Assembly (NCBI RefSeq): GCF_030160635.1
Contig: NZ_BSOS01000005.1
Span: 1 to 64,000 of the forward strand
Direction of reading: 5' to 3'
Length of the DNA: 64,000 bases
Source: Acidocella aquatica
GTDB lineage: Bacteria; Pseudomonadota; Alphaproteobacteria; Acetobacterales; Acetobacteraceae
The notes under the pieces are model-generated. The model worked only from the letters and a program-made list of their open reading frames with translations, made no database searches and had not been told where the DNA came from. Position numbers and translations under genes: made by a program. Shown here one piece after another: positions 1 to 64,000 of this stretch (position 1 is the stretch's first letter; every line of letters begins with the position of its first letter).

Positions 1-63
1 AGTCAAAAGCCGATTCGGGAAGCCTAAAAATAACCGAAGTCAATAAAATATGCCAAAGTAGTG

Positions 64-237
64 CTAGTGTTCTGACTCCAACATTTGTTTCCCGCAGCGT
101 ATCTTGTCGAGGATATCTGCAGCTTTCGTAGCCCAGATGAATGGCTTGGGGTGATCGTTGTGCTCGGCGAGGTAGCTGTGGATGGCGTTCTTCAGGTCTG
201 CGAGGCTTAAATTATAAGGATAGGCGCGATTCAGACT
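64..237 (-). pseudogene. IS630-family transposase, C-terminal remnant
   Basis: Translating the minus strand upstream of the TAG at 64-66 gives about 57 open codons. They include the segments SLADLKNAIHSYLAEHNDHP and KPFIWATKAADILDKI, which match the end of IS630-type DDE transposases (an LxxAIxxYLxxHNxxPKPFxW pattern). The frame closes at 238-240 (TGA) and homology probably fades before that, around 215. No start, no catalytic DDE core and no terminal inverted repeat is present, so this is a relic rather than an active element. Assignment is from remembered family motifs only. Confidence 0.7.
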
Positions 238-287
238 TCAAATTGGCTCGCAGGCTCGCAAAGCGGGTCAATCTGAAGTCATCGCGC
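224..287. terminator. Inverted repeat abutting the end of the MYG1-like gene
   Basis: Arms GACTTCAAATTG (234-245) and CAATCTGAAGTC (269-280) pair with one mismatch. Flanking GCGCGAT (224-230) and ATCGCGC (281-287) extend the stem past a 3-nt bulge. It lies directly after the minus-strand MYG1 stop codon (287-289), so it may act as that gene's terminator. There is no strong U-run, and it could instead be a scar of the neighbouring insertion sequence. Confidence 0.45.
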
Positions 288-1240
288 TAAGCCGCGGCCA
301 GGGCCTTGCGCGCCAGCTCCACCGCGCCGCCGCGGGATTTCGCGGCGCCGACGAAGCGGCGCACATGCACAAACACCGCATCCTCAACGCCGCTTTCCCG
401 CGCCAGTTCTTCGGCCTGAAGTCCCGCCCAGGCTTCAGGCAGGGCGAGCCGCTGCTCGAACGAGCCTGGCTCGGGTGGCACGGTATCGAGCATCCAGTTG
501 CCGTTGGAGGCAGGCGAGACAGCAAAAAGCACCGGCAGGTCATGCGTGAAAACAGCGCTCTTCCAGGGCATGCCGGTCTCCAAAATCAGCAGTCGCGGGT
601 CCTCGCTGCGCTGGTGCGCGGCTAGCACGGCGGTTTCGGCGGCGAGGCGCGCGCGCAGCGACTCAACGCGCCGCCGCAACATGGTGGTAACAAATGCGGT
701 GGCCTCTAAAAAGGCATCGTCCCCCGAGGTTGGCCCGTTTGCCGCCGGATCGTCCCAGGTGGGGTTGAATTCGCCGATAAGCGAGGCCAGACCGAGTGAG
801 TCGCGCTTAACCGGGCCGGTTGCCGATACACCGTTGTCGATCTCGTCGATCCGCAACACCAGCCCGGCGTCAAGCTCGGCGGCGATGGCGGCGGCAAAAT
901 CCATGGCCCCGGCGGGGCGGAGCAACGCGCCCACAGCCCGTTCACCATAGACCTGCCAGACCAGCCCGGCGGAGGAGAACGGCGTTCCATCAGCGCGCAA
1001 CGGCGCGCCGCGCTGGTGGTGGTCAAAGCGATTCCGCGCCGGGTCAAACACGCTGCCGACATCCCAGACGATATCCGCCTGCTCAATCAGCTCGGGCTTG
1101 CGCGTGCGCAGCAGCGTGTGGTCGGCGCCTGGCTGGCTCAAATCCATCGCCAGGCGCAGCACGGCGTAGGCGAAAACCTCGTCGCAATGGAACTTGCCGC
1201 TATGGGTGGCGAGAACAGGGTGGGGATGGGCGATGCTCAT
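287..1240 (-). CDS. MYG1 family protein (DHH-type metal-dependent nuclease-like)
   Basis: The 317-residue protein has the MYG1 signature: an N-terminal ATHSGKFHCDEVFAYAVL segment (Asp20) and an RFDHHQRG motif (Asp73-His74-His75), which in the DHH-related fold bind metal. Eukaryotic MYG1 is a 3'-5' RNA exonuclease; bacterial members are uncharacterised. Length fits the family and the gene looks intact. It stands alone on the minus strand between the IS relic and the divergent P450 operon, with no obvious link to catabolism, so it may be core-genome DNA bordering the island. Family call is firm, function inferred. Confidence 0.85.
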   Translation of the reverse strand: MSIAHPHPVLATHSGKFHCDEVFAYAVLRLAMDLSQPGADHTLLRTRKPELIEQADIVWDVGSVFDPARNRFDHHQRGAPLRADGTPFSSAGLVWQVYGERAVGALLRPAGAMDFAAAIAAELDAGLVLRIDEIDNGVSATGPVKRDSLGLASLIGEFNPTWDDPAANGPTSGDDAFLEATAFVTTMLRRRVESLRARLAAETAVLAAHQRSEDPRLLILETGMPWKSAVFTHDLPVLFAVSPASNGNWMLDTVPPEPGSFEQRLALPEAWAGLQAEELARESGVEDAVFVHVRRFVGAAKSRGGAVELARKALAAA

Positions 1241-1364
1241 GCGTGATTTCCAGTACGGCCGTTCATGTTGCGCCGCAGCAGCGCGGGCCCGCTTGCCCTA
1301 CCCCGGCCGGCGGGCCACGTCCATCGTTAACCTCGCCGGCGGCGTGAGCGCAGCCTTGGCGTTC

Positions 1365-1415
1365 TTGACTACCGAGCGATCATTCTGTAAACAAAAACAG
1401 AGCGATCACTCTGTA
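1365..1415 (+). promoter_or_regulatory. Promoter with overlapping tandem operator upstream of the P450 operon
   Basis: A -35-like TTGACT (1365-1370) is followed after 17 nt by TAAACA (1388-1393). Two near-identical copies of GAGCGATCAYTCTGTA (1374-1389 and 1400-1415) lie 26 bp apart. The second sits in a palindrome with arms ACAGAG and CTCTGT (1397-1414). A dyad overlapping the -10 region is typical of TetR-type repression; the TetR gene ending the operon (6397) is the natural candidate. Binding is inferred. Confidence 0.55.
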
Positions 1416-1459
1416 GTGGTGACCAGATGTGGCTGAACCGCAAACCAGGAGGAAACAAA

Positions 1460-2653
1460 GTGAATACAGGCAATATACCAGCCCACGTACCGGCCGCGCT
1501 GGTGCGCGATTTCAACTATTTTGACATGCGCGGCGAAACCGATCTCTTCCAGCATTTCCATAAATGGCAGGACGGGCCGGATATTTTCTATTCACCCTAT
1601 TTCGGCGGACACTGGGTGCTGACCCGCTATGACGACATCGAATATGTGCTGAACAACGCTGAGGATTTCTCCAGCCGGTATCAGACCACGCCGCCAAACC
1701 CCTCCCTGGTCACGATGATCGAGCACGATGGCCAGCTCCACAAGGATTTCCGCGCCATCCTGCAGCCATTCTTCACGCCGAAGAATATCGGCGCGCTGGA
1801 GAAGGTCGCCACCGAGCTTACCGTGTCGCTCATCGAGGGTTTTTACGCCAAGGGCGAATGTGAATTCACCTCCGAATTTGCACTAAAGATGCCGATCATC
1901 ATCGTCATGAGCCTGTGCGAGCTGCCGCAGGAGGACACCCAATATCTGCTGGAGATCGTGGACAAGCTGACCCGTTCCGGGGACGCTGAACAGCAGGCGG
2001 CGGCATTCGGGCATCTGTTTGGCTATCTGGGCGAAAAAATCATCCCCGCCCGCACCGCCAATCCGGGCCGTGACATGATCAGCGCCATCATCACCGGTAA
2101 GGTCGATGGCGGGCGCTCACCCACGCCTGAAGAGATTGTGGGCCTGTGCGGCCTGCTCGTCATCGGCGGGCTGGACACGGTGGCCAGCATGCTCGGCTTC
2201 ATCACCCTGTTCCTGGCCAACAACCCCGCCCATCGGCGGCGGCTGATCGAGGAGCCCGCGATCCTCAACCCCGCCATCGAGGAGATGATGCGCCGCCACC
2301 ACATCGCCAATGTCGCCCGCGTCGCCGCGCGAGACGTGGAATACAAAGGCATCACCATCAAAAAAGGCGATATCGTGCTGACCGCCACCAGCTTCGCCGG
2401 GGTCGATGAGAGGCATTTCCCCAACGCGATGACAGTGGATTTCGACCGCGCGGACAAAAAGAGCCTGGTGTTCGGCCGTGGCCCGCACCAGTGCATCGGC
2501 TCCTTCCTGGCCCGCACCGAGCTGCGCGTGTTCCTCACGGAATGGCTGAAACGCATCCCGGATTTCGAGGTCAAGGCAGGGGAGACGCCCATCTCGTTGC
2601 CGGGCAAGGCGAACCGCGTGCAATATTTGCCGTTAACCTGGAAAACCGTCTGA
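1460..2653 (+). CDS. Cytochrome P450, CYP101 (P450cam)-like
   Basis: Haem-thiolate monooxygenase of 397 residues from a GTG start at 1460, chosen because AGGAGG (1447-1452) lies 7 nt upstream; an in-frame ATG at 1427 has no such site. The I-helix carries GGLDTVASM with the acid-alcohol pair Asp239-Thr240 (Asp251-Thr252 in P450cam), and the haem loop [10 protein letters not shown] places the ligand at Cys345. The N-terminal [14 protein letters not shown], the [11 protein letters not shown] stretch and the WLKRIPDF segment all recall CYP101 enzymes, which hydroxylate terpenoid-type alicyclic compounds. It is the first gene of an operon with rubredoxin and reductase genes, its likely electron donors. 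Substrate unknown. Confidence 0.93.
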
Positions 2654-2667
2654 GAGGAACCTCCCCG

Positions 2668-2832
2668 ATGAAAAAATACGTCTGCCTGTTCTGCGGCTTT
2701 ATCTATGATGAAGCCGCCGGCATGCCCGAGCACGGCATCGCCCCCGGCACACGCTGGGAGGACGTGCCCGAGGATTGGGAATGTCCCGATTGCGGCAACC
2801 CAAAATCCGCGTTCGTGATGGAAGAGATTTAA
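2668..2832 (+). CDS. Rubredoxin
   Basis: A 54-residue protein with the two rubredoxin knuckles, CLFCG (Cys6, Cys9) and CPDCG (Cys39, Cys42), and the usual intervening IYDEAAG and [11 protein letters not shown] segments. It binds one Fe(Cys)4 centre and transfers single electrons. It starts at ATG 2668, 14 nt after the P450 stop, preceded by GAGAGGA. Position suggests it feeds the P450 or links the BoxA-like reductase to an oxygenase. CYP101 enzymes usually use a 2Fe-2S putidaredoxin, so this pairing is unusual. The larger open frame containing it starts inside the P450 gene and is not used. Confidence 0.93.
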
Positions 2833-2870
2833 CCGCTGAAATGCCATCCCGGGCGCTGGCGGGCTCGATA

Positions 2871-2902
2871 CAGTATGCTATAAAATCATGCGTAGGCGTA
2901 CC
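2871..2902 (+). promoter_or_regulatory. GTAYGCT site with 29-bp inverted repeat
   Basis: GTATGCT (2873-2879) lies in the intergenic gap before the flavoprotein gene. With GCGTAC (2896-2901) it forms an imperfect dyad spanning 2873-2901, the same 29-bp span as a dyad at 47374-47402. It may be an operator for an internal promoter. Inferred from recurrence only. Confidence 0.4.
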
Positions 2903-2943
2903 GGTGGCTACCCGCCGGAAAAATCAAAATGGGGAAATGCGAT

Positions 2944-4347
2944 ATGACCAAGGATTTTGACATCATCATCATCGGCGGCGGCGGCGCGGGTCTGGCCGCG
3001 GGCATCATGGCCCGGCGGGCGGGGGCGAGCGTCATGGTGCTGGAGGCCGACACCAAACTGGGCGGCGCCACCGCGCATTCCGCCGCGGTGCTTTATGCGG
3101 CGGGCACCAGCACGCAGCGCGAGGCCGGCATCGCCAACGACACGCCGGATGCCATGTTCCATTATGTGATGACGCTGGCGGGCTGGGAGGCCAACCCGCA
3201 GAGTATGCGCATCATGTGCGAGCAGAGCGGCCCGGCGCTGGAGTGGCTGCGCACGCTGGGCGTGGTGTTTCCGCCGGATTATCTGGTCTGCTCAGGCGTC
3301 GAGGAAGTGCCGCGCGGCCACCCCAGCATCGGCCTGGCTGACGCGCTGATCAATACGGCTGGCGCGGAAGGCGTTGAGGTCGCCTACGGCACGCGGGTGG
3401 ACAAATTACTGATCGAGAACGGCCGCGTGGTTGGCGTGAGCGCCGATGGCACGGAGCTGCGCGCGGGGGCGGTGATCATCACCACCGGCGGATTTGGCAA
3501 CAGCCCGGAGATGATCCGTGAATTTTTTCCCACGGCGGCGGCGCATGGTGACTGGACCTATGCCGTGCATTACGCGGCGCCGTTCATCCTGGGCGATGGC
3601 ATCAAGCTCGGCCAGAGCATCGGCGCGGCGATTGTCGGCAAGGACACCGGCCTGCTGCTGCCGACGAGCGGCCTGGGTAAATGGATCGAGGCGTTTCTTC
3701 CCCCCTGGATCATGCTGGTGAACACCAACGGCTTCCGCTTCATGGACGAATCCGCGCCCTACGCGGTCTCCGGCTACCTGCTCAACAGCCAGCACGAGCG
3801 CCGCGCCTATGCGGTGTTCGACGAACCAACTTTGGAGGAAGCCAGCCAGGACCTGCGTTTTGCCGATCCCTACCATAGCGGCGCGGCGATGCCGACCTGG
3901 GAATACAGCCTGCTGCGCGCCAGCATCGCCAATGGCAAAATTTTCAAGGCCGGTACAATCGCCGAACTCGCGGGCAAGATCGGCGTCGACCCGCTGACAC
4001 TGGAGACCACCATCGGAAAATACAACGCCGATTGCGACCAGAACCGGGATTCACAGTTCTTCAAGGAAATGCCGAAACGCTTCCCCGTGCGTACCGGGCC
4101 GTTCTACGCCCGCGAAGTGCGCGCCAGCGTGATCGGCCAGACCGGCGCGGGGCTGAACGTGAATGAAAAGGCCCAGGTGCTCGACCAGCACGGCAGGCTG
4201 ATCCCCGGCCTCTACGCGGCGGGCGAAGTGCTGGGCTGCACCGTCGGCAAGCGTTATTCCGGCGGCGGCATGGGCATCTGCAACGCCATGGTGTTCGGCC
4301 GCCTGGCCGGCAGCGCGGCGGCGGCGGAGAGCGTGGGGAATGGCTAG
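2944..4347 (+). CDS. FAD-dependent oxidoreductase of the 3-ketosteroid Delta1-dehydrogenase / fumarate reductase flavoprotein class
   Basis: About 467 residues. The N-terminal DFDIIIIGGGGAGLAAG is the Rossmann FAD site, followed by a GGATAHSA segment. The C-terminal GLYAAGEVLG and the GKRYSGGGMG motif close the FAD-binding_2 domain. In ketosteroid dehydrogenases the Tyr and the Gly four residues later in this motif help polarise the 3-keto group; both are present here. Probable role: dehydrogenation or reduction of an alicyclic ketone or enone. ATG 2944 is preferred over ATG 2929 because GGGGAAA (2931-2937) is correctly spaced for it. It overlaps the next gene by 8 nt, so they are translationally coupled. 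Exact substrate unknown. Confidence 0.85.
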   Translation: MTKDFDIIIIGGGGAGLAAGIMARRAGASVMVLEADTKLGGATAHSAAVLYAAGTSTQREAGIANDTPDAMFHYVMTLAGWEANPQSMRIMCEQSGPALEWLRTLGVVFPPDYLVCSGVEEVPRGHPSIGLADALINTAGAEGVEVAYGTRVDKLLIENGRVVGVSADGTELRAGAVIITTGGFGNSPEMIREFFPTAAAHGDWTYAVHYAAPFILGDGIKLGQSIGAAIVGKDTGLLLPTSGLGKWIEAFLPPWIMLVNTNGFRFMDESAPYAVSGYLLNSQHERRAYAVFDEPTLEEASQDLRFADPYHSGAAMPTWEYSLLRASIANGKIFKAGTIAELAGKIGVDPLTLETTIGKYNADCDQNRDSQFFKEMPKRFPVRTGPFYAREVRASVIGQTGAGLNVNEKAQVLDQHGRLIPGLYAAGEVLGCTVGKRYSGGGMGICNAMVFGRLAGSAAAAESVGNG

Positions 4348-5518
4348 CCAAACCGCGGCGATAGACCTGCCCGCGGGAGCGATCAGACAGCATCTGATCG
4401 ACCCCGCGCTGTGCATCCGCTGCGACACCTGCGAAAGCGCCTGCACCACCGGCGCGATTACCAATGATTCCGTCAATTACGTGGTGAATGCTGAAATCTG
4501 CAACGGCTGCCTGGATTGCCTGCCAGGCTGCCCGACCGGGGCAATCGACAATTGGCTGCCCGTGGCGCGGGCCTATTCGGTTGCCGAGCAATACGGCTGG
4601 ACCGAGCTGCCGCCGCCGTTGGAACTGGGGCTGGCGGCGGCTGTGCCCTCGCCAGCGGGGCGCGGCGCGCCTGCCTCGGCGGCGCTGGCGCGGGAGAATA
4701 TCTTTACGCGTGAACACCCGCTTCTGGCGGAGGTGGTGGAAAGCCTGCGCCTGACCGTGGCGGAAAGCCCGAGCGAAATTCGCCATGTTGTGCTGGACGC
4801 GGGGGCGGATTTTCCGTTTCTGGAAGGTCAGTCCGTGGGCATTATTCCACCCGGGGCAGATGCCCAGGGGCGCCCGCACATCATGCGGCTCTACTCCGTG
4901 GCCAGTCCGCGCACCGGCGAGGCCGGGGTGGCGGGCAGGATCGCGCTGACAGTGAAGCGCGTGCTGGAAGACCATGAGGGCGCACCACATGTTGGCGTGT
5001 GCTCCAATTTTGTCTGCGGCCTGCGCGCGGGCGGCAAGGTTGAAGTGGTGGGGCCGTATGGCGCCAGCTTCCTGATGCCCGATGACCCCGCCGCGAATTT
5101 ATTGATGATCGCCACCGGAACCGGGATCGCCCCGATGCGCGCGATGCTGGAGCGGCGCCTGGGCCGCGCCGGGCCTGGCCGGCAGGCGTTGTTCTATGGC
5201 GGGCGCACCCCCGGCGAGCTGCCGTATCACGCTGAACTTGCGGCGCTGGCGCAGGGGTTCCTGGATTTAAATCTGGCATTCTCGCGCGTACCCGGGCAGC
5301 GAAAGCAATATGTGCAGCAGCTGCTCGGGTTGCGGCACGAGCTGGTCGCGCAAATGCTGGTGGATGGCAACAGCTACATCTATCTGTGCGGGCTCAAAGG
5401 CATGGAGGCCGGGGTTCTCGAGGCATTCGCCGCCATCTGCGCGCAACACGGGTTGCCATGGGATAAAATCGGCGCCGAACTGAAAGCCGCGGGCCGGCTG
5501 CATATTGAAACATACTGA
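4340..5518 (+). CDS. BoxA-like fusion of 2[4Fe-4S] ferredoxin and NAD(P)H reductase
   Basis: 392 residues. Residues 20-70 hold two 4Fe-4S motifs (Cys25/28/31/35 and Cys54/57/60/64). Residues ~120-392 form a ferredoxin-NADP reductase module with RLYSVAS (183-189, FAD), GTGIAPM (260-266, NAD(P)) and a C-terminal aromatic residue (HIETY). This is the layout of BoxA, the reductase of benzoyl-CoA epoxidase. No BoxB is nearby, so here it probably passes NAD(P)H electrons to rubredoxin/P450 or to the flavoprotein whose 3' end it overlaps. Reductase call firm, partner inferred. Confidence 0.88.
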   Translation: MASQTAAIDLPAGAIRQHLIDPALCIRCDTCESACTTGAITNDSVNYVVNAEICNGCLDCLPGCPTGAIDNWLPVARAYSVAEQYGWTELPPPLELGLAAAVPSPAGRGAPASAALARENIFTREHPLLAEVVESLRLTVAESPSEIRHVVLDAGADFPFLEGQSVGIIPPGADAQGRPHIMRLYSVASPRTGEAGVAGRIALTVKRVLEDHEGAPHVGVCSNFVCGLRAGGKVEVVGPYGASFLMPDDPAANLLMIATGTGIAPMRAMLERRLGRAGPGRQALFYGGRTPGELPYHAELAALAQGFLDLNLAFSRVPGQRKQYVQQLLGLRHELVAQMLVDGNSYIYLCGLKGMEAGVLEAFAAICAQHGLPWDKIGAELKAAGRLHIETY

Positions 5519-5538
5519 CAATTTAAGGATGGAGTGAC

Positions 5539-6387
5539 ATGAACCAGGGATTTGAGCGGACGGTTGTGGTGGTGGGCGCCGCGGGTGGCATCGGCCTGGA
5601 AATTGTCCGCCAGCTGCAGGGGCAGGCGCGCGTGCTCGCCGTGGTGCAGAACGCCGAACAGCAGGCGATCGTCTCGTCTCTGTGCGCGCAGAGTTTTACC
5701 TGCGACCTGCTGGACACGGACTCCGTGGCGGCAGCGGCTGCCCAGGTGGCGCAACTGGTGCCCGGACCGTTGGACGCCGTGGTGTTCTGCGCCGCGATGC
5801 AGCCGGTATCGCCTGTGGAGCTGATCAAGCGCGTTGATATCGAGCGGCTGTTTGCCATCAACGTCTTCAGCACAATGCAATTCGTGCAGGGCATGATCCC
5901 GGCGCTGCGGCGCAAACCGGGGCGGATCGTGCTGTTCAGCTCGATGGCCGGGCGCGTCGCGGCGCCGATGCTGGGGGCCTATTCAGCCTCCAAGCACGCG
6001 CTTGAGGGCCTGGCCGACACGCTGCGCCTGGAGCTGCGCACCAGCGGGATCACGGTGAGCCTGATCGAACCGGGCGGGGTAAATACCCCGATGGCCGCTG
6101 CCCAGCCCGCCCTGGTGGACCAGGCTCTGGCCGCGCTGAGCGAGACGGATGCGGCGCATTACGGCCCCCTGCTGCGCGGCTACAAAACCCTGGCGGCCAA
6201 GGCGCTGCGCTTTGCCTCGCGCCCCGGCGATGTGGCCCGCGTGGCGGTGCGCGCCGCAATCGGCCCCAAGCGGCCCAAGGCGCGCTATGCCGCCGGGATG
6301 GACGCCAAGCTCACGGTCGCCCTCGGCCATTGGCTGCCCGCGTCCTGGCTGGATGCCCTGCTGGTGAAAATGACGCTGGGGTCTTAA
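5539..6387 (+). CDS. Short-chain dehydrogenase/reductase (SDR)
   Basis: 282 residues with a Rossmann glycine motif GAAGGIGLEIVRQ near the N terminus, the catalytic Ser in VLFSSMAG and YSASKHALEG (Tyr and Lys of the active site). It probably interconverts a secondary alcohol and ketone using NAD(P)(H). Start ATG 5539 follows AAGGATGGAG. It lies 20 nt behind the BoxA-like gene and 9 nt before the TetR gene, so it belongs to the P450 operon and could oxidise the alcohol made by the P450. Substrate unknown. Confidence 0.88.
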   Translation: MNQGFERTVVVVGAAGGIGLEIVRQLQGQARVLAVVQNAEQQAIVSSLCAQSFTCDLLDTDSVAAAAAQVAQLVPGPLDAVVFCAAMQPVSPVELIKRVDIERLFAINVFSTMQFVQGMIPALRRKPGRIVLFSSMAGRVAAPMLGAYSASKHALEGLADTLRLELRTSGITVSLIEPGGVNTPMAAAQPALVDQALAALSETDAAHYGPLLRGYKTLAAKALRFASRPGDVARVAVRAAIGPKRPKARYAAGMDAKLTVALGHWLPASWLDALLVKMTLGS

Positions 6388-6396
6388 TATCGCTTG

Positions 6397-7044
6397 ATGA
6401 CAGTCACGCATAAGACAGGCAAAGCGGTGGGGGAGGGGCGGCCGGTGCGCCGGCGCGATGGCCCCCTCACTGAAAACAAGATCCTCGCCGCCGCCGAAGA
6501 GCTGTTTGCCCGGCATGGGTTCGACGCGGTGAGCACCAGCCAGCTTGCCGCCGCGGCCGGAGTGGCGATCGGCGCGCTCTACCACCACTTCCCGAGCAAG
6601 GAGGCCCTTTACGCCGCGGCGATCAAACGCGCCTTCGCCGATAAATCGACCCCGCCGAAGGACATATTGGACTCCACCGAACCGCCCCGGAGGAAATTGA
6701 CGAGGCTGGTCGCCTGGTTCACCAATAACATGATCCTGGACAGGAGTTTCGGATTGCTGCTGAAGCGCGAACTGCTCGACCCGCGCCCCAGCACGCCGAA
6801 CCTGATCGATGAGGATCTGTTCAGGAAATCACTCGACCTCACAAAAGACCTGCTGCACCAGCTGGTCCCCGCGGCCAATACCGATGAAGCCGTGGCCTCG
6901 ATGCTGGCGTTGCTGTTCGGCTTCACCAACCTTAAAGGCATCCAGGCGATCTTGCCTAACGTGCGCAGCATGCTGGCAACGCCTGAAGACATCGCCGAAC
7001 ATATCGTCAGCCTGCTGCTGTACGGGCTGGTGCCGCCGCGGTAG
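6397..7044 (+). CDS. TetR-family transcriptional regulator
   Basis: About 215 residues. The N-terminal helix-turn-helix is classic TetR: ILAAAEELFARHGFDAVSTS then GVAIGALYHHFPSKEALY. The C-terminal ~150 residues are the variable ligand-binding domain. ATG 6397 is preferred over the in-frame TTG one codon earlier. As last gene of the P450 operon it probably autoregulates, with the paired GAGCGATC sites at 1374-1415 as likely operators and a pathway metabolite as inducer. The C-terminal family assignment is not certain. Confidence 0.9.
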   Translation: MTVTHKTGKAVGEGRPVRRRDGPLTENKILAAAEELFARHGFDAVSTSQLAAAAGVAIGALYHHFPSKEALYAAAIKRAFADKSTPPKDILDSTEPPRRKLTRLVAWFTNNMILDRSFGLLLKRELLDPRPSTPNLIDEDLFRKSLDLTKDLLHQLVPAANTDEAVASMLALLFGFTNLKGIQAILPNVRSMLATPEDIAEHIVSLLLYGLVPPR

Positions 7045-7128
7045 CCGGATAAATTCACGGCGGCCCAGCTCTTTGTTTTGGTATGCAAATTTATCCGATC
7101 AAATGACTCCATCTGATCGGATATTGCT

Positions 7129-8523
7129 CTAACCAAGAACCTTCATCAGCACCTGATGGAAGAATCGGATACGGCTCTCCTGGTAGCGGCCGAGTGTCAT
7201 CCCTTCAGGATCACCCGGCCAGGTGTGCATGCCCTTTTGCACGAAGGGCATGTTCTCATCATCCTGGTCAAAAATATTGCCCATCGCGCCGATGACTTTC
7301 TCGAATTTGTCATCCGGCCCGAGTTTGATCATCTGCGGCGCCGGCGGCCGCGCGCCTTCGTCGGGCGAGCGGATCAGCATCCAGATATCGAAATATGACG
7401 TCTCGGGCGAGCTGGAATCCGGCCGGAACACATAGGTGAGCGGCAGACCTTCGCCATACCAGGGGCAGAAATTCGGGAACAGCCAATATTGTATGGAGTC
7501 CAGCATCTCAGCGTCCGAGAGCTTGGCGTAATCCGCGTGCGTCAGATCCTTCATGAATTGCCGCCGCCATTGCGCAATCGAGGCACGGTCGGTGATCTCC
7601 GGCGGCAGCGTATTCGCCTCATCGGCGCGCAGCGCATTCACCAGAGCCCAGACATGCTCAATGGCGCTTAAAGCGGTGCCACCCTTGAAATGGTTGCTGG
7701 GAATGCCGACCGGGGTGATCGACCGGCTGAAGAACGAGCTGCCCTCGTCGTAAACATCATATTGCGTGGCATGCTCCCCCACCGAGGGCAGTGCCTGCGG
7801 ATGCGTCTGCATCAGATGGTATGCTTCCAGAAAAGCCTCCATCGTCACCTTCCAGTTGGCGTTGATGCGCTTTTGCACATGCCAGATGGCAAATCGCTTA
7901 TCCAGCGGCCAGTTCTTGAAATGCTCCGGCATGGAGCCGAGGTGCCTGGCCAGCGGCGCCGCGTTCTTGTCCGGGTTGATGAAAATAAACCCGCCCCAGG
8001 TATCCACCAGAACCTCGCGCAGGGAATATTTCTCCGGGTCGACATCCGGGAAATCCCACGCGCCGGGATAGTAGGCGAGCTTGCCGTTAATATCCCAGGT
8101 CCAGGAATGATACCCGCATTTGAAATGCTTGGCCTCCTTGCCGTCATGGTCCACGAGGCAGCGGCCGCGGTGCAGGCACACATTCCAGAATGCCTTGAAC
8201 GTGCTTGGCGTGTTGCGCACAATCAGAAAATTCATATTGGCGACACGGTAGACGAAATGGTCGCCCGCGTTGGGCACTTCTTCCTCGCGGCAGGCAACCT
8301 GCCAGGTCCGCTTCCAGACCTTCTCAACCTCCTGGTCATGAAACGCCTGCGAAGTATAACGCTGCGGCGGAATTTTCGCCGTGCCGAGGTTGGGCGCGGA
8401 CTCGCCGCGCAGCGTTGGCGGTAGCGGCTTTGAATCCGCGGCGGCCAGATCGCGCCAGTTGGGCGCGAGCGCGGTGCCTAGCCCGCGCTGAAACTCGTTA
8501 AACTCTTTTTGCACATTATCCAT
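7129..8523 (-). CDS. Rieske non-haem iron oxygenase, alpha subunit
   Basis: 464 residues from ATG 8523, chosen because AGGAG lies 8 nt upstream; the frame extends further without a ribosome site. The Rieske cluster ligands are CLHRG (Cys116, His118) and CGYH (Cys136, His139). The mononuclear iron His pair lies in EAYHLMQTH (His236, His241). The large catalytic domain is of the aromatic-ring-hydroxylating type. No beta subunit or dedicated reductase adjoins it, so it may be an alpha-only enzyme using the Rieske ferredoxin at 55235 or another carrier. A paralogue lies at 32152. Substrate unknown. Confidence 0.9.
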   Translation of the reverse strand: MDNVQKEFNEFQRGLGTALAPNWRDLAAADSKPLPPTLRGESAPNLGTAKIPPQRYTSQAFHDQEVEKVWKRTWQVACREEEVPNAGDHFVYRVANMNFLIVRNTPSTFKAFWNVCLHRGRCLVDHDGKEAKHFKCGYHSWTWDINGKLAYYPGAWDFPDVDPEKYSLREVLVDTWGGFIFINPDKNAAPLARHLGSMPEHFKNWPLDKRFAIWHVQKRINANWKVTMEAFLEAYHLMQTHPQALPSVGEHATQYDVYDEGSSFFSRSITPVGIPSNHFKGGTALSAIEHVWALVNALRADEANTLPPEITDRASIAQWRRQFMKDLTHADYAKLSDAEMLDSIQYWLFPNFCPWYGEGLPLTYVFRPDSSSPETSYFDIWMLIRSPDEGARPPAPQMIKLGPDDKFEKVIGAMGNIFDQDDENMPFVQKGMHTWPGDPEGMTLGRYQESRIRFFHQVLMKVLG

Positions 8524-8625
8524 AGCCGGCTCCTGATGATTTTTTGCGGCACCGCCGTGACGCGCGTGAGATGGCGGCAAACAATCTGGCTTCAGGAGAG
8601 GAGCCGGTCATTGATCTGGATCAAA

Positions 8626-8657
8626 TGGTATGCTCGCAACCGGTATGTATACGACCT
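8626..8657 (-). promoter_or_regulatory. GTAYGCT site upstream of Rieske oxygenase gene
   Basis: GTATGCT (8628-8634) and the palindrome GTATGTATAC-like sequence (8643-8652) lie 100-130 bp upstream of the oxygenase start at 8523. They match the motif found before several other units of the island. Candidate operator or promoter element; inferred from recurrence. Confidence 0.35.
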
Positions 8658-8661
8658 ATAT

Positions 8662-9267
8662 TCAGGGCGTTTTTGGCAACACGTTCATATACACCGGGTC
8701 CTGCCGGTCACGCCGGCCGGGCAGGTTAAAATGCGCGAGATGGCCTTGCTGCGTAATGCGCGTGGAGGGCTGGCAGATATTCCACTCATTGGTGATCCTT
8801 CGGCGCAGAATCTTCCATTTGCCGTCGCGCTTCTCGAACAGGTCGATATACCGCCCGCCGCAGATATAATCCTGGGGAGAGTCGATCGTGCCCTTGGCCA
8901 CCTGCGCCTCGGCATAGGCGGGGCCAAAAAATCCGGTCACGGCATCAAGCCCGCCGTGGCATAGCTGATACGCCTGATAATAGCTCTCGGCGGTGGCAAA
9001 ATTGCCCTCGATCTCAATGGCCGAATGCGTGACGGTATGCATGCCGTCGATGAGAACCTCGGCCAGGCTGACCATGATCATATCGGCGAATTCATGCGCC
9101 GGGCCTGAGAACACGCCATGATCGTCGGTGCCGTCCGGGTGGTAGATCGATTTGAGCAGCTCGGCGTCCAGCCGGTCGATCGCGCGGCAATACAGGCTGA
9201 GAATTTGCTCAATTTCCTGGCGGTCCAGCACCAGTTGCAGTTTCGCCTCGTTCGCGCTCTGGGTCAT
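8662..9267 (-). CDS. SnoaL-like (NTF2-fold) protein
   Basis: 201 residues. The N-terminal LDRQEIEQILSLYCRAIDRL is typical of the SnoaL_4 group of NTF2-like cone-shaped folds, and GGRYIDLFEKRDGKWKI is the usual C-terminal strand pair. Family members include cyclases, dehydratases and isomerases acting on hydrophobic ketones. A GGAGGA site precedes ATG 9267. It is 138 nt upstream of the Rieske oxygenase gene on the same strand. Ring-hydroxylase beta subunits share the fold, but the N-terminal signature favours the SnoaL group. The C-terminal ~40 residues are Arg- and Pro-rich and unrecognised. Confidence 0.75.
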   Translation of the reverse strand: MTQSANEAKLQLVLDRQEIEQILSLYCRAIDRLDAELLKSIYHPDGTDDHGVFSGPAHEFADMIMVSLAEVLIDGMHTVTHSAIEIEGNFATAESYYQAYQLCHGGLDAVTGFFGPAYAEAQVAKGTIDSPQDYICGGRYIDLFEKRDGKWKILRRRITNEWNICQPSTRITQQGHLAHFNLPGRRDRQDPVYMNVLPKTP

Positions 9268-9373
9268 TGCTTCCTCCGGTCATATCCGCGCGCAGGCTAA
9301 CCGGCCAAGGAGAAAGGATCAAGGCATATGGTATATAAAGTTACGATATAACGGCGGCGTCTGGCGCCGTGCA

Positions 9374-9610
9374 TCAGAACGGCGGCTGCGCGGGCGGCGC
9401 TGCCTTGGTCTTGCGAAACAGCATGCCGGCCGCGAACAACACGGTCTTGAAGTCGAGCAGCTTGAGCGCCGCGCGCAGCTGGTCGGGCGTCAACACGGCA
9501 TGCACCGGCATCGCCCCCATGATCGTGCCTTCAATAATCAAATTACCTTCCTCGCGGCTAAAGCCCGAGACTTCCATCAGTTCCATGCCATCGCTGGTTT
9601 TGAGTTTCAT
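9374..9610 (-). CDS. Small hypothetical protein
   Basis: 78 residues, not recognised. The first half looks like a small beta-rich unit (MKLKTSDGMELMEVSGFSRE, then a strand ending GTIMGAMPVHA), followed by a helix starting LTPDQLRAAL and a Lys/Pro tail. No Cys motif or convincing membrane span. A GGAG site lies about 9 nt before the ATG. It begins 15 nt after the end of the CrtI-like gene and is probably cotranscribed with it, so it may be an accessory subunit of that oxidoreductase. Real gene probable because of its spacing and ribosome site. Confidence 0.6.
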   Translation of the reverse strand: MKLKTSDGMELMEVSGFSREEGNLIIEGTIMGAMPVHAVLTPDQLRAALKLLDFKTVLFAAGMLFRKTKAAPPAQPPF

Positions 9611-9624
9611 GATCCGTCTCCGGG

Positions 9625-11205
9625 TTAGATGGCGATAAAGCCGCGTTTGAGGTCGATCTTAAGGTCCTGGAACAAGGCAACGGCGGTCGCCCGCCCGCCA
9701 AGTGTCACCGCCCCGCCGGGATGCATGAACGGACCGGAGAGATACAGCCCCTCCACCCCCGGCACGCGGTAGCGCGCCAGTTCGGGGATCGGGCGGCGGC
9801 CCAAAATCGTCGCGGCCGATCCGCCGATGCCAAAAATATCGCCCAGCATCATGCTGTTGGAGTGGCGATGATGCGTCAGCGGCGTTTCCACATGGCGGGC
9901 GATGATGTTGCTGTCATCCAAGTTCGTGCAGTATTTCTTGGTCTCGTTCCACACCGCGTCCGCCACTTCCGCCTGCCGCTCGGCCCAGGCCTCGATCCCG
10001 CCATTGGCCCATTCGCGCGGCCCGAAATGATACAGATACATCGCCGCCTGCCCAGCCGGTGCGCGCGATGGATCTTTGTTGGTGTTAACGATCACCAGCG
10101 GGCTCAGCTGGTCCAGGTTCATGCCGCCCATGATGTAGTTATGGAACTGCTCGCGGCAGGCGCGCACATCCTTGTGCATCAGCTCGACGCAGAGCACGTC
10201 CTTATACTGCGGCCCGGCCTTGTATTCCGGCGCATGGGTCAGGGCAATCTGCTGGTTGATGGCGCCGTGGTCACTGAGCTTGGTCTGGCGCGCGGCCTTG
10301 ATGATATCTTCCGGGATGCCCGTGATATAGTCGCCCAGGCGCCAGGGGTGGATGCTGGCGATCACCGCGTCGCGCGCGGTGAGGATTTCACCATCCATCA
10401 TTTCCACGCCGGTGGCGCGTCCGCCCGAGACGATGACGCGTTTGACCTCGGCATTGGTGCGCACCTCGCCGCCGAATTCCTGCAGCGAGCCGATCAGCGC
10501 GTTGGTGAGGTTCTTGCTCCCGCCCTTTACGCAACCAGCCTCATAGCTGTGCGACATGCCGAGCAACATATGAAAGGTGATGCCGGTGCCCTTGGTTTCC
10601 GGGTTCATCATCATCTCGCCACACCACTTCATGAAGTGCAGCTTCAGCTCGATGCTCTCGAAATTATCTTCCAGCACATCATAAACGCTGCTGAGCAGCG
10701 AGGTGACGAGGCGGCGGCCGCTGGGGCTTTGCTCCAGCATGGCCACAAAGCCGCCGAAGGGCAGTGGCGGGGCGGCCATGCTGCGCGAGAGCAGCGGCAG
10801 CAGCGCCATCGCATCGGTGGCGATCTTACGGTAGGTTTCCGCATCGCGGGTGGAGAAATGCGCGATGGCCTCACAGGTTTTATCCAGGCTCTGGTAGCTG
10901 ATCAGGCCGGTACCGTCCTCGAATACGCTGGCGAAACTGGCCTCAAAGGGCACCAGCTCATAGCCATGCTTGGCCAGAGGCAGTTCACCATGGCTGATCG
11001 CGGGGTTGGGCAGACAGGCAACCAGCCCGGTCGCGTGCGGGTCATGCGTGAAACCGGGCGCGATGTTGATGGACACCACCCCACCCCCGCACTGGCTGTT
11101 TTTTTCCAGCACCAGAACTTTTTTCCCCGCCTTGGCCATATAGGCCGCCGCTGTCAGCGAGTTGCTGCCGCCGCCGACGACAAGAATATCATATGTTCCG
11201 CTCAC
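9625..11205 (-). CDS. NAD(P)/FAD-dependent oxidoreductase, phytoene desaturase (CrtI/PYROXD2)-like
   Basis: 526 residues from a GTG start (11203-11205) preceded by GGGAGAA. The N-terminal YDILVVGGGSNSLTAAAYMA is the dinucleotide-binding motif, followed by VLVLEKNSQCGGG. The C-terminal GLYLSGPFMHPGGAVTLGGR is the second FAD-contact region of CrtI-type amine-oxidase-fold enzymes. Such proteins desaturate or isomerise long hydrophobic substrates. It is divergent from the TetR at 11324, which probably controls it, and is followed by a small gene. Carotenoid synthesis is unlikely because no other crt gene is present. Substrate unknown. Confidence 0.85.
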   Translation of the reverse strand: MSGTYDILVVGGGSNSLTAAAYMAKAGKKVLVLEKNSQCGGGVVSINIAPGFTHDPHATGLVACLPNPAISHGELPLAKHGYELVPFEASFASVFEDGTGLISYQSLDKTCEAIAHFSTRDAETYRKIATDAMALLPLLSRSMAAPPLPFGGFVAMLEQSPSGRRLVTSLLSSVYDVLEDNFESIELKLHFMKWCGEMMMNPETKGTGITFHMLLGMSHSYEAGCVKGGSKNLTNALIGSLQEFGGEVRTNAEVKRVIVSGGRATGVEMMDGEILTARDAVIASIHPWRLGDYITGIPEDIIKAARQTKLSDHGAINQQIALTHAPEYKAGPQYKDVLCVELMHKDVRACREQFHNYIMGGMNLDQLSPLVIVNTNKDPSRAPAGQAAMYLYHFGPREWANGGIEAWAERQAEVADAVWNETKKYCTNLDDSNIIARHVETPLTHHRHSNSMMLGDIFGIGGSAATILGRRPIPELARYRVPGVEGLYLSGPFMHPGGAVTLGGRATAVALFQDLKIDLKRGFIAI

Positions 11206-11323
11206 TTTGTTTCTCCCGCAATCAGCGCCTTTGGGTCGCCGTCCGGGTACAGCCCCGGCATTAATTCAACGCTTGTTTATTTATCCGGGTGGCGTATTCA
11301 GTGTCAAGCGATATTATCAGCCG

Positions 11324-11971
11324 ATGCATAAGGGAGAGAGCGATTTGGCGCCGGTGAAGGAAACAAAACGGCGCGGGCGTCCGGCCAAGGCGGCGGCGCT
11401 GCGTTCGGACCAGATCTTGCCGGCGGCGCTGGCGGCCTTCGCGCACCATGGCTTCGAGGGCGCCAACCTGCGCCAGATCGCGGTGGAGGCCGGCATCGAC
11501 GTCTCCCTCATCGCCCACCGGTATGGCTCCAAGCTGGAACTATGGAAGGCGGTGGTTGACGATCTGGCCGCCAGATTCCTGCGCGAATTGCCGGAAATCG
11601 CCGAGCACGGCCCGGCGCTGCACAATGTCATGGAGCAATTGATCGACCTGGTCTGCGATACCCCGCAGCTTTCGATGTTCCTGGTCAAGGAAGTGGCGCA
11701 GCAGGGCGAACGGTTCGAGTATTTCTACGAACGGCTGATCCGCCCGGTGCATGATTTTTTCCTGCCATTGATCCGCACGGCGCCGCCCGAACCGATGGCC
11801 GAACCGATAGATCCTGATTTCTTCTTCTTTTCCCTCACCGGCTCGATCGCGATTTCCGTGGTGATGCGCCCATTTATCGGCCGGTTCTCAAATGCCGCGC
11901 AAGACGAATCACAGTTCCGCCGCGAGCTGAAGCGCACCCTGTTACAGAACAAGGGGCTTGGCCTGGGTTAA
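11324..11971 (+). CDS. TetR-family transcriptional regulator
   Basis: 215 residues from ATG 11324. The DNA-binding domain reads RSDQILPAALAAFAHHGFEG then LRQIAVEAGIDVSLIAHRYG. An alternative TTG start at 11345, seven codons in, has a better ribosome site (AGGGAGAG, 11331-11338) and may be the true one. The N terminus is basic (KRRGRPAK), as often seen in TetR proteins. It is transcribed divergently from the CrtI-like gene with about 120 bp between, in which CGCTTG (11270-11275) and CAAGCG (11305-11310) form a weak dyad. Probable local repressor; ligand unknown. Confidence 0.88.
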   Translation: MHKGESDLAPVKETKRRGRPAKAAALRSDQILPAALAAFAHHGFEGANLRQIAVEAGIDVSLIAHRYGSKLELWKAVVDDLAARFLRELPEIAEHGPALHNVMEQLIDLVCDTPQLSMFLVKEVAQQGERFEYFYERLIRPVHDFFLPLIRTAPPEPMAEPIDPDFFFFSLTGSIAISVVMRPFIGRFSNAAQDESQFRRELKRTLLQNKGLGLG

Positions 11972-12849
11972 CTTACCAACAGGCGTGCGCGCAGACGCTG
12001 TTGCGTGGCGTGGTCCAGCCCGAGGCCGTTCTCGAAATAACCCGTCATGCCGCCGAAAGCCGTGGTGGCCGTGTTGAAGGCGGCATGCAAATATTCAGCT
12101 CTGGCGCCAAACAGGTCGCGGGCGATCGCCGGGTCGCCGCCCTGATCGGTGAAGCGCGTGATATAGGCCTGATATTCGGGGAGAATATACTCGTTGGTCC
12201 GCAAATAATCCTGATACACCGTATCCACCGGCACCCCGAGCAAGGTGAGCAGCGCGGCGGCGGCCCAGCCGGTGCGGTCCTTGCCCGCGGTGCAATGGAA
12301 CAGTTGCGGCCCCGCGCCATCGCTCAGCGCCAGGAACAAGGCGCGGTATGATTGGCGCGCGCTCGGCAGCATGACGAACTGCCGGTAGGTCTGCACCCCG
12401 AACGCGGCCATCTTGCCGTTGCCCAGCGCCGCATTGGCCTGCTTTGGCGTGGCCAGCAGCGTGGTGATGTTGGCGGGGATGCCCCCCTTGGCGTCTGCCA
12501 GCACATTGAGCCAGATCTCCGCCGTGCCGGGGGGCAATTCGTCAGGCCGTTGTGCGCGTTCGGGCTGGGTGCGCAGGTCGAACACCTGGGCAAGGTCCAG
12601 CGCCGCCAGTTTCGGTATATCCTGGGCCGCAACAGGATCCAGTTTTTCCGAGCGGTAGACAAGACCGCGGCGCACGTTTCCTTGAGGCGCCGCATAGCCG
12701 CCGAGGTCGCGCAGATTGGGGACCGAGGCGAGCCCAAGACTACTGCCCGGCGCCGCGGCAACCTGCGCCATGGCGATGAAACGCCGGCCGGAGGGCAGCC
12801 CCGCCAAGCCAAGCGGCGCGGCGGCGGTAAGCAGGTCACGTCTCTTCAT
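11968..12849 (-). CDS. Secreted protein-tyrosine/dual-specificity phosphatase-like protein
   Basis: 293 residues. The N terminus MKRRDLLTAAAPLGLAGLPS resembles a twin-arginine export signal. The mature part has NLRDLGGY, typical of the Y_phosphatase3 family, and the P-loop HCTAGKDRTG (CX5R with Cys and Arg present). These enzymes hydrolyse phosphotyrosine or phosphoinositides; bacterial members are usually periplasmic or secreted. It converges on the TetR gene with a 4-nt overlap at 11968-11971. No obvious link to the catabolic genes. Confidence 0.88.
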   Translation of the reverse strand: MKRRDLLTAAAPLGLAGLPSGRRFIAMAQVAAAPGSSLGLASVPNLRDLGGYAAPQGNVRRGLVYRSEKLDPVAAQDIPKLAALDLAQVFDLRTQPERAQRPDELPPGTAEIWLNVLADAKGGIPANITTLLATPKQANAALGNGKMAAFGVQTYRQFVMLPSARQSYRALFLALSDGAGPQLFHCTAGKDRTGWAAAALLTLLGVPVDTVYQDYLRTNEYILPEYQAYITRFTDQGGDPAIARDLFGARAEYLHAAFNTATTAFGGMTGYFENGLGLDHATQQRLRARLLVS

Positions 12850-12935
12850 AGGGCAATCCTGAGCCGGGAGTCAGAAAACTGATAAATGACTTTCTACCAG
12901 GACAGACCTAGAGAAATTATGACGGTTCGATGACT

Positions 12936-13742
12936 TCAGGCCGGGGCGCCAAACGCGGCGAGCTGTTCGTGCTGAATGCCTTCAATCACCTCGCGGAATT
13001 CAGGATGCGTGAAAATATAGAATTCGCCGGATTTAACCGCCCGCGCCACGCTGGCACCGATCTCATCCGGCGCCATGCCCTTCGCCAGCGCGGCGGCAAA
13101 AGCGGCGGTGTCCGTGGCATCGCGGCTCGCATCGGGTAAATGCTGTTGCGAGGTGGCGGCCAGCCGCGTGGCGGCATAGCCGGGGCAAAGCACCGAAATG
13201 CCGATGCGGCTGCCTTCCAGCTCCGCCCGCAGGCTCTGCGCCAGGGCCAGGGCCGCGAATTTCGAGGCGCTATAGGCGGCGGTCTGCGCGGTGGCGAGCA
13301 GCCCGGCCATGGAGACGGTGTTGACGATATGCGCCTCCTCGCCGCTGGCGCGCATTTCCGGCAAAAAGATGCGCAGCGCGTGCAGATGCGCGTCCAGATT
13401 GATGCCAAACAGCCAGCGCCAGGTCTGCGGGTCGATATCCTCCACCGGCCCGCCGGCGGCGAACACCCCGGCATTGTTGCAGAGGATACGCACCGGGCCG
13501 AAAACCTGCTCCGCTTGTGCCTTCGCGCGGGGCCAGGCGGCCGGGTCGGCCACATCAAAACTCAGCGCCAGGGTTTGCGCGCCGTCCGCCGCCAGGGCGG
13601 CCGCGGATTTTTCCACCTCGGCGGTGTCGATATCCGCGAGCACAACCCGCGCCCCCTCCCGCGCCAGGGCCCTGGCGATGCCCAGGCCGATACCGCCAGC
13701 GGCACCGGTGATGAACGCGGTTTTGTTTTGAATATCGAGCAT
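12936..13742 (-). CDS. Short-chain dehydrogenase/reductase (SDR)
   Basis: 268 residues with GAAGGIGLGIARAL (cofactor), NNAGVFAAGG, and the catalytic triad region ending YSASKFAAL. DIDTAEVEK after the second strand suggests NAD(H) preference through an acidic residue. A GGAGACG sequence precedes ATG 13742. It is monocistronic, divergent from the small ABM-like gene at 13913. Probably oxidises a hydroxylated intermediate, but nothing in the sequence fixes the substrate. Confidence 0.88.
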   Translation of the reverse strand: MLDIQNKTAFITGAAGGIGLGIARALAREGARVVLADIDTAEVEKSAAALAADGAQTLALSFDVADPAAWPRAKAQAEQVFGPVRILCNNAGVFAAGGPVEDIDPQTWRWLFGINLDAHLHALRIFLPEMRASGEEAHIVNTVSMAGLLATAQTAAYSASKFAALALAQSLRAELEGSRIGISVLCPGYAATRLAATSQQHLPDASRDATDTAAFAAALAKGMAPDEIGASVARAVKSGEFYIFTHPEFREVIEGIQHEQLAAFGAPA

Positions 13743-13912
13743 CAGCGTCTCCGTGGGGCTTTATTTCTTGGCGGTCATCCTACCGCGCCCGCTTGCATCT
13801 AGCCAGTCGTAATTATGCGTATTATCATCATGCCCACCACAACAAACGCCTGAAACGGGCGTCCCGGCGGATAAAACCCCGCTCTGACTGCTCATACCCA
13901 AGGAGAAACCCC

Positions 13913-14311
13913 ATGCCCGCGCCTATTGTCACCCACGCCAACGCCTTTGTCTCCCGCTGGAGCGTAAAGCCCGAAAAACGCGAGGAATTCATCGCCGCCT
14001 TCAACGCATTGTGGCAAGGTGCCGCGGACCAGATGGCCGAAGTCACCAACTTCGTCTTCTATGGCTGGGGCCGCGATGAAAACGAGTTCGTCGCCATCGA
14101 ATCATGGAAAAGCGAGGAAATCGTCGCCATGGTCCGCCAGTCCGAAGGCTTTAAAACCGCCGTCACCCACCTCCTCAGCTGCTCCAGCAAGCCAATGGTC
14201 ATGGAAGTCTACAGCCCCTGGGAAGGTGCGCGCAGCGTGTTCGACATCTACCCAGCCGGCCCCTCCCAAGTGCACCCCGCCTCCGGCGCCATCAACGCCG
14301 TCTTCGTGTGA
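13913..14311 (+). CDS. Small antibiotic biosynthesis monooxygenase (ABM)-like protein
   Basis: 132 residues from ATG 13913 with AAGGAG 8 nt upstream. The pattern FVSRWSVKPEKREEFIAAFN followed by a central FVFYGWGRDENEFVAIESWK and a KSEE...HL helix fits the dimeric alpha/beta barrel ABM fold. Such proteins are small cofactor-free monooxygenases or stress proteins. The C-terminal ~30 residues (FDIYPAGPSQVHP) extend beyond the usual ~100-residue domain. It converges on the thioesterase gene, with a hairpin between them. Confidence 0.65.
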   Translation: MPAPIVTHANAFVSRWSVKPEKREEFIAAFNALWQGAADQMAEVTNFVFYGWGRDENEFVAIESWKSEEIVAMVRQSEGFKTAVTHLLSCSSKPMVMEVYSPWEGARSVFDIYPAGPSQVHPASGAINAVFV

Positions 14312-14335
14312 ACGGGAGCTGGTAAAGGGAGGCAA

Positions 14336-14360
14336 GGCCAGGGGGCGCCGCCCCTTGGCC
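14336..14360. terminator. Hairpin between convergent genes
   Basis: GGCCAGGGGGC (14336-14346) and GCCCCTTGGCC (14350-14360) form an 11-bp stem with one G-T pair and a 3-nt loop, between the convergent ABM-like and thioesterase genes. The core GGCCAAGGGGC is shared with the hairpins at 25990-26050 and 57144-57297. Probable bidirectional terminator. Confidence 0.6.
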
Positions 14361-14383
14361 TCACTTCCTCCTATCATCTCAGT

Positions 14384-15265
14384 TCAGCCGCGAGGCGTTT
14401 GCAGGCCCTCCTGGGCGGTGGAGGCGATGAGATTGCCCTGGCGGTCGTAGATGAGGCCGCGGGAGAGGTTGACGCCGTTACGCGCGTTGGGGCTTTCGGT
14501 GTCGTAGAGCAGCCATTCGTCGGCGCGGGCGGGGCGGTGGAACCACATGGCGTGGTCCAGGCTGGCGACCTCGAAATGTTCGTCAAGGAAGACCGAGCGG
14601 TGCGGGGCGAGGGCCGCCGCGATCAGGAAGTAGTCCGAGAGGTAAGCGAGAACCTGCTGGTGCGCCTGTGGGTTATCCGTGCTGGCGGCGCTGGGCACGC
14701 GAACCCAGAAGCGTATGCGCGGGGCGTCCGCGCGTTGCATCACAGCGCGGCCAGCCACCGGGCGGACCTCGATGGGGTAGGTGTGCGACAGCCGGGTGAG
14801 GCCGGTCGGCAGTTCGACGCCGCTGGCCCGGGCGATATCGGCGAGGCTTTCCAATTCCTCAGGCGGCGGCGCGGCGGGGGCAGCGGTCTGGTGTTCGAAG
14901 CCCGGCTGCGGGTGGAAGAACGAGCAGCTCAGCACAAAAATGGTTTTGCCGTTTTGCGTGGCGATAACGCGGCGGGTGGCGAACCGGCGGCCGTCGCGCG
15001 CGCGTTCCACCGCGAAGGCCACGCGCGCGCCGACGGTGCCCGCGCGCAGGAAGTAGGCGTGCAGCGAGTGCATGGTGAGACCGGTAACGGTTGCCGCCGC
15101 CGCGGCCGCCGCCTGTCCCAGAACCTGGCCGCCAAACAGGTGGCCGTTGAGGTTGATCTGGTTATAGCGGCTTATGAACACGTCGCCACCGGCCGGCTCG
15201 AGGTCCAGCAGGGCGAGGACATTCTGTTCAGTCCAGGGCAGGGGGGCTTCGTTGATCGAGGTCAT
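14384..15265 (-). CDS. tesB: Acyl-CoA thioesterase II (TesB type)
   Basis: 293 residues with the double hot-dog layout of TesB: an N-terminal FISRYNQINLNGHLFGGQVLGQA, central GARVAFAVERARDGRRFATR, and the C-terminal block HAMWFHRPARADEWLLYDTE then GLIYDRQGNLIAS. It hydrolyses acyl-CoA to free acid and CoA in the cytoplasm. Length matches the family (~285-290). ATG 15265 opens the frame without a strong ribosome site. In this island it could release stalled CoA intermediates. Confidence 0.92.
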   Translation of the reverse strand: MTSINEAPLPWTEQNVLALLDLEPAGGDVFISRYNQINLNGHLFGGQVLGQAAAAAAATVTGLTMHSLHAYFLRAGTVGARVAFAVERARDGRRFATRRVIATQNGKTIFVLSCSFFHPQPGFEHQTAAPAAPPPEELESLADIARASGVELPTGLTRLSHTYPIEVRPVAGRAVMQRADAPRIRFWVRVPSAASTDNPQAHQQVLAYLSDYFLIAAALAPHRSVFLDEHFEVASLDHAMWFHRPARADEWLLYDTESPNARNGVNLSRGLIYDRQGNLIASTAQEGLQTPRG

Positions 15266-15352
15266 GTAATCAGCTGGTTTCCATTCATGCTGGCCCGCTA
15301 TAACTGATACCCGCCGCCGGCGGCCAGTGATCGCCCGGCTGCGGCAAAATGA

Positions 15353-15904
15353 TCAGGCCGCGCGGCGCGGCAGGGCCAGCAGCGCCAGCGAGAGGATGAC
15401 GGGCAGGAAGCCGAGCGCATAGCCAAGCACGGGCACAAGCGCCCCGCCGGACTGGCGCAGCCCCAGCGCGAGATAAACAGCCGCGGCGGCAGCACCCAGG
15501 CCGCAAAGCGCGCGCATCAGCGCGGGCAGGCGCATTGGCGCCGGGGCGGTGGCGCCGGGCGCGTGGCGGCCGAGGAAGAAGCGGGACCAGTCACTATCGG
15601 CCTGATACGCGGCGCGCAACACATAAGCCGCGATGACGATATTCCCCCACCAGGCTGCCATCCACACCCAGGCGACGGTATTCAGCACCCGCCCGCCTCG
15701 TTCACGGAAAATCACCCACGACATGGTAAGCACCAGCCCCATCACCAGATCGTTGTTGATGAAAGTCTGCCAGGGGTCGCGCGCCCCCGCGAGAAACGTG
15801 TCGAACCCAACCCCGTGTCCCATGCCGCTGTTGAGGCTGACGTTCAGCACATTGCCGCACATAATCAGGAACACGAGCCCAGCGATGATTTTCACCGTTT
15901 TCAT
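15353..15904 (-). CDS. Multi-pass membrane protein, unknown function
   Basis: 183 residues from ATG 15904, whose ATGA overlaps the stop of the upstream DUF7064-like gene, showing translational coupling. Hydrophobic stretches begin at residues ~5 (KIIAGLVFLIMCGNVL), ~50 (DLVMGLVLTMSWVIF), ~75 (VAWVWMAAWWGNIVIAAYVL), and two more follow in the C-terminal third, suggesting 4-5 membrane spans. No family was recognised. The coupling implies a joint role with the DUF7064-like protein, perhaps in handling a hydrophobic substrate at the inner membrane. Confidence 0.75.
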   Translation of the reverse strand: MKTVKIIAGLVFLIMCGNVLNVSLNSGMGHGVGFDTFLAGARDPWQTFINNDLVMGLVLTMSWVIFRERGGRVLNTVAWVWMAAWWGNIVIAAYVLRAAYQADSDWSRFFLGRHAPGATAPAPMRLPALMRALCGLGAAAAAVYLALGLRQSGGALVPVLGYALGFLPVILSLALLALPRRAA

Positions 15905-16893
15905 GGCTGCGTCATCCGGTAGACGTATTCGTTCCACTGCACTTCCTGCGAGTCGCCATAACCCTTGCGCCCGTTCCAGTCCCATTCCACCAGCCCGAGG
16001 TGGCAGTTCATGTTGGACCAGCCCGACCAGGCGGTCTGCGCGATGATCCTGCCGGTCATCCGGTAGACCTCGCCCGCGCTGTCCGTGAACTCATATTCAT
16101 GGTTCAGCGGGCGGCAGAGCGGAAATTCGCGCCGCGTGATCTTGCTCGCGCTCACAATGCGGCGCTGCTCGCCCTTCACCACCACCCAGCCGTCGTTGAA
16201 AATGCGGGCAGGGGCCTGCATGCGCCCGGCCCAGTCCGGGTTGCGGCCCGGATCGTCATGCGCGCCCACATTAAAGGCGAAATCGGCGCCGAACGTGCCG
16301 GTCACCCAGGTATAGGGCGGCACCGGCGCATGGCTTTCCGGGCGTGGCTCGGCCCAGGAGCGGTCGCGCACCGCGTGGCAGTCCACGGCATATTCCTTGC
16401 CACGCAGCAACAGCCGCCCGGTGACATGCATCACCTGCTCGAAATGCTTGTTGTTGGCGCGCATGACCGGCACGCCAGCGGCCTTCAGCTCCACATCCAC
16501 GGCGCTCTGCCGGCTGGGGTCGTCAAAGGTGAGCCGCAGATGCTCCAGCGGTTTCAGCGCCCGCACCCGCAGCCCGTTGGGCAGCGCGATATCATCGCCC
16601 GCGCCGACCACGGCGCTCGACATATAGTCGCGCATCTCGAACACCTCGCAGCCGAGATGGCTGGTCTTGATCCCCTGGTAGATGAACAACCCGCCGGTGA
16701 CGACTTTAAGGTTGGGATGTACCCAGCAATAGGCGTAGCAGTTGATCGCGGCTTCCGGCACATGAAAGTTCCAGAACCACGTCTCGGTGAGCGAGTCTTC
16801 CGGCCCGCCGGTGCCGTGGAATAATTCGTCAACCGCCTGGTGCGTGCCAAAGCCGCCGCCAAGGTTGCTGTTCCAGTCGGTATCGTTGGCCAT
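15901..16893 (-). CDS. DUF7064-like protein, paralogue 1
   Basis: 330 residues of an uncharacterised family I associate with DUF7064/DUF7065 and, more distantly, with CrtC/AttH lipocalin-like proteins. Visible hallmarks are NFHVPEAAINCYAYCWVHP (43-61), KHFEQVMHVTGRLLLRGKEY (149-168) and the RDRSW motif (176-180). The last third contains an Arg/Trp-rich beta region. It shares NxxxPEAxxxC and RDRSW with the protein at 54144 and RD(H)SW with that at 29065. Each copy lies next to catabolic oxygenase or kinase genes. Family membership is from memory; function unknown. Confidence 0.6.
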   Translation of the reverse strand: MANDTDWNSNLGGGFGTHQAVDELFHGTGGPEDSLTETWFWNFHVPEAAINCYAYCWVHPNLKVVTGGLFIYQGIKTSHLGCEVFEMRDYMSSAVVGAGDDIALPNGLRVRALKPLEHLRLTFDDPSRQSAVDVELKAAGVPVMRANNKHFEQVMHVTGRLLLRGKEYAVDCHAVRDRSWAEPRPESHAPVPPYTWVTGTFGADFAFNVGAHDDPGRNPDWAGRMQAPARIFNDGWVVVKGEQRRIVSASKITRREFPLCRPLNHEYEFTDSAGEVYRMTGRIIAQTAWSGWSNMNCHLGLVEWDWNGRKGYGDSQEVQWNEYVYRMTQP

Positions 16894-16920
16894 GGTGTCC
16901 CCGCTGTTTGCTTAAGGTCG

Positions 16921-16943
16921 CTTATATACGGTACGCTAGACCT
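16921..16943 (+). promoter_or_regulatory. GTACGCT site in divergent promoter region
   Basis: TACGGTACGCT (16927-16937) lies between the minus-strand DUF7064-like gene and the plus-strand SDR gene. The same 11-mer occurs at 18849-18859. Both copies are also close to a TTATATAC string. The remaining gap (to 17099) contains GTTAGCTAGCAAC (17020-17032) but no gene. Confidence 0.4.
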
Positions 16944-17099
16944 CCGTTAGCCGCCGGGCAAGAGTTGAAAATGCAAATTGCGGAACGCCAATCTCCGCTT
17001 GCGGATTGCCGGGAAATATAGTTAGCTAGCAACTGATAAATTATATGTACGAAACCGGACGTGATTCCATAAACCCGGGCAGGCAAAACGGAGGAAACC

Positions 17100-17879
17100 A
17101 TGAGCAAAAAACTAAGCGGCCGCGTGGCGGTGATCACCGGCGCCGCCCGCGGGCAGGGCGAGGCAACGGCCCGTCTGTTCGTGGAGCACGGCGCGCGCGT
17201 GGTCATTGCCGATGTGCTGGCGGCCGAAGGCGAGGCCCTGGCCCGCACCCTGGGCGCCGCCGCGATGTTCGTAGCGCTCGATACCTCCGACGAGGACGGC
17301 TGGGCATCCCTTCAGGCCGCGGTCACGGCCAAATGGGGCGCGCCGGATATTCTGGTCAACAATGCCGGCGTTGTGCATGCGGCCTCGATCACCGAGCTGA
17401 CCAAGGCTGACTTTCAGCGCGTGCTGAACATCAACCTGATCGGCTCCTGGCTTGGCATCAAAACCCTGGCACCGGCCATGGTGGCGGCGGGCAAAGGCGC
17501 GATCGTGAACATCTGCTCCACCTCCGCGCTGTGGGGGATGAACGGGCTGGCCGCCTATTCCGCCAGCAAATGGGCGCTGCGCGGCCTCACCAAAACCGCG
17601 GCGATGGAGCTGGGCGCGCGCGGCGTGCGCGTGAACGCGGTCTTTCCCGGCGGCATCAACACCAAGATGGGCAACATCATGGACGCCTCTCCCGAGGAGC
17701 TGAACAAATACTACCAGAACCAGCCGATCCGCCGCATTGGCGAGCCTGCCGAAGTCGCCCGCGCCAGCCTCTATCTGGCCAGTGATGATGCCTCCTACGC
17801 CTGCGGCGCGGAGCTTACGGTCGACGGTGGGATGACACTTGGCGTGTTCAGCGAGTTCCTGCCCGGCGCGCCGGACTGA
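17100..17879 (+). CDS. SDR, 3-alpha/20-beta-hydroxysteroid dehydrogenase-like
   Basis: 259 residues of classical SDR type: GAARGQGEATARLF (cofactor), NNAGVVHA, and YSASKWALRGLTK (catalytic Tyr/Lys). The GAARGQGEA variant and the ending GAELTVDGGMTLG resemble 3-alpha,20-beta-hydroxysteroid dehydrogenases and cyclopentanol dehydrogenases, so an alicyclic alcohol is a plausible substrate. ATG 17100 follows GGAGGAAACC. The next SDR gene starts soon after the stop, forming a two-gene unit. Confidence 0.88.
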   Translation: MSKKLSGRVAVITGAARGQGEATARLFVEHGARVVIADVLAAEGEALARTLGAAAMFVALDTSDEDGWASLQAAVTAKWGAPDILVNNAGVVHAASITELTKADFQRVLNINLIGSWLGIKTLAPAMVAAGKGAIVNICSTSALWGMNGLAAYSASKWALRGLTKTAAMELGARGVRVNAVFPGGINTKMGNIMDASPEELNKYYQNQPIRRIGEPAEVARASLYLASDDASYACGAELTVDGGMTLGVFSEFLPGAPD

Positions 17880-17911
17880 AAATGAACCAGAGCAACAACG
17901 GAGACGCAGGC

Positions 17912-18742
17912 ATGGAACTTCCGAATTTTGAGGGCTTCAGCGTTGACCTGGCCGGCAAGGTCGCCGTTGTGCTCGGCGCCTCGGCTGAAGGCGGCACCGG
18001 CTGGGCCGTGGCCGAGGCGCTGGCGCGCAATGGCGCCAAAGTGTTCGTGGGCGCGCGCAGTTTCGCGCCGCTGCGGGTGCTGGCCGCCCGCATCGGCGGC
18101 GCCGCCCTGGCCTGCGACGCGGGAGACGAAGCGCAGGTTGCCGCGCTGGCCGCCAAAGCTCTGGAACATAACGGCAAAATCGACATCGCCGTGAACGCCG
18201 CCGGGTTGCCGGTGATGGGCATGATCGCCGATCTGCAACAGGCGCAGCTGGACGCGGCGGTGCGGGTCAACCTGTTCGGCAATTTCTATTTCGTGAAGCA
18301 CATGGCTGCGGGTATCGGGCAAAACGGCTCAATCGTGCTGGTCTCCTCCATGAGCGCCACCCACCCCGTGCTGCCCCACGCCGCCTACGCCGCGGCCAAG
18401 GCCGGGACAAACTGCCTGGTGCAATACGCGGCGCTGGAATATGGCGCGAGGAACATCCGCGTGAACGCGATTTTGCCGGGCGCGATCAAATCCGACATGT
18501 CGCGCGAGGCATTCGCCATTCCCGGATTCGAGGAAGCCTACGCCCGCGAGGTGCCATTGGGCCGGATCGGCTACCCGGAAGATTTTGCCAACGCCGTGCT
18601 GTTCCTGGCCGGCCCGTCTTATGTCACGGGGCTTAATCTGCAGGTTAACGGCGGCGCGCAGCTCACCCGCATGCCCTATCCTGACGAACTGCCGGGCGGC
18701 ACCCGTGCCTATGGCTCAGGCAAGGTGCTGGGCGACAGGTGA
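17912..18742 (+). CDS. Short-chain dehydrogenase/reductase (SDR)
   Basis: 276 residues. ATG 17912 is preferred because GGAG (17900-17903) lies 8 nt upstream; ATG 17882 in the same frame has none. The cofactor motif is atypical (GASAEGGTGWAVAEAL), with extra residues between the first glycines. The active site is conserved as YAAAKAGTN, preceded by VLVSSMSAT. The C-terminal FLAGPSYVTGLNLQVNGG is a normal SDR tail. It pairs with the SDR at 17100; together they could act on successive ring or side-chain alcohols. Confidence 0.86.
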   Translation: MELPNFEGFSVDLAGKVAVVLGASAEGGTGWAVAEALARNGAKVFVGARSFAPLRVLAARIGGAALACDAGDEAQVAALAAKALEHNGKIDIAVNAAGLPVMGMIADLQQAQLDAAVRVNLFGNFYFVKHMAAGIGQNGSIVLVSSMSATHPVLPHAAYAAAKAGTNCLVQYAALEYGARNIRVNAILPGAIKSDMSREAFAIPGFEEAYAREVPLGRIGYPEDFANAVLFLAGPSYVTGLNLQVNGGAQLTRMPYPDELPGGTRAYGSGKVLGDR

Positions 18743-19174
18743 AGCTGAGTCTCCGGGGTCGCGGCCGCAGGCCGCCCGCCGGAACTTGGTGAGAGAAGGG
18801 GATAGATGTTGACCAATGCCGGAGAATGGAATAAATAGCTTGCAAGACTACGGTACGCTTATATACCTAATCTTGATGACTCGCGCCGCGCGCGCTAATG
18901 GTCACACAAACGCCAAAGCGCGGGAGGATTACGCGAAAAAGGATATGCATGCGGATGTAGTACGTTGACACACGGTATATAATGCACGATCATTTTCCGG
19001 TGCCGTGTGTGAAGCAAGGACCTGATTTTTTGAACTCGTTTCCAAATGATCAAAATGGAAGAAAGAGCGAAGGGCAGGGGAAGACAAACGACTGTGTGGC
19101 CAAGGGGCTGGCTGGGAACAAAAAAACCGGCACTTGGTCATTGGGTGGCTTCGACAACAAAAAGGGAAGGTAAA
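18743..19174. other. 432-bp intergenic region with leader of the envelope operon
   Basis: No gene seen. GCGGCC/GGCCGC (18761-18775) is a possible terminator for the SDR pair. TACGGTACGCT (18849-18859) and TTATATAC follow. TTGACA (18965-18970) and TATAAT (18978-18983) are only 7 bp apart, so they cannot be one standard promoter. The last ~130 nt are A-rich and could be a long leader. An in-frame ATG at 19046 would encode a basic extension that is probably not translated. Confidence 0.5.
18847..18867 (+). promoter_or_regulatory. GTACGCT site upstream of the envelope operon
   Basis: TACGGTACGCT (18849-18859), identical over 11 bp with the site at 16927-16937, followed by TATATACC so that GGTA...TACC forms a short dyad. 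Candidate operator for the DUF1302-DUF1329-YCF48-MMPL operon. Confidence 0.4.
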
Positions 19175-20857
19175 ATGAACAAGATGTCTGACCGCAACAC
19201 ATTAAGGCAGAGATTGCTTGCCACAATCGGCCGTACCGGGCTTGGGCTCGCGGGTGCCGGCGCATTGCTGATGGCCGCCGCGCCGCATCAGGCAAAGGCG
19301 CTGAACCTCTATGACGGCACCGACTACGGCAACAACATGGAAATCAACCTGACCACGACGGTTTCCTACACCGGCCAATACCGCGTGAGTAACCCCTCGA
19401 AGGTGTTGCTCGGCAGCGACGGCGACAACAACTTCAAACACGGCATGGTCGGAAATCTGTTCGAGGCGGTGCCGGTGCTCGACATCCGCGACGGCAACTA
19501 CGGCGCGCATTTCAGCGCCCAGCTTTACCTCAACACCCCGTATCTCGGCACCAACCAGAATAACCAGCCGGGCTACTCCAACGCCATTTTCGTGCCCAAG
19601 CAGAATGATTTCACCTCCGCCACGCGCAACGTGGATGGCATGAACGCGCAGGTTCTCGATGCGTTCATCTTTGCCCAACACACCTTCGCCGATGATCAGA
19701 CCATTCAGTTCAAGTTCGGCCGCCAGACGCTGTTCTGGGGTCAGAGCCTGTACTTCCCGACCGACGGCATTTCCGGCGGCCAGGCGCCGATCAACGTCAT
19801 CGCCGCGCAGAACACCATCAATCCGCAGGCGCAGCAGGTGTTCATGCCCGTTGGCCAGGCGGTGCTTACCTACCAGCCGCGCCCCGGCACCACCATTCAG
19901 GCCTATTATCAGTTTGAATGGGAGCATGATTTTCTGCAGGGTGAGGGCGCCTATTTCAATTCCACCAACATCCTCGACAAGGGCGGCAGCTTCCTCGCCT
20001 TCGCGCCGCTTTATGGCCTGACGCGCACCAAGGACGGCAACCCCGAACACCAGAACGGCCAGTTCGGCCTCGCCTTCGAGCAGGAAGTCGGCAACTGGGA
20101 TCTGGGGGTCTACGGCGAACGCTTCGACGCCAAGGCGCCCGAGGTCGGCATTGCCCCCTATTCCGCGCCGGCTCTTGTGCCCGGCGGCCATGGTGCGGTT
20201 TCCATCGGCACCTACAACCTCGTCTATCCGCGCGATACCTGGCTTCAGGGCGTGAGCTTCTCCACCAACGTCGGGCCCACCAATGTCGCGGGCGAGTTCT
20301 CGGTGCGTGAAAATCAGCCGCTGGTCGCCAACAATAGCGGCGTTTTCTACATATTGCCGGGCCAGAATACCAACGGCAATCCGGGCTACCCCGTCGGCAA
20401 CACCTGGGACGCGCAGATTTCCGAACTCTACGTCACCCCGGCCATTCCACTTGATCCAGGCGGCGTCACGATCACCGGTGAAGCAATCCTGAACCATCTG
20501 ATCAATGTCACCAAAAACCGCTGGGCGGCTTTCCCCGGTGGAACACAGCTGGCCACCGGCCGTCAGGCCACTGCCGGCGCGTTCGATCTCTCGCTGACGC
20601 CGACCTATAACGACGTTCTGCCGAACCTGCAGATCACCTTCCCGATGGGCATCATCTACAACTTCCTGGGCCGCTCCGCGGTCGATGGCGGGTTGTACCA
20701 CGGCACGGGTTCGTTCAACGCCGGCGTGACCGCCACCTACAAGGTCAACTGGATCGCAACGCTCGCCTATCAGGGTTATCTGGGCAAGCCTGATCCGGTG
20801 AACAACGCGTTGGCTGACCGTGGCTTCGTCGCGCTCAATCTTCAACACACATTCTAA
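19175..20857 (+). CDS. DUF1302 family outer-membrane protein
   Basis: 560 residues from ATG 19175 (GGGAAGG at 19164-19170). Residues 1-44 are a signal peptide (IGRTGLGLAGAGALLMAAAP then HQAKA). The remainder is Gly/Asn/aromatic-rich with alternating strands and ends in NLQHTF, a terminal Phe typical of outer-membrane beta-barrels. It fits the DUF1302 family, which regularly precedes DUF1329, a YCF48-like protein and an MMPL transporter. Likely an outer-membrane channel for a hydrophobic compound or lipid; direction of transport unknown. Confidence 0.85.
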   Translation: MNKMSDRNTLRQRLLATIGRTGLGLAGAGALLMAAAPHQAKALNLYDGTDYGNNMEINLTTTVSYTGQYRVSNPSKVLLGSDGDNNFKHGMVGNLFEAVPVLDIRDGNYGAHFSAQLYLNTPYLGTNQNNQPGYSNAIFVPKQNDFTSATRNVDGMNAQVLDAFIFAQHTFADDQTIQFKFGRQTLFWGQSLYFPTDGISGGQAPINVIAAQNTINPQAQQVFMPVGQAVLTYQPRPGTTIQAYYQFEWEHDFLQGEGAYFNSTNILDKGGSFLAFAPLYGLTRTKDGNPEHQNGQFGLAFEQEVGNWDLGVYGERFDAKAPEVGIAPYSAPALVPGGHGAVSIGTYNLVYPRDTWLQGVSFSTNVGPTNVAGEFSVRENQPLVANNSGVFYILPGQNTNGNPGYPVGNTWDAQISELYVTPAIPLDPGGVTITGEAILNHLINVTKNRWAAFPGGTQLATGRQATAGAFDLSLTPTYNDVLPNLQITFPMGIIYNFLGRSAVDGGLYHGTGSFNAGVTATYKVNWIATLAYQGYLGKPDPVNNALADRGFVALNLQHTF

Positions 20858-20877
20858 GACGCCGGGAGTTCAAGAAA

Positions 20878-22272
20878 ATGAAAAGACGTACTTTTGGTTT
20901 ACTCGCGGGTACCAGCCTGGCGGCGTTGAAGGTTGGCACGGCACCCGCGCGGGCAGCCGCGGCTGATCCTTCGCTGCTGACCACCACGCTCACCCCCACC
21001 GGCGCCGAGCGCGCCGGCAATGCTGATGGCAGCATTCCCGCCTGGACGGGTGGCATGACCACCCTGCCGGCAGGGCTGAACAAAAATGACTACATCCCCG
21101 AACTCTTCCCAGACGAACAGCCGGTCGTGGTGATCGATGCCAGCAACATGGCCGACCATGCCGACCGCCTCTCCGAGGGCGTGAAGGCGATGATGACCAA
21201 ATATGGCTTCAAGATCAAAGTCTACCCAACCCACCGCACCGCCGCCGCGCCGCAATATGTTTACGACAACATCACCAAAAACGTAACCGGGGCGAGCTTC
21301 ACCGCCCAGGACCCGGTGGGCGGGCGTTTCGGCTTCCAGGGCGCCTATGGCGGCGTCCCCTTCCCGATCCCCGACACCACCAACCCGCTCACCGCCGGTG
21401 CGCAGGTCATGTGGAATCACTCGGCTGACTGGCACGGCTTCTGCTTCATGGTCGATTACCAGAGCTGGTCTGTGACCAACGGGCAGAAGTCGATGGCCTA
21501 CGCCGATCACAGCAGCTTCAAATTCCCGTATTACGATCCCAACGGCTCGCTGGCGACCTTCGATGGCCGCCTGGAGATTCAGGACGACCCATACACCGGT
21601 CCGGCAAATCTCATCGGCCAGGCGATCATCGTGTGGCAGTATTCCAACCCTTATAAAAACGCCCAGTCCGCATGGGAGCTGCTCAACGGCCAGGGCCGCG
21701 TCCGCCGCGCGCCGGAAGTCTCCTTCGACACGCCAAGCCCGCAGTCCAACGGTGTCGCCGGGTATGATGAATACTTCGGCTTCAACGGCTCGCTTGAGCG
21801 TTATGACTGGAAGCTCCTCGGCAAAAAGGAGATGTACATCCCCTACAACAACAACGCGCTCTACGCGGGCCCGGCTCCCGCCGCGCATCTGGATCACTTC
21901 CTCGATCCCGATCTGGTCCGCTGGGAACTGCACCGCTGCTGGGTGGTGGAAGCCACCCTGCACCCCGGCGAGCGCAACGTGCTGGCGCGCCGCCGCTACT
22001 ACCATGACGAAGACACCTGGTCCGTCGGCGTGGGCGACATGTGGGACGCCAACAACAACCTCTTCAAGGTGAACCTGCTGTATAACAACTGCCGCCCGGA
22101 TCTGCCCGGCGTGGTGTTCGGCAATAACTCCATCCACAACCTGCAGACCGACGACTATGTGACGGTTGCGGGCCACTGGAACCAGGCGAAGAAGCCGACG
22201 CTGATCTTCGTCGACAACATCCAGGACTCCGTGTTCGACCCGAACAACATGGCAGCCTCGGCGCAGTACTAA
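20878..22272 (+). CDS. DUF1329 family exported protein
   Basis: 464 residues. The N terminus MKRRTFGLLAGTSLAALKVG with APARAAA is an export signal with a twin-arginine-like RRTF. The mature domain starts LTPTGAERAGNADGSIPAWTGG, a recognisable DUF1329 opening, and contains many Trp/Tyr/His residues (YYHDEDTWSVGVGDMWDAN). DUF1329 proteins are periplasmic or outer-membrane-associated with a LolB/LppX-like fold in predictions, suggesting carriage of a lipid-like ligand. It follows the DUF1302 gene by 20 nt. Function inferred from context. Confidence 0.87.
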   Translation: MKRRTFGLLAGTSLAALKVGTAPARAAAADPSLLTTTLTPTGAERAGNADGSIPAWTGGMTTLPAGLNKNDYIPELFPDEQPVVVIDASNMADHADRLSEGVKAMMTKYGFKIKVYPTHRTAAAPQYVYDNITKNVTGASFTAQDPVGGRFGFQGAYGGVPFPIPDTTNPLTAGAQVMWNHSADWHGFCFMVDYQSWSVTNGQKSMAYADHSSFKFPYYDPNGSLATFDGRLEIQDDPYTGPANLIGQAIIVWQYSNPYKNAQSAWELLNGQGRVRRAPEVSFDTPSPQSNGVAGYDEYFGFNGSLERYDWKLLGKKEMYIPYNNNALYAGPAPAAHLDHFLDPDLVRWELHRCWVVEATLHPGERNVLARRRYYHDEDTWSVGVGDMWDANNNLFKVNLLYNNCRPDLPGVVFGNNSIHNLQTDDYVTVAGHWNQAKKPTLIFVDNIQDSVFDPNNMAASAQY

Positions 22273-22444
22273 GGGTTCCCTAAAATGCCTTGCCGCCGGC
22301 CGGAATTTTGGATCGGTGGCGAGGCAGAGTAGACTTCCATCGGTGGTGCAGCTTCAGCAAGGCTTCGTTGAGGATGCACCACCGGCTTTATATAATGAGG
22401 ATGGAAAGCGGCGATGCGTGTTCCGGAGTTGATAGGATATATGC

Positions 22445-23560
22445 ATGGACGGCTCTAAAAGTTTTCTGAATCGCCGGGCCATGTTGGCAACAGCCGCCGC
22501 AGCCGGGCTCATCGCGCTGTTGCCGCTCACCGCGCAGGCCGCCGCCCTCACAGGCGTTGATGCGCTGGATACCCCCTCGATCCTGGTAAAATCACCGGCT
22601 TCAGTGCTGCTGGTCGCCATCACCCGTGCCGGGAACCGTCTGGTTGCCGTGGGCGAGCATGGCGTCATCATCTATTCCGACGATGACGGGGTGAGCTGGA
22701 CCCAGGGCCAGGTGCCGGTCAACGTGACACTCACCTGCGTCGCCTTCGCCACGCCTCAGCTGGGCTGGGCCGCCGGTCATTTCGGCGCCATCCTCGTCAC
22801 GGCCGATGGCGGCAAGACCTGGACGATGCAGCTCAACGGCCTCCAGGCCAATCAACTTACCTTGCAGGCCGCGCAAGACCCCTCGGTGGCATCGAGCACA
22901 TGCCCCTGCGCCCCGCTGGCGGTGGCGCGCGCGGCGCATTTCATGGACGAAGGCCCCGACAAACCATTTCTCTCCATGCTGGTGCTGAGCCCGCAACATG
23001 TCATGGTCTTCGGCGCCTACCGCATGACCATGGTGACGACCGACGGCGGCAAGACCTGGGCGGATTGGAGCCTGCATATCTATGACAAATACAGCCACAA
23101 TATCTATGGCGCCGCGGTGATCGGGGCGGATTATTATTTGTGTGGCGAACAGGGGCTGGTATTCTGCTCCACCGATGCCGGCAACACCTTCCTGCCGCTC
23201 GCGCCGACCACATCGGTCACATTGTTCGGCATTCTGGGCGCGCGGGACGGCTCGCTGGTCGTCTTCGGCGTCGCCGGCGCCTGCCTGCGCTCCACCGACG
23301 GCGGCAAGAGCTGGACCACGATCGCGCTGGCGTCGCAGGATGACATCACCTCCGGGCGCGTGCTGCGTTCGGGCACGGTCGTTCTCATCACCGAGGCGGG
23401 CGCGTTGTTCAAAAGCACAGACAACGGCGCGACCTTCACGGCCGTCCCCGGTGTAACAACGCTGCCCTTCTTCGACATCGAGGAAGCGGCGGGGGATGAA
23501 TTGATCATCGTCGGTGGCGCGGGTGTGACCCGCCTATCCGAAAAAATCTTAAATAGCTGA
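22445..23560 (+). CDS. YCF48/BNR-repeat beta-propeller, exported
   Basis: 371 residues with a signal peptide (RRAMLATAAAAGLIALLPLT, AQAAA). Asp-box type repeats recur through the protein: SDDDGVSWTQG, TADGGKTWTM, TTDGGKTWADW, STDAGNTF, STDGGKSWTT and STDNGATFTAV, giving about six to seven blades. This matches the YCF48/HCF136 photosystem-II-assembly-like fold, used in non-photosynthetic bacteria as a periplasmic partner of DUF1329/MMPL systems. AGGA (22434-22437) sets ATG 22445. It probably scaffolds the transport module. Confidence 0.85.
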   Translation: MDGSKSFLNRRAMLATAAAAGLIALLPLTAQAAALTGVDALDTPSILVKSPASVLLVAITRAGNRLVAVGEHGVIIYSDDDGVSWTQGQVPVNVTLTCVAFATPQLGWAAGHFGAILVTADGGKTWTMQLNGLQANQLTLQAAQDPSVASSTCPCAPLAVARAAHFMDEGPDKPFLSMLVLSPQHVMVFGAYRMTMVTTDGGKTWADWSLHIYDKYSHNIYGAAVIGADYYLCGEQGLVFCSTDAGNTFLPLAPTTSVTLFGILGARDGSLVVFGVAGACLRSTDGGKSWTTIALASQDDITSGRVLRSGTVVLITEAGALFKSTDNGATFTAVPGVTTLPFFDIEEAAGDELIIVGGAGVTRLSEKILNS

Positions 23561-23574
23561 GCGGGAACAGAATC

Positions 23575-25989
23575 TTGGCCTCCAATATCGACGATCACGC
23601 GCCTGCCATCTCGGAGATCGTAGACTTCGACCACGGCTCCGGGTCGCTGGTGGAACGTCTGCTGTTCAACAACCGCCCGGTTATTCTGCTGATGTGCCTG
23701 CTGGCAACGCTGTTTTTTGGCTTCGAGGCGATGCATGTGAAGCTGAACGCCAGCTTCGAGAAGATGATCCCGACGCATCAACCCTTCATCCAGAATTTCT
23801 ATAAACATTACGACGATCTGCAATCTCAGGGGAATGCGATCCGGATCGCCGTTCAGGCGGACCAGGGCACCATCATCAACGCGCACTACCTCGAAATGCT
23901 GAAGGAGATCAACGACAAGATCTACCTGCTCCCCAATGTTGACCGCGCCTATATGACCTCGCTGTGGACACCGGCAACCCGCTGGGTGGCGGTGGTCAGC
24001 GACGGTCTTTCGAGCGGCCCGGTGATAGACGGGCAATATGACGGCAGCCCCGCGCAACTCGCCGTGGTGGCGCAGAATATCGCCAAAACCGGGCGCGTCG
24101 GCGAGCTGGTGAGCAATGACTACACCTCGAGCATGATGTACGTACCGCTGTTGCAATATGACGGGCTGACCGGCGAAAAACTCGACTACGGCAAGCTGGC
24201 GACGGAGCTGAACCAGATCCGCGCGCAATACGCCACCCAGGGCATCACGCTGCACATCATCGGTTTCGCCATGGTGGTCGGCGACATGATCAACAGCATC
24301 GGCAAAATCCTGATATTCTTCGCCGTTTCAGCACTTATCGCCACCGGCATGCTGTTCTGGTTCACCCGCTGCGTGCGCAGCACGCTGCTGGTGGTGGCCG
24401 CCTCCCTTGTCGCGGTCGTGTGGCAAATGGGCTTTCTGCCGCTGCTGGGCTTTGAGCTGACGCCTTATTCAGTGCTCGTGCCGTTCCTGGTTTTTGCCAT
24501 CGGCATGAGTCACGGTGCGCAAAAAATGAACGGCGTGATGCAGGACATCGGCCGCGGCGCGCATCCTCTGGTGGCCGCGCGCTACACCTTCCGCCGCCTC
24601 TTCCTCGCCGGCTTCGCGGCACTCGTTTGCGACGCCTCCAGCTTCGCCGTGCTGCTGACCATCCGCATCGAGGCGATCCGCGAACTCGCCCTGCTCGCCA
24701 GCATCGGTGTCGGCATCCTGATCTTCACCAACCTCATCATGCTGCCGATGACGCTGAGCTACACCGGCGTCAGCAAATCCGCCGCGATCCGCAGCCTGCG
24801 CAATGAGGGCACGGCTACCGAGCGGGTGGATAACTGGCTCTGGAACCTCCTCGATAAATTCACCACCAAACGCTACGCCATCCTCGCCATCGCGCTCGCC
24901 GGCGTGCTCGGCGTGGTCGGGCTTTATGTCGGGCGCAACGTCCAGGTCGGCGATCTCAACAAAGGCGCCCCGGAGCTGCGGCAAAGCTCGCAGTACAACC
25001 AGGACAACGCCTACATCATCAAGCATTACACCACGAGCAGCGATACGCTGGTGGTAATGGTCGATACGCCGCCCGGTGACTGCATCGCCTATTCCACGCT
25101 CTCCACCTTGAGCAATCTCGAATGGCAGCTCGACCAGATGCCGCAGGTGCAATCCACCAGCTCCCTCGGCTCGTTCGCCTCGCAGCTCACCATGCTGATC
25201 ACCGAAAACTCGCCAAAATGGTACGAGCTGGTAAAAAACCAGGCCTTCCTGGGCGACTTCACGGAGCACCTCTCGGCAACCCAGGCCAATTTCGACTGCA
25301 CCTTCGTGCCGCTCTATGTCTCGCTGACCGATCACAAAGCGAAAACCCTGGATGCGGTGATCTCCAAAATCCAGGCATTCATCGCCAATCCACATAACCA
25401 GGGGCCTGACTTCAAAATCTCCCTGGCCGGCGGCAACGCGGGTATCGAGGCGGCAACCAACATCGTCATCGAGCAGGCCAATCACATGATGCTGCTGCTG
25501 GTCTACAGCACCGTCATCCTGTTCTGCTTCATCGTCTTCCGCTCCTGGCGCGCGGTGCTCTGCGCCGTGCTGCCGCTCGTGCTCACCTCCATCCTCGCGC
25601 AGGCGCTCATGGTCTGGCTCGGCATCGGCATCAAGGTCGCAACACTGCCGGTCATGGCGCTGGGTGTTGGCATCGGCGTGGATTACGCACTCTACGTCCT
25701 GGGCATCGTCATCAAACAACTCCGCGACGGCGCCACGCTCTCCCAGGCTTACCACCGCACCCTGTTGTTCACCGGCAAGGTCGTGCTGCTCACCGGCTTC
25801 ACCCTCGCCGCCGGCGTCGTCACCTGGGTCTTCGCCCCCATCAAATTCCAGGCTGACATGGGCCTGCTGCTCTCCTTCATGTTCCTATGGAACATGCTGG
25901 GCGCCATGGTCCTGCTCCCCTCACTCGCCTACTTCCTGCTGCCACCCAGGCTGTTCCCGAAAGGCAATGGCAAACTGGCGGGCCATTGA
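23575..25989 (+). CDS. MMPL-type RND superfamily transporter
   Basis: 804 residues from a TTG start at 23575 (GGGA 9 nt upstream). Two RND halves are visible: a first membrane span near residue 35 (PVILLMCLLATLFFGFEA), a periplasmic loop, then membrane clusters at ~240-400 and ~640-790. The second cluster has LGVGIGVDYALYVLGI, the GxGxDY segment of MMPL proteins; the first has FAIGMSHGAQKMNG, lacking the matching Asp. These export or import lipids and hydrophobic compounds using proton motive force. It ends the DUF1302 operon and is separated from the next convergent gene by a perfect hairpin. Confidence 0.9.
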   Translation: MASNIDDHAPAISEIVDFDHGSGSLVERLLFNNRPVILLMCLLATLFFGFEAMHVKLNASFEKMIPTHQPFIQNFYKHYDDLQSQGNAIRIAVQADQGTIINAHYLEMLKEINDKIYLLPNVDRAYMTSLWTPATRWVAVVSDGLSSGPVIDGQYDGSPAQLAVVAQNIAKTGRVGELVSNDYTSSMMYVPLLQYDGLTGEKLDYGKLATELNQIRAQYATQGITLHIIGFAMVVGDMINSIGKILIFFAVSALIATGMLFWFTRCVRSTLLVVAASLVAVVWQMGFLPLLGFELTPYSVLVPFLVFAIGMSHGAQKMNGVMQDIGRGAHPLVAARYTFRRLFLAGFAALVCDASSFAVLLTIRIEAIRELALLASIGVGILIFTNLIMLPMTLSYTGVSKSAAIRSLRNEGTATERVDNWLWNLLDKFTTKRYAILAIALAGVLGVVGLYVGRNVQVGDLNKGAPELRQSSQYNQDNAYIIKHYTTSSDTLVVMVDTPPGDCIAYSTLSTLSNLEWQLDQMPQVQSTSSLGSFASQLTMLITENSPKWYELVKNQAFLGDFTEHLSATQANFDCTFVPLYVSLTDHKAKTLDAVISKIQAFIANPHNQGPDFKISLAGGNAGIEAATNIVIEQANHMMLLLVYSTVILFCFIVFRSWRAVLCAVLPLVLTSILAQALMVWLGIGIKVATLPVMALGVGIGVDYALYVLGIVIKQLRDGATLSQAYHRTLLFTGKVVLLTGFTLAAGVVTWVFAPIKFQADMGLLLSFMFLWNMLGAMVLLPSLAYFLLPPRLFPKGNGKLAGH

Positions 25990-26050
25990 AAGGGGGGAGG
26001 CAGGCCAGGCCAAGGGGCAGCGCCCCTTGGCCTGGCCTGCCTCCCCCCTT
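25990..26050. terminator. Perfect 29-bp inverted repeat between convergent genes
   Basis: The left arm (25990-26018) is exactly complementary to the right arm (26022-26050) with a 3-nt AGC loop. It starts right after the MMPL stop codon and overlaps by 2 nt the stop of the convergent crotonase gene. Bidirectional terminator likely. The core GGCCAAGGGGC recurs at 14336 and, in part, near 57178. Confidence 0.85.
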
Positions 26051-26825
26051 AACGCCCCTGCCAGTTCGGCTTGCGCCGCTGCGCGAAGGCGCGCTTGCCT
26101 TCGGCGGCGTCCTCGCTCTCAAACAGCGGTGCCGCGGTGCTGTAGGAGGCGAGGTCCATCATCGCGGCGAAGCTGGGTTGGTTGAGGCTGGCGTAGGCAA
26201 CCTGTTTGCTGCACCGTATGGCCAGAGGCGCGCATTCGGCGATTTGCGCCGCCCATGCCTTGGCGGCCGCGAGCAGATCGGCACCCGGCACAATCTGGTT
26301 GACAAAGCCGAGGTGTTCGCCCTCCGCGGCGGTCACGCTCCGGCCGGTGAGGATCATCGACATCGCCCGTTTGGTGCCAATTGCGCGCGGCAGGCGTTGC
26401 AGCCCGCCGCCCAGCGCCGCCCAGCCGACTTTTGGTTCCGGCAGCGCGAAGAGCGCGTCATCGGCGGCGATAATCAGGTCGCAGGCCAGCGCGAGTTCAA
26501 AACCGCCGCCGAACGCGGGGCCATTCACCGCGGCGATCAGCGGCAGCGGATAATCATCGCGGAAGGTAAGACCGCCAAACCCCGAGGGCGGCAGGTCGAT
26601 TTTTCCGGTTTCCAGATTATCCTTCAGGTCGTAGCCGGTGCAAAAGGCTTTGCCGCTGCCGGTGAGGATAACCGCGCGCAGCGAGGCATCCCGCGCCAGC
26701 GCGTCGAACACGCCGGCGAGTTCATAATGCGCCGCCGGATGCAGTGCATTCATGCGCTCCGGGCGCGCGAGGGTGAGCGTGGCAATGCTGTTCTCGATGC
26801 TGAGACTTGAGAATTTTTCAGTCAT
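26049..26825 (-). CDS. Enoyl-CoA hydratase/isomerase (crotonase)
   Basis: 258 residues from ATG 26825 (AAAGGG 8 nt upstream). Crotonase-fold features: LTGSGKAFCTGYDL (oxyanion hole) and NGPAFGGGFELALACDL followed by LPEPKVGW. Both Glu residues used by true hydratases are present (in GGGFE and LPEPK), unlike the two other crotonases in this window. It would hydrate 2-enoyl-CoA to 3-hydroxyacyl-CoA in beta-oxidation of a side chain or opened ring. Divergent from the Gfo/Idh-like gene. Confidence 0.9.
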   Translation of the reverse strand: MTEKFSSLSIENSIATLTLARPERMNALHPAAHYELAGVFDALARDASLRAVILTGSGKAFCTGYDLKDNLETGKIDLPPSGFGGLTFRDDYPLPLIAAVNGPAFGGGFELALACDLIIAADDALFALPEPKVGWAALGGGLQRLPRAIGTKRAMSMILTGRSVTAAEGEHLGFVNQIVPGADLLAAAKAWAAQIAECAPLAIRCSKQVAYASLNQPSFAAMMDLASYSTAAPLFESEDAAEGKRAFAQRRKPNWQGR

Positions 26826-26938
26826 CGTAATGCCCTTTGTAGTGGAATTATGGTGCGTTTGCCGCCATGACAAAAACCGTGAACGCGTATATCGTATGTA
26901 TCAGATCATTTTGACGCAACAAGCAAAGAGGAAAAACC

Positions 26939-28036
26939 ATGGCCAGCAATAAAATCAGGGTTGGAATCATCGGCGTGCAGCCGGACCGCAGCTGGGCGGC
27001 CATCGCGCATATCCCCGCCCTGCAGGCCCTGCCTGATTACGAAATCACCGCGGTGAGCACCACGCGGCAGGAGAGCGCGGACGCGGCGGCGGCGCGCTAC
27101 GGCATCGCCCGCGCGTTTAACAATCACCAAGCGCTGGTAAACTCCCCGGATGTTGATGTGGTGGCGGTGACGGTGAAGGTCCCGCACCATAAGGAGCTGG
27201 TGCTGGCGGCGCTGAACGCGGGCAAGCATGTGTATTGCGAATGGCCCCTGGGCAATGGCCTGGCGGAAGCGGAAGAAATGGCGGCGCTGGCGAAGGCAAA
27301 GGGCCTGCGCGGCATCATCGGCCTGCAGGCGCGCATGGCGCCGCCGGTTGTGTACGCGCGTGATCTCATCGCGCAGGGCTATATTGGCGATGTGCTCTCC
27401 ACCAGCCTGCTTGGCACCGGCATGGCCTGGGGCGAATATGTCGACGCGCCGAACGCCTACACCGCCGACCTCAAAAACGGCGCCACCATGCTGACAATTC
27501 CAGTATCCCACACGCTCGACGCGCTTTGCCATGTGCTGGGCGAGGTGAGGGAGGTCTCGGGCCTGCTCGCCAACCGCCGCAACTCGCAAATCCAGGTCGA
27601 AACCGGCGCGGTGCTGCCGATGACCGCGCCAGACCAGGTGGCATTGACCGCGACGCTGGAATCCGGCGCGGTGCTGAGCGCGCATTATATCGGCGGCATG
27701 ACCAAGGGCACCGGGCTGCTGTGGGAAATCAACGGCGCGCGCGGCGATCTGCGGTTCAGCGCGGCGGGCGGCCATGCGCAGATTTTTGATCTCACCCTGG
27801 AGGGCGCGAATGCCGAGGCACCGGCCATGCAGCCGCTGCCGGTGCCCGAGAGCTATTATCACAGCCCGCTGCGCCAGGGGCCGGCGGTAAACGTGGCGGA
27901 AGTCTACGCCCAGCTGGCGCGCGACCTGCGCGAGGGCACGTCCCTCTGCGCCGATTTCAGCCATGCGGTCCGGCGGCACCTCATGGTCGCGGCCATTGAG
28001 CGTTCCGCCGCCAGCGGCGCGCGGCAGACTGTTTAA
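26939..28036 (+). CDS. Gfo/Idh/MocA family oxidoreductase (Gal80-like variant)
   Basis: 365 residues. The N-terminal RVGIIGVQPDRSWAAIAHIP is the nucleotide-binding strand-turn with an insertion after the glycines. The usual EKP catalytic/cofactor motif reads CEWPLG, with Lys replaced by Trp as in Gal80-like members. The C-terminal alpha/beta domain is of normal length. Such proteins reduce or oxidise sugars and related cyclic compounds, though Gal80-type members may only sense NAD(P). ATG 26939 follows AGAGGAAAAACC. It may be cotranscribed with the SDR at 28126, although a 90-bp gap holds a possible promoter. Confidence 0.82.
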   Translation: MASNKIRVGIIGVQPDRSWAAIAHIPALQALPDYEITAVSTTRQESADAAAARYGIARAFNNHQALVNSPDVDVVAVTVKVPHHKELVLAALNAGKHVYCEWPLGNGLAEAEEMAALAKAKGLRGIIGLQARMAPPVVYARDLIAQGYIGDVLSTSLLGTGMAWGEYVDAPNAYTADLKNGATMLTIPVSHTLDALCHVLGEVREVSGLLANRRNSQIQVETGAVLPMTAPDQVALTATLESGAVLSAHYIGGMTKGTGLLWEINGARGDLRFSAAGGHAQIFDLTLEGANAEAPAMQPLPVPESYYHSPLRQGPAVNVAEVYAQLARDLREGTSLCADFSHAVRRHLMVAAIERSAASGARQTV

Positions 28037-28125
28037 TCGGCCCAATTAAACGTAAGTTTGCGTACGGCATATTGCCTTATCATTTTCCGGCATTATGATG
28101 GCGCAAGCTTCAGGAGGAAATTGAC

Positions 28126-29025
28126 ATGAGTTTATTGGAAGGCCGCGTGGCCATCGTAACCGGTTCCGGCCGCGGCGTCGGCCGCGCCTATGCCATCATG
28201 CTGGCGCAGCACGGCGCCAAGGTCCTGGTGAACGACCTTGGCTCGTCAGCGGCGGGTGCTGGCGCTGACCAGACCCCGGCGCAGGAAGTCGTCGCCACCA
28301 TCCAGGCGGCCGGCGGCCAGGCGGCGGTCAACACCTCCGACGTCGCCGACTGGAAAGGCGCCCAGGAGATGGTTCAGCAAGCCATTGACACGTTCGGCGG
28401 CCTCGACATCCTCATCAACAACGCCGGCATCCTGCGCGACCGCATGCTGGTGAACATGACCGAGGATGAATGGGACGCCGTGGTCCGTGTCCACATGAAA
28501 GGCACCTTCGCCCCGCTGCACCACGCCGCCAACTACTGGCGCACCCGCTCCAAGGCCGGTCACCCGGTTGATGCCCGCGTCATCAACACCACCTCGCATT
28601 CGGCGCTGTTCGCCAACATCGGCCAGACCAACTACGCCGCCGCCAAGGCCGGCATCGCCACCATGTCCATCGTCGCCGCGCGCGAGCTTGCCCGCATCGG
28701 CGTCACGGTCAACGCCATCGCCCCGCGCGCCAACACCCGCATGACCGAGGGCTTGCGCGAGTGGACCCCCGAACAGCTGGAGCGCCGCAAGCCGGAATGG
28801 ATCGCCGCCCTCGTCACCTGGCTGGCCAGCCCTGAATCCAAGCACATCAGCGGCCGCGTGTTCGAGGCCTGGGGCAACGGCTACGCGGTGATGGAAAGCT
28901 GGCAGCACGGCCCGCACACCGAGGCGAGCCTCGACCCCACCGAGCTTGGCCCGCGCATCACCGAAATCGCCAAATACGCCCGCGCCAACGCCGGTATCGA
29001 CCCCAACACCTGGCTCAACCCGTAA
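28126..29025 (+). CDS. SDR, multifunctional-enzyme type 2 (HSD17B4)-like
   Basis: 299 residues. The N-terminal GRVAIVTGSGRGVGRAYAIM with VLVNDLG and a NNAGILRDRML motif are characteristic of the (3R)-hydroxyacyl-CoA dehydrogenase domain of peroxisomal MFE-2/HSD17B4, as is NTTSHSALFANIGQTNYAAA at the active site. This suggests it oxidises a 3-hydroxyacyl-CoA or a hydroxysteroid-like alcohol. ATG 28126 has AGGAGGAAATTGAC upstream. It leads a run with the DUF7064-like, kinase-like and LvaB-like genes, with short gaps. Confidence 0.88.
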   Translation: MSLLEGRVAIVTGSGRGVGRAYAIMLAQHGAKVLVNDLGSSAAGAGADQTPAQEVVATIQAAGGQAAVNTSDVADWKGAQEMVQQAIDTFGGLDILINNAGILRDRMLVNMTEDEWDAVVRVHMKGTFAPLHHAANYWRTRSKAGHPVDARVINTTSHSALFANIGQTNYAAAKAGIATMSIVAARELARIGVTVNAIAPRANTRMTEGLREWTPEQLERRKPEWIAALVTWLASPESKHISGRVFEAWGNGYAVMESWQHGPHTEASLDPTELGPRITEIAKYARANAGIDPNTWLNP

Positions 29026-29064
29026 CCCCATCAAAGCGGCGCCTGCGGGCGGGAGAGGTATAAA

Positions 29065-30282
29065 ATGCAACTCACACCATACGATGAATTTCCCGTCCAT
29101 CAGGCGCCGCATCCCTTCAGCTACATCCCCTCCACTGACTACAACTGGGATGACGGCTACTATTTCGGCGCCTTCAGCCCTGATGACGGCGTGTTCCTGG
29201 CCACCGGCGCGCGGGTCAACCCAAACACCGACATGATCGGCGGCTACGCGCTGCTGAACGTGCGCGGCCACCAGACCACCTTGCGCTTCAACCGCGTCTG
29301 GCGGCGGGATTTCTCTCTGAGGATCGGCCCCTGGCGCATCGAATTCGTCGAGCCTTTAAAAACCATCCGCCTGGTGCTGGAGGAAAACGCCAGCGGCATG
29401 ACCTTCAATTTGCTGTGGGAGGGCACATCCCCCGCCTTCCTCGAGGAACACCACGTCGCCACGCATCGCGGCCGCCGCTCCACCGACCAGTCGCGCTATT
29501 CCCAGCCCGGCAAGGTCAGCGGCACGCTGGCCCTCGGCGCGCAAAAATGGGAGGTCACCCCCGAGCGCTGGAGCGGCGCGCGCGACCACAGCTGGGGCCT
29601 CTACGCTGACCGTCCGCCCCTCTCGCCCCTCGCCTCGGTGCTGCCCCCGCGCGAGGCCGACAACGGCCCCCAGCGCTCGCTCCGCTTCTGGACCTGCTTC
29701 CGCACCGACCCCTACAGCGGCTTCTTCCACCTGCACGAGGATGCCAACGGCACCCAGGCCAAATTCAACGATGTTTTCGGCACGCCCTTCGGCGGCAGCA
29801 TTCATCGCGGCTGGGATCACCCGCCCATCGCGCTGGCCTCCGGCCGCCACGAGATCGAATTCCAGCCCGGCACCCGCATCCTCAAGCGTGCCACGCTGTC
29901 CCTGACTGACATTCAAGGCGGCGCCTGGAAGCAGATTTTCGAGGCCGCCGCCCCGCCCTGGGTGGTGCAGACCATGGGCTACCACCCCGGCAGCTGGAAA
30001 GACGGCGGCACCTTCTTCACCTACCACGGCGCCGAGGAACTCGCACTCGAGTGGGATTCCTTCGACTTTTCGCAACAGCCGTTCGTCTTCACCCCCTACG
30101 TCGTCCAAGGCGAGGCCGCCGCCAACACCTTTGGCGAGGGCACCCGCAAAGGCCAGATGATCCACGGCCCGGAATACCTGGCGCGGGTCACCACCCACGC
30201 GCCGGACGGCAGCATCAGCCATGGCGCCGCCCAGGTGGAAATGTTCATCAACGGCGCCTACCATCCCTACGGGTTCGAATAA
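29065..30282 (+). CDS. DUF7064-like protein, paralogue 2
   Basis: 405 residues, more divergent than the copies at 15901 and 54144 but with the same core: an all-beta N-terminal half (FSPDDGVFLATGARVNPN, then IRLVLEENASGMTFNLLWEG) and the RDHSWG motif (173-178), followed by a long Trp-rich beta domain. The pattern recalls lipocalin-like hydratase/isomerase families such as CrtC, but no function is established. It lies 39 nt after the SDR and 37 nt before the kinase-like gene, in one operon. Family call from motif similarity only. Confidence 0.55.
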   Translation: MQLTPYDEFPVHQAPHPFSYIPSTDYNWDDGYYFGAFSPDDGVFLATGARVNPNTDMIGGYALLNVRGHQTTLRFNRVWRRDFSLRIGPWRIEFVEPLKTIRLVLEENASGMTFNLLWEGTSPAFLEEHHVATHRGRRSTDQSRYSQPGKVSGTLALGAQKWEVTPERWSGARDHSWGLYADRPPLSPLASVLPPREADNGPQRSLRFWTCFRTDPYSGFFHLHEDANGTQAKFNDVFGTPFGGSIHRGWDHPPIALASGRHEIEFQPGTRILKRATLSLTDIQGGAWKQIFEAAAPPWVVQTMGYHPGSWKDGGTFFTYHGAEELALEWDSFDFSQQPFVFTPYVVQGEAAANTFGEGTRKGQMIHGPEYLARVTTHAPDGSISHGAAQVEMFINGAYHPYGFE

Positions 30283-30319
30283 CGGCCGCGCAAAGCGGCG
30301 CGCAGGCGAGGAAATAGCA

Positions 30320-31387
30320 ATGGGTTTTACCAGCGAATGGCTCGGCCGCTACCTGACTCACCGTCTGGGCGAGAGGGTGACCGGTCTGAGCCTGGAAAAA
30401 TTCACCCGCGGCTCCTCGCGCCAGACCTGGTTTGGCAGCTACCTCGTGGAGTCCACCGGCACCCAGACTGACATCGTCCTGCGCACCGACCACCCCGGCG
30501 GCAGCGTCGACCCCACCCCCCTCGACCAGGAATATTTCATCTACGAGCGCCTCGGCGGCGCCGGCCTGCCGGTGGCCCGCGCCCTGTTCTGGGAGGATGA
30601 CCCCGCCTGGACGGACCGTCCCTTCTACCTGCGCGAAAAAATCGAAGGCAGCTGGAACATCGAGCATTATTCCGACCCCGACCCAGAATATGACGGCCTG
30701 CGCATCGCCGTCGCCAAGGAGCACATCAAGGCCCTGGCGCAGGTCCATGCGGTGGACTGGCGCAAGCTGGGCTTTGCCGAGCGGCTGGTCCCCCCCGCCG
30801 GCGAGGCCGACGCGGCGGCGGCCTATATTCGCGGCGCCAAGCGGCTCATGGCCGAAAAACCCGGCGAGCCGATCCCCATCTTTTGGGAAACCTGCGAATG
30901 GCTGCTCGACCGCGCGCCGCTCGCCTCGCGCATCTGCCTCTGTAAGGGCACCAACGGGCTTGGCGAGGAAGTCTTCCGCGAAGGCAAACTGGTCGCGCTC
31001 AGCGACTGGGAGGAAGTCTCCATCAGCGATCCCGCCAGCGACTTCGCCTTCTGCCAGAACTTCTGCGACCCCATCCAGCGCGGCGGCCAGCAGATCTGGG
31101 GTCTGGAACAGGCGCTGGACTATTACCGCGAGGTCAGCGGCTTCACCATCACCCCGGAATCGGTGCGCGACTACCAGATGATCCGCTCGCTCAACCGCCT
31201 GGTGATGATGCGCAACGCCGCCATCAACGCGCATGAACACGCCGAGATCGCGCATATCCGCCAGGTCTGGACCGGCACGGAGGTGCTGCACGTCGTCAAA
31301 CGCGGTCTGGCCGCCGCCATGGGCCTGCTGCCGTCCCTGCCGGGAGAGCTTTATCCCGAACTCAACCACACCGTCGATACGCTGTGA
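30320..31387 (+). CDS. Aminoglycoside-phosphotransferase-fold protein with degenerate catalytic loop (predicted pseudokinase)
   Basis: 355 residues from ATG 30320 (GAGGAAATAGCA upstream). The fold is APH/choline-kinase-like: FTRGSSRQTWFGSY N-terminal loop, DIVLRTD with a beta-3 Arg, and LSDWEEVSISDPASD with the metal-binding Asp229. The catalytic HGDxxxxN loop reads KGTNGLGE (209-216): the base Asp is Thr211 and the Asn is Glu216. It is therefore probably inactive as a kinase, or uses another mechanism. The next gene encodes an LvaB/DUF6285-like protein, the usual partner of LvaA-type kinases that phosphorylate 4-hydroxyacyl-CoA. Confidence 0.8.
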   Translation: MGFTSEWLGRYLTHRLGERVTGLSLEKFTRGSSRQTWFGSYLVESTGTQTDIVLRTDHPGGSVDPTPLDQEYFIYERLGGAGLPVARALFWEDDPAWTDRPFYLREKIEGSWNIEHYSDPDPEYDGLRIAVAKEHIKALAQVHAVDWRKLGFAERLVPPAGEADAAAAYIRGAKRLMAEKPGEPIPIFWETCEWLLDRAPLASRICLCKGTNGLGEEVFREGKLVALSDWEEVSISDPASDFAFCQNFCDPIQRGGQQIWGLEQALDYYREVSGFTITPESVRDYQMIRSLNRLVMMRNAAINAHEHAEIAHIRQVWTGTEVLHVVKRGLAAAMGLLPSLPGELYPELNHTVDTL

Positions 31388-31397
31388 GGCAACGCCA

Positions 31398-31907
31398 ATG
31401 ATCCTGCCAACCGCCGAAGACATGCTGCGCACCATCGAAGGCACGTTCGACACCGTCATCCGCCCAACCCTGACCGGCACAACCGAGCGCAGCGCCGCCG
31501 CCACCATCAGCCATCTGCTGCGGCTGGCCCGGCTGCGGCTGGAGCGGGAAGGGCAGGTGCTCTACGACGACATCGCCGCCCTGCGCGCCCTGCTCACCCA
31601 TATCCGCACCTATCTCGCGGGCATTGGCGAAGCCGCAGCCGTGGCCGCGCTGGACCCGGCGCTGGAACCCAAACCACTGGCGGAAGGCCAATATCCCACC
31701 CTCACGCTGGCCGGGCAGCAGGCAAGCGGCCTGCGCGGCGCGCTGGAAACCGCTCTGGCGCGGCTGCAGGAAATCCGCGATGTTCATGGCGCGGCGGCGG
31801 ATTATCAGCAGCTCCGCGCCGCCATCCGCACCTACATGGCCGAACAGCTCCGCCGCGAGAGCGAGTTGATCGAGCCTGCCTTCTGGGGCCAGGGGCCGCG
31901 ACGATAG
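31398..31907 (+). CDS. DUF6285/LvaB-like helical protein
   Basis: 169 residues from ATG 31398, 10 nt after the kinase-like gene, with GAGGC upstream. The N-terminal PTAEDMLRTIEGTFDTVIRP and TISHLLRLARLRLERE resemble DUF6285 proteins such as LvaB, the small partner of the 4-hydroxyacyl-CoA kinase LvaA. The rest is predicted all-helical and rich in Ala/Leu/Arg. The N-terminal domain of the kinase at 55652 has the same pattern (IPANRVLDALVKEFDKLRPL, then AIAHALRLMQAR), so this module exists both free and fused. Probable kinase accessory subunit. Confidence 0.55.
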   Translation: MILPTAEDMLRTIEGTFDTVIRPTLTGTTERSAAATISHLLRLARLRLEREGQVLYDDIAALRALLTHIRTYLAGIGEAAAVAALDPALEPKPLAEGQYPTLTLAGQQASGLRGALETALARLQEIRDVHGAAADYQQLRAAIRTYMAEQLRRESELIEPAFWGQGPRR

Positions 31908-31935
31908 TTAATTGCGGCGCCGCGGGCCAGGCAAC

Positions 31936-31965
31936 TTGACCGCAAGCATACCATAAGCTAGCCTT
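31936..31965 (+). promoter_or_regulatory. GTAYGCT site (minus orientation) with -35-like box
   Basis: AGCATAC (31945-31951, GTATGCT on the other strand) lies just after a TTGACC hexamer (31936-31941), about 200 bp before the Rieske gene. The rest of the 31908-32151 gap shows no gene. Candidate promoter-operator of the 32152-40739 operon. Confidence 0.35.
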
Positions 31966-32151
31966 CCGTAAATGTTTGCGCATGGCGGCACTGTCTGGCG
32001 TGGTTGATATTCTGGTATGGACCGGCGGTTGCGTGACCTGCCGTAAGGTTAACTTTTTTCGCGCGGGAAAAAATGGTAAGTCAGACAACTAAAAACCATG
32101 CGGGCAGGCAAACCCCGCGCAAAACAAAAACTTAAAAGGAGCGTTAAGGCC

Positions 32152-33549
32152 ATGGGCGTCGATTTCAGTAAAATTCAGGACGGATTTGCCACCGCTGCAA
32201 GCCCGCTGACCAAGGACCTGCTGCTGCACGACTCCAAACCGGTGGAGCCAGCCCTGCGCGAGACCGGCAACTTCCTCGCCCCGCCGAAAAAAATCCCCTT
32301 CAATCGTTATTTTGACCGTGACTTCGCCAAGCTCGAAAAAGAGAAGGTCTGGAAAAAATGCTGGCAGGTGGTCGGCCGCGAGGAAGATCTACCCCAGGTC
32401 GGCGACCGCAAGCCCTATGATGCCGGTGAGCTTTCCTACATTATCATCCGCTCCGGCCCCAACGAGTTCCGCGCGCTGGAGAACGCCTGCAAACATCGCG
32501 GCACCCGGCTGTGCCACACCGCCACCTCTGCCCCCACGATCAAATGCCCGTTCCACGCCTGGGAATGGAATGTCGACGGCTCGGTGAAGAACATCCCCAG
32601 CCGCTGGGATTTCCCCTCGGTGACGGATGAGGAATATCATCTGCCCGAGGCCAAAATCGGCACCTGGGGCGGGTTCATCTTCATCAACCCAGACCCGGAT
32701 GCCGGCCCGCTGGAAGACGCGCTGGGCGTGTTGCCGAAACATTTCGGCCCGCGCGAGAGCACTGACCGCTTCACCTATGTCGGTTTCCGTAAAAAAATGC
32801 GCTGTAACTGGAAACAGGCGCAGGAAGCGTTTTTCGAGGCCTATCACGTCATCGAAACACATCCCCAGATCATGACCTATAACGGTGACACCACGACCAG
32901 CTATGACATCTGGGACGACGGCAAATCCCAGGTCAGCCGCTCCATTACCCCCTCCGCGGTGCCAAGCGGGCATCTGGGCGATGACGCCTCGCGTTTGCTG
33001 GCCGCCGAGGAATCCTTGAAAACCTTCGCGCTGATGTTCCCCGGCGTGGAGCTGCCAAAAATCAAATCCGCCGAAACCGGCCGCGCGGAAGTGGCCGAGT
33101 GGCGCCGCCAGATGATGGGCGCGGCGCTGGGCGTTGATTTCTCCAGCTGCTCGGATTCCTACATGCTGGACGCGACGCAGTATTTCATGTTCCCCAATTT
33201 CTGGCCCTGGTTCGGCGAAGGTCTGCCGCTCACCTATCAGTTCACCCCCTATGGTGATAATCCCGACGAATGCGTGATGGAGACCCGTCTCACGCTCCCC
33301 ATCCCGGCCAACGGCCAGCGCCCCCCGGCGTCCGAAATCGTCGACATCGACTTCGACACGCCGATCGCCTCGGTCCCGGCCATGGGCATCATGTCGACGA
33401 TTTTTGACCAGGACCTCTCCAACCTGCCGCTGGTGCAGCTTGGCCTGCACTCAACGCGCGACCCGCAGGCAAGCGCCACCCTCGGCCTGTATCAGGAGAG
33501 CCGCATCCAGGCCTTTCATGACATGCTGGACCGCAAGATCGCGGAGTGA
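32152..33549 (+). CDS. Rieske non-haem iron oxygenase, alpha subunit
   Basis: 465 residues from ATG 32152 (AAGGAG at 32136-32141). Rieske ligands are CKHRG (Cys113, His115) and CPFH (Cys132, His135); the iron-site histidines lie in EAYHVIETH (His232, His237). It is a paralogue of the oxygenase at 7129, sharing the N-terminal layout and the FPNFxPWxGEGLPLTY segment near the C terminus. No beta subunit or reductase adjoins. It heads the CoA-pathway operon, so it may hydroxylate the ring before or after CoA activation. Substrate unknown. Confidence 0.9.
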   Translation: MGVDFSKIQDGFATAASPLTKDLLLHDSKPVEPALRETGNFLAPPKKIPFNRYFDRDFAKLEKEKVWKKCWQVVGREEDLPQVGDRKPYDAGELSYIIIRSGPNEFRALENACKHRGTRLCHTATSAPTIKCPFHAWEWNVDGSVKNIPSRWDFPSVTDEEYHLPEAKIGTWGGFIFINPDPDAGPLEDALGVLPKHFGPRESTDRFTYVGFRKKMRCNWKQAQEAFFEAYHVIETHPQIMTYNGDTTTSYDIWDDGKSQVSRSITPSAVPSGHLGDDASRLLAAEESLKTFALMFPGVELPKIKSAETGRAEVAEWRRQMMGAALGVDFSSCSDSYMLDATQYFMFPNFWPWFGEGLPLTYQFTPYGDNPDECVMETRLTLPIPANGQRPPASEIVDIDFDTPIASVPAMGIMSTIFDQDLSNLPLVQLGLHSTRDPQASATLGLYQESRIQAFHDMLDRKIAE

Positions 33550-33636
33550 AGGCCTTACAAGCCCACGCGAACCAATACGGCGGACCGGAAACTCCGGTAC
33601 GCCGTAACTGTGATTGACTTTAATGGAGATGAGCTG

Positions 33637-33867
33637 ATGGCGACTGAGATTTTGCTGCCGAAACTGGGCTTTTCGATGAACGAGGGCGTGCTGGCCGAAT
33701 GGCTGGCCGCCGACGGGGCCACCGTGAAGGAGGGTGAGCCGCTGTTCGCCCTGGAAAGCGACAAGTCGACGCAGGAAGTCGAAGCGCCGGCCTCCGGCAC
33801 GCTGCGCATCATCAAGCAGCCGGGCGAAACCTATGAGGTTGGCACTGTGCTGGGCGAGATCGTCTAG
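33637..33867 (+). CDS. Stand-alone lipoyl domain protein
   Basis: 76 residues from ATG 33637 (GGAG 8 nt upstream). It is a single biotinyl/lipoyl domain: ILLPKLGFSMNEGVLAEWLA, then ESDKSTQEVEAPASG with Lys43 as the expected lipoylation site (DKS context favours lipoyl over biotin). In most complexes this domain is fused to E2; here it ends 2 nt before a separate E2 catalytic-domain gene. It would carry the acyl group between E1 (50012/51006) and E2. Confidence 0.9.
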   Translation: MATEILLPKLGFSMNEGVLAEWLAADGATVKEGEPLFALESDKSTQEVEAPASGTLRIIKQPGETYEVGTVLGEIV

Positions 33868-33869
33868 GC

Positions 33870-34625
33870 ATGCCCGATGTCCCCAGCCTGCTGGCAGCTC
33901 TGGCGCCATTGCCGGAAGCCGATTTTTCGGAATTCGGCGAAGTCGAGATCAAGCCGCTTTCGCGCATCCAGCAACTCACCGGCGCCTTTCTCGGCCGCAA
34001 CTGGGTCACGATTCCGCATGTCACGCATCATGATGAAGTTGACGTCACCGAGACCGAGACCCGCCGCACCGCCTGGAACGCGGCCAACCCTGGGGTGAAG
34101 CTGACCCCGGTGGTGCTGCTGGCCCGCGCCGTGGCGCAGCTGCTGGCCGATTTTCCGCAGTTCAACGCCTCGCTGGGCGCTGACGGCAAATCCCTGGTGC
34201 TGAAAAAATACATCAACATCGGCGTCGCCGTTGACACCCCCAAAGGCTTGGTCGTCCCGGTCATTCGCGGCGTGCCCGAAAAATCCCTGGCCGAACTGGC
34301 TGGCGCCCTCACCGCGCTGGCCGAAAAGGCGCGCACCAAGGGCCTCTCCATGGCGGAGATGTCAGGCAGCTCCATGTGCGTCTCCTCGCTGGGCCATATC
34401 GGCGGCACCGCCTTCACCCCCATCATCAACGCGCCGGACGTCGCCATTCTGGGCGCCACCGCCATCCAGCTTCGCCCCGCCCCGGCGGCGGATGGCGGCA
34501 TCGTCTGGCGCAAGATGCTGCCGCTCTCGCTCAGCTACGACCATCGCGTCATCAACGGCGCCGATGCGGCGCGGTTCGTGAAGGCGATCGGCACGCGGCT
34601 GGCGGCGGAAAATCTTTTCGCGTGA
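33870..34625 (+). CDS. 2-oxoacid dehydrogenase E2 catalytic domain, stand-alone
   Basis: 251 residues comprising only the acyltransferase core: the start of the catalytic domain (IKPLSRIQQLTGAFLGRNWV), GSSMCVSSLGHIGG and the active-site loop SYDHRVINGADAARF. The His-x3-Asn form (HRVING) also occurs in Azotobacter-type E2 and is compatible with activity. There is no lipoyl domain, and no peripheral-subunit-binding domain could be seen. Together with the preceding lipoyl protein and the E1 genes at 50012-51992 it would form a split dehydrogenase complex for a pathway 2-oxoacid. Confidence 0.88.
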   Translation: MPDVPSLLAALAPLPEADFSEFGEVEIKPLSRIQQLTGAFLGRNWVTIPHVTHHDEVDVTETETRRTAWNAANPGVKLTPVVLLARAVAQLLADFPQFNASLGADGKSLVLKKYINIGVAVDTPKGLVVPVIRGVPEKSLAELAGALTALAEKARTKGLSMAEMSGSSMCVSSLGHIGGTAFTPIINAPDVAILGATAIQLRPAPAADGGIVWRKMLPLSLSYDHRVINGADAARFVKAIGTRLAAENLFA

Positions 34626-34656
34626 CGTGAAATAAAACAGGCCAAGGTCAGGGATA

Positions 34657-36249
34657 ATGTCAGTATCTGAAACGCTTGCGGCCCGTGCGGCGGGGTTGCC
34701 AATGGATCTGTCCGCCATGGTGCTGCCGCAGGACTACCCAAGCCTGTTCGCGGCGCGCACCCCTTCGCGCACCGCGCTGATCTTCAAAGACTGGCAGTGG
34801 GACTACGCCGGGCTGGACCGCGCCGCCAACGCCATGGTCACGCTCTTTCGCGAAGCCGGCGCCGGCCCCGGCGCGCGCGTCGCCTATATCGGCAAAAACT
34901 GCGACCTGTTCTTCATCGTGCTGTTCGGCGCCTACCGCGCGGGCATCGTGCTGGTGCCGGTGAACTGGCGCAACACGGCGGTGGAAACCCGCTACGTGCT
35001 GGAAGACAGCCAGGCCACGCTCCTGCTCGCCGACACCGAGTTCCTGCCCATGCTGGCCGAGGCCGATACCAGGGGCCTGACTCGCATCGTCGTGGACGCC
35101 GATGGCGCCGATGGCCTGCGCGCCAAACTCGCAGCCGCCACCCCCGCCCCGCGTAAAACCCTGGACCCGCACGCCCCCAGCCTGCAACTCTACACCAGCG
35201 GCACCACCGGCAAGCCCAAAGGCGTGCTCACCAGCCAGCACGCCATGGGCGCGCAACGCCTGGCCGAACTCGTCTGCCCGGCGTTTGATGACTGGCGGGA
35301 CGACGAGACCCTGCTCTCGCCGCTGCCCAGCTTCCACATCGGCGGCATGTCCTGGGTGCTGTGCGGCCTGGTGCGCGGCCAGAGCGTGGTCATCACCGCC
35401 GACGCCACCCCCGCCGCGATCCTCGACCTCATCGTCGCGCACAGCATCACCCGCACCTTCATCGTGCCAACCCTGGTGCGCGCCCTCATCGAGGAGATGA
35501 ACCACCGTGGCATCCGCGCGCCCTCGCTGCGCGGCATCCACTACGGCGCCGCCGCCATGGACGCCGCCCTTCTGGAGCGCTCGCTTGAAAATATCGGCTG
35601 CCGTTTCCTGCAATATTACGGCATGACCGAGGCCACCGGCAGCATCACCTTGCTGGAACCGCGTGACCATGACCTCTCCCGCCCGCGCCTGCTGCGCTCG
35701 GTCGGCAAGCCGCTGCCGGGCATCACCATCGAAATCCGCGGGCCTGACGGCACGCTGCTCAACATCGAGCAGCCCGGCGAAATCTGGGTGAAGGGGCCGA
35801 GCCTGTTCATCGAATACTGGAACCGCCCGGATGCCACCGCCGAGGTGATGAAGGACGGCTGGTACCGCTCCGGCGATGGCGGCCTGCTCAACGCCGAGGG
35901 CTATGTTTTTCTCACCGACCGCATCAAGGACATGATCGTGACGGGCGGTGAAAATGTCTACCCGGCCGAGGTTGAAGCCGTGTTGCGCCAACACCCGGCG
36001 GTGCAGGATTGCGCGGTGTTCGGCCTGCCGCACGAAAAATGGGGTGAGGGCGTCACCGCCGCGGTGGAGCTGCGCCCCGGCCACACGGCCACGGCCGAGG
36101 CGTTGATCGCCTTCGCGCGCGTCTCGCTCGCCGCCTATAAAATCCCCCGCCGGATTGAGTTTGGCGTCACCCTGCCGCGCACGGCGGCGGGCAAAATCCA
36201 GCGCGGCGCCGTCCGCCTGAGCTTCCTGGCCCAGGAGGGAGACCGCTGA
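34657..36249 (+). CDS. Acyl-CoA synthetase (AMP-forming)
   Basis: 530 residues of the ANL superfamily: LQLYTSGTTGKPKGV (phosphate loop), YYGMTEATGS (A5), GWYRSGDGG (A7), DRIKDMIVTGGENVYP (hinge A8) and LPRTAAGKIQRG with the catalytic Lys (A10). It activates a carboxylic acid as acyl-AMP, then acyl-CoA. Position before two acyl-CoA dehydrogenases suggests it starts degradation of a side-chain or ring-derived acid. Its stop overlaps the next start. Confidence 0.92.
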   Translation: MSVSETLAARAAGLPMDLSAMVLPQDYPSLFAARTPSRTALIFKDWQWDYAGLDRAANAMVTLFREAGAGPGARVAYIGKNCDLFFIVLFGAYRAGIVLVPVNWRNTAVETRYVLEDSQATLLLADTEFLPMLAEADTRGLTRIVVDADGADGLRAKLAAATPAPRKTLDPHAPSLQLYTSGTTGKPKGVLTSQHAMGAQRLAELVCPAFDDWRDDETLLSPLPSFHIGGMSWVLCGLVRGQSVVITADATPAAILDLIVAHSITRTFIVPTLVRALIEEMNHRGIRAPSLRGIHYGAAAMDAALLERSLENIGCRFLQYYGMTEATGSITLLEPRDHDLSRPRLLRSVGKPLPGITIEIRGPDGTLLNIEQPGEIWVKGPSLFIEYWNRPDATAEVMKDGWYRSGDGGLLNAEGYVFLTDRIKDMIVTGGENVYPAEVEAVLRQHPAVQDCAVFGLPHEKWGEGVTAAVELRPGHTATAEALIAFARVSLAAYKIPRRIEFGVTLPRTAAGKIQRGAVRLSFLAQEGDR

Positions 36250-37340
36250 TGAGCTTCGCCGTCACCGAGGCGCAAACCATGCTGGCTGACATGCTCACCC
36301 GCCTGCTCGCCAGCGAGAACGAGTTCGAGGCCCGCCGCCACCGCCTCGAAGGTCCAGCGCCGGACCGCCTGGCGCTATGGCCGCTCCTCGCCGAACAAGG
36401 CGTGCTGGGCGCGGCCTTCCCTGAAGAATTCGGCGGTTTCGGCGGCTCCATGCGCGACCTCGCGGTCATCATGGAGCGCGCCGGGCAGAGCCTCGTGGTC
36501 GAACCCCTGCTCGCCAGCACCGTCTGCGGCCGCGTGCTGCTGGCAGCGGGCGAAGCTGACCAGCTGGTTGAGCTGATCGCCGGTGAACGCATCCTGGCCT
36601 TCGCCCATATGGAAGGTTTTGACCCCTTTGCGCCACCGGCCACGCAGGCCCAGCCGCAAGGCGATGGTTTCGTGCTGAACGGCAACAAGCAGGCTGTCCG
36701 CCACGCTGACCTCGCGCATGGCTTCATCGTCACCGCCACGCTCAACGGCGCCCCCGCCTGCTTCCTGGCCGAGGCCGATGCCCAGGGCGTGCAGCGCGAG
36801 GCCTTCCGCCTGCTCGACGCCGCCGCCGCCGCGACACTCACCTTCACCAACACCCCGGCGCGATATCTGGCCGGCGCCGATGCCCTGGCCGATGCCCTGC
36901 TCTGGTCCCACGCCGGTCTGGCAGCCGAGGTCTCGGGCATCGCCGACGCGCTCAACACCGCGACCTTCGCCTATCTCAACACCCGCAAACAATTCGGCTT
37001 CCCCCTGGCCAGCTTCCAGGCCCTGCAGCACCGCGCGGCGGACATGTTCGCCGCCGCCGAGGAAACCCGCATCCTCGCCGCCCGCACCATCACCGCGATC
37101 GATGCCGCAGCTCCCGGCCGTTTCGCCCTCGCCAGCGCCGCCAAAACCGTGGCGGATGACGCCGGGCGCAAAATCGGCCACGAGGCGGTGCAGATGCACG
37201 GCGGCATGGGCGTCTCCGACGAGCTGAACATCAGCCACTACATGCGCCGTCTCGCCGCCATCCGCGCCGAGCTGGGCAGCGCCGATGTCCACCGCGCGCG
37301 TTTTGCCAGCCTGAACGAGGGAGCATCTCATGCTGCTTGA
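36249..37340 (+). CDS. Acyl-CoA dehydrogenase family protein (possible non-catalytic/heteromeric subunit)
   Basis: 363 residues. Recognisable ACAD features are EQGVLGAAFPEEFGGFGGSM, TRKQFGFPLASFQALQHRAA and QMHGGMGVSDELNISHYMRR. The middle domain is short and the YxExPxSGSD flavin-site motif is missing or replaced (NGNKQAVRHADLAHG). The start (ATG 36249) overlaps the ligase stop and the end overlaps the next ACAD gene by 11 nt, implying equimolar synthesis. Pairs like this form alpha2beta2 enzymes (ChsE-type) in steroid side-chain degradation. Family certain, heteromer inferred. Confidence 0.87.
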   Translation: MSFAVTEAQTMLADMLTRLLASENEFEARRHRLEGPAPDRLALWPLLAEQGVLGAAFPEEFGGFGGSMRDLAVIMERAGQSLVVEPLLASTVCGRVLLAAGEADQLVELIAGERILAFAHMEGFDPFAPPATQAQPQGDGFVLNGNKQAVRHADLAHGFIVTATLNGAPACFLAEADAQGVQREAFRLLDAAAAATLTFTNTPARYLAGADALADALLWSHAGLAAEVSGIADALNTATFAYLNTRKQFGFPLASFQALQHRAADMFAAAEETRILAARTITAIDAAAPGRFALASAAKTVADDAGRKIGHEAVQMHGGMGVSDELNISHYMRRLAAIRAELGSADVHRARFASLNEGASHAA

Positions 37341-38532
37341 TGAAAGCCCCGATCTCGCCGCCTTCCGCGCCGAGGTGCGCGGCTTCGTGCGCCAACACCT
37401 CCCCGCCGACATCGCCCGCAAAGGCCGCCTCGGCCTGGAATACGGCAAGGATGATTTCGTCCGCTGGCAAAAAATCCTGCGCAACAAAGGCTGGTTCGCC
37501 GCCGCCTGGCCCCAGGCCGCCGGCGGCGCCGGCTGGGATTTGCAAAAGCAGCTGGTGTTCATTCAGGAAACCGCCCTCAACGACGCCCCCTTCATCATCC
37601 CCTATGGCGTCAACATGGTCGGCCCCGTGCTGTATAATTTCGGCACGCCGGAGCAGCAGGCCCGCCACCTGCCGGGCATCCTCTCCTCCGATGTCTGGTG
37701 GTGCCAGGGCTATTCCGAACCCAACTCCGGTTCCGACCTCGCCTCGCTGAAAACCACGGCGGTGCGCGATGGCGGCCACTACATCGTCAACGGCACCAAA
37801 ATGTGGACCACCGAGGCGCATTGGGCCGACTGGATGCACTGCCTCGTCCGCACCGACCGCGAGGCAAAACCCCAGCGCGGCATTTCGTTTTTGCTGATCG
37901 ACATGAAAACGCCGGGCATCGATATCCGCCCCATCGTCACCATCGACGGTCAGCACCACACCAACCAGGTGTTTCTCGATGACGTGCGCGTGCCGGTGGA
38001 AAACCTGGTGGGCGGGGAGGGGGGCGGCTGGCCGATCGCCAAATTCCTGCTCTCCAACGAGCGCGTCGCCATCGCCGACACGGGGCCGAAGCTGAAACTG
38101 CTCGCTGAAATCAAGGAAATCTTCGCAAAAATCGAGGTATCTCCAACCGTTTCCGAAACCAGTAAAATCCTGTTCCGGCAAAAACTCGCCAACGCTGAAA
38201 TCCAGCTCACCACTTTATGCGCGCTGGAGCAGGAATACGTGAAAATGTGGGCTGGCGGCGGCTCCAAGGAAGGTCCGCACGCCTCGGTCCTCAAAATCCG
38301 CGGCACCGAGATCCTCCAGCTCCTCTCCGAAATCGCCCTCGAACTCGAAGGCCCGCTCGGCGCCGCGCACGACCCGGCTGATCTGCATCTGGGCGCGGGC
38401 ATCACCCCCTCTCCGGCGCAACGCGCCAGCCTGATGGCGCATCACTACCTCTACGGCCGTTGCTGGTCGATTTTCGGCGGCACGAATGAAATCCAGCGTG
38501 GCATCATCGCGCGATCCATCCTGGCGGCATAA
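37330..38532 (+). CDS. Acyl-CoA dehydrogenase
   Basis: 400 residues with full ACAD motifs: GYSEPNSGSDLASLKTTA (flavin contact), NGTKMWTTEAHWADW, and the C-terminal FGGTNEIQRGIIARSI. It oxidises acyl-CoA to 2-enoyl-CoA, passing electrons to ETF. It starts inside the 3' end of the preceding ACAD gene (translational coupling). Partner of that subunit in a proposed heteromeric dehydrogenase; could act alone. Confidence 0.92.
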   Translation: MLLDESPDLAAFRAEVRGFVRQHLPADIARKGRLGLEYGKDDFVRWQKILRNKGWFAAAWPQAAGGAGWDLQKQLVFIQETALNDAPFIIPYGVNMVGPVLYNFGTPEQQARHLPGILSSDVWWCQGYSEPNSGSDLASLKTTAVRDGGHYIVNGTKMWTTEAHWADWMHCLVRTDREAKPQRGISFLLIDMKTPGIDIRPIVTIDGQHHTNQVFLDDVRVPVENLVGGEGGGWPIAKFLLSNERVAIADTGPKLKLLAEIKEIFAKIEVSPTVSETSKILFRQKLANAEIQLTTLCALEQEYVKMWAGGGSKEGPHASVLKIRGTEILQLLSEIALELEGPLGAAHDPADLHLGAGITPSPAQRASLMAHHYLYGRCWSIFGGTNEIQRGIIARSILAA

Positions 38533-38546
38533 CACAGGAGCACCCC

Positions 38547-39839
38547 ATGAACGATATGGCGAATGTTGATCCATCATCGATTTTCCGGCCGGAAATTCTC
38601 TCCGAGCCACATGCATTTCTGAAATCCTTGCGTGAGAGCGCGCCGGTGGCGCGCGTCACCGATGACAAAGGCCGCGACATCTATCTCGTCACCAGCTACG
38701 CGCTGATCGAGGAAGCCTCCAAGCGCGCCGAGGATTTCTCCAGCCAGGTTGGCCATCTTTTGATGGGCGACGGCGGCAACCCGGAGGTTGATGCCATCCT
38801 CGCGCAGGAATGGGTGCAACCCGCGCTGCTGCTCATCTCCGACGACCCGGAACACAAGCGCTACCGCTCCCTGGTCAATGCCGTCTTCGCCATGGGCCGC
38901 ATCGCCAACATGCACGATATCATCGCCCGCATCGTCGATGATCTGATCGATGATTTCATCGAGCGCGGCGAAGTTGATTTCGTCAACGAATTCGCCATTC
39001 TCCTGCCCACCTACGTTATCGCTGACATTCTCGGCCTCCCGCGCGACAAATACGCGCTGGTGCGCAAATGGTCGGACTCTGTCATCCGCATCGTCAGCCG
39101 CATGGGCACGCACGCGGAAGAACTTGCCGCCGCCAACGACATTCTGGAATTCCGCCGCTTCATCCGCGCCACCATCCGCGCCCGCCGCGCGGTCCCCGCC
39201 GACGACCTGATCTCCTATCTCATCAACGTCCGCGTCGAAGGCTTCGAACCATTGACGGATGAAGAAATCGCCCCCCTGGCCTTCGAGATCGCCGTCGCCG
39301 GCAACGAGACAACGCGCAACACCCTGATGAGCGGCATCGTGCGGCTGCTCAACAACCCTGACCAGCTCGCCCAGATCAAGGCCGACCCAAGCCTTATCAG
39401 CAACGCCATCGAGGAATTGCTGCGCTTTGAGACCCCCGCCACCTCGCTCTGGCGCATCGCCACGCGTGATACCGAGCTTGGCGGCGTGGCCATCCCGAAA
39501 GGCGGCCAACTGCTGCTGCGTTTTGATGCCGGAAACCGCGACGAAAGCCGATTCGAAAACCCCGACCAGTTCGACATCCACCGCCGCAACGCGCGGCTGC
39601 ATCAATCCTTCGGCGGCGCCAACATCCACCGCTGCCTCGGCCAGATGCTGGCCCGCAAGGAAATGCAGATCGCCTTCCCCAAACTCTTCGCGCGCCTGCA
39701 AAACTTGCGCGTCATACCCGAAAAAAGTGACACCAACTACTGGCCGGGCCTGCTTCATCGCGGCATCACCTCCGTATACCTGGGCTTCACCCCTGGCCCC
39801 AGGCTGAATGGCCAGAGCCAGCCCAGCGTTTCACCATGA
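38547..39839 (+). CDS. Cytochrome P450 with unusual haem-binding loop
   Basis: 430 residues. The I-helix AGNETT (251-256) and downstream ExxR (EELLRF) are normal. The haem loop reads SFGGANIHRCLG with Cys363: counted back from Cys, the canonical Phe (-7) is Gly and the Gly (-4) is Asn, as if one residue were inserted. It lies 14 nt after the ACAD gene with CACAGGAGC upstream, so it is in the CoA operon and might hydroxylate a CoA ester or its acid. Redox partner may be the ferredoxin at 44549. Confidence 0.9.
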   Translation: MNDMANVDPSSIFRPEILSEPHAFLKSLRESAPVARVTDDKGRDIYLVTSYALIEEASKRAEDFSSQVGHLLMGDGGNPEVDAILAQEWVQPALLLISDDPEHKRYRSLVNAVFAMGRIANMHDIIARIVDDLIDDFIERGEVDFVNEFAILLPTYVIADILGLPRDKYALVRKWSDSVIRIVSRMGTHAEELAAANDILEFRRFIRATIRARRAVPADDLISYLINVRVEGFEPLTDEEIAPLAFEIAVAGNETTRNTLMSGIVRLLNNPDQLAQIKADPSLISNAIEELLRFETPATSLWRIATRDTELGGVAIPKGGQLLLRFDAGNRDESRFENPDQFDIHRRNARLHQSFGGANIHRCLGQMLARKEMQIAFPKLFARLQNLRVIPEKSDTNYWPGLLHRGITSVYLGFTPGPRLNGQSQPSVSP

Positions 39840-39941
39840 TCGTTTGACCATGACTAACGCGCCGTCATCGCGCGTCCGCGATAGGCAGGCTTGCTGAATG
39901 TAAACACGCGACATCCGAAACAATATCATTTGGAGGAAACC

Positions 39942-40739
39942 ATGGGCCGTCTTGAAGGTAAAACCGCCATCGTCACCGGTGGCGCGCGGGGTCTCGGCGG
40001 CGCGGCGGTGGATGCGCTGGCGGCTGAAGGCGCCGTTGTCGTCATCGCCGACATGCTCGATGAAGCCGGCGCCGCCCGCGCCGCGAAACTAAACGCCGAG
40101 GGCCGCAAAGCCGAATACGTTCATCTTGACGTGCGCGACACCGCCAACTGGGCGGCGCTCGTCTCCGGCGTGGTGGCGCGCCACGGCCGGCTCGATATTC
40201 TGGTCAACAACGCCGGCATCAACGCCCCCGTGACCATTGAGGACGCCACCGCCGAGCAGTTCCGCGCCATCCTCGAAGTCAACCTGATCGGCCCCTTCCT
40301 GGGCATGAAGGCGGTCATCCCCGCCATGCGCGCCAGCGGCGGCGGTTCCATCATCAACATGGCCTCCAACTCAACCCAGATGGTGCTGCCCCTCACCAGC
40401 CTCTACGGCGCCAGCAAATCCGCCCTGGCCAACCTCACCAAATCCACCGCCGTCCACTGCGCGCAGCGCGGCTACAACATCCGCGTCAACTCCATCCACC
40501 CCGGCGCGCACGAAACCGAAATGCTGCTCGGCAACGGCGGCGCCAAACCGGCCGACATCCCCCAGGTCCGCTCGCTCATCAACGCCATCCCCATGGGCCG
40601 CATGGGCAAGCCCAGCGAGATCGGCTCGGTCGTCGTCTTCCTCGCCTCCGAGGACTCCAGCTACATGACCGCCAGCGAATTATTCTCCGACGGCGGCCTC
40701 ACCGTGGTCTCCTTCGGCGCCGACCCCGCGCAGCAGTAG
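39942..40739 (+). CDS. Short-chain dehydrogenase/reductase (SDR)
   Basis: 265 residues from ATG 39942 with GGAGGAAACC upstream (an upstream in-frame ATG at 39891 lacks one). Motifs: GKTAIVTGGARGLGGAAVDA, NNAGINAP, YGASKSALANLTK. Classical SDR fold; it probably oxidises a ring alcohol. It ends the 32152-40739 run, about 100 nt after the P450 gene whose alcohol product it might process. It converges with the flavodoxin-like gene 5 nt away. Confidence 0.88.
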   Translation: MGRLEGKTAIVTGGARGLGGAAVDALAAEGAVVVIADMLDEAGAARAAKLNAEGRKAEYVHLDVRDTANWAALVSGVVARHGRLDILVNNAGINAPVTIEDATAEQFRAILEVNLIGPFLGMKAVIPAMRASGGGSIINMASNSTQMVLPLTSLYGASKSALANLTKSTAVHCAQRGYNIRVNSIHPGAHETEMLLGNGGAKPADIPQVRSLINAIPMGRMGKPSEIGSVVVFLASEDSSYMTASELFSDGGLTVVSFGADPAQQ

Positions 40740-40743
40740 CCGG

Positions 40744-41370
40744 TTAAACCCTCTCCAGCAGCGCGCGCGTGAATACCGGCACGCGCGCCAGCGCCTCGTC
40801 TGAAAGCCCGTAGGCGGGCAGCGGAAACCCCAGAAACCGGCGCAGCGGCGGCCCGGCGCGGTTGATATACGTCACCGTCTGGATCAGGCTGCCGATCTGC
40901 CCGCCCGGATGCATGAACGCCTCCCCGCCCAGAAACCGCCCGCCCGCCGCTTCGCCCAGGCTGCGCGTCAGCGCCAGGTTTTTCTCGAACAACCGGCGGC
41001 AGATCACGAACACGCCAAACGGCTTGCCCGCGAGCAGACGCCTCGCCTCGCCGCTCTCCAGGAACGAGCGCACCGGCACGCTGGGGCTGCCGCCCCAGGT
41101 ATTGCTGAAAATCAACACCAGATCATACGCCTCGCCCACCGCCGCGGCAGGTTCATACACCAGCGGCAGCGTCATCCCCCGTTGCGCCCCCTGCGTCCAT
41201 TTTTTGGACCCGGCAATCCCCAGCGGCCGGGCCGGCCGTTCGCCGGGGCTGGCAAAATCCATCCGGCACGCAACGGCTTCCCAGCCCTGTTGCGCACAGG
41301 CTTGCGCGGCGAGGTCCACCGCCCGCGCCGCCTGGCCGGTGAGTGAATAATACAGCAGCAAGCAGCGCAT
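40744..41370 (-). CDS. Flavodoxin-like/NAD(P)H-dependent FMN protein
   Basis: 208 residues. MRCLLLYYSLTGQAARAVDL is an N-terminal phosphate loop for FMN, and LVLIFSNTWGGSPSVPVRSF is the second flavin-binding loop. C-terminally it extends beyond classical flavodoxins (GGEAFMHPGGQIGSLI). The closest remembered family is the flavodoxin-fold group near dialkylresorcinol-condensing proteins. AAGGAG precedes the ATG. It could supply electrons to an oxygenase or act as a quinone reductase. Downstream of the SDR at 41394 on the same strand. Confidence 0.75.
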   Translation of the reverse strand: MRCLLLYYSLTGQAARAVDLAAQACAQQGWEAVACRMDFASPGERPARPLGIAGSKKWTQGAQRGMTLPLVYEPAAAVGEAYDLVLIFSNTWGGSPSVPVRSFLESGEARRLLAGKPFGVFVICRRLFEKNLALTRSLGEAAGGRFLGGEAFMHPGGQIGSLIQTVTYINRAGPPLRRFLGFPLPAYGLSDEALARVPVFTRALLERV

Positions 41371-41393
41371 GTGTGTCTCCTTCGTTGCGTATT

Positions 41394-42176
41394 TCAGGCC
41401 TTGGTGCTCACCGGCGGCCGCACGATGACTTCCTGAATGTTGATATCGATCGGCTGCTGCAAAATATAGCGCACCATATTGGCGATGTGCTGCGGATCAG
41501 AGACCAGCCGCTCCGTCCCCGGCCCGCCAAACTCAACGCCCCGCGCCTTGAAATTCCCCGCAATGGCGGCGAGTTGCTCCGGCGCGAACCCGCGCGCCAG
41601 CTGGGTGGCAAACCCGCCGGGTATCACCGTCGCCACGCGAATATCATCCTGCTCCAGCTCCTCGCGCAGGCTCACGCCAATCGCCTCCACCGCCTGCTTG
41701 GTAATGCCGTAAACCCCCGGCACTTCAAAACGCGCCTGCACCGAGCCGATGTTCACCAGATGCCCCGGCTTGCCATGAGCCCGCATCACCTCTACCGCCG
41801 CCTTGCAGCCCTCCAGCATCGCCAGCACATTCACATCGAACATCGCCTGCCAGCGCTCCATCGTGCCGCTCATAATCGGCTCGGGATGCATCACCCCGGC
41901 ATTGTTCACCAGCGCGAACAAATGCGGATGCGCGGCCCCCACCTCTTTCACCAGCGCCGCCAGCGCCCCGCGCTGGCGCAGATCAACCACCGCCGCATGC
42001 GCCGCCGGCCCGCCCGCCTGCGCGATCAGCCGCGCCGTCTCCGCCAATTCCCCGGCCGCGCGCCCCACCAGCCAAAGCTCCGCCCCGCCGCGCCCCAGCT
42101 CCACCGCAATCGAGCGCCCAATCCCGCTGGAAGCCCCGGTCACGATAATCGCCCGGCCGCCAAATCCATCCGCCAT
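41394..42176 (-). CDS. Short-chain dehydrogenase/reductase (SDR)
   Basis: 260 residues from ATG 42176 (GGAGG 8 nt upstream; in-frame upstream ATGs are less well placed). Motifs: GRAIIVTGASSGIGRSIAVE, NNAGVMHPEP, and the active site YGITKQAVEAIG with Tyr and Lys. It is divergent from the MDR reductase at 42319 and 23 nt upstream of the flavodoxin-like gene. Substrate unknown. Confidence 0.88.
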   Translation of the reverse strand: MADGFGGRAIIVTGASSGIGRSIAVELGRGGAELWLVGRAAGELAETARLIAQAGGPAAHAAVVDLRQRGALAALVKEVGAAHPHLFALVNNAGVMHPEPIMSGTMERWQAMFDVNVLAMLEGCKAAVEVMRAHGKPGHLVNIGSVQARFEVPGVYGITKQAVEAIGVSLREELEQDDIRVATVIPGGFATQLARGFAPEQLAAIAGNFKARGVEFGGPGTERLVSDPQHIANMVRYILQQPIDINIQEVIVRPPVSTKA

Positions 42177-42242
42177 GTCAACATCCTCCATTTTGCGTTG
42201 CCGGTGCCCTGCTTGACGCTGAGGCACCGCCGTTTTAGCCGA

Positions 42243-42264
42243 TAGTAGACAAGCAAACTATAAT
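42243..42264 (+). promoter_or_regulatory. Possible promoter of the MDR reductase gene
   Basis: A perfect TATAAT (42259-42264) lies 55 bp before the GTG start at 42319, in an AT-rich stretch. The -35 region (42236-42241, TAGCCG-like) is poor, so activation may be needed. GATAGTAGAC and ACTATAATGG flank it. Confidence 0.4.
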
Positions 42265-42318
42265 GGACAATCGGATTATCTTTCCCAAACGCCAGAAATC
42301 CATACCGAGGAGCCTATC

Positions 42319-43341
42319 GTGACCAACTTCATCCCCGCCCACAGCACGCCGGACGCCAACCGCCAGATCGTGCTGGCCAGCCGCCCCGCCGGTATTCCCC
42401 TGGCCACCGATTTCGCGCTTCGAACCGTCCCGGCCGCCAAACCGGCCGAAGGCCAGTTCCTGGTGCGCAACCTCTACCTCTCGGCTGACCCCGTGCAGCG
42501 CGGCTGGGCCGCCAACCCGGCCCTCACCCCGCTTGGCGCCCCCTTGCGCGCGCTCGCCGTTGGCGTGGTGGTGGAAAGCCGCGATGCCGCGATCAACACC
42601 GGAGACATCGTCTACGGCTTCCTCGGCTGGCAGGACTACGCCCTGGCCACCCAGGCAGAGCTGCTCTCCCACATCCCCACACCCCGCGCCCCGGTCTCCA
42701 CCTACGCCGGCGTGCTCGGCATGCCCGGCGTCACCGCCTGGCTCGCCCTTAACGACCTCGCCCCGGTCTCCCCCGGCCAGGCCGTTCTGGTCTCCACCGC
42801 CGCCGGCGCCGTTGGCAGCGTCGTCGGCCAGATCGCCCGCCACCGCGGCGCCCATGTCACCGGCCTCACCGGCAGCGCCGAAAAAATCGAGCGCTGCATC
42901 ACCCGCTTCGGCTACAACGCCGCCTTCAACTACAAAACCGGCGATCTGGCCCAAACGCTCGCGCAGGCCCAGCCCGGCGGCTTCAACACCTATTTTGACA
43001 ACACCGGCGGCCCCATCCTTGACACCGCCATCCGCGCCCTCGCCAAATACGGCCGCATCATCCAATGCGGCACCGCCGCCACCGCCAGCTGGAACCCGCC
43101 CCCCACCGGCCTGCGCAACGAACGCGAAATCCTCACCCGCGTCCTAACCTGGTCCGGCTTCTATATTTTTGACCACATCGCCCGCTTCAACGAAGCCATC
43201 GGCCATCTCTCCGCCCTGATGCAAAATCACGGACTCGAACACGACGAAGACATCAGCAACGGCATCGAGCACGCCGCCGGTTCGCTGGAAATTCTCTTCG
43301 CGGGCACCAACACCGGCAAAAAACTGATCTTTATCGGCTAA
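42319..43341 (+). CDS. Zinc-independent MDR enone reductase (NADP-dependent)
   Basis: 340 residues from a GTG start at 42319 with GAGGAGCC upstream. The N-terminal SRPAGIPLATDFALRTVP and NLYLSADPVQRGW are typical of the leukotriene B4/prostaglandin reductase and CurA-like branch. The cofactor motif is STAAGAVGSVVGQIARHRGA. These enzymes reduce the C=C of alpha,beta-unsaturated ketones or aldehydes. No zinc ligands are seen. Divergent from the SDR at 41394; possibly involved in ring enone reduction. Confidence 0.9.
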   Translation: MTNFIPAHSTPDANRQIVLASRPAGIPLATDFALRTVPAAKPAEGQFLVRNLYLSADPVQRGWAANPALTPLGAPLRALAVGVVVESRDAAINTGDIVYGFLGWQDYALATQAELLSHIPTPRAPVSTYAGVLGMPGVTAWLALNDLAPVSPGQAVLVSTAAGAVGSVVGQIARHRGAHVTGLTGSAEKIERCITRFGYNAAFNYKTGDLAQTLAQAQPGGFNTYFDNTGGPILDTAIRALAKYGRIIQCGTAATASWNPPPTGLRNEREILTRVLTWSGFYIFDHIARFNEAIGHLSALMQNHGLEHDEDISNGIEHAAGSLEILFAGTNTGKKLIFIG

Positions 43342-43640
43342 CCCGGCTTCCAGTCGCCAATCCCCGGCCGCAGCACCTCGATGCGCGCATCGCCGCCAAA
43401 AACCCCCTCGGTGGTGAAGGGGTCGGCGGCGAGCAACGCCCTGGCAGCCTCCAGGCTCCCGGCCTCGATGATAAAGGCGCTGCCCTTGGGCGTGGCCTCG
43501 CCAGTGTCATCGCTCAGCATGGCGCCGCCAATCCGCACCACGCCCGGCAGGCTGTTCCAGTAGTCGATATGCCGCTGGCGGTGGGCCAGGCGCAGTTCCA
43601 GCGCGCCGGGGCGGTCGCTGGCGAGGATCACAAAGAACAT
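43338..43640 (-). CDS. YciI-like protein
   Basis: 100 residues from the internal ATG 43640. FFVILASDRPGALELRLAHR then QRHIDYW matches the YCII domain (a small dimeric alpha/beta barrel with a conserved His and Asp), followed by SAFIIEAGSLEAARALLAAD. Related proteins include muconolactone-isomerase-like enzymes and dehydrochlorinases, but most are uncharacterised. It overlaps the end of the MDR gene by 4 nt in convergent orientation. Confidence 0.82.
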   Translation of the reverse strand: MFFVILASDRPGALELRLAHRQRHIDYWNSLPGVVRIGGAMLSDDTGEATPKGSAFIIEAGSLEAARALLAADPFTTEGVFGGDARIEVLRPGIGDWKPG

Positions 43641-43716
43641 GGGCTGGCCTTTCCGGCAGGTTGAATTCATGGAAGTAGTGCGTTAGCTGACTATAAGAGA
43701 TCAAGGGAGTCAGGCA

Positions 43717-44514
43717 ATGGACCAGAGTAAATATCAGACGCTGCATTTCGCCCGGTCGGGCCGTGTCCTGACCATCACCATCAACCTGCCGGAAAAACTG
43801 AACGTGGTGACGCATCAGCTCCACGAGGAAATGGCCCGCGTCTTCTACGACGCCGCCGACGACACCGAAAGCGACGTGATCGTGCTGACCGGCGCCGGCA
43901 AGGTGTTCTGCGCCGGCGGTGACCTCACCTGGCTGCACAGTGAACTGCAGGAGGGCCTGGCGCCCTTCGTCACCGAGAGCCGCACCATGAAGCGCATCGT
44001 GCACGGCCTGCTCGACTGCGCGAAGCCCGTCATCGCCCGCGTTAACGGCGACGCCATGGGCTTTGGCGCCTCCATCGCCCTGTTGTGCGACGTGGTGATC
44101 GCGGTGGACACCGCCCGTTTCGCCGACCCTCATGTCAAGGTCGGCCTCTCGGCGGGTGACGGCGGCGCCCTGATCTGGCCTCAGCTCATCGGCTACGCCA
44201 AGGCCAAGCACTATCTGATGACCGGCGACGCCCTGGACGCCATCGAGGCCGAACGCCTCGGCCTCATCACCTTCGCCATTCCCGCCGCCGATTTTGGCGG
44301 CTATGCCGAAAAATACGCCGAGCGCCTGGCCCGCGGTGCCCAGACGGCGGTCCGTTATACCAAGATCACCGCCAATATCGGCTTGCGTAACCTGCTCACC
44401 TCTGTATTCGAGGCGGGCGCGGCCTATGAGGGGCTGTGCAAACACACCTCCGACTACCGCGAAGGCATCACCGCCTTCGTGGAAAAGCGCCGCCCCAATT
44501 TTACCGGGATCTAG
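43717..44514 (+). CDS. Crotonase-family protein lacking both hydratase glutamates
   Basis: 265 residues with crotonase fold: [14 protein letters not shown] (oxyanion hole) and [20 protein letters not shown] followed by [16 protein letters not shown]. The two catalytic Glu positions of enoyl-CoA hydratase are Ser (GFGAS) and His (ADPHV). It is therefore more likely an isomerase, hydrolase, or decarboxylase-type member than a hydratase. It begins the unit with the ferredoxin (44549) and OYE (44891); AAGGGAG precedes the ATG. Confidence 0.87.
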
Positions 44515-44548
44515 ACGACGATCCTCAAAGACAAAGGAGAGAGACTTC

Positions 44549-44866
44549 ATGCCGAAACTGACCATCGTGAACCGCGCGGGCGCCGAGTCCGAAATCACCG
44601 CCAAAACCGGCGTGTCCCTGATGGAGGCGATCCGCGACGCCGGGTTTGATGACCTGCTCGCCCTGTGCGGCGGCTGCTGCTCCTGCGCCACCTGCCACGT
44701 CTTCGTTGACCCCGCCTTCGCGGCAAACCTGCCGCCGATGAGCGCCGATGAAGATGAGCTGCTGGAGAGCACCTCCCACCGCTCCGCCGCCTCGCGCCTC
44801 TCCTGCCAGGTGCCGCTCACCGATGCCCTGGAGGGCCTGCGCGTCACCATCGCCCCGGAAGACTGA
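44549..44866 (+). CDS. 2Fe-2S ferredoxin, putidaredoxin/adrenodoxin type
   Basis: 105 residues from ATG 44549 (AAAGGAGAGAG upstream). The cluster ligands follow CX5CX2C...C: Cys40, Cys46, Cys49 and Cys86, in the [12 protein letters not shown] motif with two extra Cys (43, 44). SCQVPL at the C terminus is typical of P450-associated ferredoxins. It is the best candidate donor for the P450s at 1460, 38547 or 57293, but no adjacent ferredoxin reductase was seen. The larger frame starting at 44294 is not used. Confidence 0.92.
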
Positions 44867-44890
44867 TCCCCCCGCCGAGAGGAAAAGCAA

Positions 44891-46030
44891 ATGTCACAAA
44901 CCGCCGCCCTTGACCTGTCCAGCCTGTTCCAGCCGTTCAGCCACGGCCCGCTGCACCTGGCCAACCGAATCGTCATGGCGCCGATGACCCGTTGCTTTTC
45001 CCCCGGCGGCGTGCCGGGTGCCGATGTCGCGGCCTATTACCGCCGCCGTGCTGAAGGCGGCGCGGGCCTGATCATCACCGAAGGCACCTGGATCCCCCAC
45101 CACGCTGCCGCCAATGAGGAAAACGCCCCCCGTTTTTATGGTGACGACGCGCTCTCCGGCTGGCGCCATGTGGTGGCGCAAGTCCACGCCGCGGGCGGCA
45201 AGATCATGCCCCAGCTCTGGCACACCGGCCTCACCCGCCGCCCGGTCCTGGAAAACCTCTACGAAGCCGTGGTCGAAGACCTTAGCTTAAAGGTCAGCCC
45301 GTCCGGCTATGTCATGCCCGGCGAAAAAATAGGCGAGGGGATGACCGGCGCCCAGATCGAAGCCCTCATCGAGGCCTACGCCCAGGGCGCGCTCACCGCC
45401 AAAACCCTCGGTTTTGATGGCGTCGAGATCCACGGCGCGCACGGCTATATGGTCGACCAGTTCTTCTGGCACGAAACCAACAAACGCACCGACGGCTGGG
45501 GCGGCGCCACCCTCGCCGAACGCGCCCGCTTCGGCGTGGAGATGATCCGCGCCTGCCGTGCCCTGGTTGGCCCAAACTTCCCCATCATCCTGCGTTTCTC
45601 CCAATGGAAACTACAGGATTACACCGCCAAACTCGCGCAAACCCCGCAGGAGCTGGCCTCCTTCCTCGAACCTCTGGCCGATGCCGGCGTCGATATTTTC
45701 CACGCCTCGCAACGCCGCTTCTGGGAGGCCGAATTCCCCGGCAGTGACCTCAACCTGGCCGGCTGGGCGCAGAAACTCACCGGCAAACCCGCCATCACCG
45801 TCGGCTCCATCGGGCTGGAACAGGAGATGCTGCAAACCATGTTCTCCCCCGAACCCGCCGCGCAATCGCGACTCGACCGGCTGATCGAGATGCTCGGCCG
45901 TGGCGACTTCCACCTCGCCGCCATCGGCCGCGCCCTCCTCGCGGACCCGCAATGGGCTCTGAAAATCCGCGGCCACGCCGAAGCCGCCCTGCTCCCCTAC
46001 AGCGTGGCGGCGCTCGCCTCGCTCTCCTGA
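44891..46030 (+). CDS. Old yellow enzyme (NADH:flavin oxidoreductase)
   Basis: 379 residues. FSHGPLHLANRIVMAPMTRC is the N-terminal FMN-barrel start, and GVEIHGAHGYMVDQFFWHET with NKRTDGWGG is the OYE active-site and FMN region. These enzymes reduce activated C=C bonds of enones with NAD(P)H. GAGAGGAAAAGC precedes the ATG. It ends 34 bp inside the convergent kinase-like gene. With the ferredoxin and crotonase it forms a three-gene unit. Confidence 0.92.
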   Translation: MSQTAALDLSSLFQPFSHGPLHLANRIVMAPMTRCFSPGGVPGADVAAYYRRRAEGGAGLIITEGTWIPHHAAANEENAPRFYGDDALSGWRHVVAQVHAAGGKIMPQLWHTGLTRRPVLENLYEAVVEDLSLKVSPSGYVMPGEKIGEGMTGAQIEALIEAYAQGALTAKTLGFDGVEIHGAHGYMVDQFFWHETNKRTDGWGGATLAERARFGVEMIRACRALVGPNFPIILRFSQWKLQDYTAKLAQTPQELASFLEPLADAGVDIFHASQRRFWEAEFPGSDLNLAGWAQKLTGKPAITVGSIGLEQEMLQTMFSPEPAAQSRLDRLIEMLGRGDFHLAAIGRALLADPQWALKIRGHAEAALLPYSVAALASLS

Positions 46031-47334
46031 GTCCGGGCGATGAACGCCCGCAACGCGCCGCCGATATCCTCCTCCCGCCATTCGTTGAGGAACACGATGA
46101 GCAGCTGCAGCTGCGCGCGGGCGAGAAAATTGTTTTTCAGTCTGGGGTCAGACCGGCCGGTCAGCGCGGCGTAGTCCGCGATCTCGCCCTCCACCAGCGC
46201 GGGCGCATCAAGAATCCACGCGATGCCCAGCACGGCGACGGCGAGTTTCACCATGAAGCGGAGTTCTTCCGCGTCAATCTGCGGGCCGCCATGGGCGCGG
46301 TAGGAGGCGGCAAACCGCTCCATCAATCCGCGCCGGTGGGTGTTCAAAAACCCTGTTTCCGCCGCGCAGGTCATGCCGTAGAACGCCTGCGCCAGGTTCA
46401 TCTGCCCCACGCTGCCCCAGTCCAGCAACCCCGCATGCACCCCCTCGGCATCCGCCCAGAACCAGGCGTTGTCGAGGTTCATGTTCCAGTGGCAGAGCGC
46501 GATATAATCACTTTGCGCGTTCAAATAGCGCCGGATCTCCAGCTCATGCGCCAGCACCAGCGGCGCCTGCGCGCAAAACGCCGCCAAAAACGCCTCGCCC
46601 TCCAGCCCATCCTGAAACAATTGCGGCGCGGCGGCGGCAAACGCCCGCAGCTTGTCCAGTTTCCCATGCAATTGCTCCGGGGTGTAGGGAATCCGGCTGC
46701 CGATATCGATTTTATCCGGGTCGAACGGAAACTGCCGCGCCGCCTCCGCCCCGAATTTCCCGGCTTTATGATACGCCGCCAGCCGCGCCATGGTTTCCGT
46801 CAACGCCTGATAATGCGCCAGCGGGTCGCCCAGCTCATAATCCAGGCATTTATCGTGGCAAGGCTCGATTCCCCCCGTGCCATAGGCAATGCGCTCGGTA
46901 ATCAAAATCCCGCTGGCCGTCTGCGCGTTATAATCCGCGAAATAACAGCGCGGCACCGCAATGGGGAATCCCTCCTGGCGCGAGAGCAGCGAAAACCTGA
47001 TCTCCGGCTCCATCAGCGGCCCGAACAGCGCGCGCAGCGGGTCGCCGAAATCACGTGGAAATTTCACGAACAAATCGTTCCTCAACGCCGGATCGGGGCG
47101 CGCGTACGCAACCGAGAGCAACAGCTTGCGCCCCATGCCGCCGCCAAAAAATTCCGTCCACCCGGTAATCGCCGTCACCTGGTTATCCGCCGGCAATACC
47201 CCGCTGGCATGAAACGCGGCGGTTAAAAATCCAACGCCCTGCTCGCGCAACCTCTCGATGGTGGGCGGAAACGCCAATCCGAGCTGATCGCCCATGACCG
47301 TAACCGGAACCTCTGTGTGCGTCGCCGTGCTCAT
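45997..47334 (-). CDS. Aminoglycoside-phosphotransferase-fold protein, catalytic Asp replaced by Asn
   Basis: 445 residues from ATG 47334 (GAGGGAGACG upstream); the frame continues far upstream but that part lacks homology and a start. The fold is APH-like: a nucleotide-loop region with LFVKFPRDFGDP, ILITERIAYG, and LLDWGSVGQ with the metal Asp305. The catalytic loop is HWNMNLDN (282-289), so the base Asp of HxDxxxxN is Asn284. It is probably catalytically impaired, like the protein at 30320. It follows nothing on its strand and is divergent from the EthD-like gene. Confidence 0.82.
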   Translation of the reverse strand: MSTATHTEVPVTVMGDQLGLAFPPTIERLREQGVGFLTAAFHASGVLPADNQVTAITGWTEFFGGGMGRKLLLSVAYARPDPALRNDLFVKFPRDFGDPLRALFGPLMEPEIRFSLLSRQEGFPIAVPRCYFADYNAQTASGILITERIAYGTGGIEPCHDKCLDYELGDPLAHYQALTETMARLAAYHKAGKFGAEAARQFPFDPDKIDIGSRIPYTPEQLHGKLDKLRAFAAAAPQLFQDGLEGEAFLAAFCAQAPLVLAHELEIRRYLNAQSDYIALCHWNMNLDNAWFWADAEGVHAGLLDWGSVGQMNLAQAFYGMTCAAETGFLNTHRRGLMERFAASYRAHGGPQIDAEELRFMVKLAVAVLGIAWILDAPALVEGEIADYAALTGRSDPRLKNNFLARAQLQLLIVFLNEWREEDIGGALRAFIARTQESEASAATL

Positions 47335-47370
47335 GGGCGTCTCCCTCTCATGCTTCCCCGCTTGCGCGTA

Positions 47371-47406
47371 GTAGTACGCAATACTATCATATTTTAGCAT
47401 ATTGCC
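47371..47406. promoter_or_regulatory. 29-bp inverted repeat in divergent promoter
   Basis: GTACGC (47374-47379) and GCATAT (47397-47402) form a dyad with the same 29-bp span as the site at 2873-2901, between the kinase-like and EthD-like genes. The neighbouring GCATATTGCC (47397-47406) is also found at 28067-28076. Candidate operator controlling both genes. Confidence 0.45.
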
Positions 47407-47460
47407 ACACATAGCCAACCCGCGCGCGGACGCGGTGTTGCGCCATTCACGGGGAAAACC

Positions 47461-48234
47461 ATGAAACAACTGCTGATCGTCCTCTCTAACCCGCGCGGCG
47501 GCCGCGACGATGAGTTCAACGAATGGTACAGCTATGTTCACCTGTGGGATGTGCTGCGTGGCAGCCCGGGCGCCATTGCCGCGCAACGCTTCGCCCTGGC
47601 GCCCGGGCAACTCCCCGGCGCCGCGCCGCTGGAGCACCGCTATCTGGCCGTCTACGAGGCTGACGAACATCAGGGCTTCACCGATGGCCATGCCGAGGTC
47701 TTCACCCCCGCCATGCCGATCAGCGATGCCTTCAGCTTCGAGGATTTCCGCGAGGCCTATTATGAGCCTTTCGCCGCCCGCAAACGCGCCGCCGGGCCGA
47801 AAGTCTACGGCGATGTCATAATCGAGCGCATCGCCGCCAGCGCCGGGGCTGAGGATTTCGCGAACTGGTACGCCGATCACCGCCTGCCCCAGATCACCCG
47901 GCTGCCAGGTTTCGAGTCCGGCCGCATCTCCCGCGCCGCCGCGCACCAGATGCTGCCGCCCAATCCAGACTCGCACTATATCGCGCTGTATCGTGTGTCC
48001 GACCATAACGCAGCGTTGGCGGCCCTGGCGGCGCTGAACCAGCAGGCGCCGCCGCCCTGGCCCGCGAGCGCCGCGATCACGGCCTGCTACACCCCGCTCA
48101 TCCCCCGGCTCACGGCTTACGCCGCTCTGCACCCCTCGCCGGAGCTCGCCGCCCGCGCAGCCAAGGCCCGCGCAGCCCTGGGCAGCCGCGTCTATACCGG
48201 CTTCCCCAGCCTTCCAGGATTGCCCCCCGCCTGA
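47461..48234 (+). CDS. Tandem EthD/ABM-like dimeric-barrel protein
   Basis: 257 residues with two similar halves. The first has LIVLSNPRGGRDDEFNEWYS then YVHLWDVLRGSPG; the second has DVIIERIAASAGAEDFANWY then ADHRLPQITRLPG. Both show the (D/E)FxxWY...H pattern of EthD-like ferredoxin-fold proteins, so it looks like a fused dimer. EthD is a small protein required for a P450 ether-cleaving system; others are decarboxylases or cyclases. The C-terminal 60 residues are Ala/Leu helical and unrecognised. GGGGAAAACC precedes the ATG. Confidence 0.7.
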   Translation: MKQLLIVLSNPRGGRDDEFNEWYSYVHLWDVLRGSPGAIAAQRFALAPGQLPGAAPLEHRYLAVYEADEHQGFTDGHAEVFTPAMPISDAFSFEDFREAYYEPFAARKRAAGPKVYGDVIIERIAASAGAEDFANWYADHRLPQITRLPGFESGRISRAAAHQMLPPNPDSHYIALYRVSDHNAALAALAALNQQAPPPWPASAAITACYTPLIPRLTAYAALHPSPELAARAAKARAALGSRVYTGFPSLPGLPPA

Positions 48235-48248
48235 AGCCGGATTTAATC

Positions 48249-48827
48249 TTATGGCAGATCGCTGATCCGGTTGCCGACATCCATATCCAGGAGCTGGCTG
48301 CCAAACTCCTCGGTCCGCCCGCTCTGCGCGGTTTCGGCGACGATTTCCTTGAGGTTCTGCTTCACCGTATAGAGCACGTCCTCGGTCACCCGCTGCTGCT
48401 CAGGCGTGATATTGCGCAGGATGCGTTCGTTGACCTTCACCGAAATCGCAATCATTTTCTGAATGACCTCAAATCCCTGCTCGGTGATGAACACCCGCTT
48501 CACCCGCCGGTCGGTGGGGTCGGGGCGGCGCTCCACATGGCCGGTCGCCTCCAGCCGGTCCACCAGCCCGCCCACGGTCACCTTGCCCACCTCCAGCAGC
48601 CGCGCCAGATCCACCTGCATCATGCCGTCATTGCCGCCGCGCGCCAGCGCGGTCAGCACCGTCCATTGCGAGCGGGTTATGCCCAGCGGCCGCATGACCT
48701 GGTCCATCACTGTGCGGCGGATGCGCGAAACGTCATGCACCAGATAACCGAACTTGAACGGTTTGGGAGAGGGCCGCTTCACGGCTGGCTTGGTTTTGTT
48801 GACGGCGGACGACATACTCGCTCTCAT
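48249..48827 (-). CDS. MarR-family transcriptional regulator
   Basis: 192 residues (or 188 from ATG 48815). The winged helix core is clear: MRPLGITRSQWTVLTALARG, DLARLLEVGKVTVGGLVDRL and the wing VERRPDPTDRRVKRVFITEQ. The N terminus is long, basic and Pro-rich (KPAVKRPSPKPFK), as in some MarR proteins. It is divergent from the enoyl-CoA hydratase/E1 operon at 49155 and probably represses it, itself, or the wider regulon. The 15-nt gap to the convergent EthD-like gene has no terminator. Confidence 0.9.
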   Translation of the reverse strand: MRASMSSAVNKTKPAVKRPSPKPFKFGYLVHDVSRIRRTVMDQVMRPLGITRSQWTVLTALARGGNDGMMQVDLARLLEVGKVTVGGLVDRLEATGHVERRPDPTDRRVKRVFITEQGFEVIQKMIAISVKVNERILRNITPEQQRVTEDVLYTVKQNLKEIVAETAQSGRTEEFGSQLLDMDVGNRISDLP

Positions 48828-49154
48828 GCTCCCAAAGACGATTGAACCTCGTTACAGACAATCATGCGTTAACCCGCCGTTTGACGCAACCAGAAACAGA
48901 CAAGCGCTTATAATTGTCTAGTGGACTAGTTTTATAATCGTTGATTCTCCTGCACAAAATCGCTTTAAGTTAGGTGTTAGCTTAAAATATGCTGACATAT
49001 CATGTGCCATTTAACCACAACCGCCACGCCGGCTGTCCGCACGCTTGACTCTGCGTCCTGGTGTTGTAGTTAGTAAGCATACGATATTCGAACAACTCGT
49101 TGGCAAAAACCGGGGGCACCGGCCGGGCCAGGAGACCACTAACAGGAAACACGC
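48828..49154. promoter_or_regulatory. 327-bp divergent promoter region (MarR / crotonase-E1 operon)
   Basis: No gene seen. Two TATAAT hexamers (48909-48914, 48933-48938) flank an imperfect dyad centred on GTCTAGTGGACTAG (48917-48930), a plausible MarR operator. Toward the operon are TTGACT (49045-49050) with a poor -10 and AGCATAC (49076-49082), the GTAYGCT motif in minus orientation. Assignment to either gene is by position. Confidence 0.5.
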
Positions 49155-49967
49155 ATGAGTGACGATGGTGTTGGCTTTATAACCGAACGGGATGGCGGTG
49201 TTCTCATCCTCACCTTCAACCGTCCGGCCCATGGCAACTCCCTGAAGTCCGAGGCAATCCCCCTGCTGACCGAGCTGTTCCGCTCCCTTGCCGCTGACCC
49301 TGGCGTGCGCGCCATGCTCATTCGCGGCGAGGGCCGCATGTTCTCCGCCGGCGGCGATGTGCGCGGCTTCATGGAAACCCTCAAACAGTCCCCCGAGGCG
49401 CGCCGCGCCGATTACGGCGCCAGACTCGGCCGCGTCGCCATCGCCATCGAGGCCTTCATCTCTCTCGACCTGCCCATCGTCACCGCCTGCCAGGGCGCGG
49501 TCGCAGGCGCGGGGATGACCTACGCCCTGGGCGCCGATCTGGTTCTGGCCGATGAGACCGTGAATTTCGTCTTCGTCCACCAGCGCATCGGCCTGCCGCC
49601 GGATGGCGGCATCAGCGTTCTGCTGCCCCGCGCCGTGGGCGAGCGCAAGGCCGCCGAGCTGATATTGACAGCCGGAACCGTAAAGGCCGATGAAGCCCTG
49701 CGCCTGGGCCTGGTGAGCCGTCTGGTCCCAGCGGCTGAACTGCAGGAGGAGGCCCTGAAAGCCGCGCATCGTTTCGCCATGGGGCCGCGCGATGTCATCC
49801 GCCGCGCCAAGCGCCTGCTGGCCGGCTCCCTGCTGCGCCCGGCCGCCGAACAGCTCGAGGCCGAGCGCCAGGCCATCATCGCCTCCGTCGGCGAACCAGA
49901 TTTTGAGGAAGGTGTGACCGCCTTCATCGAAAAGCGCAAAGCGGTGTTTCCATCCTCGCCGCGCTGA
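49155..49967 (+). CDS. Crotonase-family protein (isomerase-like)
   Basis: 270 residues. NRPAHGNSLKSEAIPLLTEL, IRGEGRMFSAGGDV (oxyanion hole), then ACQGAVAGAGMTYALGADLV and VFVHQRIGLPPDGG. The two hydratase Glu positions are Thr (AGAGMT) and Gln (VHQRI), so hydration is unlikely; the pattern resembles PaaG/dienoyl-CoA isomerase-like members. It starts the operon with E1alpha, E1beta, a kinase and an SDR. The MarR gene is divergent. Confidence 0.88.
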   Translation: MSDDGVGFITERDGGVLILTFNRPAHGNSLKSEAIPLLTELFRSLAADPGVRAMLIRGEGRMFSAGGDVRGFMETLKQSPEARRADYGARLGRVAIAIEAFISLDLPIVTACQGAVAGAGMTYALGADLVLADETVNFVFVHQRIGLPPDGGISVLLPRAVGERKAAELILTAGTVKADEALRLGLVSRLVPAAELQEEALKAAHRFAMGPRDVIRRAKRLLAGSLLRPAAEQLEAERQAIIASVGEPDFEEGVTAFIEKRKAVFPSSPR

Positions 49968-50011
49968 ACAACCGCCTGTAACGACCGTCCACGAATTCGG
50001 GAGAGAAGAAC

Positions 50012-50995
50012 ATGTCCAACTACCCCAGACCGGATGCGGCCACGCTCCTGGAAATCTATAAAAAAGCAACGCTCATCAAGCAAAATGACGAGCGTATCAT
50101 AAAGCAGATGATGGCCGGCAAGCTGGTCACGCCGTATTATTCGCCGCGCGGGCAGGAGATCATCCCCTCCGCCATTTCCGTGAGCCTTGATGACGATGAT
50201 TACATCTGCACCATCTATCGCGGTATTCATGACATGCTGGCCAAAGGCTTCCCGCTGGGTGAACTCTGGGCCGAGCTGGCCGGCAAGGCCACGGGCACCT
50301 GCAAAGGCAAGGGCGGCCCGATGCACCTCACGCACCCGGCCAAGGGCATGATGGTCACCACCGGCATCGTCGGCTCCTCCATGCCGATCGCCACCGGCCT
50401 CGGCTGGGCCGCCAAGCTGGACGGCAAAGGCCGCGTCTCGGTCGCCAATTTTGGTGACGGCGCCGCCAACATCGGCGCCTTCCATGAGTCGCTGAACCTC
50501 GCCGCGCTGTGGAAGCTCCCGGTCATTTTCGTGTGCCAGAACAACCTCTACGCCGAGCACACCAGCTTCGCCGACTCCACCCTCATCGAAAAACTCTCCA
50601 GCCGCGCCGCCGCCTACGGCATGCCCGGCGTTACGGTAAACGGCAACGACCCCGACGAGATGTACGGCGCCGCGAAAATCGCCATCGAGCGCGCCCGCGC
50701 CGGCGAAGGCCCAACCCTGATCGAGGCCCTGACCTTCCGTTTCAACGGCCATCTCATCGGCGATGCCGCCCCCTACATCCCCAAGGCCGAGCTGGAAGCC
50801 GCCAAGGCGGTTGACCCGGTGCCCGCCCTGCGCGCCCGGCTGATCGCGGCTGGCATCAGCACCGAGGCCGCCCTGGCCGCGATCGAAGCCGCCATCGACG
50901 CCGAGATCGACGCCGCCGTGGCAGCCGCCAACACGGCGCCTTTCCCCGAGATCATCGAACTGAAACGCGACGTGTTCGCCGAAGAAATTGCGTGA
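50012..50995 (+). CDS. 2-oxoacid dehydrogenase E1 component, alpha subunit
   Basis: 327 residues. The thiamine-diphosphate motif is present as GDGAANIGAFHESLNLAALW ending in NN after VIFVCQ, and GKGGPMHL with THPAKGMMVTTG is typical of pyruvate/acetoin dehydrogenase E1alpha. With E1beta it decarboxylates a 2-oxoacid and passes the acyl group to the lipoyl protein. GGGAGAGAAGAAC precedes the ATG. Context suggests a pathway 2-oxoacid rather than central pyruvate metabolism. The lipoyl and E2 parts are 16 kb away; no E3 in the window. Confidence 0.92.
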   Translation: MSNYPRPDAATLLEIYKKATLIKQNDERIIKQMMAGKLVTPYYSPRGQEIIPSAISVSLDDDDYICTIYRGIHDMLAKGFPLGELWAELAGKATGTCKGKGGPMHLTHPAKGMMVTTGIVGSSMPIATGLGWAAKLDGKGRVSVANFGDGAANIGAFHESLNLAALWKLPVIFVCQNNLYAEHTSFADSTLIEKLSSRAAAYGMPGVTVNGNDPDEMYGAAKIAIERARAGEGPTLIEALTFRFNGHLIGDAAPYIPKAELEAAKAVDPVPALRARLIAAGISTEAALAAIEAAIDAEIDAAVAAANTAPFPEIIELKRDVFAEEIA

Positions 50996-51005
50996 GGATC
51001 AGCCA

Positions 51006-51992
51006 ATGACCGAAATCAAACAACTAAACCTCATCCAGGCGATCAATCTGGCGCTCAACGATGCCATGGAAGCCGACCCCAAAGTCATCCTCCTCGGCGA
51101 GGAAGTCGGCGACAAGGAGGAAGGCGGCGTCATGGGCGTCACCAAGGGCCTCTCCACCAAATTCGGCACCGGCCGTGTAAAATCCACGCCAATTTCCGAA
51201 CAGGCGATCATCGGCGCGGCCATCGGCGCTTCCGTCGGCGGTTACCGCCCGGTCGCCGAGATCATGCTGATGAACTTCATGGCCGTCCCGATGGACATGA
51301 TCGTCAACCACGCCGCCAAGCTGCGCTTCATGTCCGGCGGGCAAACCAGCGTCCCCATCGTCATCCGCACCATGACCGGCGCCGGCTTCTCCACCGGCGG
51401 CCAGCATTCTGACTACACCGAGGCCTGGTTCGCCCACACCCCCGGCCTGAAAGTCGTCGCCCCCTCCAACCCTGATGACGCCTACGGCCTGATGCGCTCC
51501 GCCATCGAGGACAACGACCCGGTGATCTTCATCGAGAACCTGCCGAGCTACTGGACCCCCGGCCCCGTCACCGGCCAGCATGTGCCCATCGGCAAGGCCA
51601 AGGTCGCTCTCGAAGGAACGGACATCACCATCGTTGCCCACTCGCGCATGGTCACCGAAGCCCTCGCCGCCGCCAAAACCCTCGCCAAGGACGGCATTTC
51701 GCTCGAAATCGTCGACCTGCGCACCATCTCGCCGTGGGACCGCGCCACCGTGCTCGCCTCGGCCGAAAAAACCGGCCGCGCCATCATCGTGCATGAGGCC
51801 GTCAAGCAGTTTGGCATCGGCGCTGAAATCGCCTCGGTCATTTCCGAGGAGCTGTGGGGCAGGCTGAAAGCCCCGGTGAAGCGCCTCGGCGGCGCCTTCA
51901 GCCCGGTGCCGTTCTCCAAACCTCTGGAAAACGCCTTCGTGCCCACCGCCGCGGACATCGCAGCCACCGCGCGCGCAATCGTGGCCGCTTGA
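51006..51992 (+). CDS. 2-oxoacid dehydrogenase E1 component, beta subunit
   Basis: 328 residues from ATG 51006, 10 nt after E1alpha. The N-terminal LNLIQAINLALNDAMEADPK with ILLGEEVGDKEEGG and TPISEQAIIGAAIGASVGG are canonical E1beta sequences, as is the MTGAGFSTGGQHSD loop. The C-terminal transketolase domain is complete (VIVHEAVKQFGIGAEIASVI). It pairs with E1alpha in an alpha2beta2 enzyme. The close spacing and shared operon with a kinase and SDR tie it to this catabolic pathway. Confidence 0.93.
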   Translation: MTEIKQLNLIQAINLALNDAMEADPKVILLGEEVGDKEEGGVMGVTKGLSTKFGTGRVKSTPISEQAIIGAAIGASVGGYRPVAEIMLMNFMAVPMDMIVNHAAKLRFMSGGQTSVPIVIRTMTGAGFSTGGQHSDYTEAWFAHTPGLKVVAPSNPDDAYGLMRSAIEDNDPVIFIENLPSYWTPGPVTGQHVPIGKAKVALEGTDITIVAHSRMVTEALAAAKTLAKDGISLEIVDLRTISPWDRATVLASAEKTGRAIIVHEAVKQFGIGAEIASVISEELWGRLKAPVKRLGGAFSPVPFSKPLENAFVPTAADIAATARAIVAA

Positions 51993-52014
51993 ACCACCAA
52001 CGGGAAATGACGCC

Positions 52015-53172
52015 ATGACCGATATCGTTGAGACAATCAAAGCCGCATACGAGTTGGAGCATCAGCTCGCCCGCGAAGCCGTGACCGCGGACGACCTGCC
52101 GCTCTCCTTCCAGGAAATCACCCCGCGCTGGCTCACCGCCGTGCTCTGCGGCAACGTCCGCGGCGCCGAGGTGGTCGAGGTTAAACTCGGCCCGGTGGAC
52201 AATGGCTCCTCCAACCGCCGCCGCCTGCACATCAAATACAATCACGAAGGCACCCACGCCAAACTGCCCACCGCCATTTTCTGCAAGGCGACGCACGACC
52301 TCGCCAACCGCATCGTCCTCGGCGTCTCCGGCGGCGGCATCTGCGAGGCGAATTTCTACAACCAGATCCGCCCGCTGCTGCCCATCGAGGCCCCGGTTTC
52401 CTACTTCGCCAGGTTCGATGAGGAAACCTACAATTCCATGATCATGCTGGGTGACATCAGCGACACCGTCACCGAATTCTGCAACCACAACACCGATATG
52501 ACCCGCGCGCGCGCCGAAAGCCAGATGCGCCTGCTCGGCAAGCTGCACGGCGCCTGCTACGGCCATGAAATCTTGAGCCGCCGCCTCGGCGTGTTCCCCA
52601 CATTCAAGGAGTTCTTCGGCAACTCCATGAAGTTCGGCCTGCGCGCTGGCACCGATGCCGGCTTCCTCGCCGCCCAGGAAGTCATCCCCGCACGTCTCTA
52701 CGCGCGCCACGCCGAAATCTGGGACGCCACCATCGCCGCCGTTGATGAAGGCGACCGCCTGCCCAACACCCTCTCGCACGGCGATGTGCATTTAAAAAAC
52801 TGGTACGTCGCCGGCAACGGCGAAATGGGCCTGAGCGACTGGCAATGCTGCGGCCGCGCGCATTGGGGCCGCGACGTCGCCTACGCCATCACCTGCGCGC
52901 TCACGGTGGAAAACCGCCGCTTGTGGGAGCGTGACCTACTGGCCCTCTACCTTGACGAAATGCACCGCGCCGGCGGCCCGAAAATCACCTTTGACGAAGC
53001 CTGGACCAGCTACCGCCAGCAGATCGTCTCCGCCCTCGCCTGGTGGACCGTCACCCTCTGCCCGCCGCCCGGCCTGCCGGACATGCAACCGCGTGACATC
53101 ACCATCGAGTTCATCAAACGCATCGCCACCGCCATGGATGATGTCGACACCCTCGGCGCCTTCAAGGCCTGA
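52015..53172 (+). CDS. Phosphotransferase (aminoglycoside-phosphotransferase family), intact active site
   Basis: 385 residues. The catalytic loop is canonical, HGDVHLKN (His255, Asp257, Asn262), followed by the metal-binding LSDWQ (Asp275). The N-terminal half contains LGPVDNGSSNRRRLHIKY (nucleotide loop) and AIFCKAT (beta-3 Lys). Proteins of this sort in catabolic clusters can phosphorylate hydroxyacyl-CoAs (LvaA, ACAD10/11 N-domain) to allow elimination. It follows E1beta by 22 nt and is followed by an SDR after 3 nt. Substrate inferred, kinase fold firm. Confidence 0.85.
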   Translation: MTDIVETIKAAYELEHQLAREAVTADDLPLSFQEITPRWLTAVLCGNVRGAEVVEVKLGPVDNGSSNRRRLHIKYNHEGTHAKLPTAIFCKATHDLANRIVLGVSGGGICEANFYNQIRPLLPIEAPVSYFARFDEETYNSMIMLGDISDTVTEFCNHNTDMTRARAESQMRLLGKLHGACYGHEILSRRLGVFPTFKEFFGNSMKFGLRAGTDAGFLAAQEVIPARLYARHAEIWDATIAAVDEGDRLPNTLSHGDVHLKNWYVAGNGEMGLSDWQCCGRAHWGRDVAYAITCALTVENRRLWERDLLALYLDEMHRAGGPKITFDEAWTSYRQQIVSALAWWTVTLCPPPGLPDMQPRDITIEFIKRIATAMDDVDTLGAFKA

Positions 53173-53175
53173 ACC

Positions 53176-53961
53176 ATGCCCGCCGCCGGAGATCATTTCA
53201 GCTTCGGCGGCAAGGTCGCCATCGTCACCGGCTCCACCCGCGGCATCGGCCGCGCCACCGCGCAACTCCTGGCAAAACGCGGCGCCACCGTCGTCATCTC
53301 CTCGCGCAAGCCCGAAGCCTGCGCCGCCGTGTGCGGCGAGATCATCACCAGCGGCGGCCACGCCATCGCCATCCCCGCGCATGCCGGCAGCGCGCAAGAT
53401 TGCCAGCGCCTGATTGAAGAAACACAAAACCGCCTCGGCCGCCTGGACATCGCGGTCGCCAATGCGGCGGTCAACCCCGTGTTCTCGCCAGTCAGCAGCC
53501 TGGCCGAGGAAAGCTGGACCAAGGTCATCAACACCAACCTCACCGCCGCCTGGCACCTCGCCCGTTTCGCGCTCCCCGTCATCGCCCAACAGGGCGGCGG
53601 CGCCATGGTCTTCGTCTCCTCCATCAACGGCCGGTTCGCCATGCCCAACTCCGGCGCCTACGGCATCTCCAAAGCCGCCCTCGAGCAGCTCACGCGCCAG
53701 CTCGCCGTGGAGTGGGGACCAAAAAACCTGCGCATCAACGCCGTCGCTCCCGGCACCACCCGCACGGATATGATCCGCGCCCTGGCCGCCGACCCCGCAT
53801 TCATCAAATCAGTGCAATCACGCACCCCCATGCAGCGCATCGCCGAACCAGAGGACATCGCCGCCGCCATCGCCTTCCTCGCTTGCGATGCCGCCCGCCA
53901 CATCACCGGCCAGGTCCTCACCGTCGACGGCGGCGAGACGATCCTGCGCGGCACCCTATAA
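53176..53961 (+). CDS. Short-chain dehydrogenase/reductase (SDR)
   Basis: 261 residues. GKVAIVTGSTRGIGRATAQL, VISSRKPE (a basic residue suggesting NADP), ANAAVNPVFSP and YGISKAALEQLTRQL are classical SDR features. The C terminus HITGQVLTVDGGETI is complete. It starts 3 nt after the kinase stop with no clear ribosome site, so it is probably translated by coupling. Last gene of the 49155 operon, followed by palindromic repeats. Confidence 0.88.
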   Translation: MPAAGDHFSFGGKVAIVTGSTRGIGRATAQLLAKRGATVVISSRKPEACAAVCGEIITSGGHAIAIPAHAGSAQDCQRLIEETQNRLGRLDIAVANAAVNPVFSPVSSLAEESWTKVINTNLTAAWHLARFALPVIAQQGGGAMVFVSSINGRFAMPNSGAYGISKAALEQLTRQLAVEWGPKNLRINAVAPGTTRTDMIRALAADPAFIKSVQSRTPMQRIAEPEDIAAAIAFLACDAARHITGQVLTVDGGETILRGTL

Positions 53962-53985
53962 AAATCATCGCGCGCGCATCTTTGC

Positions 53986-54143
53986 TGAGGGCGATTCACG
54001 CTTTCGGCTCGCTCGGTTGAGCGAACCTCAAGCGATCGCACTAGAGCCTGATCGCTTTAAGTGCGATCCGGCTCTAGCCGTTTTTCTGAGGGCGATTCAC
54101 GCTTTCGGCTCGCTCGGTTGAGCGAACCTCAAGCGATCGCACT
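53986..54143. repeat. Composite intergenic repeat A-B-A
   Basis: Two near-identical 57-bp A units (53986-54042 and 54087-54143), each with TCGCTC-GGTT-GAGCGA inside, flank a B unit (54043-54075), an inverted repeat with arms AGAGCCTGATCGC-like and GCGATCCGGCTCT. B-A copies recur at 61471-61571 and 62694-62794. It sits between convergent genes and may act as a terminator or mRNA stabiliser. Confidence 0.85.
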
Positions 54144-55238
54144 CTAAAGCCCGAAACTGCGGATATGGTGGGTCGCGTAGCTGTCCATCAAATCACCATC
54201 GCCGCGCCGCCCGTCATATTCCAGCGACATGAAGTGCATGTAAACCAGCAGGTTCTGCCAATACATTTTTGGAATCATCGAACGAGTCGTACCGGTAATC
54301 CGATGCACGCTCCCTTGCGCATCCTCAATCTCCAGCTCAATGCCCTTCACCAGCAACCGGCTGCCCTCGGCGAACAACGTGCGCACATCCATCCTCACCA
54401 CCGGCACCGGCCTGCCCGCGCGCGCAATCCAGCCACTGCGAAGATTAAGGCTCGGCGTCTTGCCGCCGGACTCCCATTTGTTCGCCCCGCTCGCCTCCGG
54501 CCCCGCCACCACCTCGTTCCAGTGCGGCCCGAATTCACGGCCCTCCAGCATGCCAGTATCCAGCCACGCCACCACAAACCCGCAATCATCGCCAAACCAC
54601 CCCGTCATCCACCGGTAGGGCGGGGTGCGCTCGGCCTGTTCCGGGCGATTATACCCCCAGGAGCGGTCGCGCATATAAAACCCGTTGATAACATAAGCCT
54701 CACCATCCAGCGTGACCTGGCCTGACGTTTTCATCAGCTGCGTGAAATGCTTGCCTCCCGGGCGGCCCACCGGCGGCATCGCGCCGGTGCAGTTCAAGTC
54801 CAGCGCAAACCCGCGCGCCGGATCGTCGAACCACATATGCACCTCCTCCAGCGGCCGAACCACCTTCATCCGCACGCGGCACCCGCCCATCTGCACGGTC
54901 CAGTCGGCGTTATCCCTCACCGCCGGCAGATACAAATGCTCCAGAAAATAATCAGCCTCCAACTGATGCGCGAGAATCCTCGCCCCGCGATACACGAAAA
55001 TATGCACCGACATGGTATTCAGCGCATGATGCCACAGCACATAGATGTTGCAGTGAATATCCGCCTCGGGAATATTAAACCCATACAAATTCGTCTCGAT
55101 GGCGGTGAAATGCGCATCCGGCGCGGGCAGATGCAGATAATCATCGCCCGCCGCCACGGCCGAAAAATCAACCGCCTCGCCCCGGTAGCTGCTTTCCTTC
55201 CAGGCGCCGTCGCGCAAACTTGCCGTCTCGCGTGTCAT
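54144..55238 (-). CDS. DUF7064-like protein, paralogue 3
   Basis: 364 residues of the same family as the proteins at 15901 and 29065: NLYGFNIPEADIHCNIYVLW (50-69), GGKHFTQLMKTSGQVTLDGE (161-180) and RDRSW (190-194). The order and spacing parallel those of the copy at 15901. Its start is within the ATGA overlap with the Rieske ferredoxin gene upstream, so the two are cotranslated. This suggests a redox-linked role, but no catalytic function is known. The protein ends in a repeat region. Confidence 0.6.
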   Translation of the reverse strand: MTRETASLRDGAWKESSYRGEAVDFSAVAAGDDYLHLPAPDAHFTAIETNLYGFNIPEADIHCNIYVLWHHALNTMSVHIFVYRGARILAHQLEADYFLEHLYLPAVRDNADWTVQMGGCRVRMKVVRPLEEVHMWFDDPARGFALDLNCTGAMPPVGRPGGKHFTQLMKTSGQVTLDGEAYVINGFYMRDRSWGYNRPEQAERTPPYRWMTGWFGDDCGFVVAWLDTGMLEGREFGPHWNEVVAGPEASGANKWESGGKTPSLNLRSGWIARAGRPVPVVRMDVRTLFAEGSRLLVKGIELEIEDAQGSVHRITGTTRSMIPKMYWQNLLVYMHFMSLEYDGRRGDGDLMDSYATHHIRSFGL

Positions 55239-55537
55239 ATCTCAATCCCCAGATGATCCCCATGCTCCGTGCAGGGAAAAAATTTCAGCCCCTTCGCCGT
55301 CAGCGGCGAGAGCGAGCGCCCATCCTCCAGGCTGAACCGCGCCCCATGGTGCGGGCACATCACGCTATTGTGGCGCACCCGCGCCCCCTCCATTGAAAGT
55401 TGCTGGTGCGGGCATTGTTCATCCATCGCATGCAGCCCCCCGGCGGTGCGGCAAATCAGCACCCGCTGCCCGGCAACCTCAACAATCACGCTCCGGCCCG
55501 CATCCAGCGGCGGTAGCGCCACAGTCACTTTTGTCAT
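55235..55537 (-). CDS. Rieske-type 2Fe-2S ferredoxin
   Basis: 100 residues from ATG 55537 (GGGAG 6 nt upstream). Cluster ligands: CPH (Cys42, His44) and CPHH (Cys61, His64), spaced as in biphenyl/naphthalene dioxygenase ferredoxins. It likely donates electrons to one of the two Rieske oxygenases (7129 or 32152), which lack an adjacent ferredoxin. Its stop overlaps the start of the DUF7064-like gene by 4 nt (ATGA). Confidence 0.92.
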   Translation of the reverse strand: MTKVTVALPPLDAGRSVIVEVAGQRVLICRTAGGLHAMDEQCPHQQLSMEGARVRHNSVMCPHHGARFSLEDGRSLSPLTAKGLKFFPCTEHGDHLGIEI

Positions 55538-55587
55538 TTCAACTCCCAACGCCGCCGGGTTTCATCTTGTCAGATCGTGCCCCAGAA

Positions 55588-55605
55588 GGCAGTATGCTAG
55601 CTAAC
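55588..55605 (+). promoter_or_regulatory. GTAYGCT site upstream of the kinase-fusion gene
   Basis: GTATGCT (55592-55598) inside AGTATGCTAGCTAAC, 54 bp before ATG 55652, in the divergent gap with the Rieske ferredoxin. The TATGCT could double as a -10 hexamer; a TTGTCA (55568-55573) lies about 20 bp upstream, slightly too far. Matches the motif at 58627. Confidence 0.4.
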
Positions 55606-55651
55606 TTTGTTCCAGACGGTCAAGGAGCAAAGACACACCGGAGAGAACCCC

Positions 55652-57139
55652 ATGCTGATCCCCGCCAACCGGGTCCTTGATGCGCTGGTCAAGGAATTTG
55701 ATAAACTCCGCCCCCTGATTGCCGATTCCGGCACCGATGGGTCCGGCGCGCAGGCCATCGCCCATGCGCTGCGCCTCATGCAGGCCCGCCAGTCCGGTGA
55801 CACCACCGCCCTGCGCGCGCAATTCGCCGGGCTGGAGGCCGCGGTGGAAGCCGCCGCCCCCCACCTTGGCACCCATGCCGCCCCGGAACTGCACGCCGTG
55901 CGCGCCCTCATCGCCACCGCTGATGAAGAGACCGGCCTGGGCGCGCTGGAAGCCCTGTGGCGCGAGGCCCTGGCCGCCACCGAGGCGCTGGTCGCCGCCC
56001 TTAACAGCGCACCAGTCTCGCCCGCCACCCGCCAGCAAGCCACCCGCATTTTCTCCGCCTGGGAAGCCGGTGACCTCACCCGCCAAATGGACGCCCCGGT
56101 GCATAAAACCGAAGGCGCCACAAAGGAAGTTGACATCACCGCCGAGACCCTCACCGCCTACCTGCGCGACCGCTTCAACGAACCAACCCTCGAAGTCACC
56201 AGCCTCACCCCGCTCGCCGGCGGCTTTGGCAAGCAAACCACCATCTTCGCCACCAAGGGCCAAGCCCTCTCCGGCGAATTCGTCATGCGCCGCGACCTCG
56301 GTGAAAACGCCGGACTCGATAACGACTGCCATTTGATCGTGCGCGAATACCCCGTCATCCGCGCCGCCTTTGAGCGCGGTTTCCCCGCCCCCGACGCCCT
56401 CTGGCTCGACACAGAACACCGCCTCCTCCCCGGCGGAGATTTCATCATCATGCGCAAATCCGAAGGCGTCATCGGCGGCAATTTTTTCGGCGCCAGCACC
56501 GAAATCCCCGCCGGCCTCGCCGACGCTTTGGCCGATGAAATGGCCAAACTCCACAACCTCGAACCCCTGCGCGAACTCGGCAACCTCACCGATTCCATCC
56601 AGACCGATCTGTGGGACATGGACCTCACCGCCTGCATCACCCGCTACATCGCCAACTGGTACAGCTTCTACCTCGCCGAATCCCACATGCCTTCGCCCGC
56701 CATCACCGCCATCTACGGCTGGCTGCTCGAAAACGTGCCCCACCGCACCGGCAAACCCAGCCTCCTCCACGGTGACATCGGCTTCCACAACTTCCTCTTC
56801 CACGAAGGCAAAATGAGCTGCCTGCTCGATTGGGAATTCGCCCACCTCGGCGACCCCGCCGAAGAACTCGGCTACGTCAAAGTCACCGTAGGCGCCTCAC
56901 TCGACTGGGAGCGCTTCATGGCCCGCTACCACGCCGCCGGCGGGCGCGAGGTCGACGCAAAAACCCTGCACTACTTCCAAATCTGGGCCTTCATGCGCAA
57001 CGCCACCGCCGCCAATATCTTCGCCTCGCGCTTCAACGACGGCCTCGTCAACGACCTCAAATTAACCGTCCTGCCCTACCTCCACATCCCCAACTTCATC
57101 CGCGGCGCCCAAGCCCTCATCGACACCTACCCAGCCTAG
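55652..57139 (+). CDS. Fusion of LvaB/DUF6285-like domain and APH-family kinase
   Basis: 495 residues from ATG 55652 (GGAGAGAACCCC upstream). Residues 1-~150 are an all-helical domain resembling the free protein at 31398 (IPANRVLDALVKEFDKLRPL; AIAHALRLMQAR). Residues ~165-495 are a complete APH-type kinase: SLTPLAGGFGKQTTIF (nucleotide loop), HGDIGFHN (His373, Asp375, Asn380) and LLDWEF (Asp393). The fusion supports a physical partnership of the two modules, as with LvaA/LvaB. Likely substrate is a hydroxyacid or hydroxyacyl-CoA. Substrate inferred. Confidence 0.82.
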   Translation: MLIPANRVLDALVKEFDKLRPLIADSGTDGSGAQAIAHALRLMQARQSGDTTALRAQFAGLEAAVEAAAPHLGTHAAPELHAVRALIATADEETGLGALEALWREALAATEALVAALNSAPVSPATRQQATRIFSAWEAGDLTRQMDAPVHKTEGATKEVDITAETLTAYLRDRFNEPTLEVTSLTPLAGGFGKQTTIFATKGQALSGEFVMRRDLGENAGLDNDCHLIVREYPVIRAAFERGFPAPDALWLDTEHRLLPGGDFIIMRKSEGVIGGNFFGASTEIPAGLADALADEMAKLHNLEPLRELGNLTDSIQTDLWDMDLTACITRYIANWYSFYLAESHMPSPAITAIYGWLLENVPHRTGKPSLLHGDIGFHNFLFHEGKMSCLLDWEFAHLGDPAEELGYVKVTVGASLDWERFMARYHAAGGREVDAKTLHYFQIWAFMRNATAANIFASRFNDGLVNDLKLTVLPYLHIPNFIRGAQALIDTYPA

Positions 57140-57143
57140 ATGA

Positions 57144-57297
57144 GCGCTGACTGGGGCTGGAAGTTTAGAAAGTGAGGCCAAGGGGCTTTGCCCCCAAGAC
57201 CCTCACTAATGCCGATCGAAGGGCGCGGCCCTTCGCGGGGTTTCAAGGGGCAGAGCCCCTTGACCTTGCTTTCTTAAAACTCCCAGTCCCAGTCAGC
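57144..57297. repeat. Nested palindromes between convergent genes (cruciform-like)
   Basis: An imperfect outer stem (57146-57172 with 57269-57297) encloses three hairpins: GTGAGG...CCTCAC (57172-57206), CGAAGGGC-GCG-GCCCTTCG (57217-57235) and CAAGGGGC-AGA-GCCCCTTG (57244-57262). It separates the kinase fusion from the convergent P450, whose stop it overlaps. Probable bidirectional terminator or mobile palindromic element. Confidence 0.7.
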
Positions 57298-58534
57298 GTT
57301 TATCAAAGGCCATGTAGATCCGGTCGGGGCCGTGGGCGATGTAGCTGGTCATCCACCGGTAGCTGGCGTCACCGCGTGTGGCGCGGAAGTTTTTCAGGTT
57401 TTTTGTCAGTGCCTGAAACGCGAGGCGCAATTCACCGCGCGCGAGCTGGTTGCCGATGCACAAATGCGGCCCGGCGCCAAACGCCAGGTGCGATTGCGCA
57501 TTGGCCCGCTCCAGGTTGATGATCTCCGGCCGTGCGTATTGCGCCGGGTCGCGGTTGGCCGCGCCGTAGCGGACTTCGACGATCGAGCCCGCGGGGATGA
57601 TCACGCCCTGAATTTCCACATCCTCGGCGGCCTTGCGGAAGAGTGTTTGCACCGGCGAGCGTGTACGCAACACCTCCTCCACGAACGGCTTCACCAGCTC
57701 CGGCCGCGCGTGCAGTGTTTCCGCCAGTTCCGGCTGTTCGATCAACACTTTCATGCCGCTGGCCAGCGTTGTTGTCGTGGTCTCGTTTCCCGCGATCAGC
57801 AGTTGGTGCAGAATCCCCAGCAGCTCCCGCACTTCCAGCCGCCGCCCATCTGTCTCGGTATTCGCCAGATGGCTGATCAGCGTCTCATTAGGTGTCTTGC
57901 GCACCTGTTCGATCACGCGCGCCAGATAATTCTGCATGTCGATGAGATGGCTGGCGATCTCGATCTCGCGCTCCGGCGTAATCAGCGGGCTCACCGATTC
58001 CACTGACACATCCGACCATATCTTGAAATCCGCCATGTCCTCCTTGGCGATGCCAAGCTGCTCGGCGATCACGAACATCGGGAGCCTGATGGCGAACGCC
58101 GCCAAAAACTCAATCTCGGTTTGCGCGGGCATCTCGCCGATCAGCGTAGCTATAATCTCCCCGATCCGCGGCTCCAGCCCGGCCACGCGCACCGAGGTGA
58201 ACACCTTATCCACCAGCGTGCGGTAGATGCGGTGTTCCGGCGGATCATTGCTCACCAGCGTATCCATCGGCAGCCAGCCGCGCTCGGCATACATGCGGTT
58301 CACCTCTTCCATCACGCTGCTCTCGCGCGTGGTGTTCAGCCCGGTGCGGTTGCGCAGCGCCTTCACATTCATCAGCGCCTTGCGCACATCCTCGTAGCGC
58401 GTCAGCACATAATTGCCGGTCAACGGGTCTTTATAAACGGGCGTGCGCTCGCGCAGGCGGTCATAGGCGGCGAACGGGCAGAGCTGCACCGCCGGGTCGG
58501 CGAAGCTCACGGGTTGCGCTGTGGTGTCGGGCAT
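57293..58534 (-). CDS. Cytochrome P450
   Basis: 413 residues with canonical motifs: I-helix LIAGNETTTT (Glu251-Thr252), EEVLR (ExxR) and haem loop FGAGPHLCIG with Cys359. N-terminally it is a soluble class I bacterial P450 with no membrane anchor. GAGGAGGAAAAAAC precedes ATG 58534. It is divergent from the MarR gene at 58732 and overlaps a palindromic element at its 3' end. Likely uses the 2Fe-2S ferredoxin at 44549. Substrate unknown. Confidence 0.93.
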   Translation of the reverse strand: MPDTTAQPVSFADPAVQLCPFAAYDRLRERTPVYKDPLTGNYVLTRYEDVRKALMNVKALRNRTGLNTTRESSVMEEVNRMYAERGWLPMDTLVSNDPPEHRIYRTLVDKVFTSVRVAGLEPRIGEIIATLIGEMPAQTEIEFLAAFAIRLPMFVIAEQLGIAKEDMADFKIWSDVSVESVSPLITPEREIEIASHLIDMQNYLARVIEQVRKTPNETLISHLANTETDGRRLEVRELLGILHQLLIAGNETTTTTLASGMKVLIEQPELAETLHARPELVKPFVEEVLRTRSPVQTLFRKAAEDVEIQGVIIPAGSIVEVRYGAANRDPAQYARPEIINLERANAQSHLAFGAGPHLCIGNQLARGELRLAFQALTKNLKNFRATRGDASYRWMTSYIAHGPDRIYMAFDKR

Positions 58535-58616
58535 GTTTTTTTCCTCCTCGATAGTCAGCGCGCTTACTATATTTCATTCCCCGCCGCCATCCCAATCCCC
58601 AGCCCGGCTGATCGGG

Positions 58617-58642
58617 AAAAATAATAGTATGCTAGGTAATAA
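58617..58642 (+). promoter_or_regulatory. GTAYGCT site in P450/MarR divergent region
   Basis: GTATGCT (58627-58633) within ATAGTATGCTAGGTAATAA, in the 197-bp gap between the P450 and MarR genes. A second AT-rich string, CTTACTATATTTC, lies at 58563-58575. Candidate operator of the adjacent MarR protein. Confidence 0.4.
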
Positions 58643-58731
58643 ATTTTATCTCCGCCGCCGCTTTAGCCATTGCCCGCCGGTGGCGGCCGTTTATGTTTGG
58701 TGCCAGAGGCAGCAAGGGGGAGTGAAACACC

Positions 58732-59217
58732 ATGGCGAAAACAGAGCGCATACCGCAGCGCGACATCTATGACCTCCCTGATTTTCCCTCGCGCCGCACG
58801 GCTCCTTATCTCATCCAGCAACTCGCCCGGCTTATGGCCACCGACTACCACACCCGCGTCGCCGCCACCGGCGTCGCCCCCGCGCAGGCCTATGTGCTGC
58901 GCGAGCTCTGGCGCAACGAACCGCTCTCGCAGGTCGAAATCTCGGAGCGACTGGACATCGGCAAGGCCACGGTCGGCCAGTCGCTGAAGCGGCTGGAGCG
59001 CGCGGGCTTCATCGAGCGCAGGCGCAACCCTGAGGATGGCCGGGTCATCATGGTCCACCTCACTGAAAAGGGCCGTGGCGCGCGCGCCCCCCTGGCCGCC
59101 GCCGCGGTGCGGCAAGTCCAGGACATCGCCCAGGTGCTCGGCGCTGAAGCTGCCCGCGCCCTGGAAACCCAGCTCGAACTCCTGGTCACCGAACACCGCA
59201 ACCGCCTGAAACGCTGA
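58732..59217 (+). CDS. MarR-family transcriptional regulator
   Basis: 161 residues. The winged helix is clear: GVAPAQAYVLRELWRNEPLS, QVEISERLDIGKATVGQSLK and the wing IERRRNPEDGRVIMVHLTEK. ATG 58732 follows AAGGGGGAGTGAAACACC. It is divergent from the P450 at 57293 and lies upstream of two GST-like genes and a nitroreductase, so it probably controls this unit and possibly the P450. The GTAYGCT motif just upstream is a candidate site. Confidence 0.92.
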   Translation: MAKTERIPQRDIYDLPDFPSRRTAPYLIQQLARLMATDYHTRVAATGVAPAQAYVLRELWRNEPLSQVEISERLDIGKATVGQSLKRLERAGFIERRRNPEDGRVIMVHLTEKGRGARAPLAAAAVRQVQDIAQVLGAEAARALETQLELLVTEHRNRLKR

Positions 59218-59231
59218 AGGGAGCTGGCGGC

Positions 59232-59939
59232 ATGATCCAATTTCATTACTGGCCCAGCCCGAACGGCCAAAAAGTTCTTATATTTCTTGAAGAAACCCGA
59301 ACCGGATACGAGCTGGCGCCGGTCAACATCATGCAGGGCGAGCAGTTCAACGCATCATTCCTCGCGATCTCGCCCAATAACCGCATGCCCGCAATTGTTG
59401 ACACCACCCCCCTGGGCGGCGGCGGCCCGGTCTCCGTTTTCGAATCCGGCGCCATCCTGCTCTACCTCGCGCGCAAAACCGGCCGGTTCTGGCCATCCAC
59501 CCCGGCGGGTGAGGCGGAGATGTTGCAATGGCTGATGTGGCAGATGTCCGCCCTCGGGCCGATGGCCGGCCAGGCGCATCACTTCAGCCATTCCGCGCCG
59601 GAGAAACTACCCTACGCCATCAACCGCTACATCACTGAAACCGCCCGGCTCTACGCGGTGCTCAACCGCCGGCTGGCCGGGCGCCCCTACGTCGCGGGCG
59701 CGGACTATGGCCTTGCCGACATGGCGATCTACCCTTGGGTCGTGTTCCACAAAATGCACAGCCAGAACCTTGATGATTTCCCCAACATCGCGCGCTGGTC
59801 AGCACTTCTTGCCGCCCGCCCGGCGGTCATCCGCGCTTATGAAATCGCAGCGCCCTATCTGGCCCAATCCGTCATGTCCGAAGACGCCAAAAAACACCTG
59901 TTCGGCCAGACCGCTGAATCAACCAGAGCCAGGAATTGA
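59232..59939 (+). CDS. Glutathione S-transferase, YfcG/Ure2p-like
   Basis: 235 residues. The N-terminal thioredoxin-fold domain reads YWPSPNGQKVLIFLEETRTG with NIMQGEQFNASFLAISPNNR and MPAIVD; the C-terminal domain is helical (YLARKTGRFWP, ADYGLADMAIYPW). PNGxKV and SPNNxxPAIVD identify the YfcG/Ure2p-type disulfide-bond oxidoreductase group. It would use glutathione to conjugate or reduce reactive products of the oxygenases. AAGGGAG precedes the ATG; it lies 14 nt after the MarR gene. Confidence 0.88.
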   Translation: MIQFHYWPSPNGQKVLIFLEETRTGYELAPVNIMQGEQFNASFLAISPNNRMPAIVDTTPLGGGGPVSVFESGAILLYLARKTGRFWPSTPAGEAEMLQWLMWQMSALGPMAGQAHHFSHSAPEKLPYAINRYITETARLYAVLNRRLAGRPYVAGADYGLADMAIYPWVVFHKMHSQNLDDFPNIARWSALLAARPAVIRAYEIAAPYLAQSVMSEDAKKHLFGQTAESTRARN

Positions 59940-59962
59940 AGCAGCCAGAGGGAAGTTTTCAC

Positions 59963-60745
59963 ATGAGCTATTACACCGAACTGGAGACCGCGAAACACTG
60001 CGGCGGGTTGCGCCTCGTCACCACGCGCGGCATTCCCGGCCCCTGGGGCGAGGCCGCCAAGAGCATCATGCACGTCAAAAAAATCCCCGTCGTGCATGTC
60101 GCGCAAGATGGCGGGCAGGAAAACGCCGAACTCGCAGCCTGGGTTGGCGTCAACAACGCCCCTGTCGCCATCTGGGAAAATGAGCGCCCGCGCACCGGCT
60201 GGGCAGAAATCCTGCTCCTGGCCGAGCGCCTCGCGCCCGCGCCGCCGCTCATCCCGTCAAACGAAGCAGACCGCGCAACTATGTTCGGCCTCGCCCACGA
60301 AATCTGCGGCGAGGACGGCTACGGCTGGAACCGCCGCCTGATGTTTTTCGAGGGCTGGAGAGCCTTCATGCAGACCGAGGCAGGCACCCTGGGCCGCGAA
60401 AGCTTCGCGCGCATGTGCGCCAAATATGACCCCGGCACCGAAATCACCCGCGTCCGCCAGCGCCTTATTGACATTCTGGCGATGCTCTCCGCCCGTCTGG
60501 AGCAACAGAAATCCCTCGGCAGCCGCTACTACATCGCCAACCAGCTCAGCGCGGTGGACATCTACTCAGCCTGCTTCGCCGCGATGGTCAAACCGCTGCC
60601 CCTCGCGCAATGCCCCACTACGCCGGAGATGCACGCAGGCTACCACGAGCAAGACCCTGACATCCTCGCCGCCGCCGGCCCGCGGCTGCTCGATCATCGT
60701 GATTATATCTACAACACCTATCTCGAACTGCCGATGCGCTTCTGA
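59963..60745 (+). CDS. Glutathione S-transferase-like protein
   Basis: 260 residues from ATG 59963 (GAGGGAAG upstream), 23 nt after the first GST. The N-terminal half has the thioredoxin-like pattern LRLVTTRGIPGPWGEAAKSI and IPVVHVAQDGGQENAELAAW, with the cis-Pro context VGVNNAPVAIWEN. The C-terminal half is helical (SAVDIYSACFAAMVKPLPLA). It is more divergent than the first copy and may use another substrate. A lignin-type beta-etherase is a possibility, not testable from sequence alone. Confidence 0.72.
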   Translation: MSYYTELETAKHCGGLRLVTTRGIPGPWGEAAKSIMHVKKIPVVHVAQDGGQENAELAAWVGVNNAPVAIWENERPRTGWAEILLLAERLAPAPPLIPSNEADRATMFGLAHEICGEDGYGWNRRLMFFEGWRAFMQTEAGTLGRESFARMCAKYDPGTEITRVRQRLIDILAMLSARLEQQKSLGSRYYIANQLSAVDIYSACFAAMVKPLPLAQCPTTPEMHAGYHEQDPDILAAAGPRLLDHRDYIYNTYLELPMRF

Positions 60746-60795
60746 GCGCCCCGCCCCTTCGCTCCACGCATCGCGAAAACTGTAGGAAAATAGGC

Positions 60796-61467
60796 ATGAA
60801 TGTTGAAGACGCCGTCGCCAGCCGCCACTCCACACGCGGCTTTCTGGAGCGCGAGGTGCCCCCGGCGCTGATCCGCAAAATCATCGCCGCCGCCACCCGC
60901 GCCCCCTCCGGCGGCAATCTGCAACCCTGGCATCTGCACATCCTCGGCGGCGAACCGCTGCAAAACTTCAAGGCGCTGATGCAGGAGCGGTTGGATGATA
61001 AAACCCTGCGCGAAGAGCCTGAATACCACGTCTACCCGCCCGCCCTGGTGCCGCCCTACACCGAACGCCGTTTCGCAGTGGGCGAGGCGCTCTACGCCCG
61101 CCTCGGCATCCCGCGCGACGACAAACCCGCCCGCCGCCGCTGGTTTTCCCGCAACTTCGCCTTCTTCGGCGCCCCGCTTGCGCTGTTCTGCACCGTGGAC
61201 CGCCTGATGGGCCCGCCGCAATGGTCGGATCTGGGCATGATCCTGCAAACCATCATGCTGCTGCTGCGCGCCGAGGGGCTGGACAGCTGCGCCCAGGAGT
61301 GCTGGGCGCTCTACCCGCGCACCATCGCGCAATTTTTCAACCTGCCGCCCGAGCGCATGGTTTTTTGCGGCATGTCCATCGGCTACGCCGACCCGGCGCA
61401 GCCCGCCAACCAGCTCCTCACCTCCCGCGCGCCGCTTGATGAGGTCGCGCAATTCATCGGCATCTGA
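60796..61467 (+). CDS. Nitroreductase family protein
   Basis: 223 residues. The FMN-binding start is SRHSTRGFLEREVPPALIRK with AATRAPSGGNLQPWH, and the C-terminal RMVFCGMSIGYADPAQPANQ is the usual flavin-proximal tail. Enzymes of this family reduce nitro groups, quinones or enones with NAD(P)H. TAGGAAAATAGGC precedes the ATG. Last gene of the MarR-GST unit, followed by a B-A repeat; its context suggests detoxification or reduction of an unsaturated intermediate. Confidence 0.9.
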   Translation: MNVEDAVASRHSTRGFLEREVPPALIRKIIAAATRAPSGGNLQPWHLHILGGEPLQNFKALMQERLDDKTLREEPEYHVYPPALVPPYTERRFAVGEALYARLGIPRDDKPARRRWFSRNFAFFGAPLALFCTVDRLMGPPQWSDLGMILQTIMLLLRAEGLDSCAQECWALYPRTIAQFFNLPPERMVFCGMSIGYADPAQPANQLLTSRAPLDEVAQFIGI

Positions 61468-61470
61468 GCC

Positions 61471-61571
61471 AGAGCCTGATCGCTTTAAGTGCGATCAGGC
61501 TCTGGCTGTTTTTCTGAGGGCGATTCACGCTTTCGGCTCGCTCGATTGAGCGAACCTCAAACGATCGCACT
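61471..61571. repeat. Intergenic repeat B-A
   Basis: B unit (61471-61503), a perfect inverted repeat with arms AGAGCCTGATCGC and GCGATCAGGCTCT, followed by a spacer TGGCTGTTTTTC and an A unit (61515-61571) with two substitutions relative to the 53986 copy. It lies just after the nitroreductase stop; the T-run after B makes it a plausible terminator. Confidence 0.85.
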
Positions 61572-61663
61572 TTAAGGGCGATTTCAGCCAAAACCCCTGA
61601 AGCGCGGGCATTGACTTTAAAACGTCATTTGCCGCGCTCGGAATCGCCGATTAAGGGCAGGGC

Positions 61664-62695
61664 ATGAAAAAATTATTTTGCTCCGGACTCTTCGCCGCGC
61701 TGGTTTCCATGGCCCCCGCCGCCGCGCAGGCTGCGCCGCTTTATCACCTGGTGCAAACCGTGCCGCTGGGCGGCGGGATCAAATGGGATTATCTGCATTT
61801 CGATGCCGCCTCGAACCGCGTCTATATCTCGCACGGCACGGAGCTGACCGTGGTGAGCGCCGGCACAGGCGGCGTCATCGGCCATGTCACCGGGCTTTCG
61901 GGCAGCCATGGCGTCGCGATTGATACAGCATCAGGCTTTGGTTTTGCCGATAGCAGCAAAACGCGGACGATCAGCGTGTTCAGCCTAAAAACTCTGGCGG
62001 TGAGCAAGACCATTCCGGCGCTGGAAGATGCCGACGGCATGGTGTTCGATCGGCCGAGCAATCAGGTTTTCACCGTTGGCGGCGATGCCAATGCCCTGCT
62101 GGCGGTGGACGCCACCCATGACACGGCGCTCTCCACCATTCCGCTCGGCGGCTCGCCGGAATCCCAGGTAAGCGATCAGGCCGGTTCGATCTACGTCAAC
62201 ATCAACGACAAGAACGAGCTGGTGCGCATCAGCACCAAGACCGACGCCATAACCGCGCGCTGGCCGCTGCCCGGTTGCGAGGGGCCGGTGGGCCTTGCGA
62301 TCGACACGGTGAACCATGTGCTGTTTTCCTCCTGCGCCAATGCGGTGATGGCGGTGGTGAACGGCGATACCGGCGCGATTTTGGCGACCCTGCCGATCGG
62401 CAAAGGGACGGATTCCGCGGATTTCGACCCCGCCCGCAAACTGGCGTTCTCCAGCAACCGGGACGGCACGCTCTCCGTGATCTCCGAGGTTTCACCAACG
62501 AAATTCGTGACGCTCCCCGCTGTGCAAACGGCGCCGGGCGCGCGCACGCTGGCGGTTGATGAGACCTCCGGGCGGATTTTTCTGGTGACGGCGAAAGTCG
62601 TATCCGCCGGTCCGCCCCGGCACCCGGGCGGCGCGCCTGACTACGCCTTCGCGCCGGGAAGCCTGAAGCTGCTGGTTTTCGCGCCGAATTCCTAG
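61664..62695 (+). CDS. Exported YVTN-type beta-propeller protein
   Basis: 343 residues with a signal peptide (KKLFCSGLFAALVSMAPAAA, QAAP). Repeats follow the YVTN pattern: YISHGTELTVVSAGTGGVIG, FSLKTLAVSKTIPALEDADG, LLAVDATHDTALSTIPLGGS, FDPARKLAFSSNRDGTLSVI. It is probably a seven-bladed propeller in the periplasm or outer membrane. Such proteins bind ligands, sugars or metals, or act as dehydrogenase partners. AAGGGCAGGGC precedes the ATG. Its TAG stop overlaps the first base pairs of a B repeat. Role unknown. Confidence 0.85.
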   Translation: MKKLFCSGLFAALVSMAPAAAQAAPLYHLVQTVPLGGGIKWDYLHFDAASNRVYISHGTELTVVSAGTGGVIGHVTGLSGSHGVAIDTASGFGFADSSKTRTISVFSLKTLAVSKTIPALEDADGMVFDRPSNQVFTVGGDANALLAVDATHDTALSTIPLGGSPESQVSDQAGSIYVNINDKNELVRISTKTDAITARWPLPGCEGPVGLAIDTVNHVLFSSCANAVMAVVNGDTGAILATLPIGKGTDSADFDPARKLAFSSNRDGTLSVISEVSPTKFVTLPAVQTAPGARTLAVDETSGRIFLVTAKVVSAGPPRHPGGAPDYAFAPGSLKLLVFAPNS

Positions 62696-62794
62696 AGCCT
62701 GATCGCATTAAGTGCGATCAGGCTCTAGCCGTTTTTCTGAGGGCGATTCACGCTTTCGGCTCGCTCGGTTGAGCGAACCTCAAACGATCGCACT
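62694..62794. repeat. Intergenic repeat B-A
   Basis: B unit (62694-62726) with arms AGAGCCTGATCGC and GCGATCAGGCTCT, spacer TAGCCGTTTTTC, A unit (62738-62794). The B unit begins inside the propeller gene's stop codon (62693-62695). Between convergent genes; probable terminator. Confidence 0.85.
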
Positions 62795-62865
62795 CTAGAG
62801 TGCCGCCGTTGCGTCCAAGCCGTCTTAGGTTCAGCGCCCAACGTCATAGGGATGGTCTTGCGCAA

Positions 62866-64000
62866 TTACCCGCTCTCTCCTGATAATTCCTGGTCAGCCA
62901 CGATGTGCAGCGCCGCGATATAGCCGAAGGTGAGCGCCGGGCCGATGGAGGCGCCGGCGCCGGGGTAGGTGCGCCCGCAGAGCGAGGCGGTGGCCGTGCC
63001 GGTGGCGTAGAGGCCCTTGATGGGGGTGCCGCCCGGTTGCAGCACGCGGGCGTGTTCGTCGGTCACCAGCCCGCCCCAGGTGCTGACATCGCCGGGGTAG
63101 ATGGCGACGGCGTAGAAGGGCGGATTTTCGATGGCGCCGAGGTTGGGGTTGGGCGTTACGGTGGGGTCGCCGTGGCTGTTGTCAAAAGCCTTGGCGCCGC
63201 GCGCGAAATCAGCATCAATGCCGTCGCGGCAGAAGCCGTTGAAGCGGTTGACGGTGGCGCGCAGGCCGATGGGGTCGATGCCGCATTCGCGCGCGAGGGC
63301 ATCGAGCGTGGCGGCCTTTTTCATGTAGCCGCTGCTGAGCCAGTTTTTTGGGGTTTTTCCAGCGGCGCTGCCCCATGGATAACGCTCGCGGTGGCGGCTC
63401 TCGATGATCGCCCAGGCTGGGATGCCTTTTCCGGTTTCGGCGTGGCGCCGGTAGAGGTTTTGGCCAACTTCCATGTAGGAGGCGGCCTCATTGGTGAAGC
63501 GCATTCCGTTTTGGTCGACCATGATGGCATGGGGCAGGCTGATGTCAAAATGATGCCCGAAGGGCAGGGGCGTGCCGTCGGCGGCGGTGGCGCCGGGGGG
63601 GAGCTGTTCGCCGGGGGTGAGCGAGGAGACGCCCCATAATGCTTCGTCCATGCAGTCCACCGCGGCGCCGAGGCTGATGCCAGCCTCGATCATTTCCCCG
63701 GTGTCGCCGGGGCCGGCGTTGGTGGTTTGCGGGTAGACGGGCTGGCGGCCATATTGCGCGCGCATCGCCGCGTTGCGGGCGAAACCGCCGGAGTTGAGCA
63801 GGACCCCGCGCCGGGCGTGGATGCGCATGGTGCGGCCCTGGTGCGTTGCCTCGGCGCCGATGACGCGGCCTTGATCGGTGAGAAGCCTGATGACGGGCGT
63901 CTCCGTCCAGATGGGGATGTTTTCGCGCACGGCGATTTGCAGCATCCGCCCCTGCCAGGCGGCTCCGCCGCCGCGCAGGTCCTGGCCGGTGAATTTCATG
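62866..64000 (-). CDS. 3-ketosteroid Delta1-dehydrogenase-like flavoprotein, C-terminal part (truncated by window end)
   Basis: At least 377 residues; the N-terminal FAD-binding part lies beyond position 64000. The visible part is FAD-binding_2: GVLLNSGGFARN, then MVDQNGMRFTNEAASYMEVG, and the C-terminal GLYATGTATASLCGRTYPGA with GASIGPALTFGYIAA. In ketosteroid dehydrogenases Tyr487 and Gly491 polarise the 3-keto group; here Tyr and Gly have the same spacing in TYPGAG. The match is closer to that class than for the copy at 2944. Suggests a 3-keto-alicyclic substrate in the pathway. Start not visible. Confidence 0.85.
   Translation of the reverse strand, partial: MKFTGQDLRGGGAAWQGRMLQIAVRENIPIWTETPVIRLLTDQGRVIGAEATHQGRTMRIHARRGVLLNSGGFARNAAMRAQYGRQPVYPQTTNAGPGDTGEMIEAGISLGAAVDCMDEALWGVSSLTPGEQLPPGATAADGTPLPFGHHFDISLPHAIMVDQNGMRFTNEAASYMEVGQNLYRRHAETGKGIPAWAIIESRHRERYPWGSAAGKTPKNWLSSGYMKKAATLDALARECGIDPIGLRATVNRFNGFCRDGIDADFARGAKAFDNSHGDPTVTPNPNLGAIENPPFYAVAIYPGDVSTWGGLVTDEHARVLQPGGTPIKGLYATGTATASLCGRTYPGAGASIGPALTFGYIAALHIVADQELSGESG

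Follow-up and report, generated by a model that had tools for sequence, protein, structure and literature searches.

The window, a stretch of 64,000 nucleotides of Acidocella aquatica DNA, contains two kinase-like genes, one of which is followed by a separate gene for a small helical protein and the other of which encodes a helical domain ahead of its kinase domain. The locus raises the questions of whether the free protein and the fused domain are related, what the kinases have retained of their catalytic machinery, and which reaction the genes serve. The first kinase-like protein is designated K, its small partner S and the second kinase F.

The free and the fused helical partner

S (31398..31907, + strand; 169 aa) is a DUF6285-like protein by HMM and hhalign comparison, and a gap of 10 bp separates the stop of K from the start of S. 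The gene follows K in all 30 named loci that are readable past K, which bears out the proposal of the initial annotation that S accompanies a kinase-like gene as LvaB accompanies LvaA. F (55652-57139, + strand; 495 aa) begins with an S-like helical domain at residues 1-145 (55652..56086, + strand). AlphaFold modeling of S (mean pLDDT 94.2) placed helices at residues 6-24, 28-75, 79-89, 102-125, and 134-162. The corresponding helices in the F model span residues 5-24, 30-72, 74-92, 96-119, and 124-143, with pLDDT values of about 47-66 over the first 50 residues, and the five-helix order is identical in the two models.

Pairwise similarity between S and residues 1-160 of F was weak (BLASTP E 0.024), with a local score of 66 that was reached by 2 of 1000 shuffles and a semi-global score of 63 that was reached by none of 1000. 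A deep S HMM was searched against 7329 six-frame ORFs, a set that is enriched because its loci were chosen by kinase and DUF6285 searches, and matched F of the window at E 0.0018. The 33 matches outside the S family at E ≤ 1, some of which represent the same DNA in two loci, comprised 13 DUF6285 proteins, 4 S-like partners of intact kinases, 13 fusion-type kinase ORFs and 3 others. In hhalign, the F N-domain gave a score of 37.1 against S when three sequences were aligned (probability 82; shuffle maximum 18.3) and 32.5 with five sequences (probability 59; maximum of 20 shuffles 16.1). Thus, the suggested kinship of the ~145-residue N-terminal domain of F with S is upheld by profile comparison and by the helix order common to the AlphaFold models. 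The fusion N-domains fall into two subtypes that were aligned apart, as a mixed alignment was misaligned (hhalign probability 7.6 against S and 0.8 against DUF6285). The second subtype, FNb, matched S with probabilities of 75 (four sequences) and 17 (eight sequences), above all shuffles both times, and DUF6285 with probabilities of 8 and 35. The two subtypes compared directly did not rise above chance (5 of 40 and 3 of 20 shuffles reached the score), and an L034-type fusion subtype displayed no similarity to S in hhalign. Kinase-partner fusions, as claimed for F, exist in both orders: the helper is first in F, and the kinase precedes DUF6285 in one frame elsewhere (G015:C62, G107:C74, and G081:C1).

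Profile comparison indicates a distant relationship between S and DUF6285 (hhalign score 39.9 at probability 87, compared to a maximum of 18.8 among 40 column shuffles). The Pfam DUF6285 model (PF19802) matched none of 31 S proteins at E ≤ 0.15, found neither S nor F at E ≤ 10 with HMMER filters on, and was not detected in the genome of the window at E ≤ 0.001. Compared directly with DUF6285, the F N-domain scored no better than chance (the score was reached by 4 of 40 shuffles in one comparison and by 3 of 20 in another), and the domain was tied to this family by hhalign only via S. The earlier linking of S and the F residues with DUF6285 therefore stands as remote homology between S and DUF6285 and between S and F, but neither as a match to the curated Pfam model nor as a direct relationship of F with DUF6285. 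LvaB is taken here to be a DUF6285 member, an assignment made in the initial annotation. No paper naming DUF6285 or PF19802 was found by literature search, which does not show that none has been published.

What S shares with the F N-domain and with DUF6285 might instead be only the generic resemblance of alanine-rich helical bundles, which would fit with the modest BLASTP value for S and F, the failure of the F N-domain to exceed shuffles against DUF6285, the lack of similarity between S and the L034-type fusion, and the direct comparison of the two N-domain subtypes, which did not exceed shuffles either. However, 30 of the 33 ORFs outside the S family were DUF6285 proteins, S-like partners or fusion-type kinases, the scores of S with DUF6285 and of the F N-domain with S were approximately twice the shuffle maximum, and both the five-helix order and the location beside APH kinases are shared. 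This explanation is considered very improbable: the HMM ranking and the shuffles speak against generic helix similarity as the cause, save for the L034-type fusion.

The altered catalytic loop of K

K (30320..31387, + strand) is an APH-fold kinase-like protein (PF01636, E 3.5e-14) whose profile matched the ACAD11 kinase domain (E 8e-24), 3dxp (E 1e-23), and 9fsg (E 8e-11) in the PDB. The canonical HGDxxxxN loop is replaced by LCKGTNGLGEE at residues 207-217 (30938..30970, + strand), whereas the SDWE sequence at residues 228-231 (31001..31012, + strand) retains the metal-binding Asp position and is present in 29 of 29 aligned K sequences. The motif LCKG[TN]NGxGEE is nearly invariant in these 29 sequences, which derive from Actinomycetota, Myxococcota and Pseudomonadota: residues K209, G210, G213, G215, E216, and E217 are kept in every sequence, the Asp position is occupied by Thr (20), Asn (8) or Gln (1), and the catalytic Asp and Asn are uniformly absent. 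The 29 sequences are monophyletic with the motif columns either included or removed. The count of K proteins is biased as the collection was scanned with motif patterns; nevertheless, K fails the first pattern in eight loci (L080, L085, L087, L093, L094, L095, L097, and L098) yet carries KG.NG.GEE, and K of L097 fits neither scan pattern. Six weaker kinase matches in other genomes of the genus (G006, G009, G013, G017, G023, and G031) possess an intact HGD, a reading that left out G007, G010, G018, G021, G022, G033, and G035. Annotation error or decay of K was ruled out because the motif is nearly invariant in the 29 sequences. A literature search with the strings KGTNGLGEE, KGTNGxGEE and KGNNGMGEE found no paper, which is not evidence of absence from print.

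In contrast to K, F possesses the canonical catalytic residues. Its kinase domain (56135..57139, + strand) includes an intact HGD (373-375), N380 and DWE (393-395), and the closest solved sequence match in a PDB search was ACAD11. The solved relatives of the two kinases include both ACAD11 and 25-hydroxysteroid kinase (25-HSK; 9fsg/9ft5, titled 25-hydroxy steroid kinase), to which their APH fold is related.

As KG[TN]NGxGEE is nearly invariant, the motif in K is probably still a ligand- or metal-binding site, whether K is an atypical phosphotransferase or a substrate-binding subunit that has no catalytic role. That K is a catalytically dead pseudokinase, with K·S serving F or the lyase as a subunit that binds substrate or acts allosterically and F performing all phosphorylation, has somewhat less than an even chance of being correct. 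The loss of the catalytic Asp and Asn in all 29 sequences is consistent with this explanation, as are the intact F-type kinase directly after S in L100, L102, L103, L105-L108, and the C6 locus of the same genome as the window, the second, non-K kinase ORF in 14 of 31 named loci, and the presence of F in all five genomes of the genus that carry K (genus members of a 147-genome search). However, near-invariance of KG[TN]NGxGEE...SDWE over three phyla is unusual for a dead site, and 17 of the 31 named loci have no second kinase ORF within the flanks examined, some of which end at contig ends. More tentatively still, K might found a clade whose APH-fold members use a novel active site for phosphoryl- or nucleotidyl-transfer, or for a coupled dehydration, dispensing with the canonical Asp and requiring S as a partner. 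In this site, Lys may take the catalytic His position, Thr or Asn may replace Asp, and Glu-Glu may substitute for the metal-binding Asn.

Lyase-family neighbors and acyl-CoA dehydrogenases

The gene upstream of K (29065..30282, + strand), which shares an operon with K and S, encodes an Rv3169-family protein with an ARDHSWG motif (NF053593, 226 bits, cut-off 150). The protein matched structures of 25-phosphosteroid lyase (25-PSL; PDB 9fzn/9g2i) at E 9e-29 with RDxSWG common to both, and the match was limited to residues 2-179 of 405. By homology, the 29065 protein is a member of the family that includes the solved 25-PSL. A second Rv3169/DUF7064-family protein with the motif MRDRSWG (54144..55238, - strand; PF23212, E 5e-7) adjoins F; its match to NF053593 (E 1.3e-10) was below the cut-off and it had no PDB match at E 0.01 in a single-sequence search.

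Of 31 named loci, 23 have a lyase-family gene ≤2 kb from K and eight have none within that distance, one of these eight being cut by a contig end. By comparison, only 1 of 20 DUF6285-kinase regions contained such a gene when searched over the whole length with the HMM and settings used for the K loci (also 1 of 20 with HMMER filters on). Within the genus, the lyase family was above the cut-off in 5 of 38 genomes and the K clade was present in exactly those five; in six more, lyase-family matches stayed under the cut-off and the K clade gave no match of comparable strength. The genome of the window itself has nine places where an Rv3169-family ORF and an APH-type kinase lie about 3 kb apart or less.

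The surrounding genes of the window include DUF1302, DUF1329, MMPL, P450 and Rieske oxygenase genes. The two acyl-CoA dehydrogenases (ACADs) of the operon (36249 and 37330) are closest to 4x28 (E 2e-50) and Tcur3481/3483 (Tcur3481, E 3e-38), known as steroid-type ACAD heteromers. The 37330 protein matched ACAD11 at only E 3e-16, and ACAD11 was not among the best 60 of 81 matches of the 36249 protein. The best NCBIfam models for the pair were pimeloyl-CoA dehydrogenase subunits, below cut-off. These models, the part-length 25-PSL match, the 54144 protein without a PDB match in the single-sequence search, the 8 of 31 K loci without a lyase gene within 2 kb, and the six genomes of the genus with only sub-threshold lyase matches were counted against a steroid-type reading.

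The initial annotation suggested that phosphorylation and elimination of 4-hydroxyacyl-CoA may be involved, with K and S as an LvaAB-type pair; in such a pathway, an LvaC/ACAD11-type dehydrogenase would carry out the elimination. This pathway now appears improbable. A small partner gene (31398) does follow the kinase gene (30320), S is distantly DUF6285-like, the ACAD11 kinase domain is the closest PDB sequence match of the kinase domains, and LvaA and LvaB are both required, with LvaB binding LvaA, according to PMC6692424 (citing Rand 2017). However, the frequent neighbor of K is a 25-PSL-family gene that is rare in DUF6285-kinase regions, and for the ACADs of the window ACAD11 is a far poorer match than 4x28 and Tcur3481/3483. 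No LvaC/ACAD11-type dehydrogenase was found when the two ACADs of the operon were compared, and the HCMR motif, named for ACAD10/11, was in no ACAD retrieved with the large ACAD of the window from the loci examined, which is a narrow test. Moreover, the partnered kinase has KGTNGLGEE in place of the HGD...N that is intact in F, and so lacks the Asp that is required in ACAD10/11 according to PMC12440821.

A proposed ATP-driven dehydration and related systems

The best explanation, with a probability of about 0.58, is that the window carries two sets, each combining a kinase with a phosphate-lyase, by which an alcohol on a hydrophobic substrate resembling a steroid or terpenoid would be dehydrated at the expense of ATP. 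The kinase would phosphorylate the alcohol, and the Rv3169/25-PSL-family lyase would then eliminate phosphate to leave an alkene. Set 1 would comprise the 29065 lyase, K and the helical partner S, and set 2 the lyase-like 54144 protein with F, in which the intact kinase has its S-like helper fused N-terminally. Both S and its fused counterpart most likely attach to the kinase domain and contribute to the shape of the substrate site, much as LvaB reportedly binds LvaA. The homologies, the motif, the clade, the gene order and the free and fused helper are shown directly, whereas the reaction, the substrate, the contact between K and S and the role of K are inferred. Counted in favor of this explanation, besides the 25-PSL and 25-HSK homologies, are the frequent lyase gene near K, the co-occurrence of lyase family, K clade and F in five genomes of the genus, the nine kinase/lyase neighborhoods, the constant order of K and S, the fused helper of F, the monophyly of the K clade, and the DUF1302, DUF1329, MMPL, Rieske and ACAD genes of the window. 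As K has neither the catalytic Asp nor Asn, the annotated set 1 may lack a functional kinase. ACAD11 is a 4-hydroxyacyl-CoA kinase and the best solved match of K and F, and therefore the kinase fold alone does not favor steroids. A kinase and phosphate-lyase acting on a steroid- or terpenoid-like alcohol nevertheless fits better than LvaABC-type chemistry because the 29065 protein is in the 25-PSL family, the kinase relatives include 25-HSK, and the ACADs are not closest to ACAD11.

If correct, ATP-driven kinase/phosphate-lyase dehydration, which is described for anaerobic sterol degradation, would also serve bacteria with P450 and Rieske oxygenase genes in their clusters, as in the window, where approximately nine kinase/lyase neighborhoods occur in one genome. 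A general kinase-partner role for DUF6285-like proteins would also be suggested. In K, a conserved active site of the kinase fold lacks the catalytic Asp.

Among known systems, the Rv3168-Rv3169 proteins of Mycobacterium tuberculosis, presumably adjacent judging from their locus numbers, form a comparison pair. ACAD10 and ACAD11 have a kinase domain fused to an ACAD, whereas in F the kinase is fused to a helical helper; among solved structures, the ACAD11 kinase domain is closest in sequence to both K and F, with 3dxp level with it for K. In the ACAD10/ACAD11 kinase the catalytic Asp is required, and D220 and N225 are present (PMC12440821). LvaA-LvaB of Pseudomonas putida resembles K and S in that a small gene accompanies the kinase gene; LvaB is needed and binds its kinase (PMC6692424, citing Rand 2017). 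LvaB is a 12 kDa protein whereas S has 169 aa and is unmatched by Pfam DUF6285, and, unlike LvaA-LvaB, the window has K without catalytic residues, a lyase-family neighbor, and an operon in which no dehydrogenase of the ACAD11 type was found. The accessible text of PMC8449060 describes 25-HSK as a kinase that acts on the tertiary alcohol at C25 of steroids, with a separate C-O lyase proposed for phosphate removal; it reports no lyase candidate near the 25-HSK gene of Sterolibacterium denitrificans and mentions no helical partner, whereas kinase and lyase genes are adjacent in the window and S is present in free or fused form. K also differs from 25-HSK in lacking HGD...N. Nevertheless, 25-HSK and 25-PSL of S. 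denitrificans (9fsg and 9ft5; 9fzn, 9g2i, and 9g4c) combine an APH-fold kinase with an Rv3169-family lyase as the window does and, by analogy with that system, ATP-dependent dehydration by the genes of the window would yield an alkene.

Kinase-fold proteins and the K clade

All three open reading frames reported in the initial annotation were recovered at the same positions. The kinase-like K (30320-31387, + strand) and the kinase F (55652-57139, + strand; 495 aa) are APH-fold proteins that match PF01636 with E-values of 3.5e-14 and 2e-22, respectively. The 169-residue partner S (31398-31907, + strand), which starts 10 bp past the K stop, had no match above cut-off in Pfam or NCBIfam. The catalytic loop is missing from K: KGTNGLGEE occupies the site of the HGDxxxxN motif that is present in F and its relatives of the first comparison, one of them as HND, and the later DWE is retained. 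In a 29-row K alignment, K209, G210, G213, G215, E216, E217, S228, D229, W230, and E231 are invariant, N212 is found in 28 rows, and the Asp position is filled by Thr (20), Asn (8) or Gln (1). K retrieval relied on motif patterns; at eight loci the K shown misses the first retrieval pattern and the motif nonetheless is present. The 29 sequences form a single clade (support 100/99) that still was recovered after removal of the motif columns (SH-aLRT 100), that takes in Actinomycetota and one Myxococcota MAG, and that is distinct from the clade containing F. A betaproteobacterial MAG (L081:6001-8666) carries a tandem pair of K-type genes, both with KGTNGLGEE, of which the second adjoins a single S at its 3′ end.

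The motif invariance argues against a decayed site in K. K is unlikely to use the standard kinase route, as Asp to Ala replacement abolishes the kinase activity of ACAD10/11 (PMC12440821). Whether K would be a pseudokinase or an atypical enzyme is about evenly balanced.

Relationship between the free and fused partner

Compared directly, S and the N-terminus of F (residues 1-160) resemble each other weakly, with a BLASTP E-value of 0.024, but more closely than most shuffled sequences do (local score equalled by 2 of 1000 shuffles; semi-global score 63 against 21 ± 8, equalled by none of 1000). A family HMM built from K-linked partners placed S directly 3′ of K in each of the 30 named loci readable past K, with the S frame truncated in L092 and the match only partial in L096. 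When 7329 six-frame ORFs were searched, 30 of the 33 rows at E ≤ 1 below the family were S-like partners of intact kinases, DUF6285 proteins or fusion-type kinases, including F (E 0.0018). Probabilities in hhalign were 87 for S with DUF6285, and 82 (three sequences) or 59 (five sequences) for the F N-domain (residues 1-145) with S, the scores each being ~2-fold the best shuffle; the F N-domain against DUF6285 directly was not above chance, and the N-domain of L034-type fusions displayed no similarity to S. AlphaFold modelled S at high confidence (mean pLDDT 94.2) as a bundle of helices with a succession in common with the F N-domain (19, 48, 11, 24, and 29 residues against 20, 43, 19, 24, and 20), for which confidence is lower over the first 50 residues. 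The HMM ranking, hhalign values relative to shuffles, and helix order thus bear out the proposal that the free and fused helpers are homologous. None of 31 S proteins matched Pfam DUF6285 at E ≤ 0.15; in view of the profile likeness, S is best described from its sequence as a distant cousin of DUF6285 that is a non-member by the curated model. Six of the 31 (alignment A5) matched Pfam hemerythrin weakly (best E 0.0063), perhaps via the C-terminal helix, which could hint at where the bundle originated.

The further argument that fusion supports a kinase-partner complex is sound in kind, and reverse-order fusions, kinase then DUF6285 in one frame, occur in G015:C62, G107:C74, and G081:C1 (genome:contig). 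However, as F lies outside the K clade, the fusion alone does not establish such a complex for K and S. The G015:C62 example (L158) is a 478-aa frame with C-terminal DUF6285 in a same-genus genome; DUF6285 had no match at E ≤ 0.001 in the A. aquatica genome.

Lyase-family neighborhoods and distribution

A gene of the Rv3169/25-phosphosteroid lyase (25-PSL) family lies within 2 kb of K in 23 of 31 named loci, the others being L081, L085 (cut by a contig end), L089-L093, and L099. Of 20 control regions around DUF6285-kinase pairs, which spanned ~12 kb apiece unless shortened by the contig, a single one contained a lyase-family gene; their script-readable kinase loops bear intact H[GN]D. The partner does not depend on the presence of the K motif, since L042, L045, L160, and L161 combine a lyase, an intact kinase and an S-like partner without K. 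An intact F-type kinase is directly 3′ of S on contig C6 of the A. aquatica genome and in L100, L102, L103, and L105-L108. A second, non-K kinase ORF is present in 14 of the 31 named loci, and 17 show none within the retrieved flanks, some of which end with the contig. At the Acidimicrobiia MAG locus L097 (601-7567), two lyase/K/S modules in opposite orientation, one with KGNNGLGEE and one with KGTNGLGEE, flank a 500-aa kinase frame (3293-4792) whose C-terminal stretch is S-like by eye (S HMM E 0.31).

Within the genus, the lyase family passed cut-off in five of 38 genomes, with matches below cut-off in six more. The same five possess by far the strongest K matches and, among genus members in a 147-genome search, F. 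As these genomes are related, the pattern is co-occurrence and not a set of independent trials. The A. aquatica genome has nine places where an APH-type kinase and an Rv3169-family ORF are within ~3 kb of each other: 29 and 55 kb on C5, the contig under study, 70 and 94 kb on C6, and on C73, C106, C24, C99, and C7.

Elsewhere in the window, 15901-16893 (– strand) encodes a further DUF7064 protein of the lyase group (PF23212, E 7e-12), and no APH-type kinase was detected by HMM within C5:8000-24000. An ecdysteroid-kinase-like gene (52015-53172, + strand; PF02958, E 4e-8, also APH) directly 3′ of a dehydrogenase E1 alpha/beta pair (50012-51992) might specify a third, distant kinase acting on a steroid-like alcohol. 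The K operon includes a lipoyl-type small protein, identified by eye, and a short 2-oxoacid dehydrogenase acyltransferase (PF00198) at 33610-34625, ~15 kb from the E1 subunits, with which they constitute a putative 2-oxoacid dehydrogenase-like complex.

Proposed mechanism

A conserved clade of kinase-fold proteins that lack the catalytic Asp, tied to a phosphosteroid-lyase family and a helical partner, emerges as the new lead. The best reading is that a kinase and a phosphate-lyase would together carry out ATP-driven dehydration of an alcohol, the kinase being either bound by the helical partner or fused with it. In the set comprising the lyase-like protein at 54144-55238 (– strand) and F, the kinase is intact; in the set comprising the lyase at 29065-30282 (+ strand), K, and S, K would have to work through an atypical site or else rely on F. 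The 4-hydroxyacyl-CoA phosphorylation and elimination suggested in the initial annotation is not favored. Dehydration by kinase and phosphate-lyase is described for steroid C25 alcohols (PMC8449060), and LvaB of Pseudomonas putida is reported to be required and to bind the kinase LvaA (PMC6692424).
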